A program made the position numbers and the translations under genes. The notes under the pieces were generated by a model, which saw nothing but the letters and a program-made list of their open reading frames with translations, searched no databases and was not told the origin of the DNA. From positions 1 to 59,958 of the IMG/VR virus record IMGVR_UViG_3300014827_000001: DNA of 59,958 nucleotides. The stretch is one strand, 5' to 3'. The stretch is from a virus. Positions within the stretch are counted from its first letter, which is position 1. Each line of letters starts with the position of its first letter. Shown in pieces: positions 1 to 59,958 of the stretch.

Positions 1-125
1 AGACCGTGCTTCGGTACAACTTCCTTGCCCGCAACACGGTAGAGGTCAAGAGGCTGGCACAGATGACCTCGGACCAAGAGCAGCTTGACCAGTCATACAA
101 CTATGACGTGGAGAGTGTGTCATGA
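1..125 (+). CDS. C-terminal fragment of SNF2-like helicase (cut by contig end)
   Basis: These are the last 41 codons of the helicase gene that is complete at 58309-59706; the reading frame is open from base 3 to the TGA at 123-125. The fragment is not a broken gene in the phage but an artefact of where the circle was opened. One codon differs from the full copy (Asn instead of His, base 99). Its stop overlaps the next start as ATGA. Confidence 0.9.
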   Translation, partial: TVLRYNFLARNTVEVKRLAQMTSDQEQLDQSYNYDVESVS

Positions 126-340
126 GCTGCCCCGCCTGCCGATTCCCCGTAGCCGAGGATCAGCCACAGATGCGCGTCCACATAGGCGTCACGCAGGACG
201 CAGACGGTTACATGGTCGATCTGCTCCCCACCTTCCACCGGCCATGCGCCGCCTCTTACCTGATAGCCAAGGGCCGCGCCAAGACCGAAGCGCTCAGGGT
301 CAGTAGGCCCACGCGGTGGCTCGAAGAATTGGCTGCCTAA
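122..340 (+). CDS. Small cysteine-containing protein, unknown
   Basis: A 72-residue protein whose ATG overlaps the helicase stop (ATGA), so it is translationally coupled to the helicase. It has a Cys-x2-Cys pair at residues 3 and 6 and a His-x2-Cys at 39-42, which could hold one zinc ion. I do not recognise a family. The same gene occurs at 59703-59921 in the other terminal copy. It is the last gene of the transcript before the promoter at 347-376. Confidence 0.75.
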   Translation: MSCPACRFPVAEDQPQMRVHIGVTQDADGYMVDLLPTFHRPCAASYLIAKGRAKTEALRVSRPTRWLEELAA

Positions 341-346
341 AAGGTA

Positions 347-376
347 TTGACACTCGCCCACGACTGTCTGTAAGTT
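347..376 (+). promoter_or_regulatory. Early promoter with 18 bp operator in the spacer
   Basis: TTGACA (347-352), an 18 bp spacer and TAAGTT (371-376, fitting TANNNT) precede the gene at 426. The spacer holds ACACTCGCCCACGACTGT (350-367), which matches the palindrome at 52132-52149 at 15 of 18 positions. The promoter at 10354-10383 has the same spacing and a closely related spacer, which is strong internal support. The right terminal repeat carries the same -35 and operator. Confidence 0.75.
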
Positions 377-425
377 TGTCCTATAGCAATCAGCTAATAA
401 ACACCCACACAAACAGGAGCACCCC

Positions 426-842
426 ATGAGCAAACTTTCCCTCCTCACCAACCCGGCCCAGCCCATATTCACCCTTCACACTGCAGAGGTCGAGCTGGAA
501 GCTCTGGCCGAGGCCGCTCTCACCGCCGACATCCGGGCCAAGGATGCAGCTGCCGAGGCCAAGTCCGCCACCGATGCCTTCCGCAAGGCTCTGGCCGAGA
601 ACAACATGCTGGACTCCGACACCAAGGCTGTGGGCATCGTCCGCACCACCATCTTCCCCACCAAGCGGTTCGATGAAACCCTCGCCCGCACCCTCATGAC
701 CAAGAAGCTCCAGAAAGAGTGCGAGAAGGTCACCCTGGACTCGGCTCTGGTCAAGGCCAAGGTCAGCCCCGAGCAGTACGAACAGTTCCAGAAGGTCTCC
801 GGCATGACCCTGAAGCTCTCCATCGACAAGGAGCAGGCGTGA
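426..842 (+). CDS. Unknown early protein, 138 aa
   Basis: First gene behind the operator-bearing promoter at 347-376, with AGGAG about 6 nt before the ATG. The N-terminal 60 residues are alanine- and glutamate-rich and likely helical; the C-terminal part is lysine-rich. No family is recognised. Being promoter-proximal and under the shared operator suggests early, regulated expression. Its stop overlaps the GTG start of the next gene (GTGA). Confidence 0.8.
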   Translation: MSKLSLLTNPAQPIFTLHTAEVELEALAEAALTADIRAKDAAAEAKSATDAFRKALAENNMLDSDTKAVGIVRTTIFPTKRFDETLARTLMTKKLQKECEKVTLDSALVKAKVSPEQYEQFQKVSGMTLKLSIDKEQA

Positions 843-970
843 CCGAGTACGTGGTCCCACATGGGCCGGATGACCCCTGTACCTGTGAAGGCTGCTGGGC
901 TTGCAAGGGGGCCGAGGTTGGCTGCACTTGCGACATCGACTGGGACAAGCTCTACGGGCACGACCAGTAA
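839..970 (+). CDS. Tiny cysteine-rich protein, 43 aa
   Basis: Starts at GTG 839, overlapping the previous stop as GTGA; AAGGAG lies just upstream inside the previous gene. An in-frame ATG further upstream lies inside that gene and is not used here. The centre holds five cysteines within 16 residues (CTCEGCWACKGAEVGCTC), so a metal-binding knuckle is likely. Such small Cys-rich proteins are common in actinophages; function unknown. Confidence 0.7.
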   Translation: MTEYVVPHGPDDPCTCEGCWACKGAEVGCTCDIDWDKLYGHDQ

Positions 971-1036
971 AACTTTTCGGCACCGCTTGGTCATATCGTT
1001 CATTTCAACCTCACCACAGTAAACAAGGAGCACACA

Positions 1037-1402
1037 GTGAGCATCACCAAAGAATCCGCGTGGGTCATCTTCCGCGCTGACAAGCTCGGCCACGAGGAAG
1101 CCGCACCGGCAATGGACAACATGTCCGAGGACGAATGGAACTCCTACCAGTCCCACGCCGAGGGCTTCGAGATGGAGCTGGCCAAGATCGGCATCGAGGC
1201 TAACAACGAGGCAGCCGCGCTGCAAGAGGATTTCGCAGAGTATGTGGGCATCCTCCAAGCCAAGAAGCCGTACAACTGGACGGCTGAGGACTACGGCATG
1301 GCAGTAAACATCTACCATGGCTCCGAGTTCGAGACCCTGCACCTCTCGGCCATGTTCCGGGTCAACAACGCTGAACTCCTCCTGGAACTGGTGAAGCCAT
1401 GA
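1037..1402 (+). CDS. Unknown acidic protein, 121 aa
   Basis: GTG start with a good CAAGGAG site 6 nt upstream, after a 66 bp gap with no clear promoter. The product is acidic and rich in Glu and aromatic residues, without recognisable motif. Its stop overlaps the next start (ATGA, 1399-1402), so it belongs to a translationally coupled string running to the Cas4-like nuclease at 2176. Confidence 0.78.
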   Translation: MSITKESAWVIFRADKLGHEEAAPAMDNMSEDEWNSYQSHAEGFEMELAKIGIEANNEAAALQEDFAEYVGILQAKKPYNWTAEDYGMAVNIYHGSEFETLHLSAMFRVNNAELLLELVKP

Positions 1403-1644
1403 ACCCCAGCAACATCTTCATGCTGACCGGGTACGCCCATGCCAAGTTGGCCCCGCTCATGCAGCCACTGAATGCCGACCTCCAGCTAATCCTTGACTTT
1501 GACACTGAGTTCCCCGGTGTACAGGTCTGGGTGTTCAATAACACGCACAACCGCGCACTGGCACACAGGTCCAAGGTCACGACCGTGGAACAGCTCGATG
1601 AGCTTGTGACCGAGGTCAAGGCACTGGCGAGCGTAACGGCATGA
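1399..1644 (+). CDS. Unknown protein, 81 aa
   Basis: ATGA overlaps at both ends (1399-1402 and 1641-1644) show translational coupling with its neighbours. The protein has a short hydrophobic N-terminal half without a clear membrane segment, and an acidic C-terminal helix. No family recognised. Confidence 0.75.
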   Translation: MNPSNIFMLTGYAHAKLAPLMQPLNADLQLILDFDTEFPGVQVWVFNNTHNRALAHRSKVTTVEQLDELVTEVKALASVTA

Positions 1645-1925
1645 GTAAGTCCAAGGCGTTCCTCCAGAAGATCGCAGACGAACCACCCCCCTGCGTCCAG
1701 ATCGGTGACCCGGAACTGTTCTTCCCCAAGAGCTACGGGGATGAGCACCAGTTTCAGGTCAGGCAGGCCAAGTCAATTTGCCGCAAGTGCAAGCTGATCG
1801 CTGACTGCCTGGAGTTCGCCTTGGACACAGGGGACCAGCATGGTGTTCTCGCCGGAACCACACCCTCAGAACGGGATGTAATCCGCAGACGCCGCAACGA
1901 ACGAGAGGAGCGCCGAGCAGCATGA
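1641..1925 (+). CDS. whiB-like: WhiB-family transcription factor
   Basis: A 94-residue protein with the WhiB pattern: Cys18, then Cys47-x2-Cys50-x5-Cys56, which bind a 4Fe-4S cluster in this family, followed by a GVLAGTTPSER turn (68-78) in place of the usual G-[VI]-W-G-G and a strongly basic C-terminus (RRRR) for DNA binding. WhiB proteins are confined to Actinobacteria and their phages and act with the principal sigma factor, so this both marks the host group and is a candidate regulator of phage or host promoters. It sits in a coupled early operon, overlapping both neighbours by ATGA. Confidence 0.9.
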   Translation: MSKSKAFLQKIADEPPPCVQIGDPELFFPKSYGDEHQFQVRQAKSICRKCKLIADCLEFALDTGDQHGVLAGTTPSERDVIRRRRNEREERRAA

Positions 1926-2179
1926 AATGTGGAGAGACGTTCATCGGCAGTTGGACAGGCAACACCTACACCTGCACGCAGGCAGGGCAGCACCTCTACC
2001 ACCGTGGGTATGACTCGGATGGTGACGTGATGGAGTGGCCCGACATCACAGGGTACTGCGCAAACAGCTACCCAGGGACGGCAGACATCTGCCAGCGGCC
2101 CCCGAATCACCGGGGACTCTGCCGGGTGAAGGTCCACGGCAAGCAAGTGTCATTCAAGGTGGGAGGTGCAAGGCGATGA
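1922..2179 (+). CDS. Cysteine-containing protein, unknown, 85 aa
   Basis: Overlaps the WhiB-like gene and the Cas4-like gene by ATGA at each end. Five cysteines (residues 3, 18, 46, 57 and 67) and several histidines suggest zinc binding. No family is recognised; the position between a WhiB protein and a nuclease does not settle a role. Confidence 0.72.
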   Translation: MKCGETFIGSWTGNTYTCTQAGQHLYHRGYDSDGDVMEWPDITGYCANSYPGTADICQRPPNHRGLCRVKVHGKQVSFKVGGARR

Positions 2180-2982
2180 CCACCACACTGGAAATCCCGT
2201 CCATGCAGCAGGTTCAGAACCTGTTCATCAAGGCCATTGCCAAGCCGTCAGACCGTGACAGGCAGGTAAAGATCGGCCCGTCGTCCGTGGGCGGGTGTAG
2301 CTACTGCCTTGGTTACGACATGGCAGCCAAGCTGTGCGACATGCCCAACAGGGAGGCCGAGAAATTCGGCTACGCGGCATGGTTGGGCACAGGGCTCCAC
2401 TACTACCTGGAGCACAATCTGGACCTCGGGGTTGAGGTCTTCCGGGAAACCAAGCTCAAAGACATCTTCGAGATTCCCGGCTATGGCTCCATCGGTGGCA
2501 GCTGTGACCTGATGGTTCCTGACTGGGGCCGGACGTTCGACTTCAAGTTCCCCGGAGCGTGGAGCTACGACAAGGTGCAGATGGCCCTAGCCAAGGCACG
2601 CATGGCCACCAAGCGTGGTGAGGAGCTGAACGCCTACCAGCACATGCCGTCCATGCAGTACCGGGTCCAGCAACAGATTTATGCACAGGGCTGGATTCAG
2701 CGGGGCTACGACATCGAGAAGTGTGTGCTGGCGTTCATGCCTCGGCACACCAACGACATCCGCGACGTGATCCTCTGGGAGGAAGACGTGAACCCGGCCC
2801 TGTTCGAGGGGGCTGTGGCCCGAGCTATCAGCATCTGGGAGTACACGGTTGCTGGCCAGCTCGATGACATCCCGAGCGAAACCTCCAACCCGGCCAAGCC
2901 TGACGAAATCACCTGTTACACCTGCGGCCCCCGTGGACCGGGCCGTGGAGATTTGACCAGCTACAACCTCGCAACCAACTAG
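2176..2982 (+). CDS. Cas4/RecB-like exonuclease (PD-(D/E)xK)
   Basis: I start it at ATG 2176 (268 aa), which overlaps the upstream stop as ATGA; an in-frame ATG at 2035 lies inside the previous gene. Residues 75-85 hold GTGLHYYLE, the conserved His motif; GSCDLMVP and FDFKF follow as the PD-(D/E)xK core, and QYRVQQQIYAQGW gives the QxxxY-type motif. Cysteines 41, 44 and 54 with a C-terminal CYTC could hold the 4Fe-4S cluster of Cas4-type nucleases. With the Sak4-like ATPase two genes downstream it likely forms a phage recombination or replication module. Confidence 0.82.
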   Translation: MTTTLEIPSMQQVQNLFIKAIAKPSDRDRQVKIGPSSVGGCSYCLGYDMAAKLCDMPNREAEKFGYAAWLGTGLHYYLEHNLDLGVEVFRETKLKDIFEIPGYGSIGGSCDLMVPDWGRTFDFKFPGAWSYDKVQMALAKARMATKRGEELNAYQHMPSMQYRVQQQIYAQGWIQRGYDIEKCVLAFMPRHTNDIRDVILWEEDVNPALFEGAVARAISIWEYTVAGQLDDIPSETSNPAKPDEITCYTCGPRGPGRGDLTSYNLATN

Positions 2983-2991
2983 GAGAACACC

Positions 2992-3174
2992 ATGACCACA
3001 CGACAGGAACTCATTCAGAAAGTCCGCGATGGCTGGCCGGAGCACGCAGCCAACACCGAGACGGACAGACGGGGCATCGTCCATGTCCCACCCGTCCGTG
3101 ACGGGGGCCTGTCTGCCCTCGTGATCGAATTCGCCGTAGACACCGTACTGGCTGAACTGGAGGCATCGAAATGA
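2992..3174 (+). CDS. Small unknown protein, 60 aa
   Basis: AGGAG lies about 7 nt before the ATG, and the stop overlaps the ATPase start by ATGA. The protein is mixed alpha/beta by eye with an amphipathic C-terminal helix. No family recognised. Confidence 0.7.
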   Translation: MTTRQELIQKVRDGWPEHAANTETDRRGIVHVPPVRDGGLSALVIEFAVDTVLAELEASK

Positions 3175-4007
3175 GCATCACAACAGAAGAAGACGTGGAC
3201 GCGGCTCTGGCCGCACTGGCAGCGCAGGCTGAGGCCGCTGTGGCTGCCAAGCCCAAGACCAGGGTAGCCAAGAAGCCTGCCCCCACCAAGGATCTTTTCG
3301 ACCTGTCTACCATCTGCAACATCACCAAGCCCCGTAAGGCTGACACCACCTTCAGCCTCCTGCTGGCTGGCCTGCCCAAGTCGGGCAAGACCCTGCTGGC
3401 TGGCACGGCCAACGAGGTGGAAGCACTCTCCCCGGTCCTCCTGTTGGCCCTTGAAGACGGGTCCAGTGTGCTGGCACGGGATTACCCGGACATGGACGTG
3501 ATCGAGCCAGAGAACTGGGTTCAGGCCGCTGGCATCATCGAAGCTGTGGCCGAGGGCAAGACCAAGTACCGGACCATGATCGTGGACACCCTCGGGGAAC
3601 TTCAGGAACACATGAAGGCCCACATCACAGCAGATGGCACCAAGGAAATGCGGATTCAGGACTGGGGCACCATCAAGGACAACACCATCGGCGTGGTCAA
3701 GCTGATGCACCGCTCCCCGGTCAACGCTATTTTCATCACCCACTCCGAAGAACTCCGGGATGAGAACACCGGAGCCAGCCGTATCCAGCCGTACCTGCTG
3801 GGCAAGGGCAGCCTCGGGGAAGTCCCCAAAATCGTGGACATCATCGCCTACCTCGCGGTGGCTCAGGACAAGAAGACCAAAGAGAACTTCCGCGTCCTCC
3901 AGACCGGGCAGGACGGCAAGATTCTGGCCGGGGACCGTTTCGGGACGCTGGACTTCCAGATTATCAACCCCGACATGAGGACCATCTTTGAGCAGCTTAC
4001 GGGGTAG
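3171..4007 (+). CDS. Sak4-like/RecA-fold ATPase, recombination
   Basis: A 278-residue ATPase. After a 45-residue Ala/Lys-rich leader comes Walker A GLPKSGKT (67-74), a hydrophobic Walker B strand ending TMIVDTLGE, and IFITHSEE, a sensor-like strand. This matches the AAA_24/Sak4 group of phage single-strand annealing or RecA-like ATPases. Such proteins are usually encoded near an SSB and an exonuclease, as here (Cas4-like at 2176, SSB-like at 4619). Confidence 0.82.
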   Translation: MSITTEEDVDAALAALAAQAEAAVAAKPKTRVAKKPAPTKDLFDLSTICNITKPRKADTTFSLLLAGLPKSGKTLLAGTANEVEALSPVLLLALEDGSSVLARDYPDMDVIEPENWVQAAGIIEAVAEGKTKYRTMIVDTLGELQEHMKAHITADGTKEMRIQDWGTIKDNTIGVVKLMHRSPVNAIFITHSEELRDENTGASRIQPYLLGKGSLGEVPKIVDIIAYLAVAQDKKTKENFRVLQTGQDGKILAGDRFGTLDFQIINPDMRTIFEQLTG

Positions 4008-4533
4008 CCGGGGGCAGGGCATTTACGCCCTGACCATCGAGGACAAGCTGGCTAGGTACACCGTTCCGGGTGATAACGGTTGCATCGAGTGGATCGGCAC
4101 CCTAAACGCCAAAGGCTATGGAACTGCGGGGTACGAGGGTAAGAACTGGATGGCTCATCGCCTGATGTACACCCACTTCGTAGGGGAGATACCCGAAGGC
4201 ATGGTCATTGACCACCTTTGCCGGAACCACGCTTGTGTGAATATCGAACACCTGGAGGTGGTGACCAATGAGGAAAATCTTGCTCGCGGTCTACCACCTT
4301 GGGGCTCGAAGCCAGTTACTCACTGTCCGAGCGGGCACGAGTACACGGAGGAGAACTCACTCCCCAGTAAGGCAGGCAGTAAGTGGTGCCGAATCTGCAG
4401 GCAACTCCAGCACCTCGCCAGATACAAACCTAAGAAGCCGTCCACTATCGCCAAGCATGCTGCGCTCTACACGGAGTTATCCACGATGGGTGAAATTTAT
4501 GAGCAATTGACCAGTGACGCAACCGAATCGTAG
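3988..4533 (+). CDS. HNH endonuclease with zinc finger tail
   Basis: I start it at TTG 3988, because GAGGA at 3977-3981 gives a well-placed ribosome site and no ATG or GTG is available before the domain; it overlaps the ATPase gene by 20 bp. Residues 73-97 carry the HNH_3 signature (IDHLCRNHACVNIEHLE, then VTNEEN). The C-terminal third has CPSGH and CRIC, a second zinc site. It is a free-standing homing-type endonuclease gene wedged between the ATPase and the SSB-like gene, which have no functional need for it; a mobile insertion is likely. Confidence 0.85.
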   Translation: MSSLRGSRGQGIYALTIEDKLARYTVPGDNGCIEWIGTLNAKGYGTAGYEGKNWMAHRLMYTHFVGEIPEGMVIDHLCRNHACVNIEHLEVVTNEENLARGLPPWGSKPVTHCPSGHEYTEENSLPSKAGSKWCRICRQLQHLARYKPKKPSTIAKHAALYTELSTMGEIYEQLTSDATES

Positions 4534-4542
4534 TGCTAAGCT

Positions 4543-4572
4543 TTTCACTATCGCTTACTAAGTCTGTAAGTT
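4543..4572 (+). promoter_or_regulatory. Probable promoter before SSB-like gene
   Basis: CTGTAAGTTT (4565-4574) repeats the -10 region of the promoter at 347-376. The matching -35 at 18 bp is poor (TTTCAC, 4543-4548), and no operator palindrome is present. It would restart transcription after the HNH insertion. Confidence 0.45.
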
Positions 4573-4618
4573 TCTCCAACACAACACATACACACCAAAC
4601 AAGAAGGAAGTAACCACC

Positions 4619-5200
4619 ATGGCACGTCTCTCACTCAATGTGGACCAGGAAACCGTAGATTCGTCAGGACGCGAGTTCGAGCCGGTTCCGGTAGGCACCT
4701 ACACCGTCAGCATCTACGCCATCACCAACGATGAGGTGAAGAACGGGGCCAACAAGGGCAAGCTGCGCCTGAAGTTCCAGTTCCGCATCGTGGACGGCGA
4801 GGAAGCCCCCGATGGCTCCAAGCAGGGCAACCGCCGCCTGTTCGCAGACATCAACGCCTTCGAGGGCACGGACAAGAAGACCGGCAAGCCCACCCCGCCG
4901 TATGACCTGCTGGCGCTTGCCAAGGCTCTGGGCACCAGCGCTGAGGAACTGGCGGACCTCGACACGGACGACTGGCTGCAGGAGGAACTTCAGGTTGCCG
5001 TCACCCACACCATCAAGCAGGTGCAGGTCGATGGTGTGTGGGTCGATACCAAAAACCCCGTTCTCTACAAGGAAAAGGTCCGTGGCTTCCGCTCACTGGA
5101 TTCCGTGACCACCTCGGCAGCAGCCACCGCCACTGTTCTGGGCAAGGCACCGTCAGCGGCTCCCAAGGCCAAGGCAGCCGGAGCCAAGTTCAAGCTCTAG
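4619..5200 (+). CDS. Putative ssDNA-binding protein (DUF669-like)
   Basis: 193 residues. The order of segments (EPVPVGTYTVSI, then GANKGKLRLKFQFRIVDGE, then NRRLFADIN) resembles the DUF669 family of phage proteins thought to bind single-stranded DNA. The C-terminal 30 residues are Ala/Lys-rich and disordered. Placement between recombination ATPase and primase-helicase supports a replication role. I have no sharp catalytic motif, so the call is moderate. AAGGAAG lies upstream of the ATG. Confidence 0.6.
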   Translation: MARLSLNVDQETVDSSGREFEPVPVGTYTVSIYAITNDEVKNGANKGKLRLKFQFRIVDGEEAPDGSKQGNRRLFADINAFEGTDKKTGKPTPPYDLLALAKALGTSAEELADLDTDDWLQEELQVAVTHTIKQVQVDGVWVDTKNPVLYKEKVRGFRSLDSVTTSAAATATVLGKAPSAAPKAKAAGAKFKL

Positions 5201-5207
5201 CAGTACA

Positions 5208-5251
5208 GCCAGCCTGTGTAGGCACACAGCCCGTTCGAGACGGGCGCTGGC
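5208..5251 (+). ncRNA. Mini tRNA-like three-way junction
   Basis: Just after the SSB-like gene the RNA folds perfectly into three stems: GCCAGC/GCTGGC (5208-5213 with 5246-5251), CTGTGT/ACACAG (5214-5219 with 5224-5229) and CCCGT/ACGGG (5230-5234 with 5240-5244). The last arm reads GCCCG-TTCGAGA-CGGGC, an exact tRNA T-arm, and it abuts the outer stem as a T-arm abuts an acceptor stem. There is no D-arm or anticodon arm, and no CCA. It lies in the 5' leader of the primase-helicase message. Confidence 0.5.
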
Positions 5252-5266
5252 ACTAGTTACAAAATT

Positions 5267-5290
5267 AGCCAACGGCTCACCCCGTTGGCT
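5267..5290 (+). terminator. Strong hairpin before primase-helicase
   Basis: AGCCAACGG (5267-5275) pairs perfectly with CCGTTGGCT (5282-5290) across a 6 nt loop. Only a weak T stretch follows (TAGCTTTC), so it may be an attenuator or a leader stem rather than a full terminator. It follows the mini three-way junction by 15 nt. Confidence 0.5.
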
Positions 5291-5339
5291 TAGCTTTCAA
5301 AGGAGCCGGGGCAATGCGTTACATCGCAGGAATCACAGC

Positions 5340-7562
5340 ATGAGCCAGCAGGAAGAGTTCACAAAGTTCCTCTGGAAAGGGCTTCAGGGCAGGGCTGTTA
5401 TCGCCCGCACAGACTCCACGGGAGCGCCGAGCATCCAGAGGTTTTTCAGCTGGCCGGAGCAGAGTGAGCAACTGCTGGCCCTCACCGCCAAGCTGACTGC
5501 AGAGGATGTCTACACCTCACCGTGCCTGTTCAAGGGCACCGCAGGAGCGCGTAAGTCTCTGGCACGGGCCATCCAGGTAGTTCACGCCGACGCGGACACC
5601 TTCAGCATTGACGATGCCCTGCTGCCGCCCTCTGCCATTGTTCAGACTTCGGACAGCAAGACCCATCTGTACTGGAAAATCACCGACTGCCACGATCCGG
5701 CCCTGATCGAACCGCTGGCTCACAGCGTCTCCAACGCACATGACAAATCTGTCACAGGACTTGACAACGGCTGGGCGGTCAACAAACTACTCCGGGTTCC
5801 AGGCACCTCCAACACCAAGTACGATGAGCCCTTCCTTGTGAGCTTCGAGGACACCGGCCACGCCTACACATTGGACGAGTTTGCAGCCGTCTACCCTCCC
5901 GTGGAGTCGCGGACCGCAGTGGCGTCTCTAAGGCAGATGGGCGCACTGCCCAGCAAGGGGGATGCACTCCGGTCCCTGAAGGCCTCCCCGCAACTAATGC
6001 AACTGCTGAACAAAACCACAACGGGCAACGTAGACCCTTCTAATGGCCGCTTCCTCCTCCAGAACGAACTGTTCAGGGCAGGAGCCACGGATGAGGCAGT
6101 CTTTGTGATCCTGTGGGACCACCCGTTCCGGTCGGACAAGAACGAGAACAACATCTGGCAGGACATCCTGCGGGCACGGTCCAAGTCCGAGCTTGGAGAC
6201 CCCGAGGAAGACCCCGGCTACGAGCCAACCGTCACCGTGGAGCCCACGGCCAAGGACAAATCCGTGGATTTCCTCACGCTGGCTGAGAAGGCCTCACTGG
6301 GCTCCACCTTCATTGACGACTACATGGCGTGGGGCATGTCCAAGACGGACGCCAGCCCCGAGTACCACGTTGCAGCAGCCTTCACGATCCTCTCCACCGT
6401 GTTCTCCGACTTCGGCCACGCGGTCCCCAAGTTTGGGCGGCTCCCGCTCAACCTCTGGTTCATGGTGCTGGGGGAGACCACCAGGAGCCGGAAGTCCACC
6501 ACCCGAGCCTTGGGCATCTCAATGATCAAGGCGCTGGCCGTGATCCCCGACGCCGATGTGGCCGGAGAGCTTGACTACAACTATGACCTCGGCTCTGACT
6601 TCACCCCCGAGGCTCTGGACAACGAGCTCCTGAAGCGGCCCAACCGGTCCTCCCTGCTGCACCGTGATGAGGCGCAGGGCTGGATTCAGGAAATGGATAA
6701 GAAAGCCTACATGGCAGGAGCCAAGGGCAAGATGACCGAACTGTACGACGGGCATGTGTCCGGCAAGCTGAGGGCCACCGGGGATAACAACCGCCGTGCC
6801 GGGGTGGATATCAGCCTGACCCTGTTCATGATGGGCATCGGCTCCCAGATGTCTGAGTACCTGACGCAGGAGGACTTCCGCTCCGGGTTCCTGACACGGT
6901 TCATCTACATCTCCGCTGAACCCCCCAGCCGCTCTGCAGCCTCTGACTGGCTGGAGCAGCAAGACCTGAATGAGGTCAAGACAGGGGACGTGGTGTTCAC
7001 CGCCATGCTCAGGAGGATCGAGACCGCGCGCGAGCACTGGGCTGGCTTCAATGCCCCCACAGCACCCACCAAGGCCGTCCCCTGTGTCCCGGAAGCATGG
7101 CTGAGGCTGAACCTGTTCATCACCCAGGTTTTGGACGCCGCAGAGGGCCACCAGCGCCACGCCATTATCGAGGCCGCGTCTGACCGGCTCTCCAAGTCCA
7201 TCCTGAAAGCCGCCACCCTGCTGGCCATGCTGGATTGCTGTGATGAGGTGCAGGTTCCCCACATGCTGGCAGCCATCAACTACGCCAGTTCATGGTTCGG
7301 CCACATGGTCACCATGGCCAACAAGATTTCCGACTCCTCATGGATGCGCAGGCAGACCCAGGTTGAGGATTTCCTGATCGAAAAGGGCGGAACGGCCAAG
7401 TGGGAAGTCGTTTACCGGCATTTCCGCTCAGACCTTCGGGCCGATGAGTTCCTGAAGATCATCCAGTCCCTGACCGAGGCCGGAATCATCCACGTATCAC
7501 TCCCGGATAAGGGTGTCCGCTGGATCACCCGCATTGACATTGATGAGGAAATTGCAGCATGA
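5340..7562 (+). CDS. Primase-polymerase/helicase fusion (AEP + DUF3987)
   Basis: 740 residues. The N-terminal half is an archaeo-eukaryotic-type primase domain: HADAD (82-86) supplies the metal-binding acids and TSDSKTHLYW (103-112) the conserved His, followed by VNKLLRVPGTSNTK. The C-terminal half resembles DUF3987 helicases, with a P-loop GETTRSRKST (378-387), LLHRDEA as a Walker B-like segment, and a winged-helix-like end. It would unwind and prime at the phage fork. A long 139 bp leader with two RNA structures precedes it, and its stop overlaps the next gene by ATGA. Confidence 0.85.
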   Translation: MSQQEEFTKFLWKGLQGRAVIARTDSTGAPSIQRFFSWPEQSEQLLALTAKLTAEDVYTSPCLFKGTAGARKSLARAIQVVHADADTFSIDDALLPPSAIVQTSDSKTHLYWKITDCHDPALIEPLAHSVSNAHDKSVTGLDNGWAVNKLLRVPGTSNTKYDEPFLVSFEDTGHAYTLDEFAAVYPPVESRTAVASLRQMGALPSKGDALRSLKASPQLMQLLNKTTTGNVDPSNGRFLLQNELFRAGATDEAVFVILWDHPFRSDKNENNIWQDILRARSKSELGDPEEDPGYEPTVTVEPTAKDKSVDFLTLAEKASLGSTFIDDYMAWGMSKTDASPEYHVAAAFTILSTVFSDFGHAVPKFGRLPLNLWFMVLGETTRSRKSTTRALGISMIKALAVIPDADVAGELDYNYDLGSDFTPEALDNELLKRPNRSSLLHRDEAQGWIQEMDKKAYMAGAKGKMTELYDGHVSGKLRATGDNNRRAGVDISLTLFMMGIGSQMSEYLTQEDFRSGFLTRFIYISAEPPSRSAASDWLEQQDLNEVKTGDVVFTAMLRRIETAREHWAGFNAPTAPTKAVPCVPEAWLRLNLFITQVLDAAEGHQRHAIIEAASDRLSKSILKAATLLAMLDCCDEVQVPHMLAAINYASSWFGHMVTMANKISDSSWMRRQTQVEDFLIEKGGTAKWEVVYRHFRSDLRADEFLKIIQSLTEAGIIHVSLPDKGVRWITRIDIDEEIAA

Positions 7563-7984
7563 GCGCCCACGTAGATGACATCTTCACCGCTGACCTGACC
7601 AACGTGCAGGACACGCGCCTGAACGGCCTCATGCGGGCCAAGGAACTCTGGCAACTCTCTGTGCTGGCAGACCGCAAGCAGCGGCTCCTCATGGCACACG
7701 AACTGCATGGCTTCGGGCTGTTCTCCCTGAACCAGCTGGCCAAGATTACCCGCCTGAGTGTTCCCACCGTGGCCCGCCACATGAAAAAGAATGCGATTGG
7801 TGGGAAATTCCAGCCCGAGGTCTTGTCCTCACTCGTGTATCTTCGTAAGCTGGTCATCATAGATACACACATACCAGCCTCTTTCATACAGGGGGCGGTA
7901 GCCACCGGCACATCGGTGGGCACCATCTCCCGGCTGACCGGGGCATCTGAAACCTCCCTCTACCAAAAGACAAAGCAATTCTAG
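7559..7984 (+). CDS. HTH DNA-binding protein
   Basis: 141 residues, coupled to the primase-helicase by ATGA. Residues 56-79 read as a helix-turn-helix (FSLNQLAKITRLSVPTVARH), and a second one may lie at the C-terminus (GTISRLTGASETSLYQ). It could be a replication accessory or a regulator; position within the replication operon favours the former. Confidence 0.65.
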   Translation: MSAHVDDIFTADLTNVQDTRLNGLMRAKELWQLSVLADRKQRLLMAHELHGFGLFSLNQLAKITRLSVPTVARHMKKNAIGGKFQPEVLSSLVYLRKLVIIDTHIPASFIQGAVATGTSVGTISRLTGASETSLYQKTKQF

Positions 7985-7993
7985 GAGCAAACA

Positions 7994-8203
7994 GTGAGCG
8001 AAGTTGACGTTGTAAACCACCCTCCCCACTACACAAATCATCCCAGTGGTGTTGAGTGCCTGACCATTACCCGCCACATGGGGTTCAACCTCGGGAACGC
8101 CTTCAAGTACATCTGGCGGGCAGACCTCAAAGGCAACGCCATTGAGGACTTGGAGAAGGCCGCTTTTTACATCAACGACGAAATCATAAGGCGGAAGATG
8201 TGA
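7994..8203 (+). CDS. DUF3310 (SaV-like) protein
   Basis: 69 residues from GTG 7994, with AGGAG upstream. The pattern VNHPPHYTNHPSGVEC, then GNAFKYIWRADLKGNAIEDL and KAAFYI is the full DUF3310 signature. This family is widespread in phages and always near DNA metabolism genes; its biochemical function is not established. Its stop overlaps the polymerase start as GTGA. Confidence 0.9.
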   Translation: MSEVDVVNHPPHYTNHPSGVECLTITRHMGFNLGNAFKYIWRADLKGNAIEDLEKAAFYINDEIIRRKM

Positions 8204-10350
8204 GGGTCTATTTGAGCAGCCAAGATGTCGTGACGCCCCAGTGCCTGGAAATCATGGCCAAGGTCAAAGCAGACACCATCCCCGACGTGGAGCTGGACTT
8301 TGCCCCCGTCACCGACAACCTGCCCCCCAACGCCGTGGTGTTCGCCATGGGAGCCTACAAGCGCCAAGGCACCGAGCGTGTTGTCCCGGCTCCGTCCGTG
8401 GCACAGACAGTGACCAAGGCTGACATCATCACAAGGCTGGGCACCGCGTTCCGCCTGCTGGTTGATCCTCCCGAGCTGCCTGAGTTCGAGTGGACCGTGA
8501 TTGATGACCTTTCTGACGCCATCGACTTCCTTACCTCTCTCTCGGACTACCCCAAGATCGTGGTGGACATCGAGACCTCGGGAGACATCTCGGTCGATGA
8601 GGCTGACCCCAAGCGCATCATCTCCGTCTCCATCACAGCTGGGGGCATGGTCTACGTTTTCCCCGAGGAAGTTTGCTCAAAGTGGCGTTTCTACGAGGTG
8701 TTCTGCCCGTTCATGGAACGCAACGGCATCATCGCCGTCAACGGCAAGTTCGACCTCTCCTATTACCCCGACTCCGAGGTTCGGTTCGTCAGGGACACCC
8801 AGCTGGCACACTACGCACTGTTTCCCGCCGCTGGCCAGCATGACCTGAAGAACGTCACCAAGAAATACTTCGGCTTCGAGGACTGGGATGCCCCGGCCAA
8901 GAAGTACACCGGCAAGGCCACCTACGATACCTACGAGAAGTTCGAGGATGGCAGCTGGCACGATGCCCGCTCCTACTCCGGTGGCTCGGGCTATGAGCGT
9001 ATCCCGCGCGAACTGCTCTACCGCTACAACGCCTTCGATGTCTACGCCACATGGCACTGGGATGTCCTCATGGAGGAACATCTAGCTGACGATCCCGACG
9101 CACAGCGCGTTCTGGAACTGCTCATGAAGCTCTCCAAGATGTTCATGGGCGTGGAGAAGCGTGGCATCCGGCTGGACATCCCGTACCTGGAGGAACTGTC
9201 CGGCATTCTCACGCTCGAAAAGGGTGTGGCCGAGGAACTGCTCAACGAGATTGCTGAGATGGTTATCAATCCCCGCTCACCTTTGCAGGTCAAGAAGTGG
9301 TTCACGGATCACGGGGTCCATCTCAAAGGCACGGCTGAGCAGGTGCTGGTGGACTTTGTGGAGGGTGAGGAGATGGAGACTCAGGAATCCAAGTTCGCGG
9401 AGCAGGTTCTTGTGTGCCGGGACTACACCAAGCAGCTGGGCACCTACGTGGACGGCTACCGGAATCAGGCAGATGCCAATGGTATCGTCCGTCCCGGCTA
9501 CAAGCTCACAGCGTCCACCACAGGCCGTCTGGGAGGACAGGGGGCATCCATGCTCACCCTGCCCCGCGACAAGCGGCTGAAGCGGATGGTCCTGCCTTAC
9601 CAGGACAACCACCTGATCGTGGGCGCTGACCTCTCACAGGCCGAGCTGCGCGTCATGGCGTGTGAGTCGATGGATGAGTGGCTGATCGCCGCGTTCCAGC
9701 CCGGTGCTCAGGACTTCTTTGACCTCCTGCTGACTGAGGCGTACCCGTCCGAGAACTGGTTCGATCTGCATGAACAGGTGAATGGGCACACAACAACAGA
9801 GGAGAGGACCAACTACTACAACAACAAGCGCGCGGCCATGAAGGGTGTCGTGTACGGGGTGTCCTTCGGGCGTGGAGTACCAGCCACTGCTAAGGCGCTG
9901 AAGATTCCGATCTACGAATCACAGCGATTGGTCAACGCCTTTGTCCGTCCGGGGTCCATGTTCGCCATGTGGCGTGAGGAAATCTCAGCACGGGCTGTTG
10001 ATGGGGAATCCATCGTGACCAAGTTCGGTAGGCACTTCCAGTCCGAACTTGTCACCAAGAAGAACCGGCAGACCGTCATCAACTCGGCGCTGTCTTTCAC
10101 CTCCCAGTCCACGGCCAATGACATCTGCCTGACTGCGGCCCTGGAAGTGGACGCCTGCCTCCCGGCCTACGGGGCACACCTTATGGGCACGATCCATGAC
10201 GCAATCTACGCCTCTGTCCCCAAGCAGGAGGCCGAGCTGGTTGGACCGATGATCGTCAGGGAACTGAAGCGAGCGGGGGAGGCCGTCTATGGCGACCTAG
10301 TGCCCTTTGATGCAGACTGGGGTTCAGGGGAAAATCTGGCTGCCGTCTAG
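8200..10350 (+). CDS. polA-like: Family A DNA polymerase with 3'-5' exonuclease
   Basis: 716 residues from GTG 8200. Exonuclease motifs are present: DIET (123-126), NGKFDLSYY (181-189) and YNAFDVYATW. Polymerase motif A is ADLSQAELR (Asp near 477), motif B is RAAMKGVVYGVSFG (near 544-557) and motif C is TIHDAIYA (His-Asp near 666). The 5'-3' exonuclease domain is absent, as in other phage replicative enzymes. It is the replicative polymerase of this phage. Confidence 0.96.
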   Translation: MRVYLSSQDVVTPQCLEIMAKVKADTIPDVELDFAPVTDNLPPNAVVFAMGAYKRQGTERVVPAPSVAQTVTKADIITRLGTAFRLLVDPPELPEFEWTVIDDLSDAIDFLTSLSDYPKIVVDIETSGDISVDEADPKRIISVSITAGGMVYVFPEEVCSKWRFYEVFCPFMERNGIIAVNGKFDLSYYPDSEVRFVRDTQLAHYALFPAAGQHDLKNVTKKYFGFEDWDAPAKKYTGKATYDTYEKFEDGSWHDARSYSGGSGYERIPRELLYRYNAFDVYATWHWDVLMEEHLADDPDAQRVLELLMKLSKMFMGVEKRGIRLDIPYLEELSGILTLEKGVAEELLNEIAEMVINPRSPLQVKKWFTDHGVHLKGTAEQVLVDFVEGEEMETQESKFAEQVLVCRDYTKQLGTYVDGYRNQADANGIVRPGYKLTASTTGRLGGQGASMLTLPRDKRLKRMVLPYQDNHLIVGADLSQAELRVMACESMDEWLIAAFQPGAQDFFDLLLTEAYPSENWFDLHEQVNGHTTTEERTNYYNNKRAAMKGVVYGVSFGRGVPATAKALKIPIYESQRLVNAFVRPGSMFAMWREEISARAVDGESIVTKFGRHFQSELVTKKNRQTVINSALSFTSQSTANDICLTAALEVDACLPAYGAHLMGTIHDAIYASVPKQEAELVGPMIVRELKRAGEAVYGDLVPFDADWGSGENLAAV

Positions 10351-10353
10351 CTA

Positions 10354-10383
10354 TTGACACTCACCCACGAGGGTCTTTAGAGT
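10354..10383 (+). promoter_or_regulatory. Early promoter with operator in the spacer
   Basis: TTGACA (10354-10359), 18 bp, TAGAGT (10378-10383). The spacer carries ACACTCACCCACGAGGGT (10357-10374), a variant of the palindrome ACACTCGTGCACGAGTGT. It drives the resolvase and the four small genes after it. Near identity to the 347-376 promoter outside any coding region supports a functional site. Confidence 0.75.
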
Positions 10384-10418
10384 GGTATCCACACACAACT
10401 ACCTACAGGAGCACAGCA

Positions 10419-11087
10419 ATGAAAGATTTGAAGCTGAACACAGCCCCCGGCCCAGAACCTGAGCCTCCCAAGCCCGAGCCAGTTGTCTTCTTGGAAGAAA
10501 CCAAGTTTGATGGCGAAAACGGGAACGACTACTCAATCGCAGTCGATGAGAAGAACGGCGTAATCGTCTACTCGGAGTGCTGCGCCGATGTCATGACCCC
10601 CGAGACCGCCGCTCCACTGGCGAGGACTCAAATGAGAGTCCTCGCGATTGACCCTGGTTTGAAGTCGGGAGTGTGCCTGTTCGACGGTGACGCAGAGGTC
10701 ATCAGGGTCTCCCTGATCATCCCGAACGGCTTGAAGGGCTTACAGGATTTCTGGGAGGCTCACGTTCGGTATCTGGACTACGACGTGCTGGTTGTCGAGT
10801 CCTTCGAGTTGGAGGAAGGCTCCCATGGCATCGACTACGAGAGCCCACTGGCCATCATCCACTGGTTAGAGTCACTGAACATCCGCATCGTCTGGCAGCG
10901 CAGGATGCAGCGGGGCAAGGACAAGCTGCTCACCGATGCAGTCCTGAAACGTGCTGGGCTGTATCCACCACGGGGTCAGGTCAAGGAAAAGCACCAGATT
11001 GAAGCTCTGAGACATGCCTTAAGTTTCCTGGTGCGGCAGAGGCACCTACCCACAATTTCACTCCTGCATCCGAAAGAGGAACCATGA
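10419..11087 (+). CDS. RuvC-like Holliday junction resolvase
   Basis: 222 residues. A proline- and glutamate-rich 70-residue leader is followed by an RNase H fold: AIDPGLKSGVCLFD (first catalytic Asp), VLVVESFELEEG (Glu) and the C-terminal HQIEALRHALSFL (acidic helix). This order matches RuvC-like resolvases in actinophages, which resolve branched DNA before packaging. AGGAG lies 7 nt before the ATG. Confidence 0.78.
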   Translation: MKDLKLNTAPGPEPEPPKPEPVVFLEETKFDGENGNDYSIAVDEKNGVIVYSECCADVMTPETAAPLARTQMRVLAIDPGLKSGVCLFDGDAEVIRVSLIIPNGLKGLQDFWEAHVRYLDYDVLVVESFELEEGSHGIDYESPLAIIHWLESLNIRIVWQRRMQRGKDKLLTDAVLKRAGLYPPRGQVKEKHQIEALRHALSFLVRQRHLPTISLLHPKEEP

Positions 11088-11308
11088 GCCGCTACACAAC
11101 CGCCGACTTCCCCGGAGCTTTCCGGCTGGTCATCACACGCACGATGGCTGGTGAGGCTTACACCCGGTACCACGGCCCCTACCAGACCATCGGAGCGGCC
11201 AAGGGTCAGCTGACTAAGGAACTCGAAATGCATTTTTACGAGCACTACGAGACCAAGACTGGCTACATCGAGCGAACAACCGGAGATTGGGAGAAAGTAG
11301 AATCATGA
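11084..11308 (+). CDS. Unknown protein, 74 aa
   Basis: Coupled by ATGA to the resolvase and to the following gene. It is tyrosine- and threonine-rich with no known motif. Part of a four-gene coupled tail of the early operon. Confidence 0.72.
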   Translation: MSRYTTADFPGAFRLVITRTMAGEAYTRYHGPYQTIGAAKGQLTKELEMHFYEHYETKTGYIERTTGDWEKVES

Positions 11309-11520
11309 GAAAGCGCGTTGAAATCGGCTACCTGTGTCGGCATGGGCACTTCCAGTTCAAGGATGACCCTGATGGGGACTCCTGCCAGACCAAGATCATC
11401 GGCAAGGTGTACGTCAAGCCCATTCGAGGTTTGTATCCTGGTCAGTTTATCGAGGCCGTGACAGACGCTCTGGCCAACTTGAACCACCAGATCGCAGTGT
11501 GGAGGAGAGAAGACGGATGA
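11305..11520 (+). CDS. Unknown protein, 71 aa
   Basis: Start chosen at ATG 11305 because it overlaps the previous stop (ATGA). The sequence has a CRHGH segment and one more Cys, which may bind metal. No family recognised. Confidence 0.7.
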   Translation: MRKRVEIGYLCRHGHFQFKDDPDGDSCQTKIIGKVYVKPIRGLYPGQFIEAVTDALANLNHQIAVWRREDG

Positions 11521-11717
11521 GTGAGCAACCCAAGACCCAGTTAGTCCAGTTCTACACACAGAATGGCGTCCCCTACGTCACCGCCCAGCTGACCGAGGAG
11601 CAGATGAAAGGGCTCAAACGCAACTTCATCGAGGACTACTCCATCGGCACCGAGCGGATTGTTTGGCAGCCCGGTCAGGGGTTTGTCATCGAAGACCACC
11701 CGGAGGAGTCAGAATGA
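11517..11717 (+). CDS. Unknown protein, 66 aa
   Basis: Start at ATG 11517 overlaps the upstream stop. Acidic C-terminus (EDHPEESE). No family recognised. Confidence 0.68.
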   Translation: MSEQPKTQLVQFYTQNGVPYVTAQLTEEQMKGLKRNFIEDYSIGTERIVWQPGQGFVIEDHPEESE

Positions 11718-12064
11718 CCATCACAGAGTTCCTTGAAGCCCGCATAGCCGAGGATGAGACTGAGGCGAACGTGATGCTTGGGTCGTACGCCCGTGGCGGT
11801 GAGGTTTCAAAGCGCCGATGGATTCGAATGCTGGCTGAGTGCGAGGCCAAGCGGGGGATCATCGAGCGGGCCATTGAGATTCACGACATGGTTGAAGGCG
11901 AATGGGGCGGCGGCCATGAGGTGTCCAAGGAGGGCTGGCAGGACGACAACCCCGGAACAGACGTTGTGCGCGTCATGGCCGCTGTCTACAAGGATCACCC
12001 GGACTACCAGCAGGAATGGGCACTGCAGCCCCCGGAGCGTGATACGCTCAGCGAGCAATCCTGA
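11714..12064 (+). CDS. DUF6221-like protein
   Basis: 116 residues from ATG 11714 (ATGA overlap). The opening MTITEFLEARIAEDE and the later RMLAECEAKRGIIERA resemble DUF6221, a family found mainly in actinobacteria and their phages with unknown function. Last gene before the bidirectional terminator at 12090-12123. Confidence 0.65.
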   Translation: MTITEFLEARIAEDETEANVMLGSYARGGEVSKRRWIRMLAECEAKRGIIERAIEIHDMVEGEWGGGHEVSKEGWQDDNPGTDVVRVMAAVYKDHPDYQQEWALQPPERDTLSEQS

Positions 12065-12089
12065 CAGAAAAGCAGGGTGTATCTAACGG

Positions 12090-12123
12090 AAAAGGCAGCC
12101 CTTCCTGAGTGGGGCTGCCTTTT
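12090..12123. terminator. Bidirectional rho-independent terminator
   Basis: AAAAGGCAGCCC (12090-12101) pairs with GGGCTGCCTTTT (12112-12123) around a 10 nt loop. The A run on one side and T run on the other make it work for both the + early operon and the convergent - late operon. Confidence 0.92.
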
Positions 12124-12136
12124 CTTATGCCCGGAT

Positions 12137-13336
12137 TTAGTCGCCGAGAACCATTCCGTCAATAATGGCCCGTCCGTTGCGGATTCGGTAGACCGCTGGC
12201 CACGATTCAATGGCGTTGTAATAGGCGAGGCCGAACCCCTGCTGCCAGTTCTCTACGATCTTGGCCGCTGTACCGTCAGCGCCGATTGCGCCGTTCACAG
12301 AGGGGACAGCGCCGTCTACGCGGCACAGACAGCCGGGGTTGGCACTGTAGGACTCAATGGCATCCCCACGGGGTCCGATGACGCTGTGGTAGGTAATCTC
12401 GGTGCGGTGCGTGTGCCCAGCCCATGTGTTCAGGTGAGGGACTTGGTGGACGTACTGTGCTGTCGTAGAGCCCTTGCTGTTGGCCTTGGTGCCGTGGATG
12501 TTCCTGGTAGTGTCGTTGTCCCAGTCGGTGGCAGCTGGGTAGGCGTCCACGTACTGGATGTTCAGTTCATCGAGCCGGAGCAAATACGGCAGGGACATGA
12601 CAGGCCACGAGTCAGGCATGTCCGCCCGCTTCAGCCCGAAAGCCGCCAGTGCGTTGGCCTCGATGAAGTTCTGCATCCGTTTGTCGTGGTTGCCCTCGAT
12701 GACGATCATCTCAGCACCTGTGCACACAGCCCGGAGCGTGGCGAGGAACTTGTAGCCCGTGTCAATCGCTGGCTGGGTGGTCTGGGCAAAGGAAGCTTCC
12801 TGAGCGAACCGGCCCTGCGAGGCGAGGTCAAGGAAGTCTCCTAGGATTTGAATCTTGTCCGGCTGGAACCGGGTGGCGGCTTCGATGAAGACGTTCATGG
12901 CAGCTGCGTCGTGGAACGGATCAAGTGTCCCATCAGCGAGACGCCGGTAGCCGATCTGGGTGTCTGCGCCTTTGAGCGCGAGCTTCATGTTGCGGACGGG
13001 CTTGGCTGGTCTGGACTTGATGGTGACCTTGACCGGAGCCGCCTGCTGGATGACAGGCCATGCCGGGTATTCAGATTTTCCATCGGAACCAGCAATAGGC
13101 CGTACGTTGTTTAGCTTATTCCAGAAGCCGCCAGTTGGGTTCGAGGTCCAGCCCCAGGTAAAGGTGACCTCATCGGGGTTCTGGCCTGTGGCGGAGATGA
13201 ACGCGCGGTAGTCCTCGTAGCCCCACGCCTCCTTGCTGAACCGGACGTAGTTCGATGTCCCGTCAGCATCATGCGTCTCGGACTCACCTGTACCACTGGC
13301 CTTGTTGACTGCGGCCAGTGCATCTGCCAGACCCAC
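12137..13336 (-). CDS. Calcineurin-like metallophosphoesterase
   Basis: 399 residues from GTG 13336, which directly follows the stop of the upstream gene. Metal-binding motifs: GDFLD (166-170), GNHDKR (215-220) and GHTH (307-310), in the right order for the metallophosphatase fold. The first 110 residues look like a separate DNA-binding or linker region (KEAWGYEDYRAFISATG). It is the last gene of the late transcript, after the lysis genes; its substrate is not evident. Confidence 0.85.
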   Translation of the reverse strand: MGLADALAAVNKASGTGESETHDADGTSNYVRFSKEAWGYEDYRAFISATGQNPDEVTFTWGWTSNPTGGFWNKLNNVRPIAGSDGKSEYPAWPVIQQAAPVKVTIKSRPAKPVRNMKLALKGADTQIGYRRLADGTLDPFHDAAAMNVFIEAATRFQPDKIQILGDFLDLASQGRFAQEASFAQTTQPAIDTGYKFLATLRAVCTGAEMIVIEGNHDKRMQNFIEANALAAFGLKRADMPDSWPVMSLPYLLRLDELNIQYVDAYPAATDWDNDTTRNIHGTKANSKGSTTAQYVHQVPHLNTWAGHTHRTEITYHSVIGPRGDAIESYSANPGCLCRVDGAVPSVNGAIGADGTAAKIVENWQQGFGLAYYNAIESWPAVYRIRNGRAIIDGMVLGD

Positions 13337-13579
13337 TTAGTTGCCTAGCAGTTCAGTCGAATTACGCCTGCGCCACTCACCAACGGAGTGGTCGGTCACC
13401 ACCGCGTGCCCGTATTCCTTGCGGAGAGCCTTGGTCAGCATGAAGGGCCTGATGTCACCATTGCGGAGGGCTGAGTTCAGCGTTGCTAGGTCTTCGCCTT
13501 CCAACGTGTCCAGCAGGAGGTCAACACGGTTCTTGCTGACGGGGGCGGTAACTGCGTCCAGTGAATCTTTCAGTGACAT
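13337..13579 (-). CDS. Small basic protein, unknown, 80 aa
   Basis: AGGAG sits 6 nt before the ATG. It has its own promoter and hairpin (13601-13639). The C-terminal half is basic (EYGHAVVTDHSVGEWRRR) and may bind nucleic acid. It is coupled to the phosphoesterase (TAA immediately followed by GTG), so the two likely work together. Confidence 0.72.
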   Translation of the reverse strand: MSLKDSLDAVTAPVSKNRVDLLLDTLEGEDLATLNSALRNGDIRPFMLTKALRKEYGHAVVTDHSVGEWRRRNSTELLGN

Positions 13580-13600
13580 GATTTGCTCCTGAGACGGGAA

Positions 13601-13639
13601 TGGGCTACAGAGTCTTTATCTCTGTAGCCCATTCTACCA
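13601..13639 (-). promoter_or_regulatory. Late promoter abutting a 12 bp hairpin
   Basis: On the - strand TGGTAGAAT (13639-13631) is followed directly by TGGGCTACAGAG/CTCTGTAGCCCA (13631-13620 with 13612-13601), a perfect 12 bp stem with a 7 nt loop. Initiation about 7 nt after the -10 would start inside the 5' arm. The ribosome site (13586-13590) lies 10 nt beyond the stem. The stem may also attenuate read-through from the holin gene. Confidence 0.6.
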
Positions 13640-13649
13640 AAATACTAAT

Positions 13650-13856
13650 TTACACAGTGGGGGTTGCCTCATGCTTGCCGGGAGCCGCGTCAGGAGTGAT
13701 GTTGGAAACGGCCAGCCCGGTGCTGAGAAGGGCTGCTGCACAGTTGACCCAGAGCCCAGCCGTGGTGTTGTTCACCAGTCCGTAGGCCACAGCCAGGGGC
13801 TGGACGGTGAGCAGAATCGAGTAAATCCAGGTGCGGGTTTTCGCTGAGAGGTTCAT
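13650..13856 (-). CDS. Holin, two membrane segments
   Basis: 68 residues with two predicted transmembrane helices (about 10-29 and 34-53), a short basic N-terminus and a charged tail, as in small class II holins. It directly follows the endolysin gene (8 bp gap). GGAGA lies 5 nt before the ATG. It would form the membrane lesion that releases the amidase. Confidence 0.78.
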   Translation of the reverse strand: MNLSAKTRTWIYSILLTVQPLAVAYGLVNNTTAGLWVNCAAALLSTGLAVSNITPDAAPGKHEATPTV

Positions 13857-13863
13857 GATTCTC

Positions 13864-14817
13864 CTAGAGGTTGATCTGCTGGCCGGGGTAGATCAGGTCA
13901 GCGTTGATGCCGGGGTTGCGGTCAAGGATGTACTGCAGTGGCACACCGTACTGCTCAGCAATGCCGCCCAGAGTGTCACCCGGATCGACGGTGCAGTACG
14001 GGGGCAGTCCCGAGGGTGCCGGTGCGGCAACAGGAGCCTGCGGGAGGTCCAGCAGCATACCGGGGAAAATCTTGTCCGGCTCGGTGATCCCGTTGATGGC
14101 AATGAGAGCCCCAAGGTCAACTCCGAACTGGACTGCAATGCCTGAGAGGGTGTCGCCCGGATCGACACGGCACTGGCCGGGACCGGGGATGATGTCAAGG
14201 TAGGAGCCTGACTGGGCAACTACGGGAGCAGACTGAACCACAACCGGGGCAAGCACAGCACCGTGGGAGCCGGTGATGTCCGGCATGGGGCCGGGATCGG
14301 TATGGGTGTTGTCCGGGACGTTGCAGTGGCCGTAGTGTCCGCCGTTGGCGTTCCAGACATCCACGTTCCGGGAGTTGCCCTGCCACTGTGGGGAGCCGAG
14401 CGGCCAAGTGCGGGGGATGCCGTTGCTGTCCATCCATCCCAGAATGGTGTCCAGACCGATGAGCGGGGTATCAGCAACGGTGGGGTAACGCTTGCCATCC
14501 ACGACGCAGTTTGGGGAGAAGAACACTTCCACCTGAATGTTGGCAGCGCCGTCCTCGTTCCATGCCACGAGAGCACGGGCGGACTGGCTGGCCGGGTAAT
14601 ACTGTTCGATGTGGCCGGTGAAGGGGTTCCACATGATCGTGGGGCAGTAGCCAACTTTCTTCAGGTAGCCGGAGACGGCGTTGAAGTCGGGCTGTGTGCC
14701 ATCAGGCTTCAGTGCGTCCCATGTGATGTGCCAGACAGCGCGGGCGGGTAGGGAGGCGTTGAGGCTGCCCCCACCGGGCTGCGGAGACTGGACGGCTCCG
14801 GGGCAATAATCAGTCAT
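13864..14817 (-). CDS. Endolysin: N-acetylmuramoyl-L-alanine amidase with two LysM domains
   Basis: 317 residues. The N-terminal amidase_2-type domain has His30 (AVWHITWD) and GHCNVPDNTHTDPG (about 163-176) as zinc ligands. Two LysM repeats follow at about 214-258 and 274-317, each beginning Cys-x-VDPGDTL and ending PGM/PGQ. It cuts the peptide from muramic acid in host peptidoglycan. It overlaps the upstream membrane protein gene by ATGA. Confidence 0.93.
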   Translation of the reverse strand: MTDYCPGAVQSPQPGGGSLNASLPARAVWHITWDALKPDGTQPDFNAVSGYLKKVGYCPTIMWNPFTGHIEQYYPASQSARALVAWNEDGAANIQVEVFFSPNCVVDGKRYPTVADTPLIGLDTILGWMDSNGIPRTWPLGSPQWQGNSRNVDVWNANGGHYGHCNVPDNTHTDPGPMPDITGSHGAVLAPVVVQSAPVVAQSGSYLDIIPGPGQCRVDPGDTLSGIAVQFGVDLGALIAINGITEPDKIFPGMLLDLPQAPVAAPAPSGLPPYCTVDPGDTLGGIAEQYGVPLQYILDRNPGINADLIYPGQQINL

Positions 14818-15242
14818 GCTTGTTCTCCTTGGGTTGAGGTTCCGGTGTTGACGGTGACAGTGGTCTGAGCGGAGGAGGGAACCGGGCAGGCTTCAAGGTG
14901 TGCCTTCAGGCGGGCCTCGGTGCGGTTCACAGCGTCTGCCATCGAGGAGCCCGAGTTGGGGTGCATCTCGTGGTCCAGCTTGTCGATGATGGAGCCGTAC
15001 TTTTCCATCCAGGTATCGGTCTTGACCCCGGAGGCGTCGATGTCCTGAAGCCGCTTCATGACTCCGGGCCGTCCTGTGACGCCTTGACGGTCAGGCTCGC
15101 CGTTCCAGTCTTCGAGGAAGTGGTTGAGCCCTTTTGTCGGGGGCTTCAGGAATTTCCAAGCAACACCCGCGCCAATAACGATCAGGACGTTCAATCCCAG
15201 CCAAGGATTGATGGCAATGAGTTCACTGAGCCACTGGGGCAT
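14814..15242 (-). CDS. DUF2746-like membrane protein of the lysis cassette
   Basis: 142 residues: one N-terminal membrane segment (about 10-32), then a GRPGVMKRL stretch and a helical domain typical of DUF2746 proteins found beside actinophage endolysins. It may be a second holin or a lysis regulator. Its ATG directly follows the stop of an 8-codon leader reading frame (15243-15269). Confidence 0.68.
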   Translation of the reverse strand: MPQWLSELIAINPWLGLNVLIVIGAGVAWKFLKPPTKGLNHFLEDWNGEPDRQGVTGRPGVMKRLQDIDASGVKTDTWMEKYGSIIDKLDHEMHPNSGSSMADAVNRTEARLKAHLEACPVPSSAQTTVTVNTGTSTQGEQA

Positions 15243-15269
15243 TTACATCCCCGCCATTCGGTAATTCAT
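15243..15269 (-). CDS. Eight-codon leader reading frame
   Basis: ATG 15269 encodes MNYRMAGM and ends with TAA that touches the ATG of the next gene. The best ribosome site of the region (GGGAG, 15279-15275) serves this frame, not the membrane protein directly, so the lysis cassette would be reached by re-initiation. It could be chance; the spacing argues for coupling. Confidence 0.35.
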   Translation of the reverse strand: MNYRMAGM

Positions 15270-15276
15270 TATGTCT

Positions 15277-15316
15277 CCCTGTAGAAAAGGTGTATCTAAA
15301 CACCAATTCTACAGGG
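15277..15316 (-). promoter_or_regulatory. Lysis-cassette promoter inside a ribosome-site-sequestering hairpin
   Basis: - strand CCCTGTAGAA (15316-15307) pairs perfectly with TTCTACAGGG (15286-15277), and GGTGT pairs with ACACC inside. The 3' arm includes the first bases of GGGAG (15279-15275). The -10 TAGAAT (15311-15306) lies in the 5' arm, so RNA started here would begin in the loop and leave the ribosome site free, whereas read-through RNA would cover it. No T run follows, so it is not a plain terminator. Confidence 0.6.
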
Positions 15317-15328
15317 GTACACGCCTGC

Positions 15329-15949
15329 CTAAATTGCTACAGGAGTAATGAGGACAATGGACAAAGATTGCAGTGCCGTATTGCTTGCTGTCCTTGCGCC
15401 AATTGTCGGGTCAGGGGTGCCTGCTGGGCCGGATGAGTACCAGTTGACGCTGAGGGTGTCCCCAGCTGCGCAGAGGACCACGCCACTGGCCTGAGAGGTC
15501 TGCCATTGGAGGGGGCCAACCGCGACTTCACAGCCGTTCAGTTCAGTGCCGTTGTGTATGAGTTGAATGGCGATGGATCGGTCCACGTTCTCAGGGGCAC
15601 TGTCCGTGGCCGTGCTGCCATAGGGGGCGAGCGCGGCAGAGGCCGTTATCAGGTACATGCCCGGAATAGTAATGGGGACGACACCGCCTGCGATGGTCAG
15701 ACCCTGGATGAAGTTGGAGGTTCCGTCACCGAGAATTGCGTAGGGGGCAATGACCCCGGTGCTGTATTTCACCCGCGTCCCGCTGGCGATGCTGGCCTTC
15801 AGACCAATGGCCTGTTCCTGAGCCGTGACCCGTGCCCCGATGCCGTTCTCGATGGACGCGGCCATTGCTGCTGACCACACCTCGGAATCGAGGTTGTCCC
15901 CCTCATCCGGGGTCCAGATTGCTGCCCCGCCAGTTGTTACATTTCCCAT
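15329..15949 (-). CDS. Minor tail/receptor-binding candidate
   Basis: 206 residues. An N-terminal 60-residue segment looks like a trimeric stalk (TAQEQAIGLKASIASGTRV). The C-terminal beta-rich part (PGMYLITASAALAPYG, then IAIQLIHNGTE and GDTLSVNWY) resembles C1q/TNF-like jelly-roll tips. Such tips at the end of a tail gene set usually contact the host surface. Confidence 0.6.
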   Translation of the reverse strand: MGNVTTGGAAIWTPDEGDNLDSEVWSAAMAASIENGIGARVTAQEQAIGLKASIASGTRVKYSTGVIAPYAILGDGTSNFIQGLTIAGGVVPITIPGMYLITASAALAPYGSTATDSAPENVDRSIAIQLIHNGTELNGCEVAVGPLQWQTSQASGVVLCAAGDTLSVNWYSSGPAGTPDPTIGARTASNTALQSLSIVLITPVAI

Positions 15950-15958
15950 GATGCCTTT

Positions 15959-17206
15959 CTAAGCCGTAACGGTAACTGTGTTGATGTATGCAGCCAGACT
16001 GGTGGTGCCAAGCGCCTGGATATAGGTGGAGCCGAGGGGCGTTGCAGGGTCAATTGGCATCGTGGTGTCGAACGCGCCTGAGCCGTCTGCGGTGACGGTA
16101 GCGGTGTTGGAGTGGCCGTCCGAAAGCGTCACCGACTCACCAGTATTGAATCCCTCGCCTATGACTTGGATCGCCACACCACGCGGGAAGGTAGCCGGTG
16201 CCTTGATACGGCTCTTTTGCAAGGCTGTGGACGTGGAGTTGCTGGCAGGCCCATCCCACGAATAGGCGTAATGCAGGCCTGTCGGAGTCGAACCGTTGAA
16301 GTTGAAGCCGTCCGGCGCACTGGCTGCCCCTGCATACAGTTCGTCTATGTTCACCACAGACCCAGCGCTGGTCACATCGCTGAGTTCGATGAGCATGCTG
16401 ACGGCCACCAACGGGGAGCCGTCAGTGCTGCTGGTCATCCCAGGTGACCCGGAAGCGTACATCTGCTGCCAGACCCCTGCTGCTGCGGTGACCGACCCGC
16501 TGCTATATCCGACCCTCTGCCCACCCTGGTAGGCGAAGATCAGATACATAGTGCAAAGCTGGGCGGAAGCGCGGCCTTGTATCCATGCGGAAATGTGGTT
16601 CGTGGTGAGGGGCAGGCCATCATAAGAAGCAGTTGCTGCTTGCTGCGGAAAAGTACCACTGGTATTCATATAGCTGATTGCCATGCCGGTGGCACCGCTT
16701 TGGGCCGTTGCGGTCAGAGCAAATGCGCAAGACGTGTTGGTATTGGTCTGTGGTGAGGTGGCCCAGCCTGTTGTGCTTGCCGCCAGCCCCGGATCAAGGA
16801 ACAGGTTCGAGTAACTGGCCTGTGTCCCCCAGAGGTCAGCCAGAGTGAAAACTGGCGGGACGTAGTAGGAGGCGGGATCGCCTGCCGGGAAGGTCTTGGG
16901 CAGCATCACGCTGTTATGGGCGCGGGCAGTCCACACACCGCGCTTGCCATCAAAGGTCAGCAGATCGCCGTCCTGAGCGTCCCGGATGTCAAGGTCTTTC
17001 AGAGACGGCAGCTTCAGCATCACGGGGTTGGCAATGCTGGGCGTGTTGCCCGTGTTCAGGCCGCGCGCAGGATTGGAGTAATCCAGCCCGAAGTCGTTGA
17101 CCATCCTGCGGACAATGGCTTCCAGTTCCTGTATGCGCTGGCGGTCAGTGTTGACCTCTCCGGCCCACTTCTGGGAGCCTCCCGGCAAATCCTTGTGTGT
17201 GCTCAC
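15959..17206 (-). CDS. Minor tail protein, 415 aa
   Basis: Start is GTG 17206, overlapping the stop of the large minor tail gene (GTGA). The N-terminus is a helical region (RIQELEAIVRRMVNDFG) that likely trimerises. The middle is a carbohydrate-binding-module-like beta sandwich (NLFLDPGLA, ISAWIQG, YLIFAYQGG), and the last 100 residues hold an IPT/Ig-like fold (VIGEGFNTGESVTLSDG). Probably part of the tail tip. Confidence 0.65.
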   Translation of the reverse strand: MSTHKDLPGGSQKWAGEVNTDRQRIQELEAIVRRMVNDFGLDYSNPARGLNTGNTPSIANPVMLKLPSLKDLDIRDAQDGDLLTFDGKRGVWTARAHNSVMLPKTFPAGDPASYYVPPVFTLADLWGTQASYSNLFLDPGLAASTTGWATSPQTNTNTSCAFALTATAQSGATGMAISYMNTSGTFPQQAATASYDGLPLTTNHISAWIQGRASAQLCTMYLIFAYQGGQRVGYSSGSVTAAAGVWQQMYASGSPGMTSSTDGSPLVAVSMLIELSDVTSAGSVVNIDELYAGAASAPDGFNFNGSTPTGLHYAYSWDGPASNSTSTALQKSRIKAPATFPRGVAIQVIGEGFNTGESVTLSDGHSNTATVTADGSGAFDTTMPIDPATPLGSTYIQALGTTSLAAYINTVTVTA

Positions 17207-20200
17207 TGCTCGCCCCTTAGTGGTGAGATGTTGAACTGCTTGATGGTGCGTCCTGCGTGTCGCGCCTTTTCGTCCGCGAGGGTTGCCCCTGCAGGGTAGG
17301 ACGCCACGTAGTCCGCCACGGTGGTGTGCGGGACAGCGTTGCCCGAGACCTTGTTGTGGGTCTGGGAGGCGTCCTTGATCCTGTAGACCCGCTTGCCGTC
17401 CGTGAACCGTGTCCCCGAGGGGAACTGGCCGAACCGTGAGGGCGTGTAGAAGTCGTTGGGAATCTCGAACTGGGCATCTGCCACCGAGGCGCTGTACTGG
17501 ACCGCCATGGCAGCTGCAACGTCGTAGGTCTCCTGAACACCGGCAATGAAGGGGGACTCGAAGACGTGGTCGAATCCTTCCTTGGCGTCCTTGGCTCCCG
17601 TGCCGACATGGACTTCCTTGGGGTCGTTCAGGATGCCCGAGCCGCACACGTACAGTGCCGGACGGTCAGCCGCGCCCTCGGAAATCCGGTACGGTGCCCG
17701 CACGCTGTCAATGGTTGGCGCAGTGATCTTGACGTCAATCTCGCCCTCTTTGTCGGTGAGGGAGACCTCGATCTTGCCTCCGTTGTCGATCCACCACTGC
17801 GGGGCGATGATGTACCCATCAGCCCCGGTCACCACGTACTGACCAGCACCAGCCTTGTAGGGGAACGGCTCGATGCCTGGAACGGGGGCAGGGTTGTTCA
17901 CGGACAGGATGGAGTGCTTGGTCTGGACCGTGAACTCCTGCACCTCGCGGGGGTTCACCTGATACACACTGTCCGCACGCCAGAGCACGGCGTCGTCGGT
18001 ACTTACCGCCTTGGACTGCTTGTTGACCACGGCCACCTGCTTGTACTTGTCCCGGCGTTCGGAGTCGCGGCTGAGCTTGGCAAAGTTGCCAGTCGGAGCG
18101 GACAGGGCCGTGACGCGGGGAGCAAGCTTCAGCTGGGAGTTTAGGAGCGATATGTCCTGCCGGGTGATCGCGCAGTATTCGTTCAGCATGGCCCAGACGT
18201 TGGCTGTGAAGCCTGAGACAAAGCCGAACACCTTGGTCGTGGGGGAGAACACCTTCTGGGTGGCGGGCAGGTCCATCGGGTGACCTGCGTTGACGCTCAG
18301 GTAGGTGCCCCAGCGGAGCATTTCGCTCCCTGAGCCCCCCGCAGAGACGTGGGTGACACTGGTGAGGTAGGCCACTGCCGGGAGCGCGTAGGAGGCAACC
18401 GTGGCTGCGGAGGCGTAGCTCAGTGTGCCGGTCCCTGCAAGGTCATCGGTGTGGACGGTCAGCTTGCCCACCACAGCCGTGGAGGACACCCGCTCGATGG
18501 AGAAGGACACCCGGTATTCAGCGTTGGCAGCCACCGTCGTGGAGGCTATCGGCACACCACCCAGACTCGCGGTGATCACTCCCGCTGACGTAGCCGAAAT
18601 CGTGAGGACCGTGGGAACCTTCTTGGAGTCGATCAGGTTCCAGTTGACCGTGGCCGTCCGGCCCGTACCCCGCACGCCGAGACCAATGGAGGCCACCAGC
18701 TTGCGGTTCTTGGGGACACTGACCGGGACGGACACAGCGGCGGGCAGTTTGGCATCGTGCAGGGCCGTGGTTCCGGTGACGGCGGTGCCCATGCTGCGGA
18801 CTGAGCGGTTATTTAGCACAACCGTGCCAGTGGTTCCGCCTACCAGCGTCTCGTAGAACCTAGCGGTTGTATCGAAACCGTAGGAGTCTGTGTGACCGAA
18901 GCCCGAGGCGTAGGCAACAGCGTCACCGGGAACCTTGTCGTAGAACAGTCCGCACTGCTGGGTCCAGTAATCAATCGCGCGTGCGGCTGTCCAGGTGGAG
19001 GCTGTCGCGTCGATGAACGGGAACAGGTGCCGGTCAACGTTCAGCAGCGTCAGGGCCGTGTCCTGCGAGATGGCGGCAACGTCCGAGCCCTCGGGCAGGG
19101 ACAGCCGGACAACCTCACCCTCATAGGTGCCCACAGTGCCATGGGTGAGCACGTTGGTTTCGCCCAGCACAAACTCAGGGTTCTGGCCCTTGATGTACCC
19201 CGCCGAGACGGACGGCGCAGCACCGGAACCCTCAGCTGCGTTCAGCGGTACGGCTGATGTGCTCACGTTGAAGGACACCAGCTTGCCCAGCGGCGCGGTT
19301 CCCAGTTCGGCAGGCGGGGCCGCGTAGCCCAGCTCGGAGTACAGGACACCTTCCCCGCCAAGGTAGGAGGTGAAGTGCGGGTGGTAGGCAAGGGTGGAGA
19401 AGAGCCAGCCCTGTCCATAGCTCTTTGAGCGGATCGTGATAGCCAGATGCGATGTGAGCGTGCCTGACCCGGACAGGGCCGAGTAAATGCCGAGCACGGA
19501 CGTGAGAGCGCCCGAGGATGACAGCCCGGAGGTAATGCGGTGCAGGTTGGCCGTCAAGGTGCCTGAACTTGAAAAACTAGAGTTTATTCGGTGGACAAGC
19601 GAGGTGAGCGTGCCGGAGCCCGAAAGGTTGGAGCTGATGTTCCGCTGCAGTGCCGATGTGAGCGTGCCGGAACCGCTGAGCGTACCGGCAATGGGGGAGC
19701 GGGTTTCGGTGGAAGTGGAGGCGTCCGCCGTACCTGTCCAAGCGTAGGTGAACCCGCTCTGGACCTTGGCACCGTCGAAGTAGGCTCCGAGGGAGGCGGA
19801 TTCTTCCGCGAGGATGGCATCCCAGTAGACATCTCCGCCTCCACTGGAAGCACCGTTGTAGAGACGGAAGAATATTTGACTGGTGTTCGCAGGGACTGTG
19901 AAAGTGGCGGAGAGGCGGTAGGTGCCAGCTGCGTTGGGGGCCTGATTAGTCGGAAACTCGGTGTAGACGTTGCTGGTGTCCATATGGAACACCACGAGTT
20001 TCAGTGCACGTGCGTGCAAAGTGGTTGTCAGAGGTGCCGTGAGTGTGACGTAGCCCGAAACAGTGTAGGTGTGCCCACTGGTCAGGCCGGGGTAGAGGTT
20101 TGTGCCGCCATCTTCGGTGGAGGCAAAGCTGTCATTGCTGGCACCACTGGCCGTGATCTGGAGGCTTTTGGCTCCAGCAATGACGCCTGTTGTGGTGGAC

Positions 20201-20280
20201 GTTCCCTGAGAAACATTCAAGCCTCCGGGGAGAGTTGCCTCCAGCGAGGGAGTCTTGAAGAGGTTAGTGCGCACTGCCAC
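17203..20280 (-). CDS. Large minor tail protein, 1025 aa
   Basis: GTG start with AAGGAAGG upstream. Residues 1-190 form a carbohydrate-binding-like module (TNLFKTPSLEATLPGG, YWDAILAEE, FDGAKV). Residues about 195-280 carry five copies of a 16-18 residue repeat built on LSGSGTLTS, likely a flexible linker. The rest resembles actinophage minor tail proteins at the baseplate. It lies two genes after the distal tail protein, and a host-binding or hub role is inferred. Confidence 0.7.
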   Translation of the reverse strand: MAVRTNLFKTPSLEATLPGGLNVSQGTSTTTGVIAGAKSLQITASGASNDSFASTEDGGTNLYPGLTSGHTYTVSGYVTLTAPLTTTLHARALKLVVFHMDTSNVYTEFPTNQAPNAAGTYRLSATFTVPANTSQIFFRLYNGASSGGGDVYWDAILAEESASLGAYFDGAKVQSGFTYAWTGTADASTSTETRSPIAGTLSGSGTLTSALQRNISSNLSGSGTLTSLVHRINSSFSSSGTLTANLHRITSGLSSSGALTSVLGIYSALSGSGTLTSHLAITIRSKSYGQGWLFSTLAYHPHFTSYLGGEGVLYSELGYAAPPAELGTAPLGKLVSFNVSTSAVPLNAAEGSGAAPSVSAGYIKGQNPEFVLGETNVLTHGTVGTYEGEVVRLSLPEGSDVAAISQDTALTLLNVDRHLFPFIDATASTWTAARAIDYWTQQCGLFYDKVPGDAVAYASGFGHTDSYGFDTTARFYETLVGGTTGTVVLNNRSVRSMGTAVTGTTALHDAKLPAAVSVPVSVPKNRKLVASIGLGVRGTGRTATVNWNLIDSKKVPTVLTISATSAGVITASLGGVPIASTTVAANAEYRVSFSIERVSSTAVVGKLTVHTDDLAGTGTLSYASAATVASYALPAVAYLTSVTHVSAGGSGSEMLRWGTYLSVNAGHPMDLPATQKVFSPTTKVFGFVSGFTANVWAMLNEYCAITRQDISLLNSQLKLAPRVTALSAPTGNFAKLSRDSERRDKYKQVAVVNKQSKAVSTDDAVLWRADSVYQVNPREVQEFTVQTKHSILSVNNPAPVPGIEPFPYKAGAGQYVVTGADGYIIAPQWWIDNGGKIEVSLTDKEGEIDVKITAPTIDSVRAPYRISEGAADRPALYVCGSGILNDPKEVHVGTGAKDAKEGFDHVFESPFIAGVQETYDVAAAMAVQYSASVADAQFEIPNDFYTPSRFGQFPSGTRFTDGKRVYRIKDASQTHNKVSGNAVPHTTVADYVASYPAGATLADEKARHAGRTIKQFNISPLRGEQ
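19433..19690 (-). repeat. Five tandem repeats inside minor tail gene
   Basis: The encoded units start LSGSGTLTS, LSGSGTLTS, FSSSGTLTA, LSSSGALTS and LSGSGTLTS, each 16-18 residues long. The DNA copies have diverged, so the array is old rather than freshly expanded. Confidence 0.7.
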
Positions 20281-20350
20281 CGGAGTTGCCTTCCTTGAAT
20301 ATGACTGTGACGGGGCATGATTACCCCGCCACGACTAGCTCAGGAAGGGC

Positions 20351-21034
20351 TTAGGACTGAGAAAATGTGAACGTGACCGTGACGGTATCCTGCGTGGCAA
20401 AGGTCACCGAAGCCACGGTGTTGCCGTCACCATAGATACCATTCGTGGCAGCTGAGAATACCCCTGTACCCACGACGGTGCAGGCAGGAACATCGAACGT
20501 GGCTGAAGCGGTGATGACACCGTTGGACGGAGCAGCCCAAGTCAGCGCCTTGCGAGCGTAAGCGGGAGAGCCGCCAGTGACTTCGGTACCCTGTGCGTTG
20601 GAACCACCGGAAGTGTTGGATGCTGGCATTGTTGCTGCCGTACCCGCTGCCCCGGTATCGGTGTACGTCAAGGTTGATCCGGACGTGATTGTGGCCACGA
20701 GTACGTTCTCAGCACCTACCGCTGTGCCACGGTAAAGCTTGTAGCCTTGAGCGCCGCCGATAAGGGACCAGTTGATGATCTGTGTCCCGTTCACAGCAAT
20801 GGCAGCGGACACTTCATTGGAACCAAGCGTCTCACCCTGAGCGTTGGTGGCCGTCGCTTTCCAGTAGTAGGTGGCAGCTGCAAAAGTACCGCCCGTTGTG
20901 GCCGTCGTCCCAAGGGTGATTGTAGGTGCCACCAAGGCAGTTCCCGGAGCAGTGGTGAACAGAGCACCGTAGAGGTTGTCCGCTGCGTACTTACTCGCCA
21001 GGGAGTTCTTCTCGGCGGTGGTCTGAATAGCCAT
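20351..21034 (-). CDS. Minor tail protein with mobile Ig-like domain
   Basis: 227 residues. Residues about 38-145 are a fibronectin/Ig-like domain (TATTGGTFAAATYYWKATAT, then GYKLYRGTAVGAENV and TYTDTGAAGTAATMP) that is closely repeated, also in DNA, inside the tail tube protein at 28518-29363. The flanks (residues 1-37 and 146-227) look like one small tail protein split by that domain. AGGAG lies before the ATG. Confidence 0.68.
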   Translation of the reverse strand: MAIQTTAEKNSLASKYAADNLYGALFTTAPGTALVAPTITLGTTATTGGTFAAATYYWKATATNAQGETLGSNEVSAAIAVNGTQIINWSLIGGAQGYKLYRGTAVGAENVLVATITSGSTLTYTDTGAAGTAATMPASNTSGGSNAQGTEVTGGSPAYARKALTWAAPSNGVITASATFDVPACTVVGTGVFSAATNGIYGDGNTVASVTFATQDTVTVTFTFSQS

Positions 21035-21050
21035 TTATTTTCTCCTGAAC

Positions 21051-21878
21051 TTATTCAACCTCTACGAGGTCAATGGATAGCCCAATTCTATCAAACCTCT
21101 TTGTTACGATACTTCCGCCTAGAACACTAGTAAATGACACGGCCCCAACACCCAGACCCGGCTTGCGGATATTCTCGCCGGACACAGTGGACAAATTGAT
21201 ATGGTCCAAAGTAAGGGTGGAATTTGCAGGAACATTCAGCTGCAATTTGATTGCGGAATAGGTGTTGGCAATTCCGTCAGCGGCGGAAATGATTGTCATC
21301 TCAGCTGGGGCGCTTCCGGGGGTATAAGACACAGGGGTAGTCCACACACCTGTGGCAGCAGTCAGCAGGGATACGGTCACGGCCCCTGTTCCCGTAGCTG
21401 TGCCCCAGAGGTGGAGGTAGGCAGGCTGGCCGGGAACCGTCGCCACGATCTGGGAGATGCCAGCAGCCGGGAACTGGGTAATGTTCGTAAACGTGACCAC
21501 TAACCCCGCTAATGCTCCTGATCCTGCGCTTACAGTAGGCGAGCACCACGAGCCAGCCACGTAGGCCAGCATGTAGGAGGACGCCCAGCGGGTAGGCAGG
21601 AGGTTGCCAGCAGTGTAGTTGAAGTCGTTCAGGTAGTATGGCCCCTTGCCATAGACACCGTTGTAGATGTCCACAAGGTTCTGCAGATCGGCGGTGCCAC
21701 CCTTGTACTGGAGCTTGTAGTTCCTGAACGGTGTGGGGGCGTTGTAGACGTGACGGCCACCGGAGAGCAGAGTGGTGGTTTCCGCGTCCCTGCCGGTGTC
21801 CCACGCCATGTCCGCTTCCGGGTACGGGATCGGCAGCATCTTTCCGATAGGGCCAAAAAGCATGGTCTTGACGGTCAT
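21051..21878 (-). CDS. Distal tail/minor tail protein
   Basis: 275 residues, directly after the tape measure gene (ATGA overlap), the usual place of the distal tail protein. The start (MTVKTMLFGPIGKMLPIPYP) and the LQNLVDIYNGVYGKGPYYL segment resemble siphophage Dit-type N-terminal domains. A beta-sandwich follows. Confidence 0.68.
   Translation of the reverse strand: MTVKTMLFGPIGKMLPIPYPEADMAWDTGRDAETTTLLSGGRHVYNAPTPFRNYKLQYKGGTADLQNLVDIYNGVYGKGPYYLNDFNYTAGNLLPTRWASSYMLAYVAGSWCSPTVSAGSGALAGLVVTFTNITQFPAAGISQIVATVPGQPAYLHLWGTATGTGAVTVSLLTAATGVWTTPVSYTPGSAPAEMTIISAADGIANTYSAIKLQLNVPANSTLTLDHINLSTVSGENIRKPGLGVGAVSFTSVLGGSIVTKRFDRIGLSIDLVEVE
21085..21093 (-). promoter_or_regulatory. Possible late promoter (extended -10)
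   Basis: - strand TGATAGAAT (21093-21085) lies in the last codons of the distal tail gene, about 50 nt before the minor tail gene at 20351-21034. It equals the motif before the tape measure gene. Coding constraint could explain it, so confidence is low. Confidence 0.35.
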
Positions 21879-24800
21879 GAGCGGTGTCCTTCAGCAGCAA
21901 GTTGCCGGTTTCCGGCATTGGCGGATTCTGCAATGGTGCGGTTCTCGGTGAACAGCTTGATGTCCTGCCGCATCTCGGCCATGGCCGCGAGGGTGGCAGC
22001 ACCGAGTTCCACCACAGCCTGAGAGGCTGAGCCGCCTCCACTGCGGGCACCACTGACTGAGCCACCCATGTTGAACTTGGGCAGGCTCATGGTCCGCACG
22101 GCTTCCATGAAGTCCGGGCCGTAGTAGTCCACGGCTTCCTGCGGCTGGATGAACTCGCGCGAGCGGATTTTGATGAGCCCCTTGCCATCCACCTGAGCCA
22201 TCATATTGTCAGCGCGGGGGTTCGAGGGAGCTGTGCCGGGAACCATGCCGCCACTGGCAAAGCCACGCACCATGCCACCCGTGTACATGCCGCCCGGAGG
22301 GGGCGCGAACGTGCCGGGGCGGAAAGCTGTCATCGACGGGTCATCGGGGGAGCCACCACCGGCAATCTGCGTCTTGATGCTGCGCAACTGGGTTTCGAGG
22401 TACGCCGTGTTCAGCGATACCGGAATGACCGCACCCTTCTTAGCCTCATCAATAGCCGAGTTGAGGGCATTGAAGGCGTCTTGGGCAGCCGTGGTGTCCG
22501 CTGTGACCGTCGTGGGAACAACCTGTGGCACCTTGTCAATGACACCGATGTAGCGTTCGAGCGAGCCCTGCAGGTTGCCCACGGCGGCGACGTTGAACCC
22601 GATCTGGCCAACATCCTTCTGGTACTGGCCGGTCAGGTTTTTGGTGTAGGCGCGGACCTCATCGGTGCTGTGGCCGAGCGTGGCGTAGGCGGCAACCATG
22701 TCGATCATCTTGGTTTCCAGCCCGCGCAAAGCAGCACGGTTGGCAATGGCCGCGTCGGAGTAGCCGGTCAGTGCGCCGATGCCGTCCTGAATGGTCTGGG
22801 CTTCCTTGGAGGAGGCGTTGATTTCCTTCTGCTTGGCGGCAGCGTTGTCCAGCGCGGTCTGAGCCTGGTTCCCGTAGTCAGCAGCTCGGGCACCCTCGCC
22901 GTACTTCAGCGAGATACCCTGCTCGATCTTGGCCTTGTTGGCGGTGATGAGTTCCTTGTCGCGCTCATCGTTCAGCTGCTTGATCTTGGTCCGCAGGTCA
23001 TCCACCTGCTTGATTTCATCCTCACGCTTCTTGGTGATCGCGTTCAAGGCAGAGTGGTACTCATCGGTGGCCGTGGTCAGCGCGTACTGCTGGTTGTAGG
23101 CGGACATGAGGGCGGTCTTGAGCCGGTTGCCGTAGTCAGTAGCAGCCTGAACGGCTTCGGAGATGCCGCTGGCGAAATCCTTGGCCGCTTCCTTAGCGGC
23201 AGTGCCAACACCCTTGGTTTTCGATGCAGCTAAGGCCGCTGCGTCCTGAATCTTTTTGAGTCCAGCGGAAATGTTGTCAAGAGGGGTGCTGTCGCTGGCT
23301 GCTGCCACTGCCGCCTGAACCGGGGCAACAGCTGTTGGGACACTGGCTCTGGGACCGCTGGGGAGTAGTGGGGCAGTTGTTCCCACAACACCCTTGAACA
23401 TGGGCCGGATGTACTTGGCCAGCGTAGGAGCGCTGGATGCCACCTGATTGAATGCGGCCTGTGTGCTGGCCAGTACCGAGGCTGCGTAGGCTTGGAAGTT
23501 CCGCACGTTGGTTACGGCAGCATCCGTGTTGGCGTTCACCGGGGCCACGTAGGTGTGGTCCTCGATGGACTTCAGCAGCGACTTGATCTGGTCAGCCTTT
23601 TCCGAGGCAGGGTTGGTCAGCGCATCAATGACCACCATCTGGGACTCGCCAGTGATCTTGGACAGGTCCGTGACCAGCTGGTTGATCCCCTGCTCTGCGT
23701 GTGCCTGATCCATGCCGACAGTCAGTTCGGTCTTCAGGTTGCCGAATGTTGCCTGCACCTGTGCAGCGGTCTGGGTTGCAGCAGCCTGAACCTGAGCCGG
23801 GTTCGTCGTGACCGGCACACTGACCGGCTTGCTGCCCATGGCAGATGCGTAGAGCTCCTTGGCCTGATTCACGGAGGCGTCAATGGCTGCGGTGTTGGCC
23901 CCGAACTTGGTCCGCAGATCAGACATCAGCTTGTCTGAGAAATCGGCGTAGCCCTGAGCAGCCTGCTGGGCCGTCATCTGCTGAGAATCAAAGAGCTGCT
24001 TGTACTTGTCCCGAGCCTTGGCCAGCGTGTCTTCGACGTTGGCAATGTTGGTGCGGCCAGCATCATTGTTGACGTTGAAGGATTTGGACGCGCCAAGGCC
24101 CTCACCGATCTTGACCAGCGCGCCCTGCAAGGCGCTCTCGGCGTTGATGGTGCCGAACGCCTCATCGTTCAGGTCTTTGAGAGCCTTGGTCATTTTCTGA
24201 AGTGAGGTGGCATCCTCCTCTGCCGGAGTCTTTATTTCCCCGAGGGCAGCGCCAGCTTTGGGGGCTGCGGCGTCCACTGCCTTCAGTCCCTTGGCAGCTT
24301 CGACGTTGCTCTGGGCATACTCCTTGACGACGTTATTCAGGAACTGGAGGTCGGCCGACTTCTTACCGGGGATCGGGTTGGAGATGGCGTCATTGAGGTC
24401 TTTGAACCCATTGCCCTTGGCTACCGTATCCATCTCGGCCTTAAAGGCTTTCATGCCCTCCTCGCCCTTGGAGATGGAGCCAACCACCTTGTCAAAGGCC
24501 ACCCCGGCACGGGCAGCAATCTGAGTGACGGTCTTATCTATATCGGAGAATCCCAGTGCGCCATCAAAAGCTGTGACCTTGCGGCTGTTCAGTTGTTCAG
24601 CTACGGCGCGTGTTCCGGTGTCCGCGCCCTGCTGCATGGCCGTGGCGATGGCCTTACCAGCGGCTTCAGCTTCGACACTGGCGTTCATGAAGTGGCCGAT
24701 CAGAAGGGCCAAGGCTCCCACTGCGATGCCGATGGGACCGCCTGCCATGCCAACCAGTGCTGAGCCGAAGCCCCGGATACCACTGGTGGTCCGTGCGTTG

Positions 24801-26680
24801 GTTGCCTCCAGGTTGTTTGATACTGTGGCCGTGGCCGCAAGCCGCTCGGAGGTAGTGGTGGTGGCAATCATCAGGGCGCGGGCAGCGCCCACCTGAGCCA
24901 GAAGCGCTTTGGACTGGGCATCGGTGGCACCCTTGGCCAGCAGCATGGTCTGAGCCAGTGTCTTCACGGTGCTGCCAAGTGACAGCCCCCCAGCCATGCC
25001 TCGGGAGGCAGCCTGCTGGAAGCCGATCAGGCCAGCCATCACAAAAGCCTGTGCGGCCTTGAAGCCAAGGAACAGGGCTGTGACGACGGAGATGCCCATG
25101 AGCATGTTGATGATCAGGCCGACAGCTGGAGCCTTCTTGACCAAGTTATCCAGCCAGATGGCCACGTTCTTCAGCGTGTCCACAAAGACGGAGACTACCT
25201 GCAAGCCGGGGCCACTGGTGGCGATGGTGTCCGCGAAGTTTTTCCAGGAGTTGGCCATTTCGGTGAGCTTGGCCGAGACGGTCTCGAAGGTCACCTTGGA
25301 CATGGTGGAGAGCGCGGTGCCGTCCGTGAAGCCCTTGTTGGCGGCATCCATCGAGAGCTGCAGCGTGTCGTAGCCGACAGCCAACTTGGTCAGGGCGGAT
25401 ACGTCGCGGGAGGCGATGATCCCCAGCTTGTCGAACGTGGTGGTCAGCTCACCGTTTTTCAGCTGGGCACCGTTCAGCCCCTTGATGAGGTTGGTGAAGA
25501 ACGTGGAGGAGTCGGTTTGCCAGAGCTTGGTGGCGGCATCTCCGGTGATCCCCATGAGCTTGCCGAACTCGACCATTTTGGGGGAGCCCTCAGCTGTGTC
25601 CCGGTTCAGCTGCCCGAACACGCGGGTCAGTGTGCCACGCGCCAGTTCAGGCTGGACACGCACTGAGGCGAGGGCTGCAGCGAGCCCTGTGACGTTGGAG
25701 GCAGACATCCCGGCAGCAGCACCCAGCGGGCCGATCTGGGAGAGCATGGAGGAGATTTCCGGGTCAGTGGCCACGGTCTTGGCACCAACGTAGGCAATGG
25801 AGGAACCCAGCCGCTCGAAGAAATCCGGGTACTTCTGAACGTCGGCGGTGAAGGAGGACTCCATGCGGCCAAAGAGGGTGGCCCCGGTGTCAGCGGAGAT
25901 ACCCGTGACAGCCACGAACTTGGCCGTGGTTTCGGTGAAGGTAACCAGCTGGTCGTTGGCCACGCCCATCTGGGAACCGAGCTGCGCAATGCGCGAGATT
26001 TCATCAAAGCCGATGGGGATGTCAGTGGCGAGGGACTTCAGGCCCTCTTTGAGAGTCTTCAGCCCGGTCTGGTCCAGCCCATCGGTCACACGCTGAACCT
26101 GGGCGAAGTCCTTCTGGTACGAGGCAGCCACAGCGGCAGTAGCCGCAGGGATCGCCATGAGCCCCGCTGCCAGCACACCGTAGGTGGCTCCCACGTCGTA
26201 CATGAGGTAGCGGGAGTTGGAGAGGGAGTCATGCATGGCCAGCTGGGACTGCGTGACCTTCTCAGTGGACGCCGCAATCTTGTTATTGTCGGCAACACGC
26301 TTCTGCGAGACTGAGAAGCCACGTTCGGCAGCGAGGTTTGCGCCCTCGATGGCCTTGGTGGCCTGAGCTTCCTGATTGGCCTTACGGGCGAGGGTTTCCC
26401 CCACCTTGGCATCGGCCACGTTGCGGATACCGGCTGCGCGTGCTGCGGCAATATCGGCCTGAGCGGTTTCCTTGGTGGCGGCAGCGGCTGCACGCTGGGC
26501 GGCTACAAGGGCAGTGAATTGCATGGCAATTTCTTTGATGCTGCCATTACTGGCTTTGATAATTGCGTCAAGGCCAACCAGAGCCGTGCCAGTATCTTTT
26601 ACTTCCTTGCGGAGGCCAACAAGTGCCGCCGACGCTTCCGCTGTCGAAATGTCAACTTTGGCGTCAAATGCACCGGCCAC
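21875..26680 (-). CDS. Tape measure protein
   Basis: 1601 residues from GTG 26680, the longest gene. It is Ala/Lys/Gln-rich and mostly helical, with a TP901-type core (GFDEISRIAQLGSQMGVAND, then TTAKFVAVTGISADTGATLF), two or three hydrophobic segments near the middle and a Pro/Gly-rich end. It follows the two chaperone frames, as usual. By the general relation of about 0.15 nm per residue a tail near 240 nm is expected. Confidence 0.95.
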   Translation of the reverse strand: MAGAFDAKVDISTAEASAALVGLRKEVKDTGTALVGLDAIIKASNGSIKEIAMQFTALVAAQRAAAAATKETAQADIAAARAAGIRNVADAKVGETLARKANQEAQATKAIEGANLAAERGFSVSQKRVADNNKIAASTEKVTQSQLAMHDSLSNSRYLMYDVGATYGVLAAGLMAIPAATAAVAASYQKDFAQVQRVTDGLDQTGLKTLKEGLKSLATDIPIGFDEISRIAQLGSQMGVANDQLVTFTETTAKFVAVTGISADTGATLFGRMESSFTADVQKYPDFFERLGSSIAYVGAKTVATDPEISSMLSQIGPLGAAAGMSASNVTGLAAALASVRVQPELARGTLTRVFGQLNRDTAEGSPKMVEFGKLMGITGDAATKLWQTDSSTFFTNLIKGLNGAQLKNGELTTTFDKLGIIASRDVSALTKLAVGYDTLQLSMDAANKGFTDGTALSTMSKVTFETVSAKLTEMANSWKNFADTIATSGPGLQVVSVFVDTLKNVAIWLDNLVKKAPAVGLIINMLMGISVVTALFLGFKAAQAFVMAGLIGFQQAASRGMAGGLSLGSTVKTLAQTMLLAKGATDAQSKALLAQVGAARALMIATTTTSERLAATATVSNNLEATNARTTSGIRGFGSALVGMAGGPIGIAVGALALLIGHFMNASVEAEAAGKAIATAMQQGADTGTRAVAEQLNSRKVTAFDGALGFSDIDKTVTQIAARAGVAFDKVVGSISKGEEGMKAFKAEMDTVAKGNGFKDLNDAISNPIPGKKSADLQFLNNVVKEYAQSNVEAAKGLKAVDAAAPKAGAALGEIKTPAEEDATSLQKMTKALKDLNDEAFGTINAESALQGALVKIGEGLGASKSFNVNNDAGRTNIANVEDTLAKARDKYKQLFDSQQMTAQQAAQGYADFSDKLMSDLRTKFGANTAAIDASVNQAKELYASAMGSKPVSVPVTTNPAQVQAAATQTAAQVQATFGNLKTELTVGMDQAHAEQGINQLVTDLSKITGESQMVVIDALTNPASEKADQIKSLLKSIEDHTYVAPVNANTDAAVTNVRNFQAYAASVLASTQAAFNQVASSAPTLAKYIRPMFKGVVGTTAPLLPSGPRASVPTAVAPVQAAVAAASDSTPLDNISAGLKKIQDAAALAASKTKGVGTAAKEAAKDFASGISEAVQAATDYGNRLKTALMSAYNQQYALTTATDEYHSALNAITKKREDEIKQVDDLRTKIKQLNDERDKELITANKAKIEQGISLKYGEGARAADYGNQAQTALDNAAAKQKEINASSKEAQTIQDGIGALTGYSDAAIANRAALRGLETKMIDMVAAYATLGHSTDEVRAYTKNLTGQYQKDVGQIGFNVAAVGNLQGSLERYIGVIDKVPQVVPTTVTADTTAAQDAFNALNSAIDEAKKGAVIPVSLNTAYLETQLRSIKTQIAGGGSPDDPSMTAFRPGTFAPPPGGMYTGGMVRGFASGGMVPGTAPSNPRADNMMAQVDGKGLIKIRSREFIQPQEAVDYYGPDFMEAVRTMSLPKFNMGGSVSGARSGGGSASQAVVELGAATLAAMAEMRQDIKLFTENRTIAESANAGNRQLAAEGHRS

Positions 26681-26712
26681 AATTCACCACCAATTCCCTA
26701 GAGTCTGACCCC

Positions 26713-26721
26713 ATTCTATCA
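26713..26721 (-). promoter_or_regulatory. Late promoter before tape measure gene (extended -10)
   Basis: - strand TGATAGAAT (26721-26713) lies 33 nt before the GTG of the tape measure gene. No good -35 is seen at 16-18 bp, so an extended -10 promoter is proposed. It lies just past the 14 bp hairpin at 26744-26799. Confidence 0.5.
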
Positions 26722-26743
26722 GTCGGTATTTCTCGGGAAACAA

Positions 26744-26799
26744 ATACAGACCTATACACTAATGTTCCTTTGAGGGAACCATTGCGTATAGGTCTGTAT
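26744..26799 (-). terminator. Hairpin after tail chaperone genes
   Basis: ATACAGACCTATAC (26744-26757) pairs perfectly with GTATAGGTCTGTAT (26786-26799), and GTTCC/GGAAC pair inside. The stem follows the stop of the chaperone extension by 5 nt and precedes the tape measure promoter, so it probably limits read-through between tube/chaperone and tape measure genes. There is no long T run. Confidence 0.6.
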
Positions 26800-26804
26800 C
26801 GGTA

Positions 26805-28000
26805 TTACTGGTTCTGACTGGCCTTGCGTTTCAATTCCAACTCGTGCTCCCGCTGGTGTTCTTTGGCCGCTCTCTCGTAGTAAGCCCCTCGGGACGGCAA
26901 CTCATCGAACCCGTCCTCGGGAACCGCGTAGACCACCTGTGAGACACCGGGCTTCTTGTCCTGGTCCTTGGTCTGAGACTCTTTGTGTTCACAGGCGTAG
27001 CAGGTGATGTCTTTGAGCTTGAACCCCACCGAGCTGTCCGTGGAGAATGCGTACCAGATCGGCACACCACAGGCGGGGCATTTCTCCTCCAGCAGTGTTG
27101 CCACGGCGTGGGCGAAGTTGTAGTCAGCAGGGTGGTGCTTGTGGGGATTGTCGGCCCCCCGCACAATCGCCGTGGGGGACCAGCCCCACTCCTTGGCTGT
27201 CAGAACCATCGAGACATACTGACGGTTCTGGGGCCAAGTCAGGGCTTCGGTAAAAAATCAACGTCCTGCTCAACCGCAATCTGGAAGAGGCGCTGGGCGA
27301 AGGTCAGGTTCACCACAAGGTCTTTGATCTTGTCGAACTCGGCCTCCAGGTACGTGTTGTTGATGACCGCAACATCCTCGGCCTTCCACACTCCGGTGTC
27401 CTCTGCCCCGTCGTGCTTGCGGACAACCTTGACAATGGCTGAGGCCACCATGTCGTTGTTGATCGACTCGTTGCGGGCCAGGTTCCGCTCATAGGTGGCA
27501 AGGTCATAATCCTCCTCGCCCTCCTCGGTCTGGGGGAAGTTCTTGCGGGCCGGGGGCTTGATCGCCTTTTTCCACTTGGCATCAATGAGCCGCCACTGGG
27601 CCGGAGCCAGCCCACGGACGTGGAAGGTCTTGACCGATTTCTGGAGTTCCCCCAGCAGCTCGACCACCTTGGCTTCGAGCACCTTGGCCGCAGCATCTGC
27701 CGCCTCGTAGCCGGGAGCCTCGGAGCCATCGCCTGCGTAGGGCTCATACTCCAACGTTCTGATGGAAGCCTCAACCTGCTGGCCCTTGATGAAAGCGTTC
27801 CTGATGTTCTCAGCCACGAACCGTGCCTTGGCCGCGTCGTTGGCGGCGAGGTTCACCTTGTGCCCGGTCAGGGCATCGGAGAACACGTCAACGCTGTCCT
27901 CGGGGTACGTGGCATCTGTGACAGCCGCGCGAGCGTCGAAGGTGGCTGGGGCTTTCAGTTCCTCGGCAATTGCTTCTGCCGGGTCAATAACAGTGTCCAT
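26805..28000 (-). CDS. Tail assembly chaperone fusion made by -1 frameshift
   Basis: The chaperone frame (28000 to 27239) contains T-TTT-TTA (27257-27251) in the correct phase, an ideal -1 slippery heptamer, four codons before its stop. After a slip the frame runs open from 27251 to 26805 with no stop, adding 148 residues to the first 250. The second frame's own ATG (27209) has no good ribosome site. The extension has a zinc-ribbon-like CPAC...CYAC and a basic tail. This is the usual G/GT strategy of siphophages: both forms bind the tape measure protein during tail assembly. Confidence 0.85.
27239..28000 (-). CDS. Tail assembly chaperone, unshifted product
   Basis: 253 residues ending VDFLPKP just after the slippery site. 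Position between tail tube and tape measure genes and the frameshift identify it. It is acidic, with a helical core (KARFVAENIRNAFIKGQQVE). It is expected to be the abundant form. Confidence 0.85.
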   Translation of the reverse strand: MDTVIDPAEAIAEELKAPATFDARAAVTDATYPEDSVDVFSDALTGHKVNLAANDAAKARFVAENIRNAFIKGQQVEASIRTLEYEPYAGDGSEAPGYEAADAAAKVLEAKVVELLGELQKSVKTFHVRGLAPAQWRLIDAKWKKAIKPPARKNFPQTEEGEEDYDLATYERNLARNESINNDMVASAIVKVVRKHDGAEDTGVWKAEDVAVINNTYLEAEFDKIKDLVVNLTFAQRLFQIAVEQDVDFLPKP

Positions 28001-28009
28001 GAATGGCTC

Positions 28010-28258
28010 CTAGAGTCCGTGGGTTTCGGGGGCTGAGATGAGGGGGACAGTGACTAGCTTGGTAGCGGGTTCGTCGTCAAGGATGATCTTGTGGCCATCC
28101 TCATCAATGCCAAACTCGATCACCGTGAGCAGGCCAGCGTCGATTGCCACTGTCTGGTGATACAGGAGGCGGGCGGGATTGAGTCCATTGGCCCTGAGCC
28201 AGTTCAGCAAGGGTGGGTGTTTTATCGGGTAGGCGTCCAGCTTGATGCGGCGGCTCAT
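28010..28258 (-). CDS. Small unknown protein, 82 aa
   Basis: Overlaps the upstream gene by ATGA and ends 9 bp before the chaperone gene. It has no known motif; the C-terminal half is beta-rich and acidic. Placed between tail tube and chaperone, so a tail assembly role is possible but unproven. Confidence 0.7.
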   Translation of the reverse strand: MSRRIKLDAYPIKHPPLLNWLRANGLNPARLLYHQTVAIDAGLLTVIEFGIDEDGHKIILDDEPATKLVTVPLISAPETHGL

Positions 28259-28443
28259 TGGGTTTCCCCCAGCTTATTGACGTGGACACGGGCGCGGCAG
28301 GCGCGGATACGTGCCTTGACGTTCTTGATGGCCCAACCCCAGCCCCCCTTGACTTCATCCCAGTTCCGCCCCAGATCAAAGAAGACCCAGAGGCCGAGCA
28401 GGTTCAGCAGGATGTCGAAGAGTTTGTCCCAATAGTCATTCAT
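28255..28443 (-). CDS. Small membrane-associated protein, 62 aa
   Basis: One hydrophobic segment (about residues 8-24, LFDILLNLLGLWVFFDL) and a basic C-terminal half (KARIRACRARVHV). GGAG lies 6 nt before the ATG and directly beside the 3' arm of a hairpin holding a promoter. Unknown function. Confidence 0.7.
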   Translation of the reverse strand: MNDYWDKLFDILLNLLGLWVFFDLGRNWDEVKGGWGWAIKNVKARIRACRARVHVNKLGETQ

Positions 28444-28455
28444 GTTTTGCTCCTA

Positions 28456-28501
28456 ATAAGTATGGCCCTGTATCTGGGTAGATACAGGGCCAAGCTTATC
28501 A
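28456..28501 (-). promoter_or_regulatory. Late promoter in the 5' arm of a hairpin
   Basis: - strand TGATAAGCT (28501-28493) is followed at once by a perfect 13 bp stem (28492-28480 with 28475-28463). ATAAG/CTTAT extends the stem over the -10 itself. GGAG (28453-28450) starts 2 nt after the 3' arm. Read-through RNA would fold against the ribosome site; RNA begun at this promoter would lack most of the 5' arm. Confidence 0.55.
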
Positions 28502-28517
28502 AACTACCTAGTAAGCA

Positions 28518-29363
28518 CTAAGCTACACAAACCACGTTCGGATACGCCTCGCCCTGCGGCAGGAAGCCAACCTCCACGAGAATCGGAGCCCCAGCAGCGG
28601 ATTCCACCGTCATCGGGTAGTCGTTCTTGAACCGGAGGGTGGATACCTTGTCGCCAGCGGCGACAGCCACGGATGCCTTCTTGCCGTAGCGGGTGACGAT
28701 CCAGCCCTCAACGTAGGGAACCAGGAACAGGTTCACTGCCGTGGTGAAGATCGTGGTAAGGCTGCCCGTGGTGTTGGTTGCCGGAACAGTTGAAGCCGTA
28801 CCCGCTGCACCGGTATCGGTGTACGAAGTGACGATGCCCAGAGTGGCGATAACCACGTTCTCAACGCCAGCAGCCGTGCCACGGTAAATCTTCGTGCCCG
28901 TAGCACCCGCAGGAGCCGCGCCGATGGTGAAGGAAACCGTGGAAGTCGTACCCGTAGTGATCTGCGAGATTTCATTGGAACCGACCGTCTCACCATTGGC
29001 GTTGGTGTACGTCGCCTTGTAGTAGTACGTGGCAGCTGCCAACGTACCGCCAGTGGTGGCGGTGGTCGGAGCTGACAGCACCGGAGCAGCCAGAGACGGC
29101 ACCGAGATGTCGTCCTTGAAGAGGCTGATCTTGCCCTCGTAGTTCTTCAGGGTGGGGGTGTCAACGTTGCCCTCATCCTCGACGGTCTTGGACTTGTCCA
29201 CGTCCGAGTCCTTGAAGCCGAGCGAGTAGCCCGTGGTCACAGCACCGGAGATGCGTGTGCCCGCAGTGATCTGGGCCGCGCTCGGTGAGGAGCCGGAAGT
29301 CAGACCTGCCAGTGGAATCCACCAGATGCCCGTGTTGGGGTTCACCATTTTGTGAGAAGTCAT
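28518..29363 (-). CDS. Major tail tube protein carrying an Ig-like insertion
   Basis: 281 residues. Residues 1-92 and about 200-281 align by eye with the complete neighbour at 29376-29870 (MVNPNTGIWW/MMSPNTRIDW, then NYEGKISLF/NYEGDLTFF and NDYPMTVES/SDYPKDVID). Between them sits a fibronectin/Ig-like domain (about 93-200) nearly identical to that of the minor tail gene at 20351. Such domains decorate the outside of phage tails and may bind carbohydrates. Confidence 0.82.
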   Translation of the reverse strand: MTSHKMVNPNTGIWWIPLAGLTSGSSPSAAQITAGTRISGAVTTGYSLGFKDSDVDKSKTVEDEGNVDTPTLKNYEGKISLFKDDISVPSLAAPVLSAPTTATTGGTLAAATYYYKATYTNANGETVGSNEISQITTGTTSTVSFTIGAAPAGATGTKIYRGTAAGVENVVIATLGIVTSYTDTGAAGTASTVPATNTTGSLTTIFTTAVNLFLVPYVEGWIVTRYGKKASVAVAAGDKVSTLRFKNDYPMTVESAAGAPILVEVGFLPQGEAYPNVVCVA

Positions 29364-29375
29364 GTCAGGGGCTCC

Positions 29376-29870
29376 TTACGCCACTACGGTCTGGTTGAGG
29401 GCCATGAGTCCCTGGGGGTGGAATTTAGTGTTGAACTCGATCAGGTCGTTGTCAATGACATCCTTGGGGTAGTCAGAGATGAACTTGAAGCTGTCCACTT
29501 TCTGAGCAACAGCGACAACCGCGCTGTTGCTCAGGCCCGTGCGGCGGACAAGGTAGCCGGTCTTGCGGACGGTTCCGAAGAACGCAAACGCAATGGAGAA
29601 CGGGGAAGTCGTGTCGGCCAGATCGCCTTCACGGAAGAACGTCAGGTCACCCTCGTAGTTGTAGCGCACGGGGTTTTCGACGTTGGCATCTTCGCAGATG
29701 GACTTCTTGTTGTTCGTGTCCGACTTGGTGGGGTTCAGCTTGTAGCCGGTCTCGATGGCACACGAGATGTTCGTGGCAGCAGAGAACAGTGCCGCCGAGG
29801 GGTTCAGGGGGTCATAAGTCGTTGCCTCGATCCAGTCAATGCGCGTGTTGGGGGACATCATTTTGCCCAT
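29376..29870 (-). CDS. Major tail tube protein, plain paralog
   Basis: 164 residues, a paralog of the next gene without the Ig-like insertion. Two tube genes in tandem are unusual; they could build a mixed tube, or one could be a tube-end or tail-completion protein. It overlaps the small gene upstream by one base. Confidence 0.8.
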   Translation of the reverse strand: MGKMMSPNTRIDWIEATTYDPLNPSAALFSAATNISCAIETGYKLNPTKSDTNNKKSICEDANVENPVRYNYEGDLTFFREGDLADTTSPFSIAFAFFGTVRKTGYLVRRTGLSNSAVVAVAQKVDSFKFISDYPKDVIDNDLIEFNTKFHPQGLMALNQTVVA

Positions 29871-30133
29871 TAGTTGCCGCCTTCCGTTGCGGGAGCTTCT
29901 GCTGCCTGATCTTCAGTCAGCGGTTCGTCAAGCTGAATTTCATCAGCCTTGTGTTTTGGTGCTCGGGTCAGGTGCTCCCCAAACAATTTGCGTTCTTTGC
30001 CCCGCTGGCGCTCGGTAATCTCAGCGTCATTGAGTTCCCTGAAGTCGGGGAAAGCAGTCAGGTAACTGCGCGGAATAGTCTGCACGAGTTTCGTCACCTC
30101 ATGCACCGCTGTGACCATTTCACTTTCAGACAT
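29870..30133 (-). CDS. Small acidic protein before tail tube genes
   Basis: 87 residues. I choose ATG 30133 because GGAG lies 6 nt upstream; a TTG 12 bp earlier is less likely. The C-terminal 40 residues are acidic and proline-rich, probably disordered. Unknown function in the tail module. Confidence 0.7.
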   Translation of the reverse strand: MSESEMVTAVHEVTKLVQTIPRSYLTAFPDFRELNDAEITERQRGKERKLFGEHLTRAPKHKADEIQLDEPLTEDQAAEAPATEGGN

Positions 30134-30151
30134 GCATAACTCCAATCCTTT

Positions 30152-30170
30152 ATTCCAATTGTACCGGAAT
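30152..30170 (-). promoter_or_regulatory. Late promoter within a small hairpin
   Basis: - strand ATTCC (30170-30166) and GGAAT (30156-30152) enclose TACAAT (30163-30158), a TANNNT -10. The ribosome site of the gene at 29870-30133 lies 8 nt beyond. Weaker than the other examples because the stem has only 5 bp. Confidence 0.4.
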
Positions 30171-30176
30171 GAGGTA

Positions 30177-30605
30177 TTAGGGGTTTATCAGGAATTTATA
30201 GGACTGGACCGCTGAGAAGCGCGTCGGTTGACCCATCGAGGAAATCTGGCCAACGCCTGCGAAAAAGGCTGGACGTATCTCGCCGGAGCCTGCCGGGACA
30301 AATCCGATGAGCTTTAGCCAGCCCAAGGAATGGACCTGCCGTGCGGCATTATCGTCCCCGGCAATTCCGTGTGTGGAAAACATCTGGAGGAAAGAATCAT
30401 CTGCTGCCCCGGTAATTCCATTGACCTTGGGTGACGGATCAACCAGCCCCGTGAAATTCACCACAAGGTGTGGCTTGACCTTGCCAGTGGAGGTCAGCGG
30501 GATCGAGGTGCCATCAGGGACGTTGCCCTCGAAGATCAGGATGTTGGGGATGGTTTTGAGCAGGGAAATGATTTCTTCCTGCGTGGGGAACGGGTTGACG
30601 GTCAT
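30177..30605 (-). CDS. Tail terminator candidate
   Basis: 142 residues from ATG 30605 (ATGA overlap; an earlier in-frame GTG lies inside the previous gene). It begins with PFPTQEEIISLLKTIPNILIF and has the mixed alpha/beta layout of tail terminator/completion proteins, which occupy exactly this slot between the gp10-like protein and the tail tube. Call rests mainly on gene order. Confidence 0.6.
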   Translation of the reverse strand: MTVNPFPTQEEIISLLKTIPNILIFEGNVPDGTSIPLTSTGKVKPHLVVNFTGLVDPSPKVNGITGAADDSFLQMFSTHGIAGDDNAARQVHSLGWLKLIGFVPAGSGEIRPAFFAGVGQISSMGQPTRFSAVQSYKFLINP

Positions 30606-31012
30606 ACGGTCTTGAACCCCCATCGGGTCAGTGTTTTGAGCATTTCGACCTGTCCGGCCATGAGGGCATTCATCGGGGTGACGGTCTTACCATTCACGTC
30701 ACCGCCGTACTCCTGAATCAGGAAGTAGAACTCCTGATCCTTCAGCCAGCCAACACGGATGGAGATGGTGTTGCCGTGGCGGTCCACGGTAGAGTCCACG
30801 CTTTGGGTCATGTGAAAGGTCCAGTTACGGTTGTCCTTGCCCGGAGACAGCGAGGACTCAGTGGTAGCGATGATGTGTTTGACCATCTCCGCCCCGGCAA
30901 TGCCCGCTTCCAGGGCCGCTTCCTGAGCGTCGGTCTTGACATTCTTCTCGGCCTGTACCAGTTGGGCGAACAGGCCATCGGTGATGTTCTTGTAGCCGGT
31001 CAGGCCAGCCAT
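30602..31012 (-). CDS. HK97 gp10-like head-tail protein
   Basis: 136 residues: a long N-terminal helix with an Ala/Glu-rich segment (AQEAALEAGIAGAEMVKHI), then a beta region ending in YFLIQEYGGD, as in HK97 gp10-like proteins (xxxY-xx-G near the end). Sits between stopper and terminator candidates. Confidence 0.65.
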   Translation of the reverse strand: MAGLTGYKNITDGLFAQLVQAEKNVKTDAQEAALEAGIAGAEMVKHIIATTESSLSPGKDNRNWTFHMTQSVDSTVDRHGNTISIRVGWLKDQEFYFLIQEYGGDVNGKTVTPMNALMAGQVEMLKTLTRWGFKTV

Positions 31013-31473
31013 CAGGAGCCACCCTGCTTGTCGTCGTAGTCCGCGTGCAGGGTGTAGGCCCAGTCCTGTGTCGCGCCGAACCAGCCACGGACAAAGACCT
31101 TCTCGCCTTCCATCATGGGCATTTCGGCACAGACCAGAATGGTCACCATGTCGTTGGACTGCCAGCGCAGGTTTACGGGGGCCGGGACAGCCTCATTCAG
31201 GGCAGCACTGGTGGGGATCAGCAGCTGGGTCACCTGATTGTCCGTGTAGTCCGCGACGAAAGCAGTACGGCGTGGGCGGGCAATACGGTCAATGTTGGCC
31301 CGCCCAAGGTACAGCAGCTCTGTGACCTCGCCGTCGTAAAGGCCCGTTGCGGGGTTCCAGGTGCCCGCTGTGAGCTCCCGCGTGATCTGCACCCTCCCGG
31401 TCATGCTGGCGTTGATTCTAACGGCTTGGTGAGCCGCCCAGCCGCTCGGGAAGGTTGAGGTTCTTAGAACCAC
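31012..31473 (-). CDS. Head-tail stopper candidate
   Basis: 153 residues from GTG 31473, overlapping the adaptor gene by 10 bp; no strong ribosome site, so translation likely depends on coupling. Beta-rich with LLIPTSAALNEAVPA, which resembles the DUF6093-type stopper. Identified mainly by gene order. Confidence 0.6.
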   Translation of the reverse strand: MVLRTSTFPSGWAAHQAVRINASMTGRVQITRELTAGTWNPATGLYDGEVTELLYLGRANIDRIARPRRTAFVADYTDNQVTQLLIPTSAALNEAVPAPVNLRWQSNDMVTILVCAEMPMMEGEKVFVRGWFGATQDWAYTLHADYDDKQGGS

Positions 31474-31919
31474 GGCACACCACCGGCAGGTCCGCCAGCG
31501 TTGATGTACTGGAAGTAATCGAAGGGGCTGATCGGGTCATCGAAGTTGACGATGGAGACTTGGAGACCGGCAGTTGCGTCGGCTTCCTCGCGGTCCAATT
31601 TGCCCTGTGCCCGGAAGTCAGCGGCCTGCAAGCGCAGGGCGTTGGTCACGGCAGGTCCATCGGTCTGCAGATTCTCTTTACGGATTTTCCCATCCACTAG
31701 TGATGCGTTAGTGGCAAAGGCCATCAAAGCGTCAGCGGCAGCCAATTTCAAGTAGCCGCCATTCATGGCGATAAAGCCACCAATGAAATCATCGGAAAAG
31801 TAATACTCTGCGGGAGCTGTGAGGTCCATTGGATCAGTGCGGAGCTGGGTGTCGGAAATGAGCAATCTGAGCTGCCCAACCGGACTGGTTGCATCAAGCG
31901 GAAACAGGTCAGTAGTCAT
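31464..31919 (-). CDS. Head-tail adaptor candidate
   Basis: 151 residues. I choose ATG 31919 because the -10 TAGAAT (31932-31927) ends 7 nt before it, which would make a leaderless message; two earlier in-frame starts overlap that -10. The helical content and the place next to the capsid genes fit a connector adaptor. The function is inferred from order. Confidence 0.6.
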   Translation of the reverse strand: MTTDLFPLDATSPVGQLRLLISDTQLRTDPMDLTAPAEYYFSDDFIGGFIAMNGGYLKLAAADALMAFATNASLVDGKIRKENLQTDGPAVTNALRLQAADFRAQGKLDREEADATAGLQVSIVNFDDPISPFDYFQYINAGGPAGGVPWF

Positions 31920-31926
31920 AATAACC

Positions 31927-31935
31927 ATTCTACCG
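31927..31935 (-). promoter_or_regulatory. Probable leaderless promoter for adaptor gene
   Basis: - strand CGGTAGAAT (31935-31927) lies 7 nt before ATG 31919, with no Shine-Dalgarno between. The expected start of transcription falls on the A of the ATG. A hairpin terminator lies upstream at 31964-32009. Confidence 0.5.
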
Positions 31936-31963
31936 TTTATCCGGCTAAGGCTATTTGACACAA

Positions 31964-32009
31964 AACGGCCCCGGTCGAATAGGGGAGCAACCTAAACGCC
32001 GGGACCGTT
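31964..32009 (-). terminator. Terminator between fiber and connector genes
   Basis: AACGGCCCCGG (31964-31974) pairs with CCGGGACCGTT (31999-32009) with one mismatch. On the - strand the 3' arm ends in GTTTTG, giving a short T run. Confidence 0.55.
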
Positions 32010-32097
32010 CCTAGCCAACCACCAGGAGGAGTAGTACCACAAAACAAGGATACCGCATTTTGAATTTTGCTATTTCAGTTAGGGAACTTAACCGGTC

Positions 32098-32220
32098 TTA
32101 TTGGCCCCTGGGCGCGCCTTCGATCTGCGCCTTCAGTGCGGCGTTCTCCTGCAACAGCTGGGCATTCTGAGCGGTGAGTGTGGAGATGAGCGCGAGGATA
32201 GCGGCGGGGTCTACGTTCAT
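32098..32220 (-). CDS. 40-residue coiled-coil peptide
   Basis: ATG 32220 overlaps the stop of the fiber-like gene by ATGA, and the frame runs 40 codons to TAA. The product (LALISTLTAQNAQLLQENAA in its centre) has leucines at heptad spacing, a short leucine zipper. It probably oligomerises with or caps the upstream fiber-like protein. Confidence 0.6.
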   Translation of the reverse strand: MNVDPAAILALISTLTAQNAQLLQENAALKAQIEGAPRGQ

Positions 32221-33353
32221 GCTGTGATTCCAATCCCTGTGAGCGCTACGCGAATTGCGTCTACGGCGGTTTTCATGGCCTGCGCTTCTGCCTGTACATA
32301 GGTGGCTGAGGGCGCGGTGGGGGATGCAATCGCTGCGGCGCGGGTGACCGGCGCCGCACCGTAGAAGCCGATAGCGTTGGTGTTCTTCAACTCGATCAGC
32401 GTGGTCATGGTTTCGGAGCCGATAGCCGCGGCGTTGCCCTGCTGGAACTTGAAAGAGTTCGACGCTGACGCGATTGCGTTAGGGAACCACAGGCCCGGCG
32501 TGCCCGAGTACACGTAATGCGCTTCCTGCGTCCCACCCGAGACGACACTCGCCCTGATCTTGGAAGGGTTGGTGTTGCCGGATTGGAGGACAAATGAGCC
32601 GTCCACGGCATCGATGTAGCCGTTGAGGTTGTCCGCCGCAACATAGCTGGCCGTGCCGTCAACCCCGCCAAACGTGATTGCCGTCCCGGCGAGGGTTGCA
32701 GCTACTTGGAAGGTGTTGGCGGTCGGTGTCACAACATAGTAGGTGGTTCCGTTGGCGATCCCCGTCGTCCCGGTGATCGCGGAGAAGGTGAGCCTCTGAC
32801 CCGCCGTGAGGCCGTGCGCGGTGACGTTGACCGTTGATCCCACAACAGTCAACGTGGCGGCCACCGATGGTCCCGCGAGGCCCCACTCGAAGAGTGCCCC
32901 GGACCCGCCGTAGTCGGCGCGGAGCGATACGAGTACACCGCCGTTCTGGGAGCCCTTCCGGAGTTCCATGACCTTTGCGCCTGAGAATGTGGAGCCGAGT
33001 ATACCGATGGAATCCGAGCCTGAAGTGGTTTCAAGATTCATGCCGATACCGATGCCAGCGTTGGCTTTCACGCTGAACGTGAAACCCTGGGAGCCGTCAT
33101 GATCTACACCGATCCCTGCGACTTCCGAGGTGGACCCGATACCGGAAAGCAGGTGGAATACACGGCCGCTCCCGGCGCTGGTGGCTAGTTCGATCATCGG
33201 GTTGGTGGCGGTCAGGTAATCCGTGTGGCCGAGCTTCAGATAAGTGGCATTAAGTGACGCTGCCTGCGCGGTAACAGGCAACTGGGCGTCCGTGATAGCC
33301 CCCGTGCTGGGAGGGCTCAGGGTGGAGCCTGATTGAAGGACTGAGCGGCTCAT
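32217..33353 (-). CDS. Head fiber/decoration-like protein
   Basis: 378 residues, overlapping genes on both sides. The middle carries a beta domain (VVGSTVNVTAHGLTAGQRLT, then YYVVTPTANTFQVAATLAGT) seen in many phage fibers. The end (NAIGFYGAAPVTRAAAIASP, then AMKTAVDAIRVALTGIG) is typical of short capsid fibers and stalks. The place next to the capsid gene suggests a fiber on the head rather than the tail. Confidence 0.6.
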   Translation of the reverse strand: MSRSVLQSGSTLSPPSTGAITDAQLPVTAQAASLNATYLKLGHTDYLTATNPMIELATSAGSGRVFHLLSGIGSTSEVAGIGVDHDGSQGFTFSVKANAGIGIGMNLETTSGSDSIGILGSTFSGAKVMELRKGSQNGGVLVSLRADYGGSGALFEWGLAGPSVAATLTVVGSTVNVTAHGLTAGQRLTFSAITGTTGIANGTTYYVVTPTANTFQVAATLAGTAITFGGVDGTASYVAADNLNGYIDAVDGSFVLQSGNTNPSKIRASVVSGGTQEAHYVYSGTPGLWFPNAIASASNSFKFQQGNAAAIGSETMTTLIELKNTNAIGFYGAAPVTRAAAIASPTAPSATYVQAEAQAMKTAVDAIRVALTGIGITA

Positions 33354-33691
33354 GCGAACACCGAACCTGTCACCACAAGATCAACGGCTGCTGCGGTTGC
33401 TGCGAAGGCGGCAATCATGTCACCGGGGCCGAACTCGGCTCCCTTGAACATTGTCAGTTCAAAGGTGTCGTTGGCGGCGAGCGGGTACACGTTCAGCACA
33501 CGGTGGGTAGTGTCGCCAACCGTTCCGCCCTTTGGTACGAGGGACACTGAGACGTTGACCGTTGAAGCGGTCACGTTGCAGATGGAGGCGGTTGCAACGG
33601 TGGCTGAGGTGGCGGCAGGAACGGTGTAAACAGCAGCGTCAACGGTGCCGAGCTGTTGGGAAACAAGAATCTGTGGAGTCTGGCCGGACAT
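33350..33691 (-). CDS. Small structural protein, 113 aa
   Basis: Beta-rich and Val/Ala/Thr-rich, overlapping the fiber-like gene by ATGA. AAAGG lies before the ATG. It may be a head decoration or fiber-base protein. It follows the post-capsid hairpin, so it would be made in smaller amounts than the capsid protein. Confidence 0.62.
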   Translation of the reverse strand: MSGQTPQILVSQQLGTVDAAVYTVPAATSATVATASICNVTASTVNVSVSLVPKGGTVGDTTHRVLNVYPLAANDTFELTMFKGAEFGPGDMIAAFAATAAAVDLVVTGSVFA

Positions 33692-33726
33692 GGGCTGGTC
33701 CTTTCAAAGAATGGGTGGATATATGG

Positions 33727-33766
33727 GGAAAGCCCCAGCGAGATACGCTCATCGCTGGGGCTTTCC
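33727..33766 (-). terminator. 15 bp perfect hairpin after the capsid gene
   Basis: GGAAAGCCCCAGCGA (33727-33741) pairs fully with TCGCTGGGGCTTTCC (33752-33766). It stands 15 nt after the major capsid stop. Without a long T run it is probably a partial terminator or an RNA end protector that raises capsid mRNA relative to downstream genes. Confidence 0.7.
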
Positions 33767-33781
33767 ATGGGGCCTAAGCTA

Positions 33782-34954
33782 TTAGGCGAACGTGGACCAA
33801 GGCTCGGTGTAAGCAGTGGTACCGGTAGAGGCGTAGCTGTTCGATGCGAACCAGAAGCCGCCTCGCACTACGTGACGCACACGGTACTCCGCGTCATCGT
33901 TGCGGAGCGAGCCAGCCAGCGTCGGGACAGCCCCGCCGCCGAGGAACAGGCCACCAGCGTTGGACTGGCGGAACTCTGGTGCCTCGTGGTTGCGGAGGAA
34001 GTTCACCACAACACAGTCGCGGATACCATCGGAACCCTGGTAGGGAACCAAGTACCAGCTGGTGGCTGCGGTGGCCGACTTGTCGATCTGGGTCAGCCAG
34101 TCGTTGACAACCAGCACAACATCGGAGTTGGAGACCTGCGACTTGAACCGCTGCTGGCCCTTGCCTGCAACAGCCGGGTCACCGGAGACCGACTCAATCT
34201 CGGTGATCCTCAGGATGCGCTCGGCCCAGTCACGCATGGCGGACGGGACAACGAGTGCGAACTTGGGAACCGTGATGAAGTTGTTGTTCCACTTGCGCTG
34301 ACGCACCGTGCGCTTGGCGTAAGCCAGCGAGTCGATGGAGAGCTGCTTGTTGTCAACGACGTTCAGGTTCGTCGCGTTGAACGTGTCCGGGTTGGCACCG
34401 GTAGCGGTCACAAGAACCTTGACAGCTTCGGTTTCCTCGGTGTTCTTGGCGTACTGGGCCATACGTCCGGGCAGCTGGGCAATGAAGTTCCAGTTGTCGT
34501 TGATGACATCTTCCCAAGAGAAGCCGATGCGAGCACCGGACTTGTAGATGGAAAGCGCCTTGGCGGACGTGGTGAAGCTGAACGCGGGGTACTCGGTCAG
34601 TTCAGGAACAACCGGGAGGGAGCCCGGAGCCGTGACGTGGCCACCGTTGTCAGCAAGGTCCTGGTCGTAGTCGAAGACCAGTTCCTTCTGGAACTTGGGC
34701 TTGAAGTCCTCGAAGATGTCCCGCTTGGCGAACTCGGTCCACGTAGTGGGGAGTGTCGCGTACTGAGCCTGGAGAGCAGCGGCGTTCACAAAAGCGAACG
34801 TCTGCGCCAAGTCAGAGCTGGAAATTGCTTCAGACAGCTGGCCGTCAACGACGGACTTGATGATGCCGCGTGCGCGAAAGTCACCGTGGAGAGCGTCACC
34901 GAAAATCTTGGCGGTCTCCTCGATGTGCTTGGGGAGTACAAGTTCCATAGTCAT
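33782..34954 (-). CDS. Major capsid protein
   Basis: 390 residues. It has the layout of actinophage HK97-fold capsids: helical N-terminal arm, a FQKELVFDYDQD segment (E-loop region), SARIGFSWEDVINDNW-like core (KSGARIGFSWEDVINDNW), and a C-terminal GAVPTLAGSLRNDDAEYRVR, HVVRGGFWF domain. It lies right after the decoration protein and the protease/scaffold gene, as expected. Confidence 0.9.
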   Translation of the reverse strand: MTMELVLPKHIEETAKIFGDALHGDFRARGIIKSVVDGQLSEAISSSDLAQTFAFVNAAALQAQYATLPTTWTEFAKRDIFEDFKPKFQKELVFDYDQDLADNGGHVTAPGSLPVVPELTEYPAFSFTTSAKALSIYKSGARIGFSWEDVINDNWNFIAQLPGRMAQYAKNTEETEAVKVLVTATGANPDTFNATNLNVVDNKQLSIDSLAYAKRTVRQRKWNNNFITVPKFALVVPSAMRDWAERILRITEIESVSGDPAVAGKGQQRFKSQVSNSDVVLVVNDWLTQIDKSATAATSWYLVPYQGSDGIRDCVVVNFLRNHEAPEFRQSNAGGLFLGGGAVPTLAGSLRNDDAEYRVRHVVRGGFWFASNSYASTGTTAYTEPWSTFA

Positions 34955-34959
34955 TTTCC

Positions 34960-35367
34960 TTACGCGCTAGCGACGGTCTGGCCGGGGTTGAGAATGCGGA
35001 CGATGACAGGGGTTGCCGGAGCGGTGCTGGCCCGGAGAGCCACACCCCAGAGGAAGTTGCCAGTGGAGGCCGTGGTCAGTGTGCCATCGGCCTTGATGTA
35101 GACAGCCGAGCCGACAGTCGTTGAACCTGTGACGGTGACAATCCACGCACCCGTGGTCTTGACGGTCGCATAGCCAGCCTCGTTACCGATACCGCCAGTG
35201 GGCTGTGCAATTCCGGCAAAGACGTAATCCGGGTTGGTTACCGAACCTTCATCAGTCTGGGCAACAGCATTCAGGATGCCAATTCGGAGGGCAGTGCCCG
35301 ACTTTACGCCGGTTGCGACGGGGAGGGAAAGCCCTTCCGCGTCTTTGAAAACTTCATTCTTTGCCAT
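34960..35367 (-). CDS. Capsid decoration/stabilisation protein (DUF2190-like)
   Basis: 135 residues from ATG 35367, with AAAGG 8 nt upstream; a GTG 9 bp earlier overlaps that site and is less likely. Beta-rich with SGTALRIGILNAVAQT and VYIKADGTLTTASTGN, resembling DUF2190 head proteins. It ends 5 bp before the capsid gene. Confidence 0.72.
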   Translation of the reverse strand: MAKNEVFKDAEGLSLPVATGVKSGTALRIGILNAVAQTDEGSVTNPDYVFAGIAQPTGGIGNEAGYATVKTTGAWIVTVTGSTTVGSAVYIKADGTLTTASTGNFLWGVALRASTAPATPVIVRILNPGQTVASA

Positions 35368-35406
35368 TATTGGCACCTTTCATCGCTAATACAAGAATAC
35401 CGCATT

Positions 35407-35426
35407 GGCAATTCAGGAGAATTGCC
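35407..35426 (-). terminator. Short hairpin after protease/scaffold gene
   Basis: GGCAATT (35407-35413) pairs with AATTGCC (35420-35426). On the - strand it is followed by AATGCGGTATTCTTG, a -10-like element also found as AATGCGGTATCCTTG near 32050-32065. Possibly a stem plus promoter before the decoration and capsid genes. Confidence 0.4.
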
Positions 35427-35434
35427 GCGAAAAA

Positions 35435-36466
35435 CTACTTGCCGTTTACTGCCTTGATTCCATAAAGGTTGTCAATAATCCCGGCAGTGGCTTCTTCCAG
35501 GCTCTTTGCGCTCTTTTCATCGTGGGCATAACCCTTGAAGGAATGGTCGGCTTCTTCGAGAATGGATTTCACCTTGGCGGCTTCGGCGTCAACGGTTTCC
35601 TTCAGGTCAGCGCCAGCCTCAACCAGAGCGAAAACCGAGGTGCGGGAAGCGGAGGGCAGCTTGGCCTCGGTCAGTGCCTTGTCGATCTCGGCAAAGGAAG
35701 CGGATTCCTTGACAACGGGCTTCTTTTTCTTGATCGGGTTACCAAAGCCGTCTTCACCCTCGGCCTTGTCCTCAGCGTCCGGCTTGCCATCCTCGGGGCC
35801 TTCGGCGTCGTCCTCCTTCTTGGAGTCCTTGACAGCAGGCTTTTTGGCCTCTGCCAGTGCAGCCGTGAGGGCTTCCAACATCTCAGTTTTGAGAGTCGCC
35901 AGAGCCTCAACAATTTCTTTCTCCATGAGAGATTCCTTTTCTTTTTGGGACTCTGCACCACTCTCGGGCGCAGAAACTTTTTCGGATTCGAGCAATTTCA
36001 CAAAACCGCCACCGGCACCGGCCTCGGTCACCACATCAATGGAGTGGACCTTGGTGAATCGGGTGAGTGTTTTGGTGCCGGATGCCTCGGAAACTTCCCC
36101 CTCGGCGCGGATCGACATTCCGATCAATCCGCGCTCTGCGAGTTCCTTGACCATTTCCTGGTACTGGGGGAGGAAGGTGGCATTTGCATAAAGGTCTTTG
36201 CCGTCATACGTGGCACCCTCGGTCAAATACCCGGCAATATCCTGCACCCGGCGTTCCGGCTGGTTAAATTTGTCATCCTGCGTGGGGTGGTTCAGGAAAA
36301 TCTTGGTGTTTTCCTTGAACAGCGGAGCACCTTCTTGCAGGGCTTCTTTGGGGTAATAGGCTGAGGAGCCTTTGCGGTCACCCTCAATTACCTTGATCTT
36401 CCATGTTTTGCCCGTCAGTTGAGCCGGTGCAAGCGCGCCCGCCTCAGTGATTTGCGTAATGGTCAC
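35435..36466 (-). CDS. Prohead protease fused to scaffold domain
   Basis: 343 residues from GTG 36466 (GGAG 7 nt upstream; an earlier in-frame ATG overlaps the promoter). Residues 1-170 form a phage prohead serine protease: FLNHPTQDD supplies the His, RGLIGMSIRAEGE the Ser, and HSIDVVTEAGAGG the end of the fold. Residues about 175-343 are charged, Ala/Lys/Glu-rich and helical, like a scaffold. One polypeptide can thus assemble and then mature the shell. Confidence 0.82.
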   Translation of the reverse strand: MTITQITEAGALAPAQLTGKTWKIKVIEGDRKGSSAYYPKEALQEGAPLFKENTKIFLNHPTQDDKFNQPERRVQDIAGYLTEGATYDGKDLYANATFLPQYQEMVKELAERGLIGMSIRAEGEVSEASGTKTLTRFTKVHSIDVVTEAGAGGGFVKLLESEKVSAPESGAESQKEKESLMEKEIVEALATLKTEMLEALTAALAEAKKPAVKDSKKEDDAEGPEDGKPDAEDKAEGEDGFGNPIKKKKPVVKESASFAEIDKALTEAKLPSASRTSVFALVEAGADLKETVDAEAAKVKSILEEADHSFKGYAHDEKSAKSLEEATAGIIDNLYGIKAVNGK

Positions 36467-36480
36467 AGGGAAACTCCAAT

Positions 36481-36517
36481 CGTCTAAACCCAATCTTATC
36501 ATTTAGGTATTTAGACG
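36481..36517 (-). promoter_or_regulatory. Late promoter in the loop of a hairpin
   Basis: - strand CGTCTAAA (36517-36510) pairs perfectly with TTTAGACG (36488-36481). The loop holds TGATAAGAT (36501-36493), an extended -10. GGAG (36477-36474) follows the 3' arm by 3 nt. RNA begun at this promoter cannot form the stem; read-through RNA from the portal side can. Confidence 0.6.
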
Positions 36518-36535
36518 CTCAGAAATACAGACCTA

Positions 36536-37039
36536 CTAAACAGGGTTTACAACCTGCTGCTCACTCAGCCAGCCCTGCGCGCGGTAATAAGCCTCGAAAT
36601 GGCCGGGGACCACCAGCACGGAATCGTGGCCGAATAATGTCTGTCCACCGGCCTCCAAGGCAATGTCCGTGAGCTGGGAGCAATCCAGTCCGGGGTTACG
36701 CTCCAGCCACTTCACAACGAACCGGGGGATCGGCACACTGAACACCTTGGACGCGAGGAGGCAGATGATCGCGGGGACGTTGTACGGCCTGTCAACCATG
36801 GACCGGGCCTTCATCACGATGGCGTGTGCCTGATCGTCCGTCAGATCAAACCGAGAGACCTCCAGCGAGTGGAAGGTCTTGGGGTCGCGGAGTCGGACCA
36901 GCATCGGCTCAGCAGACACGCACTCGGTCTCGGAGACAAAGACCACGACGTGGCAAGCTGTGGAGTCGGTGGCCCACTCCACAGTCTTGCCCACCCAGTG
37001 TTCGGAGTGGCGAACCAGCCCGATCTGACCGGCCAGCAT
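36536..37039 (-). CDS. NlpC/P60-like (permuted papain fold) protein in head module
   Basis: 167 residues. ACHVVVFVSETE gives the His motif first and GLDCSQLTDIALEAGG the Cys motif later, the circularly permuted order of YiiX/LRAT-like NlpC/P60 proteins. It lies between portal and protease/scaffold genes with 3 bp to the portal. It could be a minor head protein that acts on peptidoglycan or is injected with DNA. Active-site Cys and His are intact. Confidence 0.68.
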   Translation of the reverse strand: MLAGQIGLVRHSEHWVGKTVEWATDSTACHVVVFVSETECVSAEPMLVRLRDPKTFHSLEVSRFDLTDDQAHAIVMKARSMVDRPYNVPAIICLLASKVFSVPIPRFVVKWLERNPGLDCSQLTDIALEAGGQTLFGHDSVLVVPGHFEAYYRAQGWLSEQQVVNPV

Positions 37040-37042
37040 GGC

Positions 37043-38611
37043 CTAGCCCTTAGCCCCGGAGCGCGCGGCGTCTGTGGCGTCCTTGCGGTGCTGGTTGTCA
37101 CCGTAGGACTTCATGCTGCTGTCTGGCTTCTTGGCCCCGCCCAAGGCCGTCTGGTCAGCTGTCTTCTGGGCTGCTGCCTTCTGCTCAGCAGCCTGCTCAC
37201 CCGCGAGCGTGATGGACAGCAGCAGGTTCTTCATCTGGTCCTCAGTGGGCATCCCGTCATCGGTGTCGATGTCGAACGCCTTCAGGAGCAGTTCACGGAT
37301 TTCCTTATCCGACATGACGTTCAGACCTGCAGCCTGCTGAATGGACTGAATCTGGCGGTAGACGGCTTCCATGGCAATCGGCGGGAAGATCACGTCGATG
37401 TCCGGGTAGCCGAGGTATTCCAGGACACCGGAGAGGAACCTCTTATGCTCATCCTGCCGCGCTTTCATGACCTTCTCGTTGGAGTCCGAAAGGGTCTCAG
37501 CCGAGGAGCGGTTGGCGTCCCCGGCATCAGCGGTCAGTTCGTTCAGGGGCACGTTCAGGCCAGCTGCGACGTAGCCAGCCAGCGGGAGCCCAGCCTTGAA
37601 GTCCACGGAGCCGCCCGTGCGGCCCACCGAGGACAGCGTGGCACCACCAGCGCCGACAAAGGTGCTTCCCACGCCGTTGGACTCGCCCGTGAACGGGTCT
37701 CGGGAGGGCTGTGCGGCCACCTTGGTGGCGACGGCTCCTGCACCCGTGCGGGTGGGGAGTGTGGCCTTGAAAGCGAACTGGGAGTACGCCTTGACCAGCG
37801 TGGCCTGATTCTCCAGGAACTCCTTGTGTGCCTTGGCCCAGAACATGACGGGCATGATGTCAGGCACGCCCCACTTCCAGCCGGTCTGCTTGTTGACCGC
37901 GTGGTGGGCGATGACGGAGTTGTAGTTCACCGGGTAGCCCCGGATCATGCGCGGGCGTCCGCTGGCCTGCATGTCGTAGTCGATGGCCGGGACGTACTCG
38001 ATCACCATGGCGGAGGTCTCAGCCTCGGTGTCGGCACTGTTGACCACCCGGAGCCATTCACGACGGTAGAAGAAGATTTCCTCGTGGTTGTCCGGGTTCG
38101 AGACCGTGCCGGTGATCTGGATCAGGGGGAGCCGCATGAGCCCGCGCTTGGAATAGAACTTGTCCTTGGTGGCCAGCAGGAAGTAGTTGCCGTCCGTGCC
38201 AAGGCAGTCCTCCATCTCGGCGCACGCCTTGGGGGAGATGAGGTACTTCTGGGCATTGGGGGACTTGATGAACTTGTCTTTGAGGTCCAAGCCCTTGAAA
38301 TCGACGCCGCTGCCCCAGATGTACGCCTTGCGGACGGACATGCCACGCTTGACCAGGGGGTTGATGACCAGCAGCGCACGGGTAGTGCGCGCGGTCTTCT
38401 TGATCGTGTACAGGGGAACCTCGGTCATGTCGAGGTCTTCACCCATCGGGTTCCAGCCCTGGTTGTCCAGAGCCAGCACCACGTCGGCCATGTTCTCCTG
38501 AAGGATTTCCATGCCGTTCACGAGAGCGGTGTTTTCCACCTTCAGCTCTTCGAGTTGCGCAGCTGTCTTTGCGTCCAACTCGGCTGAATTGCCGAATCCC
38601 CACTTAGCCAT
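37043..38611 (-). CDS. Portal protein
   Basis: 522 residues, directly after the large terminase gene. SMALL helix-rich C-terminus, KRGMSVRKAYIWGSG and AGYVAAGLNVPLNELTADAG (wing and clip regions of actinophage portals) are visible. GGGAGA precedes the ATG and overlaps the 3' arm of a hairpin. The C-terminal 60 residues are Lys/Ala/Gln-rich, likely inside the head. Confidence 0.87.
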   Translation of the reverse strand: MAKWGFGNSAELDAKTAAQLEELKVENTALVNGMEILQENMADVVLALDNQGWNPMGEDLDMTEVPLYTIKKTARTTRALLVINPLVKRGMSVRKAYIWGSGVDFKGLDLKDKFIKSPNAQKYLISPKACAEMEDCLGTDGNYFLLATKDKFYSKRGLMRLPLIQITGTVSNPDNHEEIFFYRREWLRVVNSADTEAETSAMVIEYVPAIDYDMQASGRPRMIRGYPVNYNSVIAHHAVNKQTGWKWGVPDIMPVMFWAKAHKEFLENQATLVKAYSQFAFKATLPTRTGAGAVATKVAAQPSRDPFTGESNGVGSTFVGAGGATLSSVGRTGGSVDFKAGLPLAGYVAAGLNVPLNELTADAGDANRSSAETLSDSNEKVMKARQDEHKRFLSGVLEYLGYPDIDVIFPPIAMEAVYRQIQSIQQAAGLNVMSDKEIRELLLKAFDIDTDDGMPTEDQMKNLLLSITLAGEQAAEQKAAAQKTADQTALGGAKKPDSSMKSYGDNQHRKDATDAARSGAKG

Positions 38612-38619
38612 GAGTCTCC

Positions 38620-38652
38620 CTTGGTGAATTGATTACTACACAGTCTACCAAG
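38620..38652 (-). promoter_or_regulatory. Portal promoter in the 5' arm of a ribosome-site hairpin
   Basis: - strand CTTGGT (38652-38647) pairs perfectly with ACCAAG (38625-38620), and the 3' arm runs into GGGAGA (38620-38615), the portal ribosome site. TGGTAGACT (38650-38642) overlaps the 5' arm. RNA started about 7 nt later would lack the 5' arm and leave the site open. Confidence 0.6.
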
Positions 38653-38673
38653 AGTATGAAACTAGTAAGCAGG

Positions 38674-40182
38674 TCACATCGGGCTGATGATTGATTCCAT
38701 TTCGCTGAACATTTCTGCCAGAGATATTTCGTATTCGTCGCCGGGGCGGAGCTTGCTCACCGGGTCCGTGGGGTCGATGGACAAATCCATTGCCGCGTAG
38801 GCTGCGGCGTCGGCAAAGTCAGGGGATTTTCCGGTTTTAGCCCGTATTTCCTCTTTGGACGCCACCTGCAAAACACTGCGGGAGTTCTTGAAGTGATATT
38901 CCAAATCCCCGAGTTCGTCAATCATGTCCCGGTCATCTTCATCAATATCAATTCCACCATTGAGCATTCTTTCCCGAATGGTGTCATACATTTCGGCGCG
39001 GGTATTCAGCCATTTGTCGGGATCGGAGGCATGGGCGTTGCCGATAATACCAATTGTCTCGAAACGGTTCTCGGATTTGTTGGCCACCATTTCATAAACA
39101 CCGGCACCAATTCCCACGCCGTCAATGCGGACCTCATCAACACCTAATTCAAAGGCAATTTGCACAATTCGGGCCGCAGTTTCGGTCAAGGTGGTTTTAT
39201 TCCACTTGTCCACAAACCTCAGGACACCATCCCGATAAACATAAACCACCGAATAGTCGCCACCCATGCGGGCAACGTCCACGCCAAGGCGCGGTTTGGA
39301 CTCCTGCTTGATGGCCAGCTCGGTAACTCGGCCCATCGTCAGTGTGCCCTCGGGGAACAGCGCGTTGGTGCCGTCCATGGAGAACTCGCCCAGCACCTTT
39401 GAGCGGAAGCGTGGGGAATCCTCGCCCCATTTCTTCTTATGCAGCTCGATCCAGTCAAGGGTCACCAAACCACCTGAATGCTCCTCGGGGAAGTCCTCTC
39501 CCGTGATGTTGGGGGAGTCATAAGAGTTGATGGTGATCTTGTGCCATGACGGGTCATTAGTCTTCCAGATTTCCCCGAACGGAGTGTTCACGTCATCTGG
39601 ATTCCCCACTACCAGCGCTGCATCGTACTTACCCGTCGTAATGGCCGCTACAGCGGTAAAGATTGTCTCTGGGATGCCACACCCTTCATCAAGGACGGCG
39701 AGGACGCCTTGGCGTCGATGTTGACCCTGGAATGCATGTTGGTTTGTGTTACTTGGCTTACGGCCCTTGGCGCGTTCGGAGTCATCATCCCCGCGCCAGT
39801 CGTGCTCCAGAGTGATGCGTCCCGGCAGGGGGGTCTTCCGCTGCTTCGCCTTGATGTGGTGATCGCGGAGGTAGCCCCAGATGATATCGAGCTGATCCTG
39901 CACTGGTGCAGATGAGACAGCAAGGGAGTCTACGTTCTTCCGTGTATCAACCCACCAAGCGATAATGACCGACGCGGTAAAAGATTTTCCTACGCCGTGC
40001 CCGGACTTTACAGCGACTCGCCTATATTTGAGCAATGCCTCGGCAATTTCTGCCTGTTTTGCCCAGAGATGATACCCAAGCTTGTCTTTAGCCCACAATT
40101 TGATATCCGTTTTATACCGCTCATTCAGCTCAGCCTGTTCCAATTCCTTGGATGCTTGCCGCATGGCATCGAGAATACTCAT
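38674..40182 (-). CDS. terL: Terminase large subunit
   Basis: 502 residues. Walker A SGHGVGKS (60-67) and Walker B VLAVLDEG (about 155-162) mark the packaging ATPase. The C-terminal RNase H-like nuclease shows RLGVDVARMGGD and EVRIDGVGIGAGVYE with its acidic residues. It drives DNA into the head and cuts it. It abuts the small gene upstream by one base. Confidence 0.94.
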   Translation of the reverse strand: MSILDAMRQASKELEQAELNERYKTDIKLWAKDKLGYHLWAKQAEIAEALLKYRRVAVKSGHGVGKSFTASVIIAWWVDTRKNVDSLAVSSAPVQDQLDIIWGYLRDHHIKAKQRKTPLPGRITLEHDWRGDDDSERAKGRKPSNTNQHAFQGQHRRQGVLAVLDEGCGIPETIFTAVAAITTGKYDAALVVGNPDDVNTPFGEIWKTNDPSWHKITINSYDSPNITGEDFPEEHSGGLVTLDWIELHKKKWGEDSPRFRSKVLGEFSMDGTNALFPEGTLTMGRVTELAIKQESKPRLGVDVARMGGDYSVVYVYRDGVLRFVDKWNKTTLTETAARIVQIAFELGVDEVRIDGVGIGAGVYEMVANKSENRFETIGIIGNAHASDPDKWLNTRAEMYDTIRERMLNGGIDIDEDDRDMIDELGDLEYHFKNSRSVLQVASKEEIRAKTGKSPDFADAAAYAAMDLSIDPTDPVSKLRPGDEYEISLAEMFSEMESIISPM

Positions 40183-40409
40183 TAGGCGGGCAAATCCTGC
40201 TTCAGGCGGTAAAGAATTGTGTCAAATGCGGCTTGGTCTTCGTAAATTGCGTAGAATGCGCGCAAAAGGCCAATTACCACCGAATAGTGGGAATCCGTCA
40301 TTGAATACAGCCGGGTCCGAATTGCGGCCCAATCGGGCTCATGGCCGTCATTCTCATAAAAGAGGTCAAGAATTTCAATTACATCCGGGGTATAAAGTGC
40401 TTCGCTCAT
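40182..40409 (-). CDS. Small protein between terminase genes, 75 aa
   Basis: Acidic, helical, with many Tyr and Asp residues. It overlaps the small terminase gene by ATGA and the large terminase by one base, so it is made with them. No family recognised; a terminase accessory is possible. Confidence 0.68.
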   Translation of the reverse strand: MSEALYTPDVIEILDLFYENDGHEPDWAAIRTRLYSMTDSHYSVVIGLLRAFYAIYEDQAAFDTILYRLKQDLPA

Positions 40410-40951
40410 GATTCTTGAACTTCCTGTGTCAGGACGCGCTGCGCCTCGGCGGTGAACAGTGTGGTCAGAACGCTGGGAGCCAGTTCGCCTTTGATGGCCT
40501 TGATGGTCTTGTGCTTCTCAAAGGCTGCTTCGATGTGCGTGCTCATGGCCGTGGCGAGGGCAAACACGGCTTGAAGAATCAGCTGGGTCTGGGCATTGGT
40601 GATCTGCACCAGCTTGTCCTGAGCGTCCCGCTTCATGTCCTTGTTGATGCCTTGGAGGGCTGCGAGTTCCTTCAACAGCTTGACCACAATCTCGTAGTCC
40701 TCGGCCCTGTCGGCGTATTTCAGTCGGTCATTGACCTTGGTGAGCAGGTTTTCGAGCCGGAGTTCCTGTAGAACGGCCATTTCCTCGGGGGACATAATTG
40801 TCCGGGAGTCTATGAACTCTTTCCAGGTGATGATGACCTGCTCGGGAATCACCCCTAGTTTGACCGATATTTCCTCGAACGTGAATCCTTTGACGCGCAA
40901 GGGGACAATCTGCGCCGTCAGGGCGTCCATTGTATTCGGGGAATCTTCCAT
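40406..40951 (-). CDS. terS: Terminase small subunit candidate
   Basis: 181 residues. Residues about 21-44 form a helix-turn-helix (GFTFEEISVKLGVIPEQVII) followed by a long helical oligomerisation part. Gene order fits. There is no ribosome site; TAAACT (40963-40958) ends 6 nt before the ATG, so a leaderless message is likely. Confidence 0.72.
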   Translation of the reverse strand: MEDSPNTMDALTAQIVPLRVKGFTFEEISVKLGVIPEQVIITWKEFIDSRTIMSPEEMAVLQELRLENLLTKVNDRLKYADRAEDYEIVVKLLKELAALQGINKDMKRDAQDKLVQITNAQTQLILQAVFALATAMSTHIEAAFEKHKTIKAIKGELAPSVLTTLFTAEAQRVLTQEVQES

Positions 40952-40957
40952 GTCTGT

Positions 40958-40963
40958 AGTTTA
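40958..40963 (-). promoter_or_regulatory. Leaderless promoter of the terminase operon
   Basis: - strand TAAACT fits TANNNT and stands 6 nt before ATG 40951 with no Shine-Dalgarno in between. No convincing -35 is visible. It is the first possible start of the whole late operon after the terminator at 40994-41027. Confidence 0.45.
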
Positions 40964-40993
40964 GTACAGAGGCAATTCTGCATAGTAAAGCAA

Positions 40994-41027
40994 AGACCCC
41001 CAAGCGGCGGAAGTCGCTTGGGGGTCT
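40994..41027 (-). terminator. Terminator of the structured-RNA unit
   Basis: AGACCCCCAAGCG (40994-41006) pairs perfectly with CGCTTGGGGGTCT (41015-41027), 13 bp with an 8 nt loop. On the - strand the 3' arm is followed by TTTGCTTT. It separates the tRNA-like RNA unit from the terminase operon. Confidence 0.8.
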
Positions 41028-41093
41028 CGCTGAGGTTATCGCCCTCCGGCAAGAGCCATCGATCCAGTCAAGCTGGAGCCTATGCTGCTCTTG

Positions 41094-41157
41094 TGGGGTG
41101 CTGGGACTCGAACCCAGCGAGCTCCTGCCCGGTTATCACACCGTATTCGCTCACCCC
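41094..41157 (-). ncRNA. tRNA-like element A (T-arm, acceptor, no D-arm)
   Basis: - strand: acceptor-like GGGGTG/CACCCC (41157-41152 with 41100-41095), T-arm CTGGG-TTCGAGT-CCCAG (41117-41101) and an inner stem GAGC/GCTC with a CGGT/ACCG hairpin. The discriminator would be A, followed by CAA. At 64 nt it is too short for a normal tRNA and no anticodon arm can be assigned. Confidence 0.5.
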
Positions 41158-41245
41158 TTGGCCCCTGCGTCCGGCCTATACGTTTACCGGCATTAGGTTC
41201 TTCGGGGCTTTTCCCTGAGTTCCTACTTATCGGTCACTCAGGTAG

Positions 41246-41364
41246 TGAAGCCAGCAGGATTCGAACCTGCGAGTTTCCTAACGCTTACACCAAGTCACAT
41301 AGAGGGATATCGCCCTCAGTCCCTGCGCGGTCGTTAGGTGCGTGATGCCCCTCGCCTCAGCTTC
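41246..41364 (-). ncRNA. tRNA-like element B with enlarged central stem
   Basis: - strand: 7 bp acceptor GAAGCTG/TGGCTTC with two G-U pairs, a D-arm-like GCG...CGC, then CCTAA at exactly tRNA positions 27-31 pairing with TTAGG (extended by CG/CG to 7 bp), 6 nt variable region and a perfect T-arm GCAGG-TTCGAAT-CCTGC, discriminator A. Between the two strands of the central stem lie 52 nt instead of a 7 nt anticodon loop, including GAGGG/CCCTC. U8 and U33 are absent, so it is tRNA-like, not a normal tRNA. Confidence 0.5.
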
Positions 41365-41380
41365 TACTATTCAGTTGTAT

Positions 41381-41444
41381 GACCGCTAACGCCTGTTCCC
41401 CTCGGGGGTCGATTGCGCGGTCATCCTCAGATCGAACGTCTGAG
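41381..41444 (-). ncRNA. Two linker hairpins between tRNA-like elements B and C
   Basis: GACCGC/GCGGTC (41381-41386 with 41417-41422) encloses CCC/GGG, and CTCAGA/TCTGAG (41426-41431 with 41439-41444) closes a 7 nt loop. These perfect stems show that the whole segment, not just the T-arms, is under selection to fold. Confidence 0.5.
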
Positions 41445-41458
41445 AATCCTTTACTACG

Positions 41459-41593
41459 TCGGCTTGCAGGATTTGAACCTGTATCTCTCCCCCGCTGGGA
41501 AGTGTTCTGAACCCGTCCAGCAATTCTCAGACCAGTCCCCGTGCACGGGCGTCCTTTGATATGTAAGGCTACTCCAGATTGAACTATCAGCCG
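41459..41593 (-). ncRNA. tRNA-like element C, degenerate
   Basis: - strand: CGGCT/AGCCG acceptor-like pairing, TA then a GTT...AGC D-arm-like hairpin with GG in its loop, and T-arm ACAGG-TTCAAAT-CCTGC (41482-41466) with one mismatch. The middle is 135 nt total length and holds CCCGTGCACGGG and GCTGG...CCAGC hairpins. No anticodon arm is clear. It is the weakest of the three. Confidence 0.4.
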
Positions 41594-41613
41594 TTGTTGA
41601 TTGTTTGTTGAAA

Positions 41614-41733
41614 CTAAGCCGCTACTGATTCCTCGGTTGTTTCCGTGGAGAGCCAGTAGTTGGCCCAGATGGTGGCCGCCGCCTGGATGGCATCTGCTCG
41701 GGTTGAAAAGTACTCTCCCTTGTCTCGCCTCAC
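41614..41733 (-). CDS. 39-residue peptide of the structured-RNA unit
   Basis: GTG 41733 with an excellent AAGGAG 8 nt upstream; 39 codons to TAG. The peptide (EYFSTRADAIQAAATIWANY in the middle) is probably one helix. It is the only reading frame between promoter 41772-41801 and the tRNA-like elements, so it is either a small regulator or a leader. Confidence 0.6.
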   Translation of the reverse strand: MRRDKGEYFSTRADAIQAAATIWANYWLSTETTEESVAA

Positions 41734-41771
41734 TGTGTGCTCTCCTTGTATGTGTTTGTTGGTATGAGAAG

Positions 41772-41801
41772 AACTTACAGCACAGATATACAGGGGGTCA
41801 A
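41772..41801 (-). promoter_or_regulatory. Promoter of the structured-RNA unit
   Basis: - strand TTGACC (41801-41796), 18 bp, TAAGTT (41777-41772). Spacing and the -10 context CTGTAAGTT equal the early promoter at 347-376. It faces away from the integrase start 33 bp away, so the two share a control region. Confidence 0.65.
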
Positions 41802-41821
41802 GGGGCTATTGACTACGGATT

Positions 41822-41827
41822 TAGAAT
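41822..41827 (+). promoter_or_regulatory. Leaderless promoter of the integrase gene
   Basis: TAGAAT ends 6 nt before ATG 41834 and no Shine-Dalgarno is present, which predicts transcription from the ATG itself. TTGACT at 41809-41814 is too close (7 bp) to be its -35. Confidence 0.5.
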
Positions 41828-41833
41828 TGGCCC

Positions 41834-43237
41834 ATGAGCAAGCCCAGAGCAGTCGCGTATGTCAGAGTCTCAAAAGAGCGGGACGGGGGCGTGTCCCCGG
41901 AAATCCAGCTGGACTCCATACAGGCACACTGCAAGCGTCTCGGCTACGACATCGTGGAGACACTGGAAGACCTTGACCTCTCGGGCCGGTTCTGGAAGCG
42001 CCGTCAAGTCGAGCAGGCCATTGCCATGATCGAAAACAAGCAGGCCGATGTGCTGGTGGTCTGGAAGATTTCACGGGTGAGTCGCAACCGGATGGACTGG
42101 GCGATTGCCGTTGACCGGGTGGAGAGCATTGGGGGTCGTCTGGAGTCGGCAACGGAGCCGATGGACACCACCACAAGCTCAGGCCGGTTCGCGCGCGGGA
42201 TGCTGGCAGAGCTGGCCGTCTTTGAGTCGGAGCGGATCGGGGACACCTGGAAAGAAACCCACGCGCGCAGGATTCGGAACGGCCTGCCCCACAACGCGCC
42301 CAAACACTTCGGGTACACCTACACCAAGGAGGCCGGATATGCCCCTGACGCGCACGAGGGGGCTGTTCTGCGGCAGTTGTACGTCCGCTACGTCCAAGGG
42401 TCAAGCATGAACGAATTAGGCGCTTACGCGGCCTCTGAGGGCTTCGAGCCGGAGACCGGCTGGCGCAAGGGCACCATCAGGAGATTCTTGGATAAGGGCT
42501 TCGGAGCTGGCTACCTCTGGGTCAAGGGCGAACTCATCCGTGGGGCACACGAAGCAGTGGTCTCCGAGGCCGAATGGATGGCCTACCGGGTCCGCCGTGA
42601 GGAGCGCGGGAGCCGTCCACGGGCCGAGAACTCCCCCTATGCCTACTCCGGTCTCCTGAAATGCCACTGCGGGGGAGTCATGGGAGGCGGGAACAGCAGG
42701 CGCGGGGACAAAATCTACAAGCGGTACGTGTGCCTGCTGGCCGATCAGAAGGGTACACACCCCTACAACACCATCTCGGAGCCGTACGTGGAGGCAGCAG
42801 TGCTCGCGTGGCTGGAATCGGTGGCTGCTGATCTGGACGCAGCTGCATCGACGGTCAAGGCTGAGCCGGTAAGTGTCAACATCCGGGCCAAGTCCTTACA
42901 GATCAAGGCCGATCTGGTCAAGACCAACAACCGGCTGGACGCTCTGACGATCAAGAACCTTGACGGCGAGGTCTCCAATGAGGTCTACACCCGGCTCAAA
43001 GCCAAACTGGAGGCTGACAAGGCCGCTCTGGAGTCCCGGCAGCGACTTGTGGAGGTCAACGCCACGGTTCGGCCCCAGGTGATCGTTCCGGCCCTTTTGG
43101 CAGGCTGGGCGGACGCCCCGGCCCGTGTGAAGCGCGAAACCCTGCGTGCTCTGGGCGTTTCCATCCACCTGAGTGACTGGGAAAACGGCGTAAAGACGGG
43201 GAAACGGACCATTACGGTGCTCGATCCTTGGGTGTAG
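41834..43237 (+). CDS. int: Large serine recombinase (integrase)
   Basis: 467 residues. The resolvase domain begins AVAYVRVSKERDGG with catalytic Ser13, then QADVLVVWKISRVSRNRMDW (Arg pair) and the E-helix (RFARGMLAELAVFESERI). The recombinase domain follows, then the zinc ribbon (KCHCGG...YVCLL) and a coiled-coil segment (about 350-400) that controls excision. It integrates phage DNA by attP x attB recombination. No excisionase is recognised. It is probably translated from a leaderless message. Confidence 0.96.
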   Translation: MSKPRAVAYVRVSKERDGGVSPEIQLDSIQAHCKRLGYDIVETLEDLDLSGRFWKRRQVEQAIAMIENKQADVLVVWKISRVSRNRMDWAIAVDRVESIGGRLESATEPMDTTTSSGRFARGMLAELAVFESERIGDTWKETHARRIRNGLPHNAPKHFGYTYTKEAGYAPDAHEGAVLRQLYVRYVQGSSMNELGAYAASEGFEPETGWRKGTIRRFLDKGFGAGYLWVKGELIRGAHEAVVSEAEWMAYRVRREERGSRPRAENSPYAYSGLLKCHCGGVMGGGNSRRGDKIYKRYVCLLADQKGTHPYNTISEPYVEAAVLAWLESVAADLDAAASTVKAEPVSVNIRAKSLQIKADLVKTNNRLDALTIKNLDGEVSNEVYTRLKAKLEADKAALESRQRLVEVNATVRPQVIVPALLAGWADAPARVKRETLRALGVSIHLSDWENGVKTGKRTITVLDPWV

Positions 43238-43239
43238 TC

Positions 43240-43360
43240 AGTTAGGGCGCTCTCACGTCCGTTGCTGCTCCCTAACTCACTACGGTTTTATAACACTCTA
43301 TAACGCCGTATAACAGATTTTTTATACCGAAATCTAGGGGATTCTAGCGTTTTCCTAGAC
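43240..43360. other. Candidate attP/arm region after integrase
   Basis: AGTTAGGG/CCCTAACT (43240-43247 with 43270-43277) is followed by three TATAAC copies at 43289, 43299 and 43309, an exact 10 bp period, a T6 tract, and an imperfect palindrome around TCTAGG...CCTAGA near 43333-43358. attP of serine integrases usually lies beside the gene and is an imperfect inverted repeat of about 50 bp. I cannot define the crossover dinucleotide. Confidence 0.4.
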
Positions 43361-43378
43361 TTTTTGGGCAAAAGAAAA

Positions 43379-43419
43379 CCCCCGCTAGTAGCGCTCCTTG
43401 ACGGGCTTTCTAACGGGGG
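43379..43419. terminator. Hairpin terminator after integrase
   Basis: CCCCCGCTAG (43379-43388) pairs with CTAACGGGGG (43410-43419) with one mismatch. An A-rich stretch precedes it, which suits termination in the - direction as well. Confidence 0.6.
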
Positions 43420-43439
43420 CATTCTCACCTTGCACGGTT

Positions 43440-43465
43440 GCTCAAGGACTGGCCAGAACTTGAGC
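43440..43465. other. Small perfect hairpin
   Basis: GCTCAAG (43440-43446) pairs with CTTGAGC (43459-43465). No T run; role unclear. It sits between two terminators. Confidence 0.45.
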
Positions 43466-43497
43466 TACCTCAACCTACCACGTACTTCACGGCAAAA

Positions 43498-43527
43498 GAA
43501 AGCCCCCTGTTAGCGCAGGGGGCTTTC
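43498..43527. terminator. 12 bp bidirectional terminator
   Basis: GAAAGCCCCCTG (43498-43509) pairs fully with CAGGGGGCTTTC (43516-43527), with AAAA before it and TTTCT after it. Confidence 0.8.
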
Positions 43528-43585
43528 TCTGGGGGTAGTGCGTTCCTTTTTCGCCGGAATGCTCCGAGTCTATCTCAAAAGAAAA

Positions 43586-43622
43586 CCAGCCCCTTACTCG
43601 TGCGGTGAGTAGAGGGGGCTGG
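43586..43622. terminator. Terminator of the leftward accessory operon
   Basis: CCAGCCCC (43586-43593) pairs with GGGGCTGG (43615-43622), with ACTC/GAGT inside. AAAAGAAAA on its left side gives a T-rich tail for - strand transcripts ending at the gene at 43663. Confidence 0.7.
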
Positions 43623-43662
43623 TGTATGTCAAAAGTATACCATTATCGGTATGATTTTGACA

Positions 43663-44004
43663 CTATTCGGCTTCCAGGTAGTGCTCTGGCATCCGGGAGA
43701 GGTAGATTCCGCTGTGTTTTCGGAGGAAATCGCGGGTGAAGTGGTCCGGGAGGACCAGATACTCACGTTGGGTGAACTCAGGGACAATCATGATGGTTCC
43801 ACACTCGCCCAGCGTCATCCGATGCCATGCTGTGCTGGCTCTGACCCGCTCGCTGAGGGCAAAAGTCAGCTCTTCTGCGTACCAGAGCCGTTCACCACGC
43901 CTCGAATAGCGTGGTTTGAGGTCCGTGCGGTGGCCGGTGGCATCTCGTGGATGTCCACCGGCATCAACCAGCACCGGACTATGGCCCTTCTTAAGCCGCT
44001 TCAT
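43663..44004 (-). CDS. Unknown basic protein, 113 aa
   Basis: Last gene of the leftward accessory operon. Rich in Arg and His (LKPRYSRRGERLWYAEELTF). The ATG overlaps the upstream gene by 14 bp and has only a too-close GGAG, so it may depend on coupling. No family recognised. Confidence 0.68.
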   Translation of the reverse strand: MKRLKKGHSPVLVDAGGHPRDATGHRTDLKPRYSRRGERLWYAEELTFALSERVRASTAWHRMTLGECGTIMIVPEFTQREYLVLPDHFTRDFLRKHSGIYLSRMPEHYLEAE

Positions 44005-44158
44005 GCTCCAATTTTACCGGGATTTCGGCCTCAATAACAGCTTTTAGAGCCTCATTATCGAGGTCTTCCAGGTCTTTTATGGTGAGCGCTTTGTGGATTG
44101 GCACCCGTTTCAGGGCTTCAAGGAACTGCAGCTGGTTGATGGTCAGCGTAAATTCCAT
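43991..44158 (-). CDS. Unknown protein, 55 aa
   Basis: ATG 44158 with a strong GGGAGG 6 nt upstream, 55 codons to TAA at 43991. The product starts MEFTLTINQLQFLEALKRVP and is helical and acidic towards the end. It overlaps neighbours at both ends by 14-16 bp. Confidence 0.65.
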   Translation of the reverse strand: MEFTLTINQLQFLEALKRVPIHKALTIKDLEDLDNEALKAVIEAEIPVKLEHEAA

Positions 44159-44376
44159 GGCAAATCCTCCCTGAGTGTGCCAGCATCGATTTTCCAGAGC
44201 AATTCCCAGCCCTTGGTGTCAATCCATCGGTAGGCCATGCAGGGCACGTCCAGCTCATTGGACTGGAGCCGGAACAGGACAGCCTTTTTGGCATCCCCGA
44301 GGGTCAGGTGTGGCTTATTCTTGGGATTCCTGCCCGGAATGATCGTCATGTACGGGGCATCCGTGGGGGCGCTCAT
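44143..44376 (-). CDS. Unknown protein, 77 aa
   Basis: Overlaps upstream by ATGA and downstream by 16 bp. PGRNPKNKPHLTLGDAKKAV and several Trp residues are visible, but no family. Part of a long coupled string of small genes. Confidence 0.68.
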   Translation of the reverse strand: MSAPTDAPYMTIIPGRNPKNKPHLTLGDAKKAVLFRLQSNELDVPCMAYRWIDTKGWELLWKIDAGTLREDLPWNLR

Positions 44377-44621
44377 GCTACTACCTCGATCAACTCTGCC
44401 GTGATGGCATGTTCAATCACCGTGGCCTGATGGGTTCGGAACTTATTCTGATTGGACTGCTTATTACTGTCGGCGGACTCCCAACCACAAATGCAGGCCA
44501 CCTTTACATCGTCCTTGGTGAAGATCGGACGTGGATGCTTGCCCAACTGCTTCTTGATGAGGGCACGCATGGTAAAGTCAGGCTTCTGACCATCAGGCGC
44601 GTGCCAGCTTGATGTGCTCAT
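44373..44621 (-). CDS. Small zinc-finger-like protein, 82 aa
   Basis: CICGW followed 15-20 residues later by H-x6-H (FRTHQATVIEHA) could form a C2H2-type finger. Coupled by ATGA at both ends. Family unknown. Confidence 0.68.
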   Translation of the reverse strand: MSTSSWHAPDGQKPDFTMRALIKKQLGKHPRPIFTKDDVKVACICGWESADSNKQSNQNKFRTHQATVIEHAITAELIEVVA

Positions 44622-44872
44622 GCGGACACCAGCATCCTGAGAGATGCGTCAAGTTCAGCCTTTTCGCCTGCCCGGATGGTGGTAATGACATCGCCTCGGA
44701 AGGTCAGCACCCAATACTTATCGTGCTCCAGTGTTATTTCCACGCCATCTGCGAGATACGCAGTCCCATCTGGGAACACCCAGAGCCCCGTGTGGCCCAT
44801 TTCATCAATCATGAGGCACCGGGTTCCGTCAGGCACTGACTTGGAGCGGTCTCGTGGGTCTACGTTCTTCAT
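44618..44872 (-). CDS. Unknown protein, 84 aa
   Basis: Beta-rich (GLWVFPDGTAYLADGVEI) with a charged N-terminus. Coupled by ATGA to both neighbours. No family recognised. Confidence 0.66.
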   Translation of the reverse strand: MKNVDPRDRSKSVPDGTRCLMIDEMGHTGLWVFPDGTAYLADGVEITLEHDKYWVLTFRGDVITTIRAGEKAELDASLRMLVSA

Positions 44873-45324
44873 GCTGAGACCTTGGCTTTCGTGTGCTTGG
44901 AGTGGAGCGGCCTTTCATTGCCGTACCAGAGGACCGGGTGCTCCAGCTGGATGTACTTGGGGAGGTACGGGCGGGCCAGTTCCTTGGCGATGGTGACGTG
45001 GGGGTTGAAGCCGAACGTGGAGGGGCTGGTGATCCCGTACATTTCCAGTTCCCGCTCGATCCACTCCTGCTCAACGCGCAGGACATCGGATTCAAGGGTC
45101 AGGACCGGGGTTCTGCCCTCCTTGCCGAACAGTGCGGTGCCGGTGACCCTGCAGGCCCCAGGATCAAGCCCTTCCCACCTCAGCACCTCCTCGATGTCCT
45201 TCCGGTTGAACATCGTGGTGTCCGTGTTGCCGAGGAACAGGGCCGTGGCGTGCAGCTCGGGATCGGTACTTCCGAGGAACCATGCTGGCCAGACGATGGC
45301 GATTCCTGTGCTGTTGCCGCCCAT
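44869..45324 (-). CDS. 2H phosphoesterase superfamily protein
   Basis: 151 residues. I start at ATG 45324, which overlaps the upstream stop (TGATG) and has GAAGG 8 nt before it. HATA (25-28) and HVTI (109-112) are the two H-x-[ST]-x motifs that define 2H phosphoesterases (2'-5' RNA ligase-like, cyclic phosphodiesterase). Phage members include tRNA/RNA end processing enzymes and Acb1, which destroys CBASS cyclic nucleotide signals. Length and motif spacing allow either; a counter-defence role is an inference. Confidence 0.78.
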   Translation of the reverse strand: MGGNSTGIAIVWPAWFLGSTDPELHATALFLGNTDTTMFNRKDIEEVLRWEGLDPGACRVTGTALFGKEGRTPVLTLESDVLRVEQEWIERELEMYGITSPSTFGFNPHVTIAKELARPYLPKYIQLEHPVLWYGNERPLHSKHTKAKVSA

Positions 45325-45515
45325 CACATGACCTTCCATTGGCGGGAAACAACAAGTGCGTCTTCTCCCCGGAGGAGCCAAAGTCTGCGGTCCTGCTCGG
45401 CCTGTGCGAGGGTGTTGCGACTGGCGTTCCCATAGGAATCCACACGATCTGGGATTCCCCCTTTGAGCGTTGGCCGGAGCACTGCAAACTCCTCGGGTCC
45501 GTGTAGGTCGCTCAT
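45324..45515 (-). CDS. Unknown protein, 63 aa
   Basis: Directly upstream of and sharing one base with the 2H phosphoesterase gene. Basic and helical with Trp residues (RRLWLLRGEDALVVSRQW). It may be a partner of that enzyme. No family recognised. Confidence 0.66.
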   Translation of the reverse strand: MSDLHGPEEFAVLRPTLKGGIPDRVDSYGNASRNTLAQAEQDRRLWLLRGEDALVVSRQWKVM

Positions 45516-45808
45516 TCTGTTCCTGCCTGAGCCTTGACGGCTGCCAGCAGGGCGGGCCGCTCATCGAGGGTGTTGTGCGTCTCGGGGGTGAAGTGCCCGT
45601 TCCGCTCGTGCTCGGTGAAGTGATGGGCGCACCAGAGGAGTTGGAGGGTCGAGTACAGGGACTCGGTGCGAACGTAGGCTGCTGACCCGCACTGGTCACA
45701 GCGGTCTGAGTGGCTCAGCCCACGGACTGGCTGGACCGGGGGAGTCCACACGGGTACGAGTGGCTTATTCATGGCCTTGGCGTGGGCCTCTGCTGCTGGG
45801 GTGCTCAT
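45512..45808 (-). CDS. Zinc-binding DUF7455-like protein
   Basis: 98 residues with DRCDQCGSAAYVR and LLWCAHHF, a CxxC...CxxH zinc site typical of a small actinobacterial/actinophage family (DUF7455-like). Function unknown. ATGA overlaps on both sides. Confidence 0.68.
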   Translation of the reverse strand: MSTPAAEAHAKAMNKPLVPVWTPPVQPVRGLSHSDRCDQCGSAAYVRTESLYSTLQLLWCAHHFTEHERNGHFTPETHNTLDERPALLAAVKAQAGTE

Positions 45809-46038
45809 GCTGTGACCTCTTTCAGTTCGTTGACTTGGGCGTTGGACTCGGACAGGATCAGGGTGTCCTGCTGGTCATCAGCCCGCACCCGCCAGAAGTT
45901 GACGTGGCCGTGGGTGAAGGTGATGAAGTGGGCTTCGACGGTGACAGCGGCCCCACCCCAGCGGTTGTAGGTGTAGGTGCGCAGCGGCTTGGAACCGACT
46001 GGAACCTCGGGCTCGTTTTCCTTGCCAAAGAAGGTCAT
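45805..46038 (-). CDS. Unknown protein, 77 aa
   Basis: Coupled at both ends by ATGA. Aromatic and His-rich centre (EAHFITFTHGHVNFWRV). No family recognised. Confidence 0.66.
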   Translation of the reverse strand: MTFFGKENEPEVPVGSKPLRTYTYNRWGGAAVTVEAHFITFTHGHVNFWRVRADDQQDTLILSESNAQVNELKEVTA

Positions 46039-46241
46039 GAATCTCTCCCGAAAATCGTTGCGTCCAGTTCCTGTGCCTGATGCCAGATCAAGCCTTGGTA
46101 TCCGGGCGGGCGGGTGACTCCCGGAGTTTCGTTGCCGGTCCAGTACCCACAGCGGCAGGTGGTGCCCGAGGCTACCTGCATTCCGGTTGTCATCTGGTGT
46201 GACCTCAGCACCTCAGCCATCGTCTGCACTAGGTTGCTCAT
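46035..46241 (-). CDS. Unknown protein, 68 aa
   Basis: Contains CRCGYWTG in the middle, a possible half zinc knuckle. ATGA overlaps with neighbours. No family recognised. Confidence 0.66.
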   Translation of the reverse strand: MSNLVQTMAEVLRSHQMTTGMQVASGTTCRCGYWTGNETPGVTRPPGYQGLIWHQAQELDATIFGRDS

Positions 46242-47023
46242 GCTGCCTCCATTTCGTTGTAGATGTCGGTGCAGCAGTCACACATGGCGGCTGTGGAACT
46301 GCAAGCGCGGGTGTCATGCTGGCTGCTGCAGCCGGGGCACATTTCGCTGAAGTACACGACTTCCTTGGAGAAGCCGAGCGATGTCTTGAACTCCCCAAGG
46401 TTTCGGAAGGGGAGCCAGTCGGCCCCGGCTCCCTCGCACACCATGACTTGTCCTTGCCTCTCCAGTGACCAGGTAGCGAGTGCCCCAAAATCTGAGAAGG
46501 TGTGCCGGTAGTAGCGGCCCTTGTCTACATACGGCGGGTCAATGTGCCATGTGGCCTCAATGTCGGGAGCGTCTGAGTAGGAGCCCTCTGTCATGGTCCA
46601 GCCCCTGATGCCATCAAGCTGGGAGGCGATACGCTCCTTGGCGCGGGGTGACCAGTTCAGTTGTGCCTTGTCCGTGCGTGCGGAGTAGGCCGTCCGTGAT
46701 TTCTTGGGTGTGGCGCTACCCCGGTTGAGCCAGAAGCCCATGAGCCACTTGGCCTCCTCGGGGATGTCGTAGTTGTCCACTGAATCCCCCACTTCGGGCA
46801 TATCCGGCAGGCCCAAGATTTCCTCGGGAGTGGTGGCGATGAGGTACTTCCAGAGCCCCGCGATGATGGGGTCTTTGTCGAACAAGCGTGCCGTCTTGAC
46901 GCCGTAGAAGGTGGAGTACCCTGCCCCGCCCGCAAACGGCTCGATCACGGTCCCATAGGTTGGTGCGGGGTAGTTGCGCGATATGTTCCACTTTGAGCCA
47001 TAGAACGGGAAAAATGGCCTCAT
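46238..47023 (-). CDS. DNA adenine N6-methyltransferase (Dam-like)
   Basis: 261 residues. EPFAGGAGY (28-36) is the SAM-binding motif and HIDPPY (160-165) the catalytic D-P-P-Y of N6-adenine enzymes; the order fits the alpha (Dam-like) class. The C-terminus adds a Cys cluster (CPGCSSQHDTRAC, then CDCC), probably structural zinc, which is not part of the usual fold. No cognate restriction enzyme is nearby, so it more likely protects phage DNA. Confidence 0.88.
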   Translation of the reverse strand: MRPFFPFYGSKWNISRNYPAPTYGTVIEPFAGGAGYSTFYGVKTARLFDKDPIIAGLWKYLIATTPEEILGLPDMPEVGDSVDNYDIPEEAKWLMGFWLNRGSATPKKSRTAYSARTDKAQLNWSPRAKERIASQLDGIRGWTMTEGSYSDAPDIEATWHIDPPYVDKGRYYRHTFSDFGALATWSLERQGQVMVCEGAGADWLPFRNLGEFKTSLGFSKEVVYFSEMCPGCSSQHDTRACSSTAAMCDCCTDIYNEMEAA

Positions 47024-47535
47024 GCTGCTACCAGCTCTCTATTCGACACACCGACAGGGGTGCTCTCGTGGGTGGCTGCCTTCCGGGCTGCCGGGATGTC
47101 GTTTAGAGCCCACATGTTGTACCCGGTCCAGAAGTCGATGACCTTGCCATGGGAGGTGATGACTACGATGGGGTAATCAACGGGCTCTGATTCCTTTGAG
47201 GTAATCAGGGCCTTGGCGTAGTCGAACGCGCGGCGGTCACTGGTGGCCGTGTAGTTGAAGTACGGGATGTGCAGGGCATCCAGGGTGGCCATCGTGGGGC
47301 ATTCCTTGGCCTGCTTGGGGTAGTGCAGGGAGACCTCGTAGGCGGGATCAATGGGCAGAAAGCCCCCGTGACCCAGCTGGCGGGGGAGTGGCTGGTAGCG
47401 GTTCACCAGCAGACAGTCAGAGCACTCAGCGAACTCTCGCCGTCCGCTCATCTGAATACCACACCGGGTGCAGTCCTTGAACTCAGGCTCGGCATCGTCC
47501 CAGATACGGGCCAGAGTCAGGTTCCCGATCTTCAC
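47020..47535 (-). CDS. Zinc ribbon fused to glutaredoxin-like domain
   Basis: 171 residues from GTG 47535 (GTGA overlap). Cys22-x2-Cys25 and Cys38-x2-Cys41 make a zinc ribbon. The rest follows the glutaredoxin/NrdH plan: CPTM (79-82) at the active site, LDALHIPYFNY, YPIVVITSHGKVIDFWTGYN and a final helix. The active site keeps only the first Cys, as in monothiol forms. No ribonucleotide reductase gene is present, so the partner would be a host protein. Confidence 0.66.
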   Translation of the reverse strand: MKIGNLTLARIWDDAEPEFKDCTRCGIQMSGRREFAECSDCLLVNRYQPLPRQLGHGGFLPIDPAYEVSLHYPKQAKECPTMATLDALHIPYFNYTATSDRRAFDYAKALITSKESEPVDYPIVVITSHGKVIDFWTGYNMWALNDIPAARKAATHESTPVGVSNRELVAA

Positions 47536-47903
47536 GCGCCCACCACCTTGGCGAGCTTCCACGGGTGGGCTGCAACTTCCGAGGCCTTGAAGAACCTGCC
47601 CGTTCCGAGAGATACCCACCAGCCATCTGCCCGGAGAGCCAGAGTATCCTGAGTGCCCTCAATGATCCGGGCGAAAACCAAGCTCCCTGCCTCGGTGGGC
47701 AGCTTGGGCTTGGGGCGGTCGATCAGATACATGCACTGGTCGCGGCCCGTGACAGTCACCAGTTGACCCCCTGTCGTGCGCCAGTCGCCGTGCCTGAATG
47801 TGTGCACTGTGGCCGTCCGGGTCAGCTGCAGGTCGTCATACTCCCATTCAACACGGATGGTGTCTCCGGCTTGGATGTCTGTGAGTTTGATGGGGTCGCT
47901 CAT
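47532..47903 (-). CDS. Unknown protein, 123 aa
   Basis: Beta-rich, opening SDPIKLTDIQAGDTIRVEWE, with two repeats of a strand-rich pattern. Coupled by GTGA/ATGA to both neighbours. No family recognised. Confidence 0.7.
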   Translation of the reverse strand: MSDPIKLTDIQAGDTIRVEWEYDDLQLTRTATVHTFRHGDWRTTGGQLVTVTGRDQCMYLIDRPKPKLPTEAGSLVFARIIEGTQDTLALRADGWWVSLGTGRFFKASEVAAHPWKLAKVVGA

Positions 47904-48058
47904 GGGGTTGCTCCTATGTCTGTGGATTGTGGGTGGCCGATGCGGGTCAGGGATTCAGCCAAGGTCTCGGAGGTCTCGTTGGGGAAGACGGTGCTTGCCA
48001 GGAAGATATCAGGGTCCGACTCGGCCAGCACGGCGTCGAACGTGGGGGTGAGGCTCAT
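47900..48058 (-). CDS. Unknown protein, 52 aa
   Basis: ATG 48058 overlaps the previous stop (ATGA) and the frame ends overlapping the next start (ATGA), so the whole length is bracketed by couplings. Acidic; no family recognised. Confidence 0.65.
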   Translation of the reverse strand: MSLTPTFDAVLAESDPDIFLASTVFPNETSETLAESLTRIGHPQSTDIGATP

Positions 48059-48225
48059 TTGCCGATCCGTCCCGTCGCTTCAAAGTGCCTGCGGAGGTCG
48101 TAGTCCCAAGGGCTGCCGAAGCCGCAGGCGCAGATGCAGGCACCAGCGGGAAAGGCCATGGCGGCGATGTAGTGGCGCTTCGGCTTGGGGGCGAACAGCC
48201 TGCGCAGGAGTGCGAAGTAGCTCAC
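48055..48225 (-). CDS. Small Cys-containing protein, 56 aa
   Basis: GTG 48225 overlaps the stop of the upstream gene (GTGA). Basic N-terminus (LLRRLFAPKPKRHYI) followed by CICACGFGSPWDYD with three cysteines in five residues. A metal site is likely. No family recognised. Confidence 0.65.
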   Translation of the reverse strand: MSYFALLRRLFAPKPKRHYIAAMAFPAGACICACGFGSPWDYDLRRHFEATGRIGK

Positions 48226-48422
48226 TTGGCTGCCTCCGCAATCAGGGCGATGATCTTGGTGGCGTCGGCCTTGAAGAAGATGACCTCTGCGTCAATACCT
48301 TGGACTTGCAGAGTCAGAATGTCGTCATCGCCATACAGGCCATTGATGACCTCGTAGGTGTCGCCCTGTGAGTCGGTGAAGCTGTTGATCGGGCCGAGGG
48401 CTGCTTCCAGTTTGTTGCTCAC
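48222..48422 (-). CDS. Unknown protein, 66 aa, paralog of next gene upstream
   Basis: GTG 48422 overlaps the upstream stop (GTGA). Its LYGDDDILTLQVQG, then FFKADATKIIALIAEAA aligns by eye with LYDDVLELTREPEG, then FWAADAEKIVKIIRQAA in the 136-residue neighbour at 48419-48829. The pair is a tandem duplication. Function unknown. Confidence 0.66.
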   Translation of the reverse strand: MSNKLEAALGPINSFTDSQGDTYEVINGLYGDDDILTLQVQGIDAEVIFFKADATKIIALIAEAAK

Positions 48423-48829
48423 TTGGTGCTCCCCTCGAACAGGAACTTCTCGTGGAGTCCCAAGGTGGAACTCCACGAGAACGGGCTCGGGGGTGCTTCC
48501 CTCCGGGGGATACTGGACCATGCCAGTGCCGCGTCCAGAGCCACCTTGCGGTAGGCGAGGGTGGTGGGGCAATCCGGGGCGGTGGTGGGGTCTGACTGGT
48601 CACGGGGGTCTGACTGGTCACAGGCGTCCTCATCAAGCTCTGGCGCGCCCTCGTAGTAGCCGGTGCCAGCGGCCTGCCGGATGATCTTCACGATCTTCTC
48701 GGCGTCCGCAGCCCAGAAGCGTAGCCTTACATGCTCGCCCTCCGGCTCCCGTGTCAGTTCGAGCACGTCGTCGTAGAGGGTGGCGCTATAGAGTTCATCG
48801 GACCTGTCCTGGAATGTGTACTTGCTCAT
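48419..48829 (-). CDS. Unknown protein, 136 aa, with duplicated fold
   Basis: First gene of the long coupled operon; AAGGAG precedes the ATG. Residues 1-55 match the 66-residue paralog downstream. Residues about 65-85 are acidic with DQSDPRDQSDP, a short tandem repeat, and the C-terminal part is a separate region. No family recognised. Confidence 0.7.
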   Translation of the reverse strand: MSKYTFQDRSDELYSATLYDDVLELTREPEGEHVRLRFWAADAEKIVKIIRQAAGTGYYEGAPELDEDACDQSDPRDQSDPTTAPDCPTTLAYRKVALDAALAWSSIPRREAPPSPFSWSSTLGLHEKFLFEGSTK

Positions 48830-48849
48830 GCTCTGCTCCTTGGTAGGTG

Positions 48850-48880
48850 TGTATGCCTGTATGTACAGCCTACCTCAATA
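48850..48880 (-). promoter_or_regulatory. Likely promoter region of the accessory operon
   Basis: The gap 48830-48987 must hold the start of the operon reading from 48829 to 43663. It contains the palindrome CTGTATGTACAG (48869-48880 region) close upstream of the gene. I cannot place -35 and -10 with confidence. Confidence 0.3.
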
Positions 48881-48987
48881 CCAAGTTACAAGGTAGGGGT
48901 TAGCGCAACTGTTTCCGGGCAGCGCAAAGCCCTGCGGCCATCGGCACACAGGGGTGATTGCTTCGGAGTGGAGTGTTAGGACGCAGA

Positions 48988-49039
48988 AAGGCCCCTCGGC
49001 AGCGGCACCGTTCCATTCACGGTACTTGCGAGGGGCCTT
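48988..49039 (-). terminator. Terminator after gene 49096-49383
   Basis: AAGGCCCCTCG (48988-48998) pairs fully with CGAGGGGCCTT (49029-49039), with ACCGT/ACGGT nested inside. On the - strand TTTCTG follows. It ends the short transcript of the gene at 49096. Confidence 0.75.
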
Positions 49040-49040
49040 C

Positions 49041-49067
49041 AGGTCGAACAGGTCGAACAGGTCAAAG
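49041..49067. repeat. Three tandem 9 bp repeats
   Basis: AGGTCGAAC AGGTCGAAC AGGTCAAAG stand head to tail just beside the terminator. A small direct array in non-coding DNA may bind a protein, but it can also be slippage. Confidence 0.6.
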
Positions 49068-49095
49068 AGTATGCGTGGCGACTGCTGATACCAGT

Positions 49096-49383
49096 CTACA
49101 CGCGGGGAGGCCAACTCCACTGGCGGTCGCCGTCTCCCTCGGAGACCGAGGTGGCCCAGTAGGTGTCCGGCCCATCGAGGAAAACCTGTAGCTGTACCGA
49201 TGTGGGCCAAGTGCGCACCACGATGGCGGGGTACTGCTCGCCTATGCCTGGAACGTTGCCGGGGATGTTGTTCTGCTGGCGGCGGGAGATGATGGCTCGC
49301 CGGTCCCCCTCAGCAATCCTGTAGAGCACGATGCGCCCAATGGTGGCGGTCTGCGCCTCTGTGATGCGTGCGGTCTGACTCAT
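49096..49383 (-). CDS. Unknown protein, 95 aa
   Basis: AAGGAG lies 6 nt before the ATG. Middle part is basic (RISRRQQ-like: AIISRRQQNNIPGNVPG) followed by a beta-rich half (YPAIVVRTWPTSVQLQVFLD). It forms its own transcription unit between a terminator and the gene-free region. No family recognised. Confidence 0.7.
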   Translation of the reverse strand: MSQTARITEAQTATIGRIVLYRIAEGDRRAIISRRQQNNIPGNVPGIGEQYPAIVVRTWPTSVQLQVFLDGPDTYWATSVSEGDGDRQWSWPPRV

Positions 49384-49716
49384 GGGAACTCCTTGGTAGG
49401 TATGTGGATACGCCCAGCCTAATACACATCGACAGAGGTGGGAAGGCCACTACGGGAAAATGTGAGTGCTGCTTTTTGGGAATCGGCTAAACCACACTAA
49501 AGTTCCCAAACTGATTCGGCCACTGCCGAAAAACCTCACCGCATCGGAGTATTTGCCAAGAGCGTGGCATAGCGCCTCCGCCGTCTCCTGTGAAAGTGAT
49601 TTGGTCCGGCCCTGGAATCAGACTGAAGTCACAAAGTCAAGACTCAATCCCTTGCATATCCATGCGTCCACCCACATGGAATTACATAGTCCTATGGATG
49701 CATATGCATGAACATA

Positions 49717-49752
49717 CGACACGCCGGAGCTACCACGCACTCGGGCGTGTCG
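49717..49752. other. 9 bp perfect hairpin in gene-free region
   Basis: CGACACGCC (49717-49725) pairs with GGCGTGTCG (49744-49752), 18 nt loop. No T run. Confidence 0.5.
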
Positions 49753-50019
49753 CTGAATGTAATACGTACGGCATGGGGAGACTTGTTTCAAAACACCCTG
49801 GTTTCACAACTCACTATCTCTTTTTTGAGAGGAATTATGGAGTGACTTGAAATGCACCTGTCAACGAGTGTTTTTATATATATATTTTAGAGAATGACTG
49901 TCGTAAACGGCCCTTATAGTTACGTATCTCCGCCGTTCGTACATATAACCCCTAGCAACACGCCCGACTACGTGGCAAGGCCATATGATGCCCTGTAGTG
50001 CCCTGTATCGCTACCCTTC

Positions 50020-50220
50020 AGCCTGCCTGTAGGCCTGTCTCAGCACCTCCACATAGACCCATGGCAGGCAGGCCAGACAGTGCTATCCATGCCGTGCAAT
50101 GGCCTATGGTGCTGCCTGCCTGTAGTGACCTCCAGTGTGGCGCTGTACGCTCTCCCATGCCGTGGCCTGCCTGTCATGCCCTGCCATGCTGGCAAGCGCT
50201 CACAGTGGCAGGCAGGGCAC
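50020..50220. repeat. Cluster of GCCTGCCTGT direct and inverted repeats
   Basis: GCCTGCCTGT occurs near 50031, 50113 and 50165; its complement (GGCAGGCAGG) near 50063 and 50208. CATGCCGTG occurs twice (50088 and 50157). The mixed orientation allows several long-range hairpins. Confidence 0.6.
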
Positions 50221-50236
50221 TGCCAGGGGACACAAA

Positions 50237-50264
50237 AGCACCGGCCCACTATGGGACCGGTGCT
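50237..50264 (-). terminator. Terminator of the low-GC small-gene operon
   Basis: AGCACCGG (50237-50244) pairs with CCGGTGCT (50257-50264). On the - strand the stem is followed by TTTTG. It stands 23 bp after the gene ending at 50288. Confidence 0.75.
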
Positions 50265-50287
50265 ATGTGGTGCTGTATGTAGTTAGG

Positions 50288-50515
50288 CTATCCGTTGACC
50301 TCCTCTTGCATGAACTTGGCAACACGTCGCCGCCGCGTGCTTGGGGCACACTCCAGGTTGAATTGAGAGGTGCCCTTGATCTGCCTACCGTGCTGCCATA
50401 AGCCATGGCCACGCTCATTAGTCCAGTAGTGCGTAGTCTCCGGCCCGTCAGGACCGTCAACAGTTTCGGACCATTGCCAGCCGCCGCCCACGCGTGTCTG
50501 AATCTTGCTAATCAT
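50288..50515 (-). CDS. Unknown protein, 75 aa
   Basis: Last gene of the leftward low-GC operon; overlaps upstream gene by ATGA. Trp- and Gly-rich (VGGGWQWSETVDGPDG) with a basic RRRR stretch near the end. No family recognised. Confidence 0.62.
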   Translation of the reverse strand: MISKIQTRVGGGWQWSETVDGPDGPETTHYWTNERGHGLWQHGRQIKGTSQFNLECAPSTRRRRVAKFMQEEVNG

Positions 50516-50718
50516 GAGTTGACCTCCTTACCGTCAAGCGTGGCGTCAAGGGTGAGTAGAAACGGCCCGTTATAGCCGTCGCTACGGCCTGTAGGGGATG
50601 CCTCATATGCGTCGATAGCTTCAGACATGAGGAGGGTAACTAGGTCCGGCAAAACAGACGGGCCGTCCGCGTTAGTTTCGTCAAAATCAACTGTCAGTGT
50701 GATTACGTGCTTACTCAT
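50512..50718 (-). CDS. Unknown protein, 68 aa
   Basis: Acidic, alternating strands and one helix (LPDLVTLLMSEAIDAYEA). ATGA overlaps on both sides. No family recognised. Confidence 0.62.
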   Translation of the reverse strand: MSKHVITLTVDFDETNADGPSVLPDLVTLLMSEAIDAYEASPTGRSDGYNGPFLLTLDATLDGKEVNS

Positions 50719-50891
50719 GATTCCTCATCTTCCACGATGAAACGGAGTATGCCTAGCATGTCGCTAACTGCCCAATCGGCCGTAACCCTGGGATCATTGG
50801 CATGAATCTCCCAATAGCTAAGCAAGCGCTCCGCTTCCTCTTTGAGCGTGACTACTGAAGCTAGGGTGTCCTGAGTCGTGCGAGTGTTCAT
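50715..50891 (-). CDS. Unknown protein, 58 aa
   Basis: ATG 50891 overlaps the stop of the gene upstream and the frame ends overlapping the next ATG. Helical and acidic (TLKEEAERLLSYWEIHANDP). No family recognised. Confidence 0.6.
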   Translation of the reverse strand: MNTRTTQDTLASVVTLKEEAERLLSYWEIHANDPRVTADWAVSDMLGILRFIVEDEES

Positions 50892-51277
50892 GATTCCTCC
50901 AGTGTTTTACGCGCGTCAACTGCCTGTAGAGCTGCCAGCGCTGCAGCGGCCTCATTACGGTCCCTAGCGTCGATATCGGCATCTATGCGACTGCCGAACT
51001 CTGACACTGTGCCGTCTCCCCTAGCGGCGTGGTGAGCATTCAGAGCGTCACTGATGGCTTGGTCTACAGCCATCCAATTGGCATCATTGCGCGGCGTGGG
51101 GCAGCTTACCCGCACTTTGTCGCCGTTGTAAGTGGTGAGCATGTAGCCATCACCTTTGGGGAGCGTGTAGCCGTCCGCTTCAAAAACTGAGAAAAATGGG
51201 GGAGACCATACCCGTATAAATTCCCGCTTGTGGGTAACTGTGTAATCGTAATCAACTGTGATGCCGTAGACAGTCAT
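50888..51277 (-). CDS. Unknown protein, 129 aa
   Basis: Largest protein of this operon. N-terminal half is beta-rich (YGITVDYDYTVTHKREFIRV); the C-terminal half is an Ala/Asp/Arg-rich helix. No family recognised. Confidence 0.65.
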   Translation of the reverse strand: MTVYGITVDYDYTVTHKREFIRVWSPPFFSVFEADGYTLPKGDGYMLTTYNGDKVRVSCPTPRNDANWMAVDQAISDALNAHHAARGDGTVSEFGSRIDADIDARDRNEAAAALAALQAVDARKTLEES

Positions 51278-51279
51278 GA

Positions 51280-51393
51280 CTACTTCCTATCGTTGTTTGT
51301 GTGCCGACGTTTCAGCGATGCAATGAGGTTTGGAATTGCCACGCCTAGCACGATGAGGGCAATGGCCAGGATGTAGAACTGTGGAGGGTACAT
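51280..51393 (-). CDS. 37-residue single-pass membrane peptide
   Basis: ATG 51393 to TAG 51280. Residues 6-27 (FYILAIALIVLGVAIPNLIA) are a clear membrane segment and the tail is basic (KRRHTNNDRK). It lies 3 bp after the next upstream gene's stop. Small membrane peptides of temperate phages often act in exclusion or lysis timing; function unproven. Confidence 0.58.
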   Translation of the reverse strand: MYPPQFYILAIALIVLGVAIPNLIASLKRRHTNNDRK

Positions 51394-51396
51394 GGC

Positions 51397-51597
51397 CTAT
51401 GCCTGCCCTTCATGGGCGCGCGTGTCTCCCCAACGGTCCACTTGCTTAGTGATGTAGGCCAGTGCTTCATCCTGCCCTTGAAAGCGCATCCAGCCGCCAT
51501 GCTGCTGTACCGCGTAGTACCGGCCATCGTCGCGGCGTTCAACATGCCAGATGTATTGCTCGCGCGGTGGTGCTGAGTCGAGGTCATCTTCAGTCAT
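51397..51597 (-). CDS. Unknown protein, 66 aa
   Basis: Starts MTEDDLDSAPPREQYIWHVE; has aromatic beta strands (RYYAVQQHGGWMRF) and a helix. No family recognised. Separated by 4 bp from the upstream gene. Confidence 0.62.
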   Translation of the reverse strand: MTEDDLDSAPPREQYIWHVERRDDGRYYAVQQHGGWMRFQGQDEALAYITKQVDRWGDTRAHEGQA

Positions 51598-51601
51598 GGT
51601 C

Positions 51602-51841
51602 CTAGCCCTTCAGTTCCCACGACACTACGCGGCCCGCTGGCGTGATGGTGAGCGTTGCTGGCACGTCTAGAGTGGCATTTACAGCAAAGTCATTTTCAAG
51701 GGCATACGCGGCCCCTGAGTTCGTTACCGTCTTGTAGGGTCCGTGGTCCGTGTTGAAAACGTAGGAAGGGTTACCTACGTTGCTTACGGGGCCGCGCTTG
51801 ACGATGTAGACGATTACTGAAATCTCGTTGGTAGGTTTCAC
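51602..51841 (-). CDS. Unknown protein, 79 aa
   Basis: GTG start at 51841 with only a weak AAGGA 10 nt upstream. Beta-rich with hydrophobic strands (EISVIVYIVKRG). No family recognised. Confidence 0.58.
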   Translation of the reverse strand: MKPTNEISVIVYIVKRGPVSNVGNPSYVFNTDHGPYKTVTNSGAAYALENDFAVNATLDVPATLTITPAGRVVSWELKG

Positions 51842-51934
51842 GGTGTGCCAGTCCTTAGTGTTTGTGATGGTTGCTATGTGTCTAGGGTTCCATACCGGCC
51901 CACCGCGTGTCAGGCAATGAGCCGGTAAAGCTAT

Positions 51935-52093
51935 CTAGGCTGGCTGTACTAGCAGTTCGGCGGGGTCAATGTCAGGGTAGCGCTTACGTGCCTCTTTCCA
52001 GGCACTAGCTGCATCGTCATGAAACCCTACCCACCCGATCATTACGCGCCCGCCGAACTTGTTGTACTGGTTCATGTAGCGTGCTACCCACAT
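51935..52093 (-). CDS. Unknown protein, 52 aa, first gene of low-GC operon
   Basis: ATG 52093 with GGGAG 6 nt upstream; 52 codons to TAG 51935. The product resembles a small DNA- or protein-binding module (FHDDAASAWKEARKRYP). It is the first gene after the operator-bearing promoter at 52125-52152. Confidence 0.6.
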   Translation of the reverse strand: MWVARYMNQYNKFGGRVMIGWVGFHDDAASAWKEARKRYPDIDPAELLVQPA

Positions 52094-52124
52094 TTTGAGC
52101 TCCCTTGCTAGTTGTTATGGGTAC

Positions 52125-52152
52125 AGTCTACACACTCGTGCACGAGTGTCTA
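52125..52152 (-). promoter_or_regulatory. Leftward promoter with perfect operator palindrome
   Basis: - strand TAGACA (52152-52147), 16 bp, TAGACT (52130-52125). The spacer contains ACACTCGTGCACGAGTGT (52132-52149), a perfect 18 bp palindrome and the best copy of the motif found at the early promoters. It likely places this operon under the same repressor. Confidence 0.7.
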
Positions 52153-52186
52153 CCCCGTAGGCAGAACTAGTTTGCCAGGTTGGCAG

Positions 52187-52261
52187 CTAGGCCATGAACG
52201 GGATACAAAACATGACCAGAGCGAACGTGACTATGGCGATATGGCGGAAGTTAGGCAGCAT
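52187..52261 (-). CDS. 24-residue hydrophobic peptide
   Basis: ATG 52261 to TAG 52187. The sequence (AIVTFALVMFCIPF) is a single short membrane segment. It follows the gene ending at 52267 with AGGTGG upstream. So short a frame can be chance; the tight spacing is in its favour. Confidence 0.38.
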   Translation of the reverse strand: MLPNFRHIAIVTFALVMFCIPFMA

Positions 52262-52266
52262 AGCGT

Positions 52267-52539
52267 CTAGACCCACCTAACGCGCTTGACGATATGAACG
52301 AAATAGTATCGGGTACGCAACTCAGCTAACAATGGCGCGTACTCTGTCCAAGTTGCGGGGCGCGTGTATTGGCTGTAATAGCCGCGCGTAACATGGGAGT
52401 GTTGCCCTTTGTGGGCATAGGCGAGTAGTTCGCCGGTTGCACCGTCAATATCTCCACTGAAGACGGCTACTATTTCCCCGTCCCGCTTATCAGCGCGGAA
52501 TGCCACGCTGATAACGTGTGAGCTTGGATATTCTGCCAT
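52267..52539 (-). CDS. Unknown protein, 90 aa
   Basis: I start at ATG 52539, preceded by AAGGGGAATAGAACA, almost the same leader as the next gene upstream; the longer frame runs back into that gene. Contains VISVAFRADKRDGEIVAVFS and many Tyr residues. No family recognised. Confidence 0.62.
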   Translation of the reverse strand: MAEYPSSHVISVAFRADKRDGEIVAVFSGDIDGATGELLAYAHKGQHSHVTRGYYSQYTRPATWTEYAPLLAELRTRYYFVHIVKRVRWV

Positions 52540-52543
52540 TGTT

Positions 52544-52939
52544 CTATTCCCCTTCAGTTTCAAGCGGCTTATAGGCAATTGCCCACCCTGCAGGCTCGCA
52601 TTCGCAACCGGAGTCTTCAGTGCAATCAGTCGTGCCGTCATAATCGCATGACGCATATACTACTAGCGACACGTAGTAACCGGGAGTTCCCCTAATGTGA
52701 CGTTCAAGGCCGCCGCCGATAAACTCGCTAGGATGCATCACCGGCCCGTTATAGCTGTATTGGCCGGTGAATCCCTTCAGCAATTCCCAGCCGGTAGGAA
52801 GGTAAAAGTCATCTTCCCCATTAGTCATGACGTTCAATTCCGCATCACAGTAGATATCGAGCCTGTCTGTTATGGTGCCATCTTCAGCAACCATAACAAC
52901 ATGATCAAATTGCATGATGTCATTCAAGTCTTTTGCCAT
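52544..52939 (-). CDS. Unknown acidic protein, 131 aa
   Basis: Start at ATG 52939 with AAAGGGAATAGAGCA upstream; an upstream in-frame start would overlap the next gene by 200 bp. Acidic with a C-terminal Cys group (SCDYDGTTDCTEDSGCECEP). No family recognised. Confidence 0.64.
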   Translation of the reverse strand: MAKDLNDIMQFDHVVMVAEDGTITDRLDIYCDAELNVMTNGEDDFYLPTGWELLKGFTGQYSYNGPVMHPSEFIGGGLERHIRGTPGYYVSLVVYASCDYDGTTDCTEDSGCECEPAGWAIAYKPLETEGE

Positions 52940-52955
52940 TGCTCTATTCCCTTTC

Positions 52956-53249
52956 CTAAAAGTTTTCCGTGCGGACGCCGCCACGCGGGCCGAAAAATAC
53001 GCGGGTCCCGTATTCTGGGAATTCCGTGCCGTCGCCATGACTCCACACGAGAAATTCAGAGTCACGTTGTACTGAGGGCGTCTTGGTTGTTTCCGTGGCT
53101 CCGTCAAGGTGGGTAATGTCTGCCCAGCCGTTATAGCGTGACTGTAGTTCATCCTTTACAGCCTGGAGGGATGAAAACAACTCAGTGTGCTCCGGAGCGC
53201 TTGACTGTGAATAGCTGCCGTATCCGCCATTCCATAATGCAAAATACAT
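52956..53249 (-). CDS. Unknown protein, 97 aa
   Basis: Starts MYFALWNGGYGSYSQSSAPE with GAAGGG upstream; mixed alpha/beta, ends basic. No family recognised. Confidence 0.64.
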   Translation of the reverse strand: MYFALWNGGYGSYSQSSAPEHTELFSSLQAVKDELQSRYNGWADITHLDGATETTKTPSVQRDSEFLVWSHGDGTEFPEYGTRVFFGPRGGVRTENF

Positions 53250-53259
53250 TAGTTTCCCT

Positions 53260-53409
53260 TCAGAAATTCAGTGAACCGGCAACAAATATTGCCAGGGTAA
53301 TTCCAATTGCATAAACCCAATCAACAATGTTTGAGAGTTTGGCAGCTTTAGGGGAATTCCAGTAATCGCGCTTAGCTGCCCTGGATTGTGCACTAGTGCC
53401 AGCGGCCAT
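53260..53409 (-). CDS. 49-residue membrane protein
   Basis: ATG 53409 with GGGGGA upstream, overlapping the previous gene by 17 bp. A basic N-terminus (SRAAKRDYW) is followed by one membrane segment (IVDWVYAIGITLAIFVAG). Possibly another small membrane effector. Confidence 0.58.
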   Translation of the reverse strand: MAAGTSAQSRAAKRDYWNSPKAAKLSNIVDWVYAIGITLAIFVAGSLNF

Positions 53410-53554
53410 GGGAGTCCCCCACATATTCCCGCGTTACCAATTCCAGGGGAGTCGCCGCGCTGTATTCCGTTATCCACTTGGTAATTGTGTCCAAGGAATA
53501 GCTTTTTATGTAGATCACTCCACACCGTGGGAGACGTGCACCATATTCAATCAT
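53393..53554 (-). CDS. Unknown protein, 53 aa
   Basis: ATG 53554 with AGGGGAG upstream, to TAG 53393. Basic, beta-rich start (ARLPRCGVIYIKSYSLDTIT). No family recognised. Confidence 0.58.
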   Translation of the reverse strand: MIEYGARLPRCGVIYIKSYSLDTITKWITEYSAATPLELVTREYVGDSHGRWH

Positions 53555-53559
53555 GGCGG

Positions 53560-53751
53560 TTACTCCCCTTCAGCGTTGAAAAACGGTGCAAACACTATGC
53601 GGTCACGCCGGTCACGACGTTCGGAGTCTGTCAGCATGCCGAACCACAGTTCGGGGCTGTATCCCCATGCAGCGGCGATAGCTGCATCTTGGACCGTGAT
53701 GATTGCCACGGGTGCCGGTGCGCCGTGCTTAACCAGCGTGTGATTCATCAT
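53560..53751 (-). CDS. Unknown protein, 63 aa (start uncertain)
   Basis: I prefer ATG 53751, which has AAGGCAGG upstream and lies downstream of TTGACA on the - strand near 53820. The frame stays open back to an ATG at 53880, giving 106 residues. The C-terminus is basic (SERRDRRDRI). First gene of the leftward string. No family recognised. Confidence 0.55.
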   Translation of the reverse strand: MMNHTLVKHGAPAPVAIITVQDAAIAAAWGYSPELWFGMLTDSERRDRRDRIVFAPFFNAEGE

Positions 53752-54177
53752 TTTGAGTGCCTGCCTTAGTGGAGTAGTGGGAATACGTTGCCCTAAATCT
53801 GTCCTATGTAGCTCGGTACTGTCAAGCACTAATTTTATAGCTGTACAGGGCAACGGCCCTTTGTTTGCATACATATACACGCGCGCGTCCAGGGAGGACG
53901 CAGATCATTTTTTGGTTGAGCCTTCAATAGTCGGATGTCCGAGCATCCCCGGTTTTGATTGAACCTTCAAGTGGCCGGCCTCCAGGAGAAAATCCGCGCC
54001 GCGACAACGATCCGGGGAGGGGTAAAGAAACCCCTCGCGCAAAAAGCTGGGAAAATCTGGAGGGGAAAAATAAATCCATCGAATTGAATTACATGAATGT
54101 CGTTTGAGGGCTTGTAACTCTGTAATCGGCCATGCGAGACTACAGGCATAACGAACACACCTACTGGGGAGCAGGAC
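53752..54177. other. Divergent control region
   Basis: Separates the leftward small genes from the rightward early operon. It holds TTGACA on the - strand near 53820, hairpins GCGTCC/GGACGC (53886-53902) and AGGGGT/ACCCCT (54018-54035) and two TTGARCCTTCAA sites. No gene is apparent in it apart from the possible N-terminal extension of the gene at 53560. Confidence 0.55.
53916..53970. promoter_or_regulatory. Two TTGARCCTTCAA operator-like sites
   Basis: TTGAGCCTTCAA (53916-53927) and TTGAACCTTCAA (53959-53970) stand 43 bp apart, about four helical turns, on the same face of DNA. The second is a perfect inverted repeat (TTGAA-CC-TTCAA). Their place in the divergent region suggests a regulator different from that of the 18 bp palindrome. 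Confidence 0.5.
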
Positions 54178-54567
54178 ATGACCAGCAACGTCGTCAGCAT
54201 CAGCACGGGCCGTACCCGACGCACGGCCACCCGCAACATCAAAGACGTACAGACCGAGGTACAGCAGGCGATTTTGGGGCAGAGCAGCCTCTCAGACACC
54301 AATGTGGCTGAACATTCAGTCATCCTGAACGACCTGGACGCCCTCGCGGACGACATGCTCATCCGCAAACTGGCCCTGATTCACCGCCAGGAGGCCGACA
54401 GGCGCTCCTGGACCCTCGAAGAGGAGACCATGGCCGCTGAGATGGAATCCGCCGTGTATCTGGCCTTCCGTGCCGGTGTGCCGGAGGAAGCCATCTACGA
54501 TCTGGACCACACACCCCTGTCAGATGCCCTCAACCGGGCCATTGCGAAAGTAGCAGCCACAGCATGA
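54178..54567 (+). CDS. Unknown protein, 129 aa, first rightward gene
   Basis: GGAG lies 7 nt before the ATG. Basic N-terminus (STGRTRRTATRNIKD), then an acidic helical body (LNDLDALADDMLIRKLALIH). As the first gene of the early operon it is a candidate regulator, but no DNA-binding motif is clear. Overlaps the next gene by ATGA. Confidence 0.72.
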   Translation: MTSNVVSISTGRTRRTATRNIKDVQTEVQQAILGQSSLSDTNVAEHSVILNDLDALADDMLIRKLALIHRQEADRRSWTLEEETMAAEMESAVYLAFRAGVPEEAIYDLDHTPLSDALNRAIAKVAATA

Positions 54568-54818
54568 GTGAAGTAGCCGATTTCAAGACCCACTCCAACG
54601 ACGCCCTGCTCAACGTTGACATGGCACACAAGGCCGTGGAGAAGATCAACGCCGAGATAGCTGAGGCTGTGGACGCTGCGACGGCCAAGATCAATGCCGA
54701 GTACACGCCTCTGGTGTTTGAGTCACAGAGTGTCCTGTACGAGGCCATGGCCAAGGCTGCGGCTGCAGGGTTCACCTACAGGCAGCTGAACGATGTCATG
54801 GACTGCGACGGCCACTAG
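54564..54818 (+). CDS. Unknown helical protein, 84 aa
   Basis: Coupled by ATGA. Ala/Glu-rich helices (EKINAEIAEAVDAATAKI) and GFTYRQLNDVMDCDGH at the end, which resembles half an HTH. No family recognised. Confidence 0.7.
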   Translation: MSEVADFKTHSNDALLNVDMAHKAVEKINAEIAEAVDAATAKINAEYTPLVFESQSVLYEAMAKAAAAGFTYRQLNDVMDCDGH

Positions 54819-54999
54819 GGGTACACCACCCTCGGTAAATCGCACGCAACCATGAAAAAGTCATTACTTACCTGCGAAACTCATCTAAATTGGCTCAAGA
54901 TCAGCTAAAGTCGTTGCTTAGTTCCGGGCGCTGTGCAAATATGTAACTACAGACGCACCACACAAGGAGTACCCACACCACACGAGGAGCAGACTCAAG

Positions 55000-55659
55000 A
55001 TGGCTAATTTTGTAGAGTTACACAACCAGTGGAGGGGGTTCGCTGCTGACAGGGCAAACGCACGAAAACAGATTGATGATGAACTGGCCGAGAACAACGC
55101 CAGGATCGAGGAGCTACGTCTCCGCAACGTGGAAATCAACACCACCATAGCCTCCGAGTTCACGGCTGAATGGAAACGCAAAAAGCTCGAACTACAGGAA
55201 GCTCGGGACCGAGCCGTGATGGAGGAGATGGCCAAGGGCAGATCAGCCCAAGCCATCCTCAGAGAACTCGGCTCACAGAACACCGTCTGGATTTACAAAC
55301 TCCGGGCGAAACTCGTGGCCGAGGGCAGATTGCCCGAGACCCAGAATGAGAACTCGGCCCCCGTATCCAAGGCGAGGCTGAATGCCAAGCAGCAGCTCGA
55401 TGACCAGATGGATGCCTCAGAGTACGAACACATCCAGTGGTTCGCTGGCACCGGCCCCGATCTGACCGGCTGGTACATCTCCGAGGATGAGCAGTTCGTC
55501 AAGCACCAGCGCCGAGGTGGCCGCTGGTTCATCGCAGGACCGCAGAACGAGTTCCTGAAGGGCGACAAGGGCTTCTATGACCTCATGGGCGAGGACGCCC
55601 TTGCCGATCACGTAGACAAGCTCCTGGACCTCATGGACAACAGTAAAAAGACCGCCTGA
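55000..55659 (+). CDS. Coiled-coil/HTH protein, 219 aa
   Basis: Residues 15-75 form a coiled coil; residues about 75-105 read as a helix-turn-helix (EMAKGRSAQAILRELGSQNT). The C-terminal 85 residues are a separate aromatic domain (EHIQWFAGTGPDLTGWYISE). The layout resembles phage regulators or DNA-end proteins but I do not recognise it. It is a single-gene unit closed by the terminator at 55681-55709. Confidence 0.7.
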   Translation: MANFVELHNQWRGFAADRANARKQIDDELAENNARIEELRLRNVEINTTIASEFTAEWKRKKLELQEARDRAVMEEMAKGRSAQAILRELGSQNTVWIYKLRAKLVAEGRLPETQNENSAPVSKARLNAKQQLDDQMDASEYEHIQWFAGTGPDLTGWYISEDEQFVKHQRRGGRWFIAGPQNEFLKGDKGFYDLMGEDALADHVDKLLDLMDNSKKTA

Positions 55660-55680
55660 CCCACCCCATAAACCGAGAAG

Positions 55681-55709
55681 CCCACCCGCATCCCCCATTG
55701 CGAGGTGGG
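55681..55709 (+). terminator. Terminator after the coiled-coil/HTH gene
   Basis: CCCACC (55681-55686) pairs with GGTGGG (55704-55709), CGCA/TGCG inside, followed by TTTCTCTTT. Confidence 0.75.
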
Positions 55710-55758
55710 TTTCTCTTTGCCCTTTTGCACCCTGTACACCGCCTTTGGGAAATAGTGC

Positions 55759-55788
55759 TTTACATACCCTCGTGGACGGGTGTACTGT
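55759..55788 (+). promoter_or_regulatory. Early promoter with operator
   Basis: TTTACA (55759-55764), 18 bp, TACTGT (55783-55788). ACCCTCGTGGACGGGTGT (55766-55783) matches the 18 bp palindrome at 15 positions. It drives the genes from 55828 onward. Confidence 0.68.
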
Positions 55789-55827
55789 CAGAACATAAGC
55801 ACTCAACCACACAACAAGGAGCACATC

Positions 55828-56091
55828 ATGAGCAGCGCACCAGCCATCACCATCACCAATGAGTTCGTCATCGACCACGCATCCCTCGGCTACGACGCCT
55901 ACCACGACTGGGACTCCGAACAGCAGGCCGCATTCCTCGCCGCATTCGCCACCGAACTCCGCAACGCCATGCGCTTCGACGGCATCATGCAGGTCCACTA
56001 CATCAACGAGGCACTCCGCAAAGACCACCGCGACCTCGCCGCCGTCCGCTGGCTCAACGACCAGCTCACCGACTACCTGCAGGAAGGCTAA
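55828..56091 (+). CDS. Unknown protein, 87 aa
   Basis: ATG 55828 with AGGAG 7 nt upstream; an in-frame ATG at 55780 lies in the promoter. Helical, with EQQAAFLAAFATELRNAMRF. First gene behind the operator-bearing promoter, so probably early and repressed in the prophage. No family recognised. Confidence 0.72.
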   Translation: MSSAPAITITNEFVIDHASLGYDAYHDWDSEQQAAFLAAFATELRNAMRFDGIMQVHYINEALRKDHRDLAAVRWLNDQLTDYLQEG

Positions 56092-56095
56092 GGCC

Positions 56096-56323
56096 ATGAG
56101 CAAACAACTGACCACCTGGGCCGGAGACCACCCCGAGGAAGCAGAAGCCCAGCTGGCCAAGGCACACATCGAAATCGCCCCACTCCTCCGCTGCATCAAC
56201 GAGGACATCCACGAGTTCGAGAGTGGTGTGTGCCTGATCTGCGAGGCCGAGGATGAGGACTACGAGCCCACCGATGCACAGATTCCAGGCACTTACGAAA
56301 TCGGGAAGGCAGTAGCAGCATGA
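56096..56323 (+). CDS. Unknown acidic protein, 75 aa
   Basis: ATG 56096 follows AGGAAGG. Contains one CLIC motif and a very acidic C-terminus (CEAEDEDYEPTD). ATGA overlap with the next gene. Confidence 0.68.
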   Translation: MSKQLTTWAGDHPEEAEAQLAKAHIEIAPLLRCINEDIHEFESGVCLICEAEDEDYEPTDAQIPGTYEIGKAVAA

Positions 56324-56673
56324 GCGCTTGCCAGAACTGTGGACACCCCGCGTCCCATCACGAAGAGGCCGCGTGCTGGACCAAAGGCGACGGCAAGGAA
56401 TGCGCCGACTGGGCGGACATGGCGTGCTTTTGCCCCGAATACATGCTGAGCAAGACCATGGCCGAAGTGATACGCGAGGAACTGCGCAAGGGTAGCTACC
56501 AGATGCCCGGCGACACGCTCCCGTACGAGACGCAGGCCAACGCGATTGCTGCCCACCTCACGGCTGCGGGGTTTGGGTTGGTGGCCGACGCGTTCGAGGA
56601 GGGCGTATTTGCCTGCGTCACTGCCGTTGCTACCGACGTAGCGCCCATCAACCCCTACCGTGCCACTGGGTAA
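56320..56673 (+). CDS. Zinc-binding protein, 117 aa
   Basis: SACQNCGHPASHH at the start with CWTKGD...CADW and CFCPEY later make a Cys/His-rich N-terminal zinc region. The C-terminal 60 residues are helical. Seen in actinophages as an unknown early protein; function not established. Confidence 0.68.
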   Translation: MSACQNCGHPASHHEEAACWTKGDGKECADWADMACFCPEYMLSKTMAEVIREELRKGSYQMPGDTLPYETQANAIAAHLTAAGFGLVADAFEEGVFACVTAVATDVAPINPYRATG

Positions 56674-56776
56674 ATCCTGCGCAAAACCTGCGCTACTAAC
56701 CGGTAGGCACAGGATTACCGTCACATGTCCATATATCTCACAGTTCATCTATCTATTTGAAGAAAGGTCTCATACG

Positions 56777-56983
56777 ATGCTCACACAGCAGTTGGTTGAA
56801 GCTCTTACAACAGAGCGAAAACGACAGGGTCTCACCCAGAAACAGGTTGCTGAGCGGATGGGAGCACACCCCCATTTCGTGCAAATCTTTGAATATCAGA
56901 AACGGGAGCCAAAGTTAACAACAATCGAGCGTTATGCCAAGGCGCTTGGGGTAATTTTGGAGTTCTCCTTCAGCAATCAGTAG
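56777..56983 (+). CDS. XRE-family HTH protein, repressor candidate
   Basis: 68 residues from ATG 56777 (AAGG 8 nt upstream; a longer frame begins inside the previous gene). QGLTQKQVAERMGAHPHFVQ (17-36) is a Cro/cI-type helix-turn-helix, with a fourth helix after it. It has no dimerisation domain beyond the HTH. It is the only classical repressor-like protein in the genome, so it may bind the 18 bp palindrome. Confidence 0.78.
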   Translation: MLTQQLVEALTTERKRQGLTQKQVAERMGAHPHFVQIFEYQKREPKLTTIERYAKALGVILEFSFSNQ

Positions 56984-56998
56984 TGGGGACATACATAA

Positions 56999-57187
56999 AT
57001 GGGCCGTTTCAGCGTAGGTCAGTCAGTCTGGATTTCACCGGGTCTCAGCGGTGAATATGTCATCGAGGATGAGGCAATCATCGTGGATGACCTGGAGGAT
57101 GGCTACATTGTCCTTCAGGAATCGGAGCTGATGCCATCTCATGGCATGGGGCATTTCGTACAGGACAGAGAAGTCTTGACGTGGTGA
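56999..57187 (+). CDS. Unknown protein, 62 aa
   Basis: Opens GRFSVGQSVWISPGLSGEYV, a KOW/SH3-like beta barrel pattern, and lies 15 bp after the HTH gene. GGGGA upstream of the ATG. Followed by a terminator. Possibly a partner of the HTH protein. Confidence 0.62.
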   Translation: MGRFSVGQSVWISPGLSGEYVIEDEAIIVDDLEDGYIVLQESELMPSHGMGHFVQDREVLTW

Positions 57188-57206
57188 CCTGACAGCCTGC
57201 GGAGAG

Positions 57207-57247
57207 GGGCCGGGTGCTTAGGCATTCGGCCCTTTTTCATGCCCAAA
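57207..57247 (+). terminator. Rho-independent terminator
   Basis: GGGCCG (57207-57212) pairs with CGGCCC (57237-57242), followed by TTTTT (57243-57247). Confidence 0.85.
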
Positions 57248-57252
57248 AGCCC

Positions 57253-57281
57253 TTGTCCAAGAGTGTGTATAGCTGTAGTCT
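57253..57281 (+). promoter_or_regulatory. Promoter of the helicase operon
   Basis: TTGTCC (57253-57258), 17 bp, TAGTCT (57276-57281). The spacer contains CAAGAGTGT, close to one half of the 18 bp palindrome, but no second half. It lies right after the terminator and drives genes 57322 to 340 of the circle. Confidence 0.55.
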
Positions 57282-57321
57282 GTTGGTTACAGATACAGCC
57301 ATACAGACCCGAGGGGGAGCA

Positions 57322-57621
57322 ATGAGTGTTGATCTAGAAGTTGGGCTCGATTGGGAGCTGCTGACCAGTGAAATGGAAGCGCCACACTGCGAGTCACCGC
57401 ACCATGTACGATTCCAAGGCGACTCCCACGATGATGGCCCCGCCACCCACTACATGCTGATCGGCCATGGCTGTTATGGCCCTGTCGGGCAGGTGATCCC
57501 AGTCTGTGTCTCCTACGTCGCCCACTGGACCAGAGACCAAAGGATAGTTTTCTGCTCTCACTGTGGCCTCATTCTAGGCAAAGAGGAATTGAACAAAGTC
57601 CTCGGCCCCATCAACGCATAA
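57322..57621 (+). CDS. Unknown zinc-ribbon-like protein, 99 aa
   Basis: Start at ATG 57322 because GGGGAG stands just before it; a longer frame would begin before the promoter. Cys and His pairs near residues 20-25 and FCSHCGLIL near the end can form a zinc ribbon. No family recognised. Confidence 0.66.
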   Translation: MSVDLEVGLDWELLTSEMEAPHCESPHHVRFQGDSHDDGPATHYMLIGHGCYGPVGQVIPVCVSYVAHWTRDQRIVFCSHCGLILGKEELNKVLGPINA

Positions 57622-57645
57622 CCACCACACACTAAGGAGCACACA

Positions 57646-57876
57646 ATGAGCGCAACCAAGAAACGTGATCGTGTTATCGGACGCCTTTACTGGGACCCCA
57701 CACACCCGTCCCCATGGATGACTTTCGCCCACAAGACGGACTACCAGAAGTGGGCCACCGCAGTCCGTAAGGCCCGTCCCGGCACCAAGACGGAGTGGGA
57801 CTACATCGACCTCTGCTGGACTGCGGACGCCATGCTCAAGAGCATCCAGTGGGATGCAAAGGAGGGACAGTCATGA
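57646..57876 (+). CDS. Unknown protein, 76 aa
   Basis: AAGGAG 7 nt before the ATG. Trp-rich (GRLYWDPTHPSPWMTF) and basic. ATGA overlap with the next gene. No family recognised. Confidence 0.68.
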   Translation: MSATKKRDRVIGRLYWDPTHPSPWMTFAHKTDYQKWATAVRKARPGTKTEWDYIDLCWTADAMLKSIQWDAKEGQS

Positions 57877-58019
57877 GCAACCACAACCCCATCGAAATCA
57901 CCGGGAACATCATCGTCCACCACCCCAGCAAGAAGCAGGCCGAGGTCATCATCATCATCTTCGTGCCCTCCAAGGACTTTGGCAGTTCTTGGAGCACCGA
58001 GCTGCCCATAGCGGCATGA
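57873..58019 (+). CDS. Unknown protein, 48 aa
   Basis: Bracketed by ATGA overlaps on both sides, which fixes both ends. A run of branched residues (EVIIIIFVP) is a beta strand or short membrane segment. No family recognised. Confidence 0.62.
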   Translation: MSNHNPIEITGNIIVHHPSKKQAEVIIIIFVPSKDFGSSWSTELPIAA

Positions 58020-58309
58020 GCGCCATCTTCGATCTGGCCAGCAGGCAGTGGGCCGACATGCGCTCCGAGTACGAACGGTACGTGGAGGCTGCCTACAACA
58101 AGGCTCTGGAAGCCACAGGGGGAGTGCTGGTCAACGCCGAGGGCAGGGCCAAGCACATTGACGGCTATGACCTGTTCAGTGGCCCTGCTATCCGCGCGTA
58201 CCGCTACGCCAGTGAGGAACTGACCGACTACTGGGGACACAATCCGAGGATGACCATGCTCTACTTTGAGCAGCAATGGGTGGACGGCCACCTGGAGGTG
58301 GCAGCGTAA
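58016..58309 (+). CDS. Unknown protein, 97 aa
   Basis: ATG 58016 overlaps the previous stop; the TAA overlaps the helicase ATG (TAATG). Helical with many Tyr and Arg residues (RSEYERYVEAAYNKALEA). It is made in step with the helicase. No family recognised. Confidence 0.68.
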   Translation: MSAIFDLASRQWADMRSEYERYVEAAYNKALEATGGVLVNAEGRAKHIDGYDLFSGPAIRAYRYASEELTDYWGHNPRMTMLYFEQQWVDGHLEVAA

Positions 58310-59706
58310 TGCTGGATAAGTGGATTCCGCGCCCGGATCAAGCTGCTGCCATCGCAGATGTCTTGGAAGACAAGCGTCACCTCTGCCGAGCGGAACGCGG
58401 TGCGGGCAAGACCTTGATCGGTGTTGAAGCCGTCCTCCAGAGCGGTGCAGCAGTGGCCCTGATTGTAGGGCCTCTCAACACCCGATCAGGCTGGGAGACT
58501 ACCTTCGAGCGGCAGTCAGGTGGTACCACACGATTCCGGGTCATCGACAGCACCAAGGACGGCAAGATCGCGTTTCAGGAGCTGGCCGAGGGTGCCAAAG
58601 GCGTCTACTTCATGGGCTGGACACGGTTCCGTATGTACGGCTGGAAGCCTATGCCCATCGACTTCATCATCTACGATGAGGTCCACGCGGGCCAGAACCG
58701 CAAGACAGGCACACACACCGCCATGAAGTCCGCGCTCCACATCCCGTACCACCTTGGCCTGTCCGCCACGCTCTCCGGCAACAAGGTGGAGGGTCAGTGG
58801 GCCATTCAGCACTGCTTCTGGTCGGATAAGGAAATCACCCCCGCGTACTGGCCGTGGGTTAGCAAGTTCCTGAACACCACACTTGATCCCTACCAAGGCA
58901 AGAAGATCAATGGGGAACGTGTGCCGGGAACTGTCTGGGCCGTGCTGCCCTCCAAGTCTGCCTTTGCCAGCCCGTTCCAAGCAGAGCCGATCATCTACAA
59001 CATTGAGGTTGATCTGCTTCCGGCCCAGCGCAAGGTCTATGACCGCTTCGAGAAGGAGGCTGTTGCCTGGCTCGGGGAGCGCCCGCTGGTGGCTGATCTT
59101 CCCGCCGTTCACCTGCTGAGGCTCAGGCAGATTTGCCTCGCTGTCCCGTCCATCAGGGACGTGTGGAAGACCATTGACGGCGAGGAGGTGCTGGTTGAGG
59201 AGGTCTACTTCGAGGACGATGCCAAGTCCACCAAGGCCGATGCCGTCATTGAAGTTCTCTCAGACATCTATGTGGTCAAGCCTGAGCCGGTCCTGATCTT
59301 CACCCACAGCCGCAAGTACGCCACGATGCTGACCAAACGCCTGCAGGCCAAGGGCTACAACGCACGCCAGTTCATCGGGGGCATGTCCCGTGAGGAGCGC
59401 GACTGGAAGCTGGAAGCGTTCGGCACCGAGTACGACATTCTGGTGGCCACTGTTGCCTCCATCGGGACTGGAACGGATGGGTTACAGGATGTGTGCAACA
59501 TCGAGTTCTGGGTCTCCCTTGACGATAACCGTCTGGTCAATAAGCAGGCTCTGGGCAGGCTCTCCCGCCCCGGCCAGAAGAAGACCGTGCTTCGGTACAA
59601 CTTCCTTGCCCGCAACACGGTAGAGGTCAAGAGGCTGGCACAGATGACCTCGGACCAAGAGCAGCTTGACCAGTCATACCACTATGACGTGGAGAGTGTG
59701 TCATGA
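58309..59706 (+). CDS. SNF2-like superfamily 2 helicase
   Basis: 465 residues from ATG 58309. Motif I AERGAGKT (about 29-36), motif II IIYDEVHAG, motif III LSAT, a second RecA domain with PVLIFTHSRKYA, motif V VASIGTGTDGLQ and motif VI QALGRLSRPGQ. It lacks extra domains, so it resembles the small SNF2-like helicases of actinophages that work in replication or repair. Its end is duplicated at the left contig end, where one residue differs. Confidence 0.92.
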   Translation: MLDKWIPRPDQAAAIADVLEDKRHLCRAERGAGKTLIGVEAVLQSGAAVALIVGPLNTRSGWETTFERQSGGTTRFRVIDSTKDGKIAFQELAEGAKGVYFMGWTRFRMYGWKPMPIDFIIYDEVHAGQNRKTGTHTAMKSALHIPYHLGLSATLSGNKVEGQWAIQHCFWSDKEITPAYWPWVSKFLNTTLDPYQGKKINGERVPGTVWAVLPSKSAFASPFQAEPIIYNIEVDLLPAQRKVYDRFEKEAVAWLGERPLVADLPAVHLLRLRQICLAVPSIRDVWKTIDGEEVLVEEVYFEDDAKSTKADAVIEVLSDIYVVKPEPVLIFTHSRKYATMLTKRLQAKGYNARQFIGGMSREERDWKLEAFGTEYDILVATVASIGTGTDGLQDVCNIEFWVSLDDNRLVNKQALGRLSRPGQKKTVLRYNFLARNTVEVKRLAQMTSDQEQLDQSYHYDVESVS

Positions 59707-59921
59707 GCTGCCCCGCCTGCCGATTCCCCGTAGCCGAGGATCAGCCACAGATGCGCGTCCACATAGGCGTCACGCAGGACGCAGACGGTTACATGGTCGA
59801 TCTGCTCCCCACCTTCCACCGGCCATGCGCCGCCTCTTACCTGATAGCCAAGGGCCGCGCCAAGACCGAAGCGCTCAGGGTCAGTAGGCCCACGCGGTGG
59901 CTCGAAGAATTGGCTGCCTAA
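59703..59921 (+). CDS. Small cysteine-containing protein (second terminal copy)
   Basis: Identical in sequence to the gene at 122-340 and present twice only because of the terminal repeat. In the circular genome there is one copy, coupled to the helicase by ATGA. Confidence 0.75.
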   Translation: MSCPACRFPVAEDQPQMRVHIGVTQDADGYMVDLLPTFHRPCAASYLIAKGRAKTEALRVSRPTRWLEELAA

Positions 59922-59927
59922 AAGGTA

Positions 59928-59957
59928 TTGACACTCGCCCACGACTGTCTGTAAGTT
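59928..59957 (+). promoter_or_regulatory. Second copy of the 347-376 promoter
   Basis: TTGACA (59928-59933) and the operator ACACTCGCCCACGACTGT (59931-59948) repeat the left-end promoter; the last -10 bases run into the contig end. Confidence 0.7.
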
Positions 59958-59958
59958 C

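Follow-up and report, generated by a model that had tools for sequence, protein, structure and literature searches.

Are the late promoters of this phage embedded in RNA hairpins, and what would such hairpins do to RNA that arrives from upstream genes? The window, which is the whole stretch of DNA analysed, is a 59,958-bp virus record from a soil phage that is kin to Arthrobacter phages. A sequence-only reading had proposed that extended -10 motifs at six sites, here A to F, lie within stems whose 3' arms reach the next ribosome site, such that RNA reading through would fold at the start site and RNA begun locally could not. All six of the sequences it quoted are present where it placed them, and the recurrence of the arrangement within one operon is supported. 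The answer reached here is that several late promoters of this phage group probably double as the 5' arms of hairpins, and that these hairpins would insulate late transcription units by stopping either incoming RNA or translation.

Late operon, extended -10 motifs and hairpins

Genes in the window were called from open reading frames and family matches. The late operon lies on the - strand, from ~40,951 to 12,137, and runs from a small terminase-like gene through the terminase, portal, protease, decoration, capsid, tail and tape-measure genes to an end part that holds a holin-like gene, endolysin, holin, gene F and metallophosphoesterase. The closest named phages are the Arthrobacter phages Amigo and Molivia, with a terminase identity of 42-43%; nearer kin come from IMG/VR and comprise G001 (portal identity 77%), G003, G005, G008, G009 and several fragments. 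Bacterial genomes yielded no relative of the capsid protein, and Rfam gave no match in the window. The motifs and stems of the six sites are as follows.

38642-38650, - strand: site A extended -10, TGGTAGACT, before the portal gene
38620-38652, - strand: site A stem, 6 bp, CTTGGT/ACCAAG
36493-36501, - strand: site B extended -10, TGATAAGAT, in the loop
36481-36517, - strand: site B stem, 8 bp, CGTCTAAA/TTTAGACG, around the -10
30152-30170, - strand: site E stem, 5 bp, ATTCC/GGAAT
28493-28501, - strand: site C extended -10, TGATAAGCT, following the major tail protein gene
28463-28492, - strand: site C stem, 13 bp with a 4-nt loop, then TACTTATT; directly after the -10 and terminator-like
15306-15311, - strand: site D -10 hexamer, TAGAAT, its first five bases within the 5' arm
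15277-15316, - strand: site D stem, 10 bp, CCCTGTAGAA/TTCTACAGGG, plus an inner 5-bp stem
13631-13639, - strand: site F extended -10, TGGTAGAAT, following the lysis genes
13598-13634, - strand: site F stem, 15 bp and perfect, with a 7-nt loop; it opens with GAAT, which also closes the -10

With the extended -10 motif defined as TGnTAnnnT, five of 16 such motifs on the - strand fall within 1.08 kb of late-operon gaps, a density ~17-fold above expectation (p = 7e-6), and the motifs are kept at the same gaps in relatives. A sigma-70 scan requiring a -35 box detected no late promoter in the 13-29 kb region; thus, the late promoters would be -35-poor and of the extended -10 type. The arrangement is not found in every gap of the operon: in the tape-measure gap (26681-26804), a terminator is followed by a distinct promoter.

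26713-26721, - strand: putative tape-measure promoter, TGATAGAAT; a separate terminator hairpin lies upstream, at 26744-26799

Two further elements accompany these motifs. A CTTACTAG-like block, which is a candidate activator site, stands 10-25 nt upstream of several late -10s in the window and its relatives (~38665, 28510 and 13650, - strand). The tape-measure message leader (26681-26712, - strand), CAGACTCTAGGGAATTGGTGGTGAATT, is near-identical between phages whose tape-measure proteins are 56-70% identical.

Compared with the genome background, the embedded stems give p values of 0.001 for F, 0.002 for C, 0.015 for D, 0.17 for B and 0.23 for A, with none for E; fold z-scores against dinucleotide shuffles are -7.4 for D, -6.45 for C, -5.84 for F, -1.86 for B, -0.9 for E and -0.54 for A. 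In the window, hairpins C, D and F are real, B is borderline, and A and E, both at chance level, are unsupported. The notion of hairpin-embedded -10s consequently stands at three sites, is marginal at a fourth and falls at two, and F, which had been ranked as a weaker case, is among the strongest. Stem sequence is unrelated from site to site, and a generic terminator scan gave counts that were not above those of shuffles. A scan of eight phages found strong hairpin starts at 17 of 160 extended -10 motifs versus 1.2 expected (p = 8e-15), with 1-5 hairpins in shifted controls. C or F sites account for 15 of the 17; one other adjoins an Amigo hairpin upstream of gene 20, and the last lies in Molivia on the other strand.

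Conservation and pairing at sites C and F

Site C was compared in nine phages (the window, L011, G001, G003, G005, G008, G009, Amigo and Molivia) and site F in eight (the window, G004, G001, G005, G008, G009, Amigo and Molivia). Three observations mark both sites as conserved. First, the extended -10 is in the same place in 9/9 copies of C and is conserved in 8/8 copies of F, and in every copy the stem starts 0-2 nt past the -10 or inside it. Second, 100% of cells are paired at C, with two-sided compensatory changes at 9 of 11 pairs, and 98.9% are paired at F, with such changes at 10 of 13. Third, the covariation score of C is 1.08 versus 0.26 in shuffles and at most 0.19 in slid registers, slid registers are likewise far lower at F, and no shuffle reached the observed score at either site. 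Whole-site MAFFT alignments misplaced the 3' arms, and arm-registered alignments, made by hand from fetched sequences, were used instead; the results depend on the chosen register, which is covered by the slid controls. The expectation that the stems would covary in related phages was realized at C and F, and the stems of A and E are not kept.

The stem sequence at C and at F is unrelated between many phages, yet pairing is preserved. This bears on whether the inverted repeats are DNA operators of a dimeric regulator, a reading that draws on the overlap between the palindromes and the promoters. However, stem sequence varies among sites and among phages at one site, with pairing alone kept, and loop length varies as well. 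Since covariation occurs without a common sequence, the operator reading was rejected as exceedingly improbable.

Both sites resemble terminators. Site C has the GC-rich stem of at least 5 pairs and the U-rich tail of an intrinsic terminator, with 4-8 U in the 10 nt after the stem in 9/9 copies, and is the top terminator-like match in the 13-29 kb region. At site F, 4-6 U are present in the 10 nt after the stem in 6/8 phages, and the window and G004 have 2 there; some copies of C and F have poor U tracts, F of the window among them. The next ribosome site lies outside both stems.

28450-28454, - strand: AGGAG ribosome site of the gene at 28255-28443, not within the main site C stem

Only a weak outer extension of the C stem reaches this ribosome site, and the F stem ends at 13598, leaving a 7-nt spacer before AGGAG. 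The proposed contact, with 3' arms touching or ending within 3 nt of the ribosome site, is found at D, A and B, is confined at C to that weak extension, and is lacking at F. In most phages the predicted openness of the ribosome site at C and F hardly differs between read-through and local RNA; the behavior of T4 gene e, whose ribosome site is hidden by pairing in long RNA and accessible in locally begun RNA, is not seen at either site. It is because openness hardly changes and the 3' flank is mostly U-rich that C and F look like terminators. The sequence-only reading had named stems acting simply as terminators among the outcomes that would refute it, and this is how C and F appear.

From the observed sequences, positions, conservation, covariation and predicted folds, we infer active promoters at the -10 motifs, their start points, termination and a biological purpose. 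A polymerase arriving from upstream would copy the entire inverted repeat, and the read-through RNA would fold. Local RNA would begin ~7 nt after the -10, within the arm or loop, making the full stem impossible. The -10 abuts the C and F stems, so that the start is expected in the 5' arm, and local RNA without the arm part that pairs beside the U tract should not terminate there. Against this, local RNA would still hold 5-8 bp of the C and F stems. The earlier claim that only read-through RNA carries the full 5' arm is supported, with a start point that is predicted. Sites C and F are most likely intrinsic terminators escaped by their own promoter: the hairpin would terminate incoming RNA, and the promoter within it would escape.

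Two other explanations accept these hairpins. Ordinary terminators of the upstream genes could abut the next promoter merely through genome compactness. This would account for the resemblance of C and F to terminators, for the presence in the same phages of gaps with separate terminator and promoter (the tape-measure gap), and for the more distant actinophages Yappy, Lifes, Jacko, Nonagon, Hubbs and CN1A, in which terminator and promoter are mostly apart or no clear promoter is seen. It does not account for a 0-2 nt register held in all C and F copies despite sequence turnover, nor for D, B and A of some relatives, where the -10 is inside a stem without a U tract, and we regard compactness as an unlikely explanation. 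Alternatively, the hairpin could work in the mature RNA, as an RNase processing site or a protector of intercistronic ends, with the -10 incidental or secondary. Strong intercistronic hairpins after an abundant structural gene would suit this role, and local RNA would retain a short 5' stem. The ~17-fold excess of extended -10s in late gaps and their retention at every C and F copy nevertheless render a role of this kind very improbable, and self-escaping termination is preferred at these two sites.

Site D and the sites that vary between relatives

The hairpin before the holin gene differs from those at C and F in where its 3' arm ends and in what follows it.

15275-15280, - strand: ribosome site AGGGAG, into which the 3' arm of the site D stem runs
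15243-15269, - strand: leader ORF MNYRMAGM*, eight codons, with a stop that abuts the holin start codon

The leader ORF is kept in 5/6 phages, including G004, G001, G009 and, with 14 codons, G005, and is absent in G008. The stem is kept in G001, G004, G008 and G009, with a length of up to 15 bp, and its pairing is rewired in G005; a DNA pattern scan with the D core returned two more members (G008 and G009) and ~25 unrelated chance matches. Covariation is weak at this site because both arms are nearly invariant. In read-through RNA the predicted openness of the ribosome site is 0.29 in the window and 0.00 in G001 and G009, which corresponds to the paired ribosome site of T4 gene e, and the promoter is placed such that local RNA, from its predicted start, would lack the 5' arm. 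Site D fits T4-type occlusion by each feature open to test, its start points and effect on translation being predictions. The hairpin would hide the ribosome site of the leader ORF joined to holin, and only local RNA would give rise to holin. Against this, the RNA silenced would stem from promoters of the same class in the same operon, with no obvious benefit. The corresponding gap in Amigo and Molivia contains a terminator-like hairpin with TGTAAAAT in the 5' arm, and their C and F hairpins are likewise terminator-like with the -10 in or at the 5' arm; the promoter-in-hairpin placement seems to be kept, and its putative output to differ between this clade and Amigo/Molivia.

Sites A and B are weak in the window and strong in some relatives. 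The -10 of B is kept in relatives, and in G005 and L010 it is surrounded by a long stem by which GGAG is fully covered (z = -6.16 in G005). At A, relatives of moderate divergence do not preserve the stem; Amigo, Rings and Molivia have a long one that encloses the -10 and covers GGGAG before a likely GTG start. Predicted read-through openness is 0.00 for B in G005 and for A in Amigo and Molivia. The E stem recurs in G009 only. As functional hairpins of the window phage, A and E were rejected, as they are at chance level and not kept. At A and B the putative promoter-in-hairpin design is present in some phages and absent from others, and at C and F it is constant.

These comparisons also weigh on the idea that all sites are T4-lysozyme-like switches, with a ribosome site hidden in read-through RNA and freed in local RNA. 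Site D of this clade, B of G005 and A of Amigo and Molivia behave as this would require, and even in the window the predicted openness in read-through versus local RNA is 0.13 versus 0.62 at A and 0.23 versus 0.63 at B. The idea fails to extend to C and F, where openness hardly shifts and the ribosome site is outside the stem, or to the chance-level, unconserved stems of A and E, and as a rule for all sites it is improbable. Folding at the start site, proposed as one mechanism, therefore survives at D, and strongly at B and A only in some relatives, and not at C or F.

A broader reading covers both kinds of gap: conserved self-escaping terminators would be 40-60 bp elements that end one message and start the next, other gaps would block translation, and gaps would switch form over evolution, as at D (occlusion in this clade, terminator-like in Amigo/Molivia). 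Taken jointly, these statements are tentative, and we place them slightly short of an even chance. If true, they would describe a compact way to set the expression of each late gene from its own promoter within a long operon, would offer a natural design for terminator-promoter parts that spare themselves, and would carry the hairpin logic of T4 over to a set of sites in phages that infect another group of hosts. Isolates of Arthrobacter phages make the idea directly testable.

Elements of note occur at other gaps too. Amigo and Molivia have a strong hairpin upstream of the small-terminase gene, whose loop and 3' arm carry an extended -10, TGATAGGCTGGG; in Amigo this is the hairpin upstream of gene 20 mentioned above.

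L093 262-375: hairpin before the small-terminase gene, Amigo
L094 560-668: hairpin before the small-terminase gene, Molivia

In the window, the ATG of the small terminase-like gene is preceded, at a distance of 6 nt, by the hexamer TAAACT, and the interval holds no ribosome site (40952-40963, - strand); TAARCT followed by 6-7 nt and ATG is kept in most relatives, and Amigo gene 27 is similar. This suggests a conserved leaderless message for the small terminase-like gene. The 255-bp gap at 31962-32216 (- strand) holds a block, GTGGTNCTACTCCTCC, and, immediately upstream of the start codon, a terminator-like hairpin; both can be recognized in relatives.

Comparison with known systems

Promoter-in-hairpin occlusion is known in T4 at many genes, including e, soc, 49, I-TevI, I-TevII, I-TevIII and segB (PMC3014915, PMC2988022), so that the sequence-only reading was mistaken in supposing that T4 uses this logic once. 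In T4 gene e and T4-type late genes, as well as mobE of Aeh1, the promoter lies within the 5' strand of the hairpin, which forms in read-through RNA but not in local RNA (PMC3014915, PMC2988022). Site D, like e, precedes a lysis gene. T4 silences early and middle RNA by way of a separate class of late promoters, whereas in the present phage the promoters that produce the incoming RNA seem to be of the same kind. Unlike the T4-type sites, C and F leave the ribosome site uncovered.

SAS and ESAS elements of cluster K mycobacteriophages and cluster EF Microbacterium phages are inverted repeats upstream of the ribosome sites of some genes (PMC3203893, PMC7302621), and the present sites resemble them in occurring upstream of ribosome sites at a subset of genes. 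However, SAS/ESAS share conserved sequence between sites, and those of cluster K are among non-structural genes, whereas the sites described here have no common stem sequence and occur in structural and lysis genes. The shared 13-bp sequence at the ribosome site and the shared 17-bp inverted repeats of SAS/ESAS were not found.

With intrinsic (Rho-independent) terminators, C and F share a stem rich in GC and, at the majority of copies, a tail rich in U. They differ in that the -10 of the next unit is at or in the 5' arm and that the predicted start is inside the stem. In the open-access literature, no account was found of phages with a conserved set of terminators that contain the next promoter. 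The translational form of this arrangement is already known from T4, and the conserved terminator form may be new.
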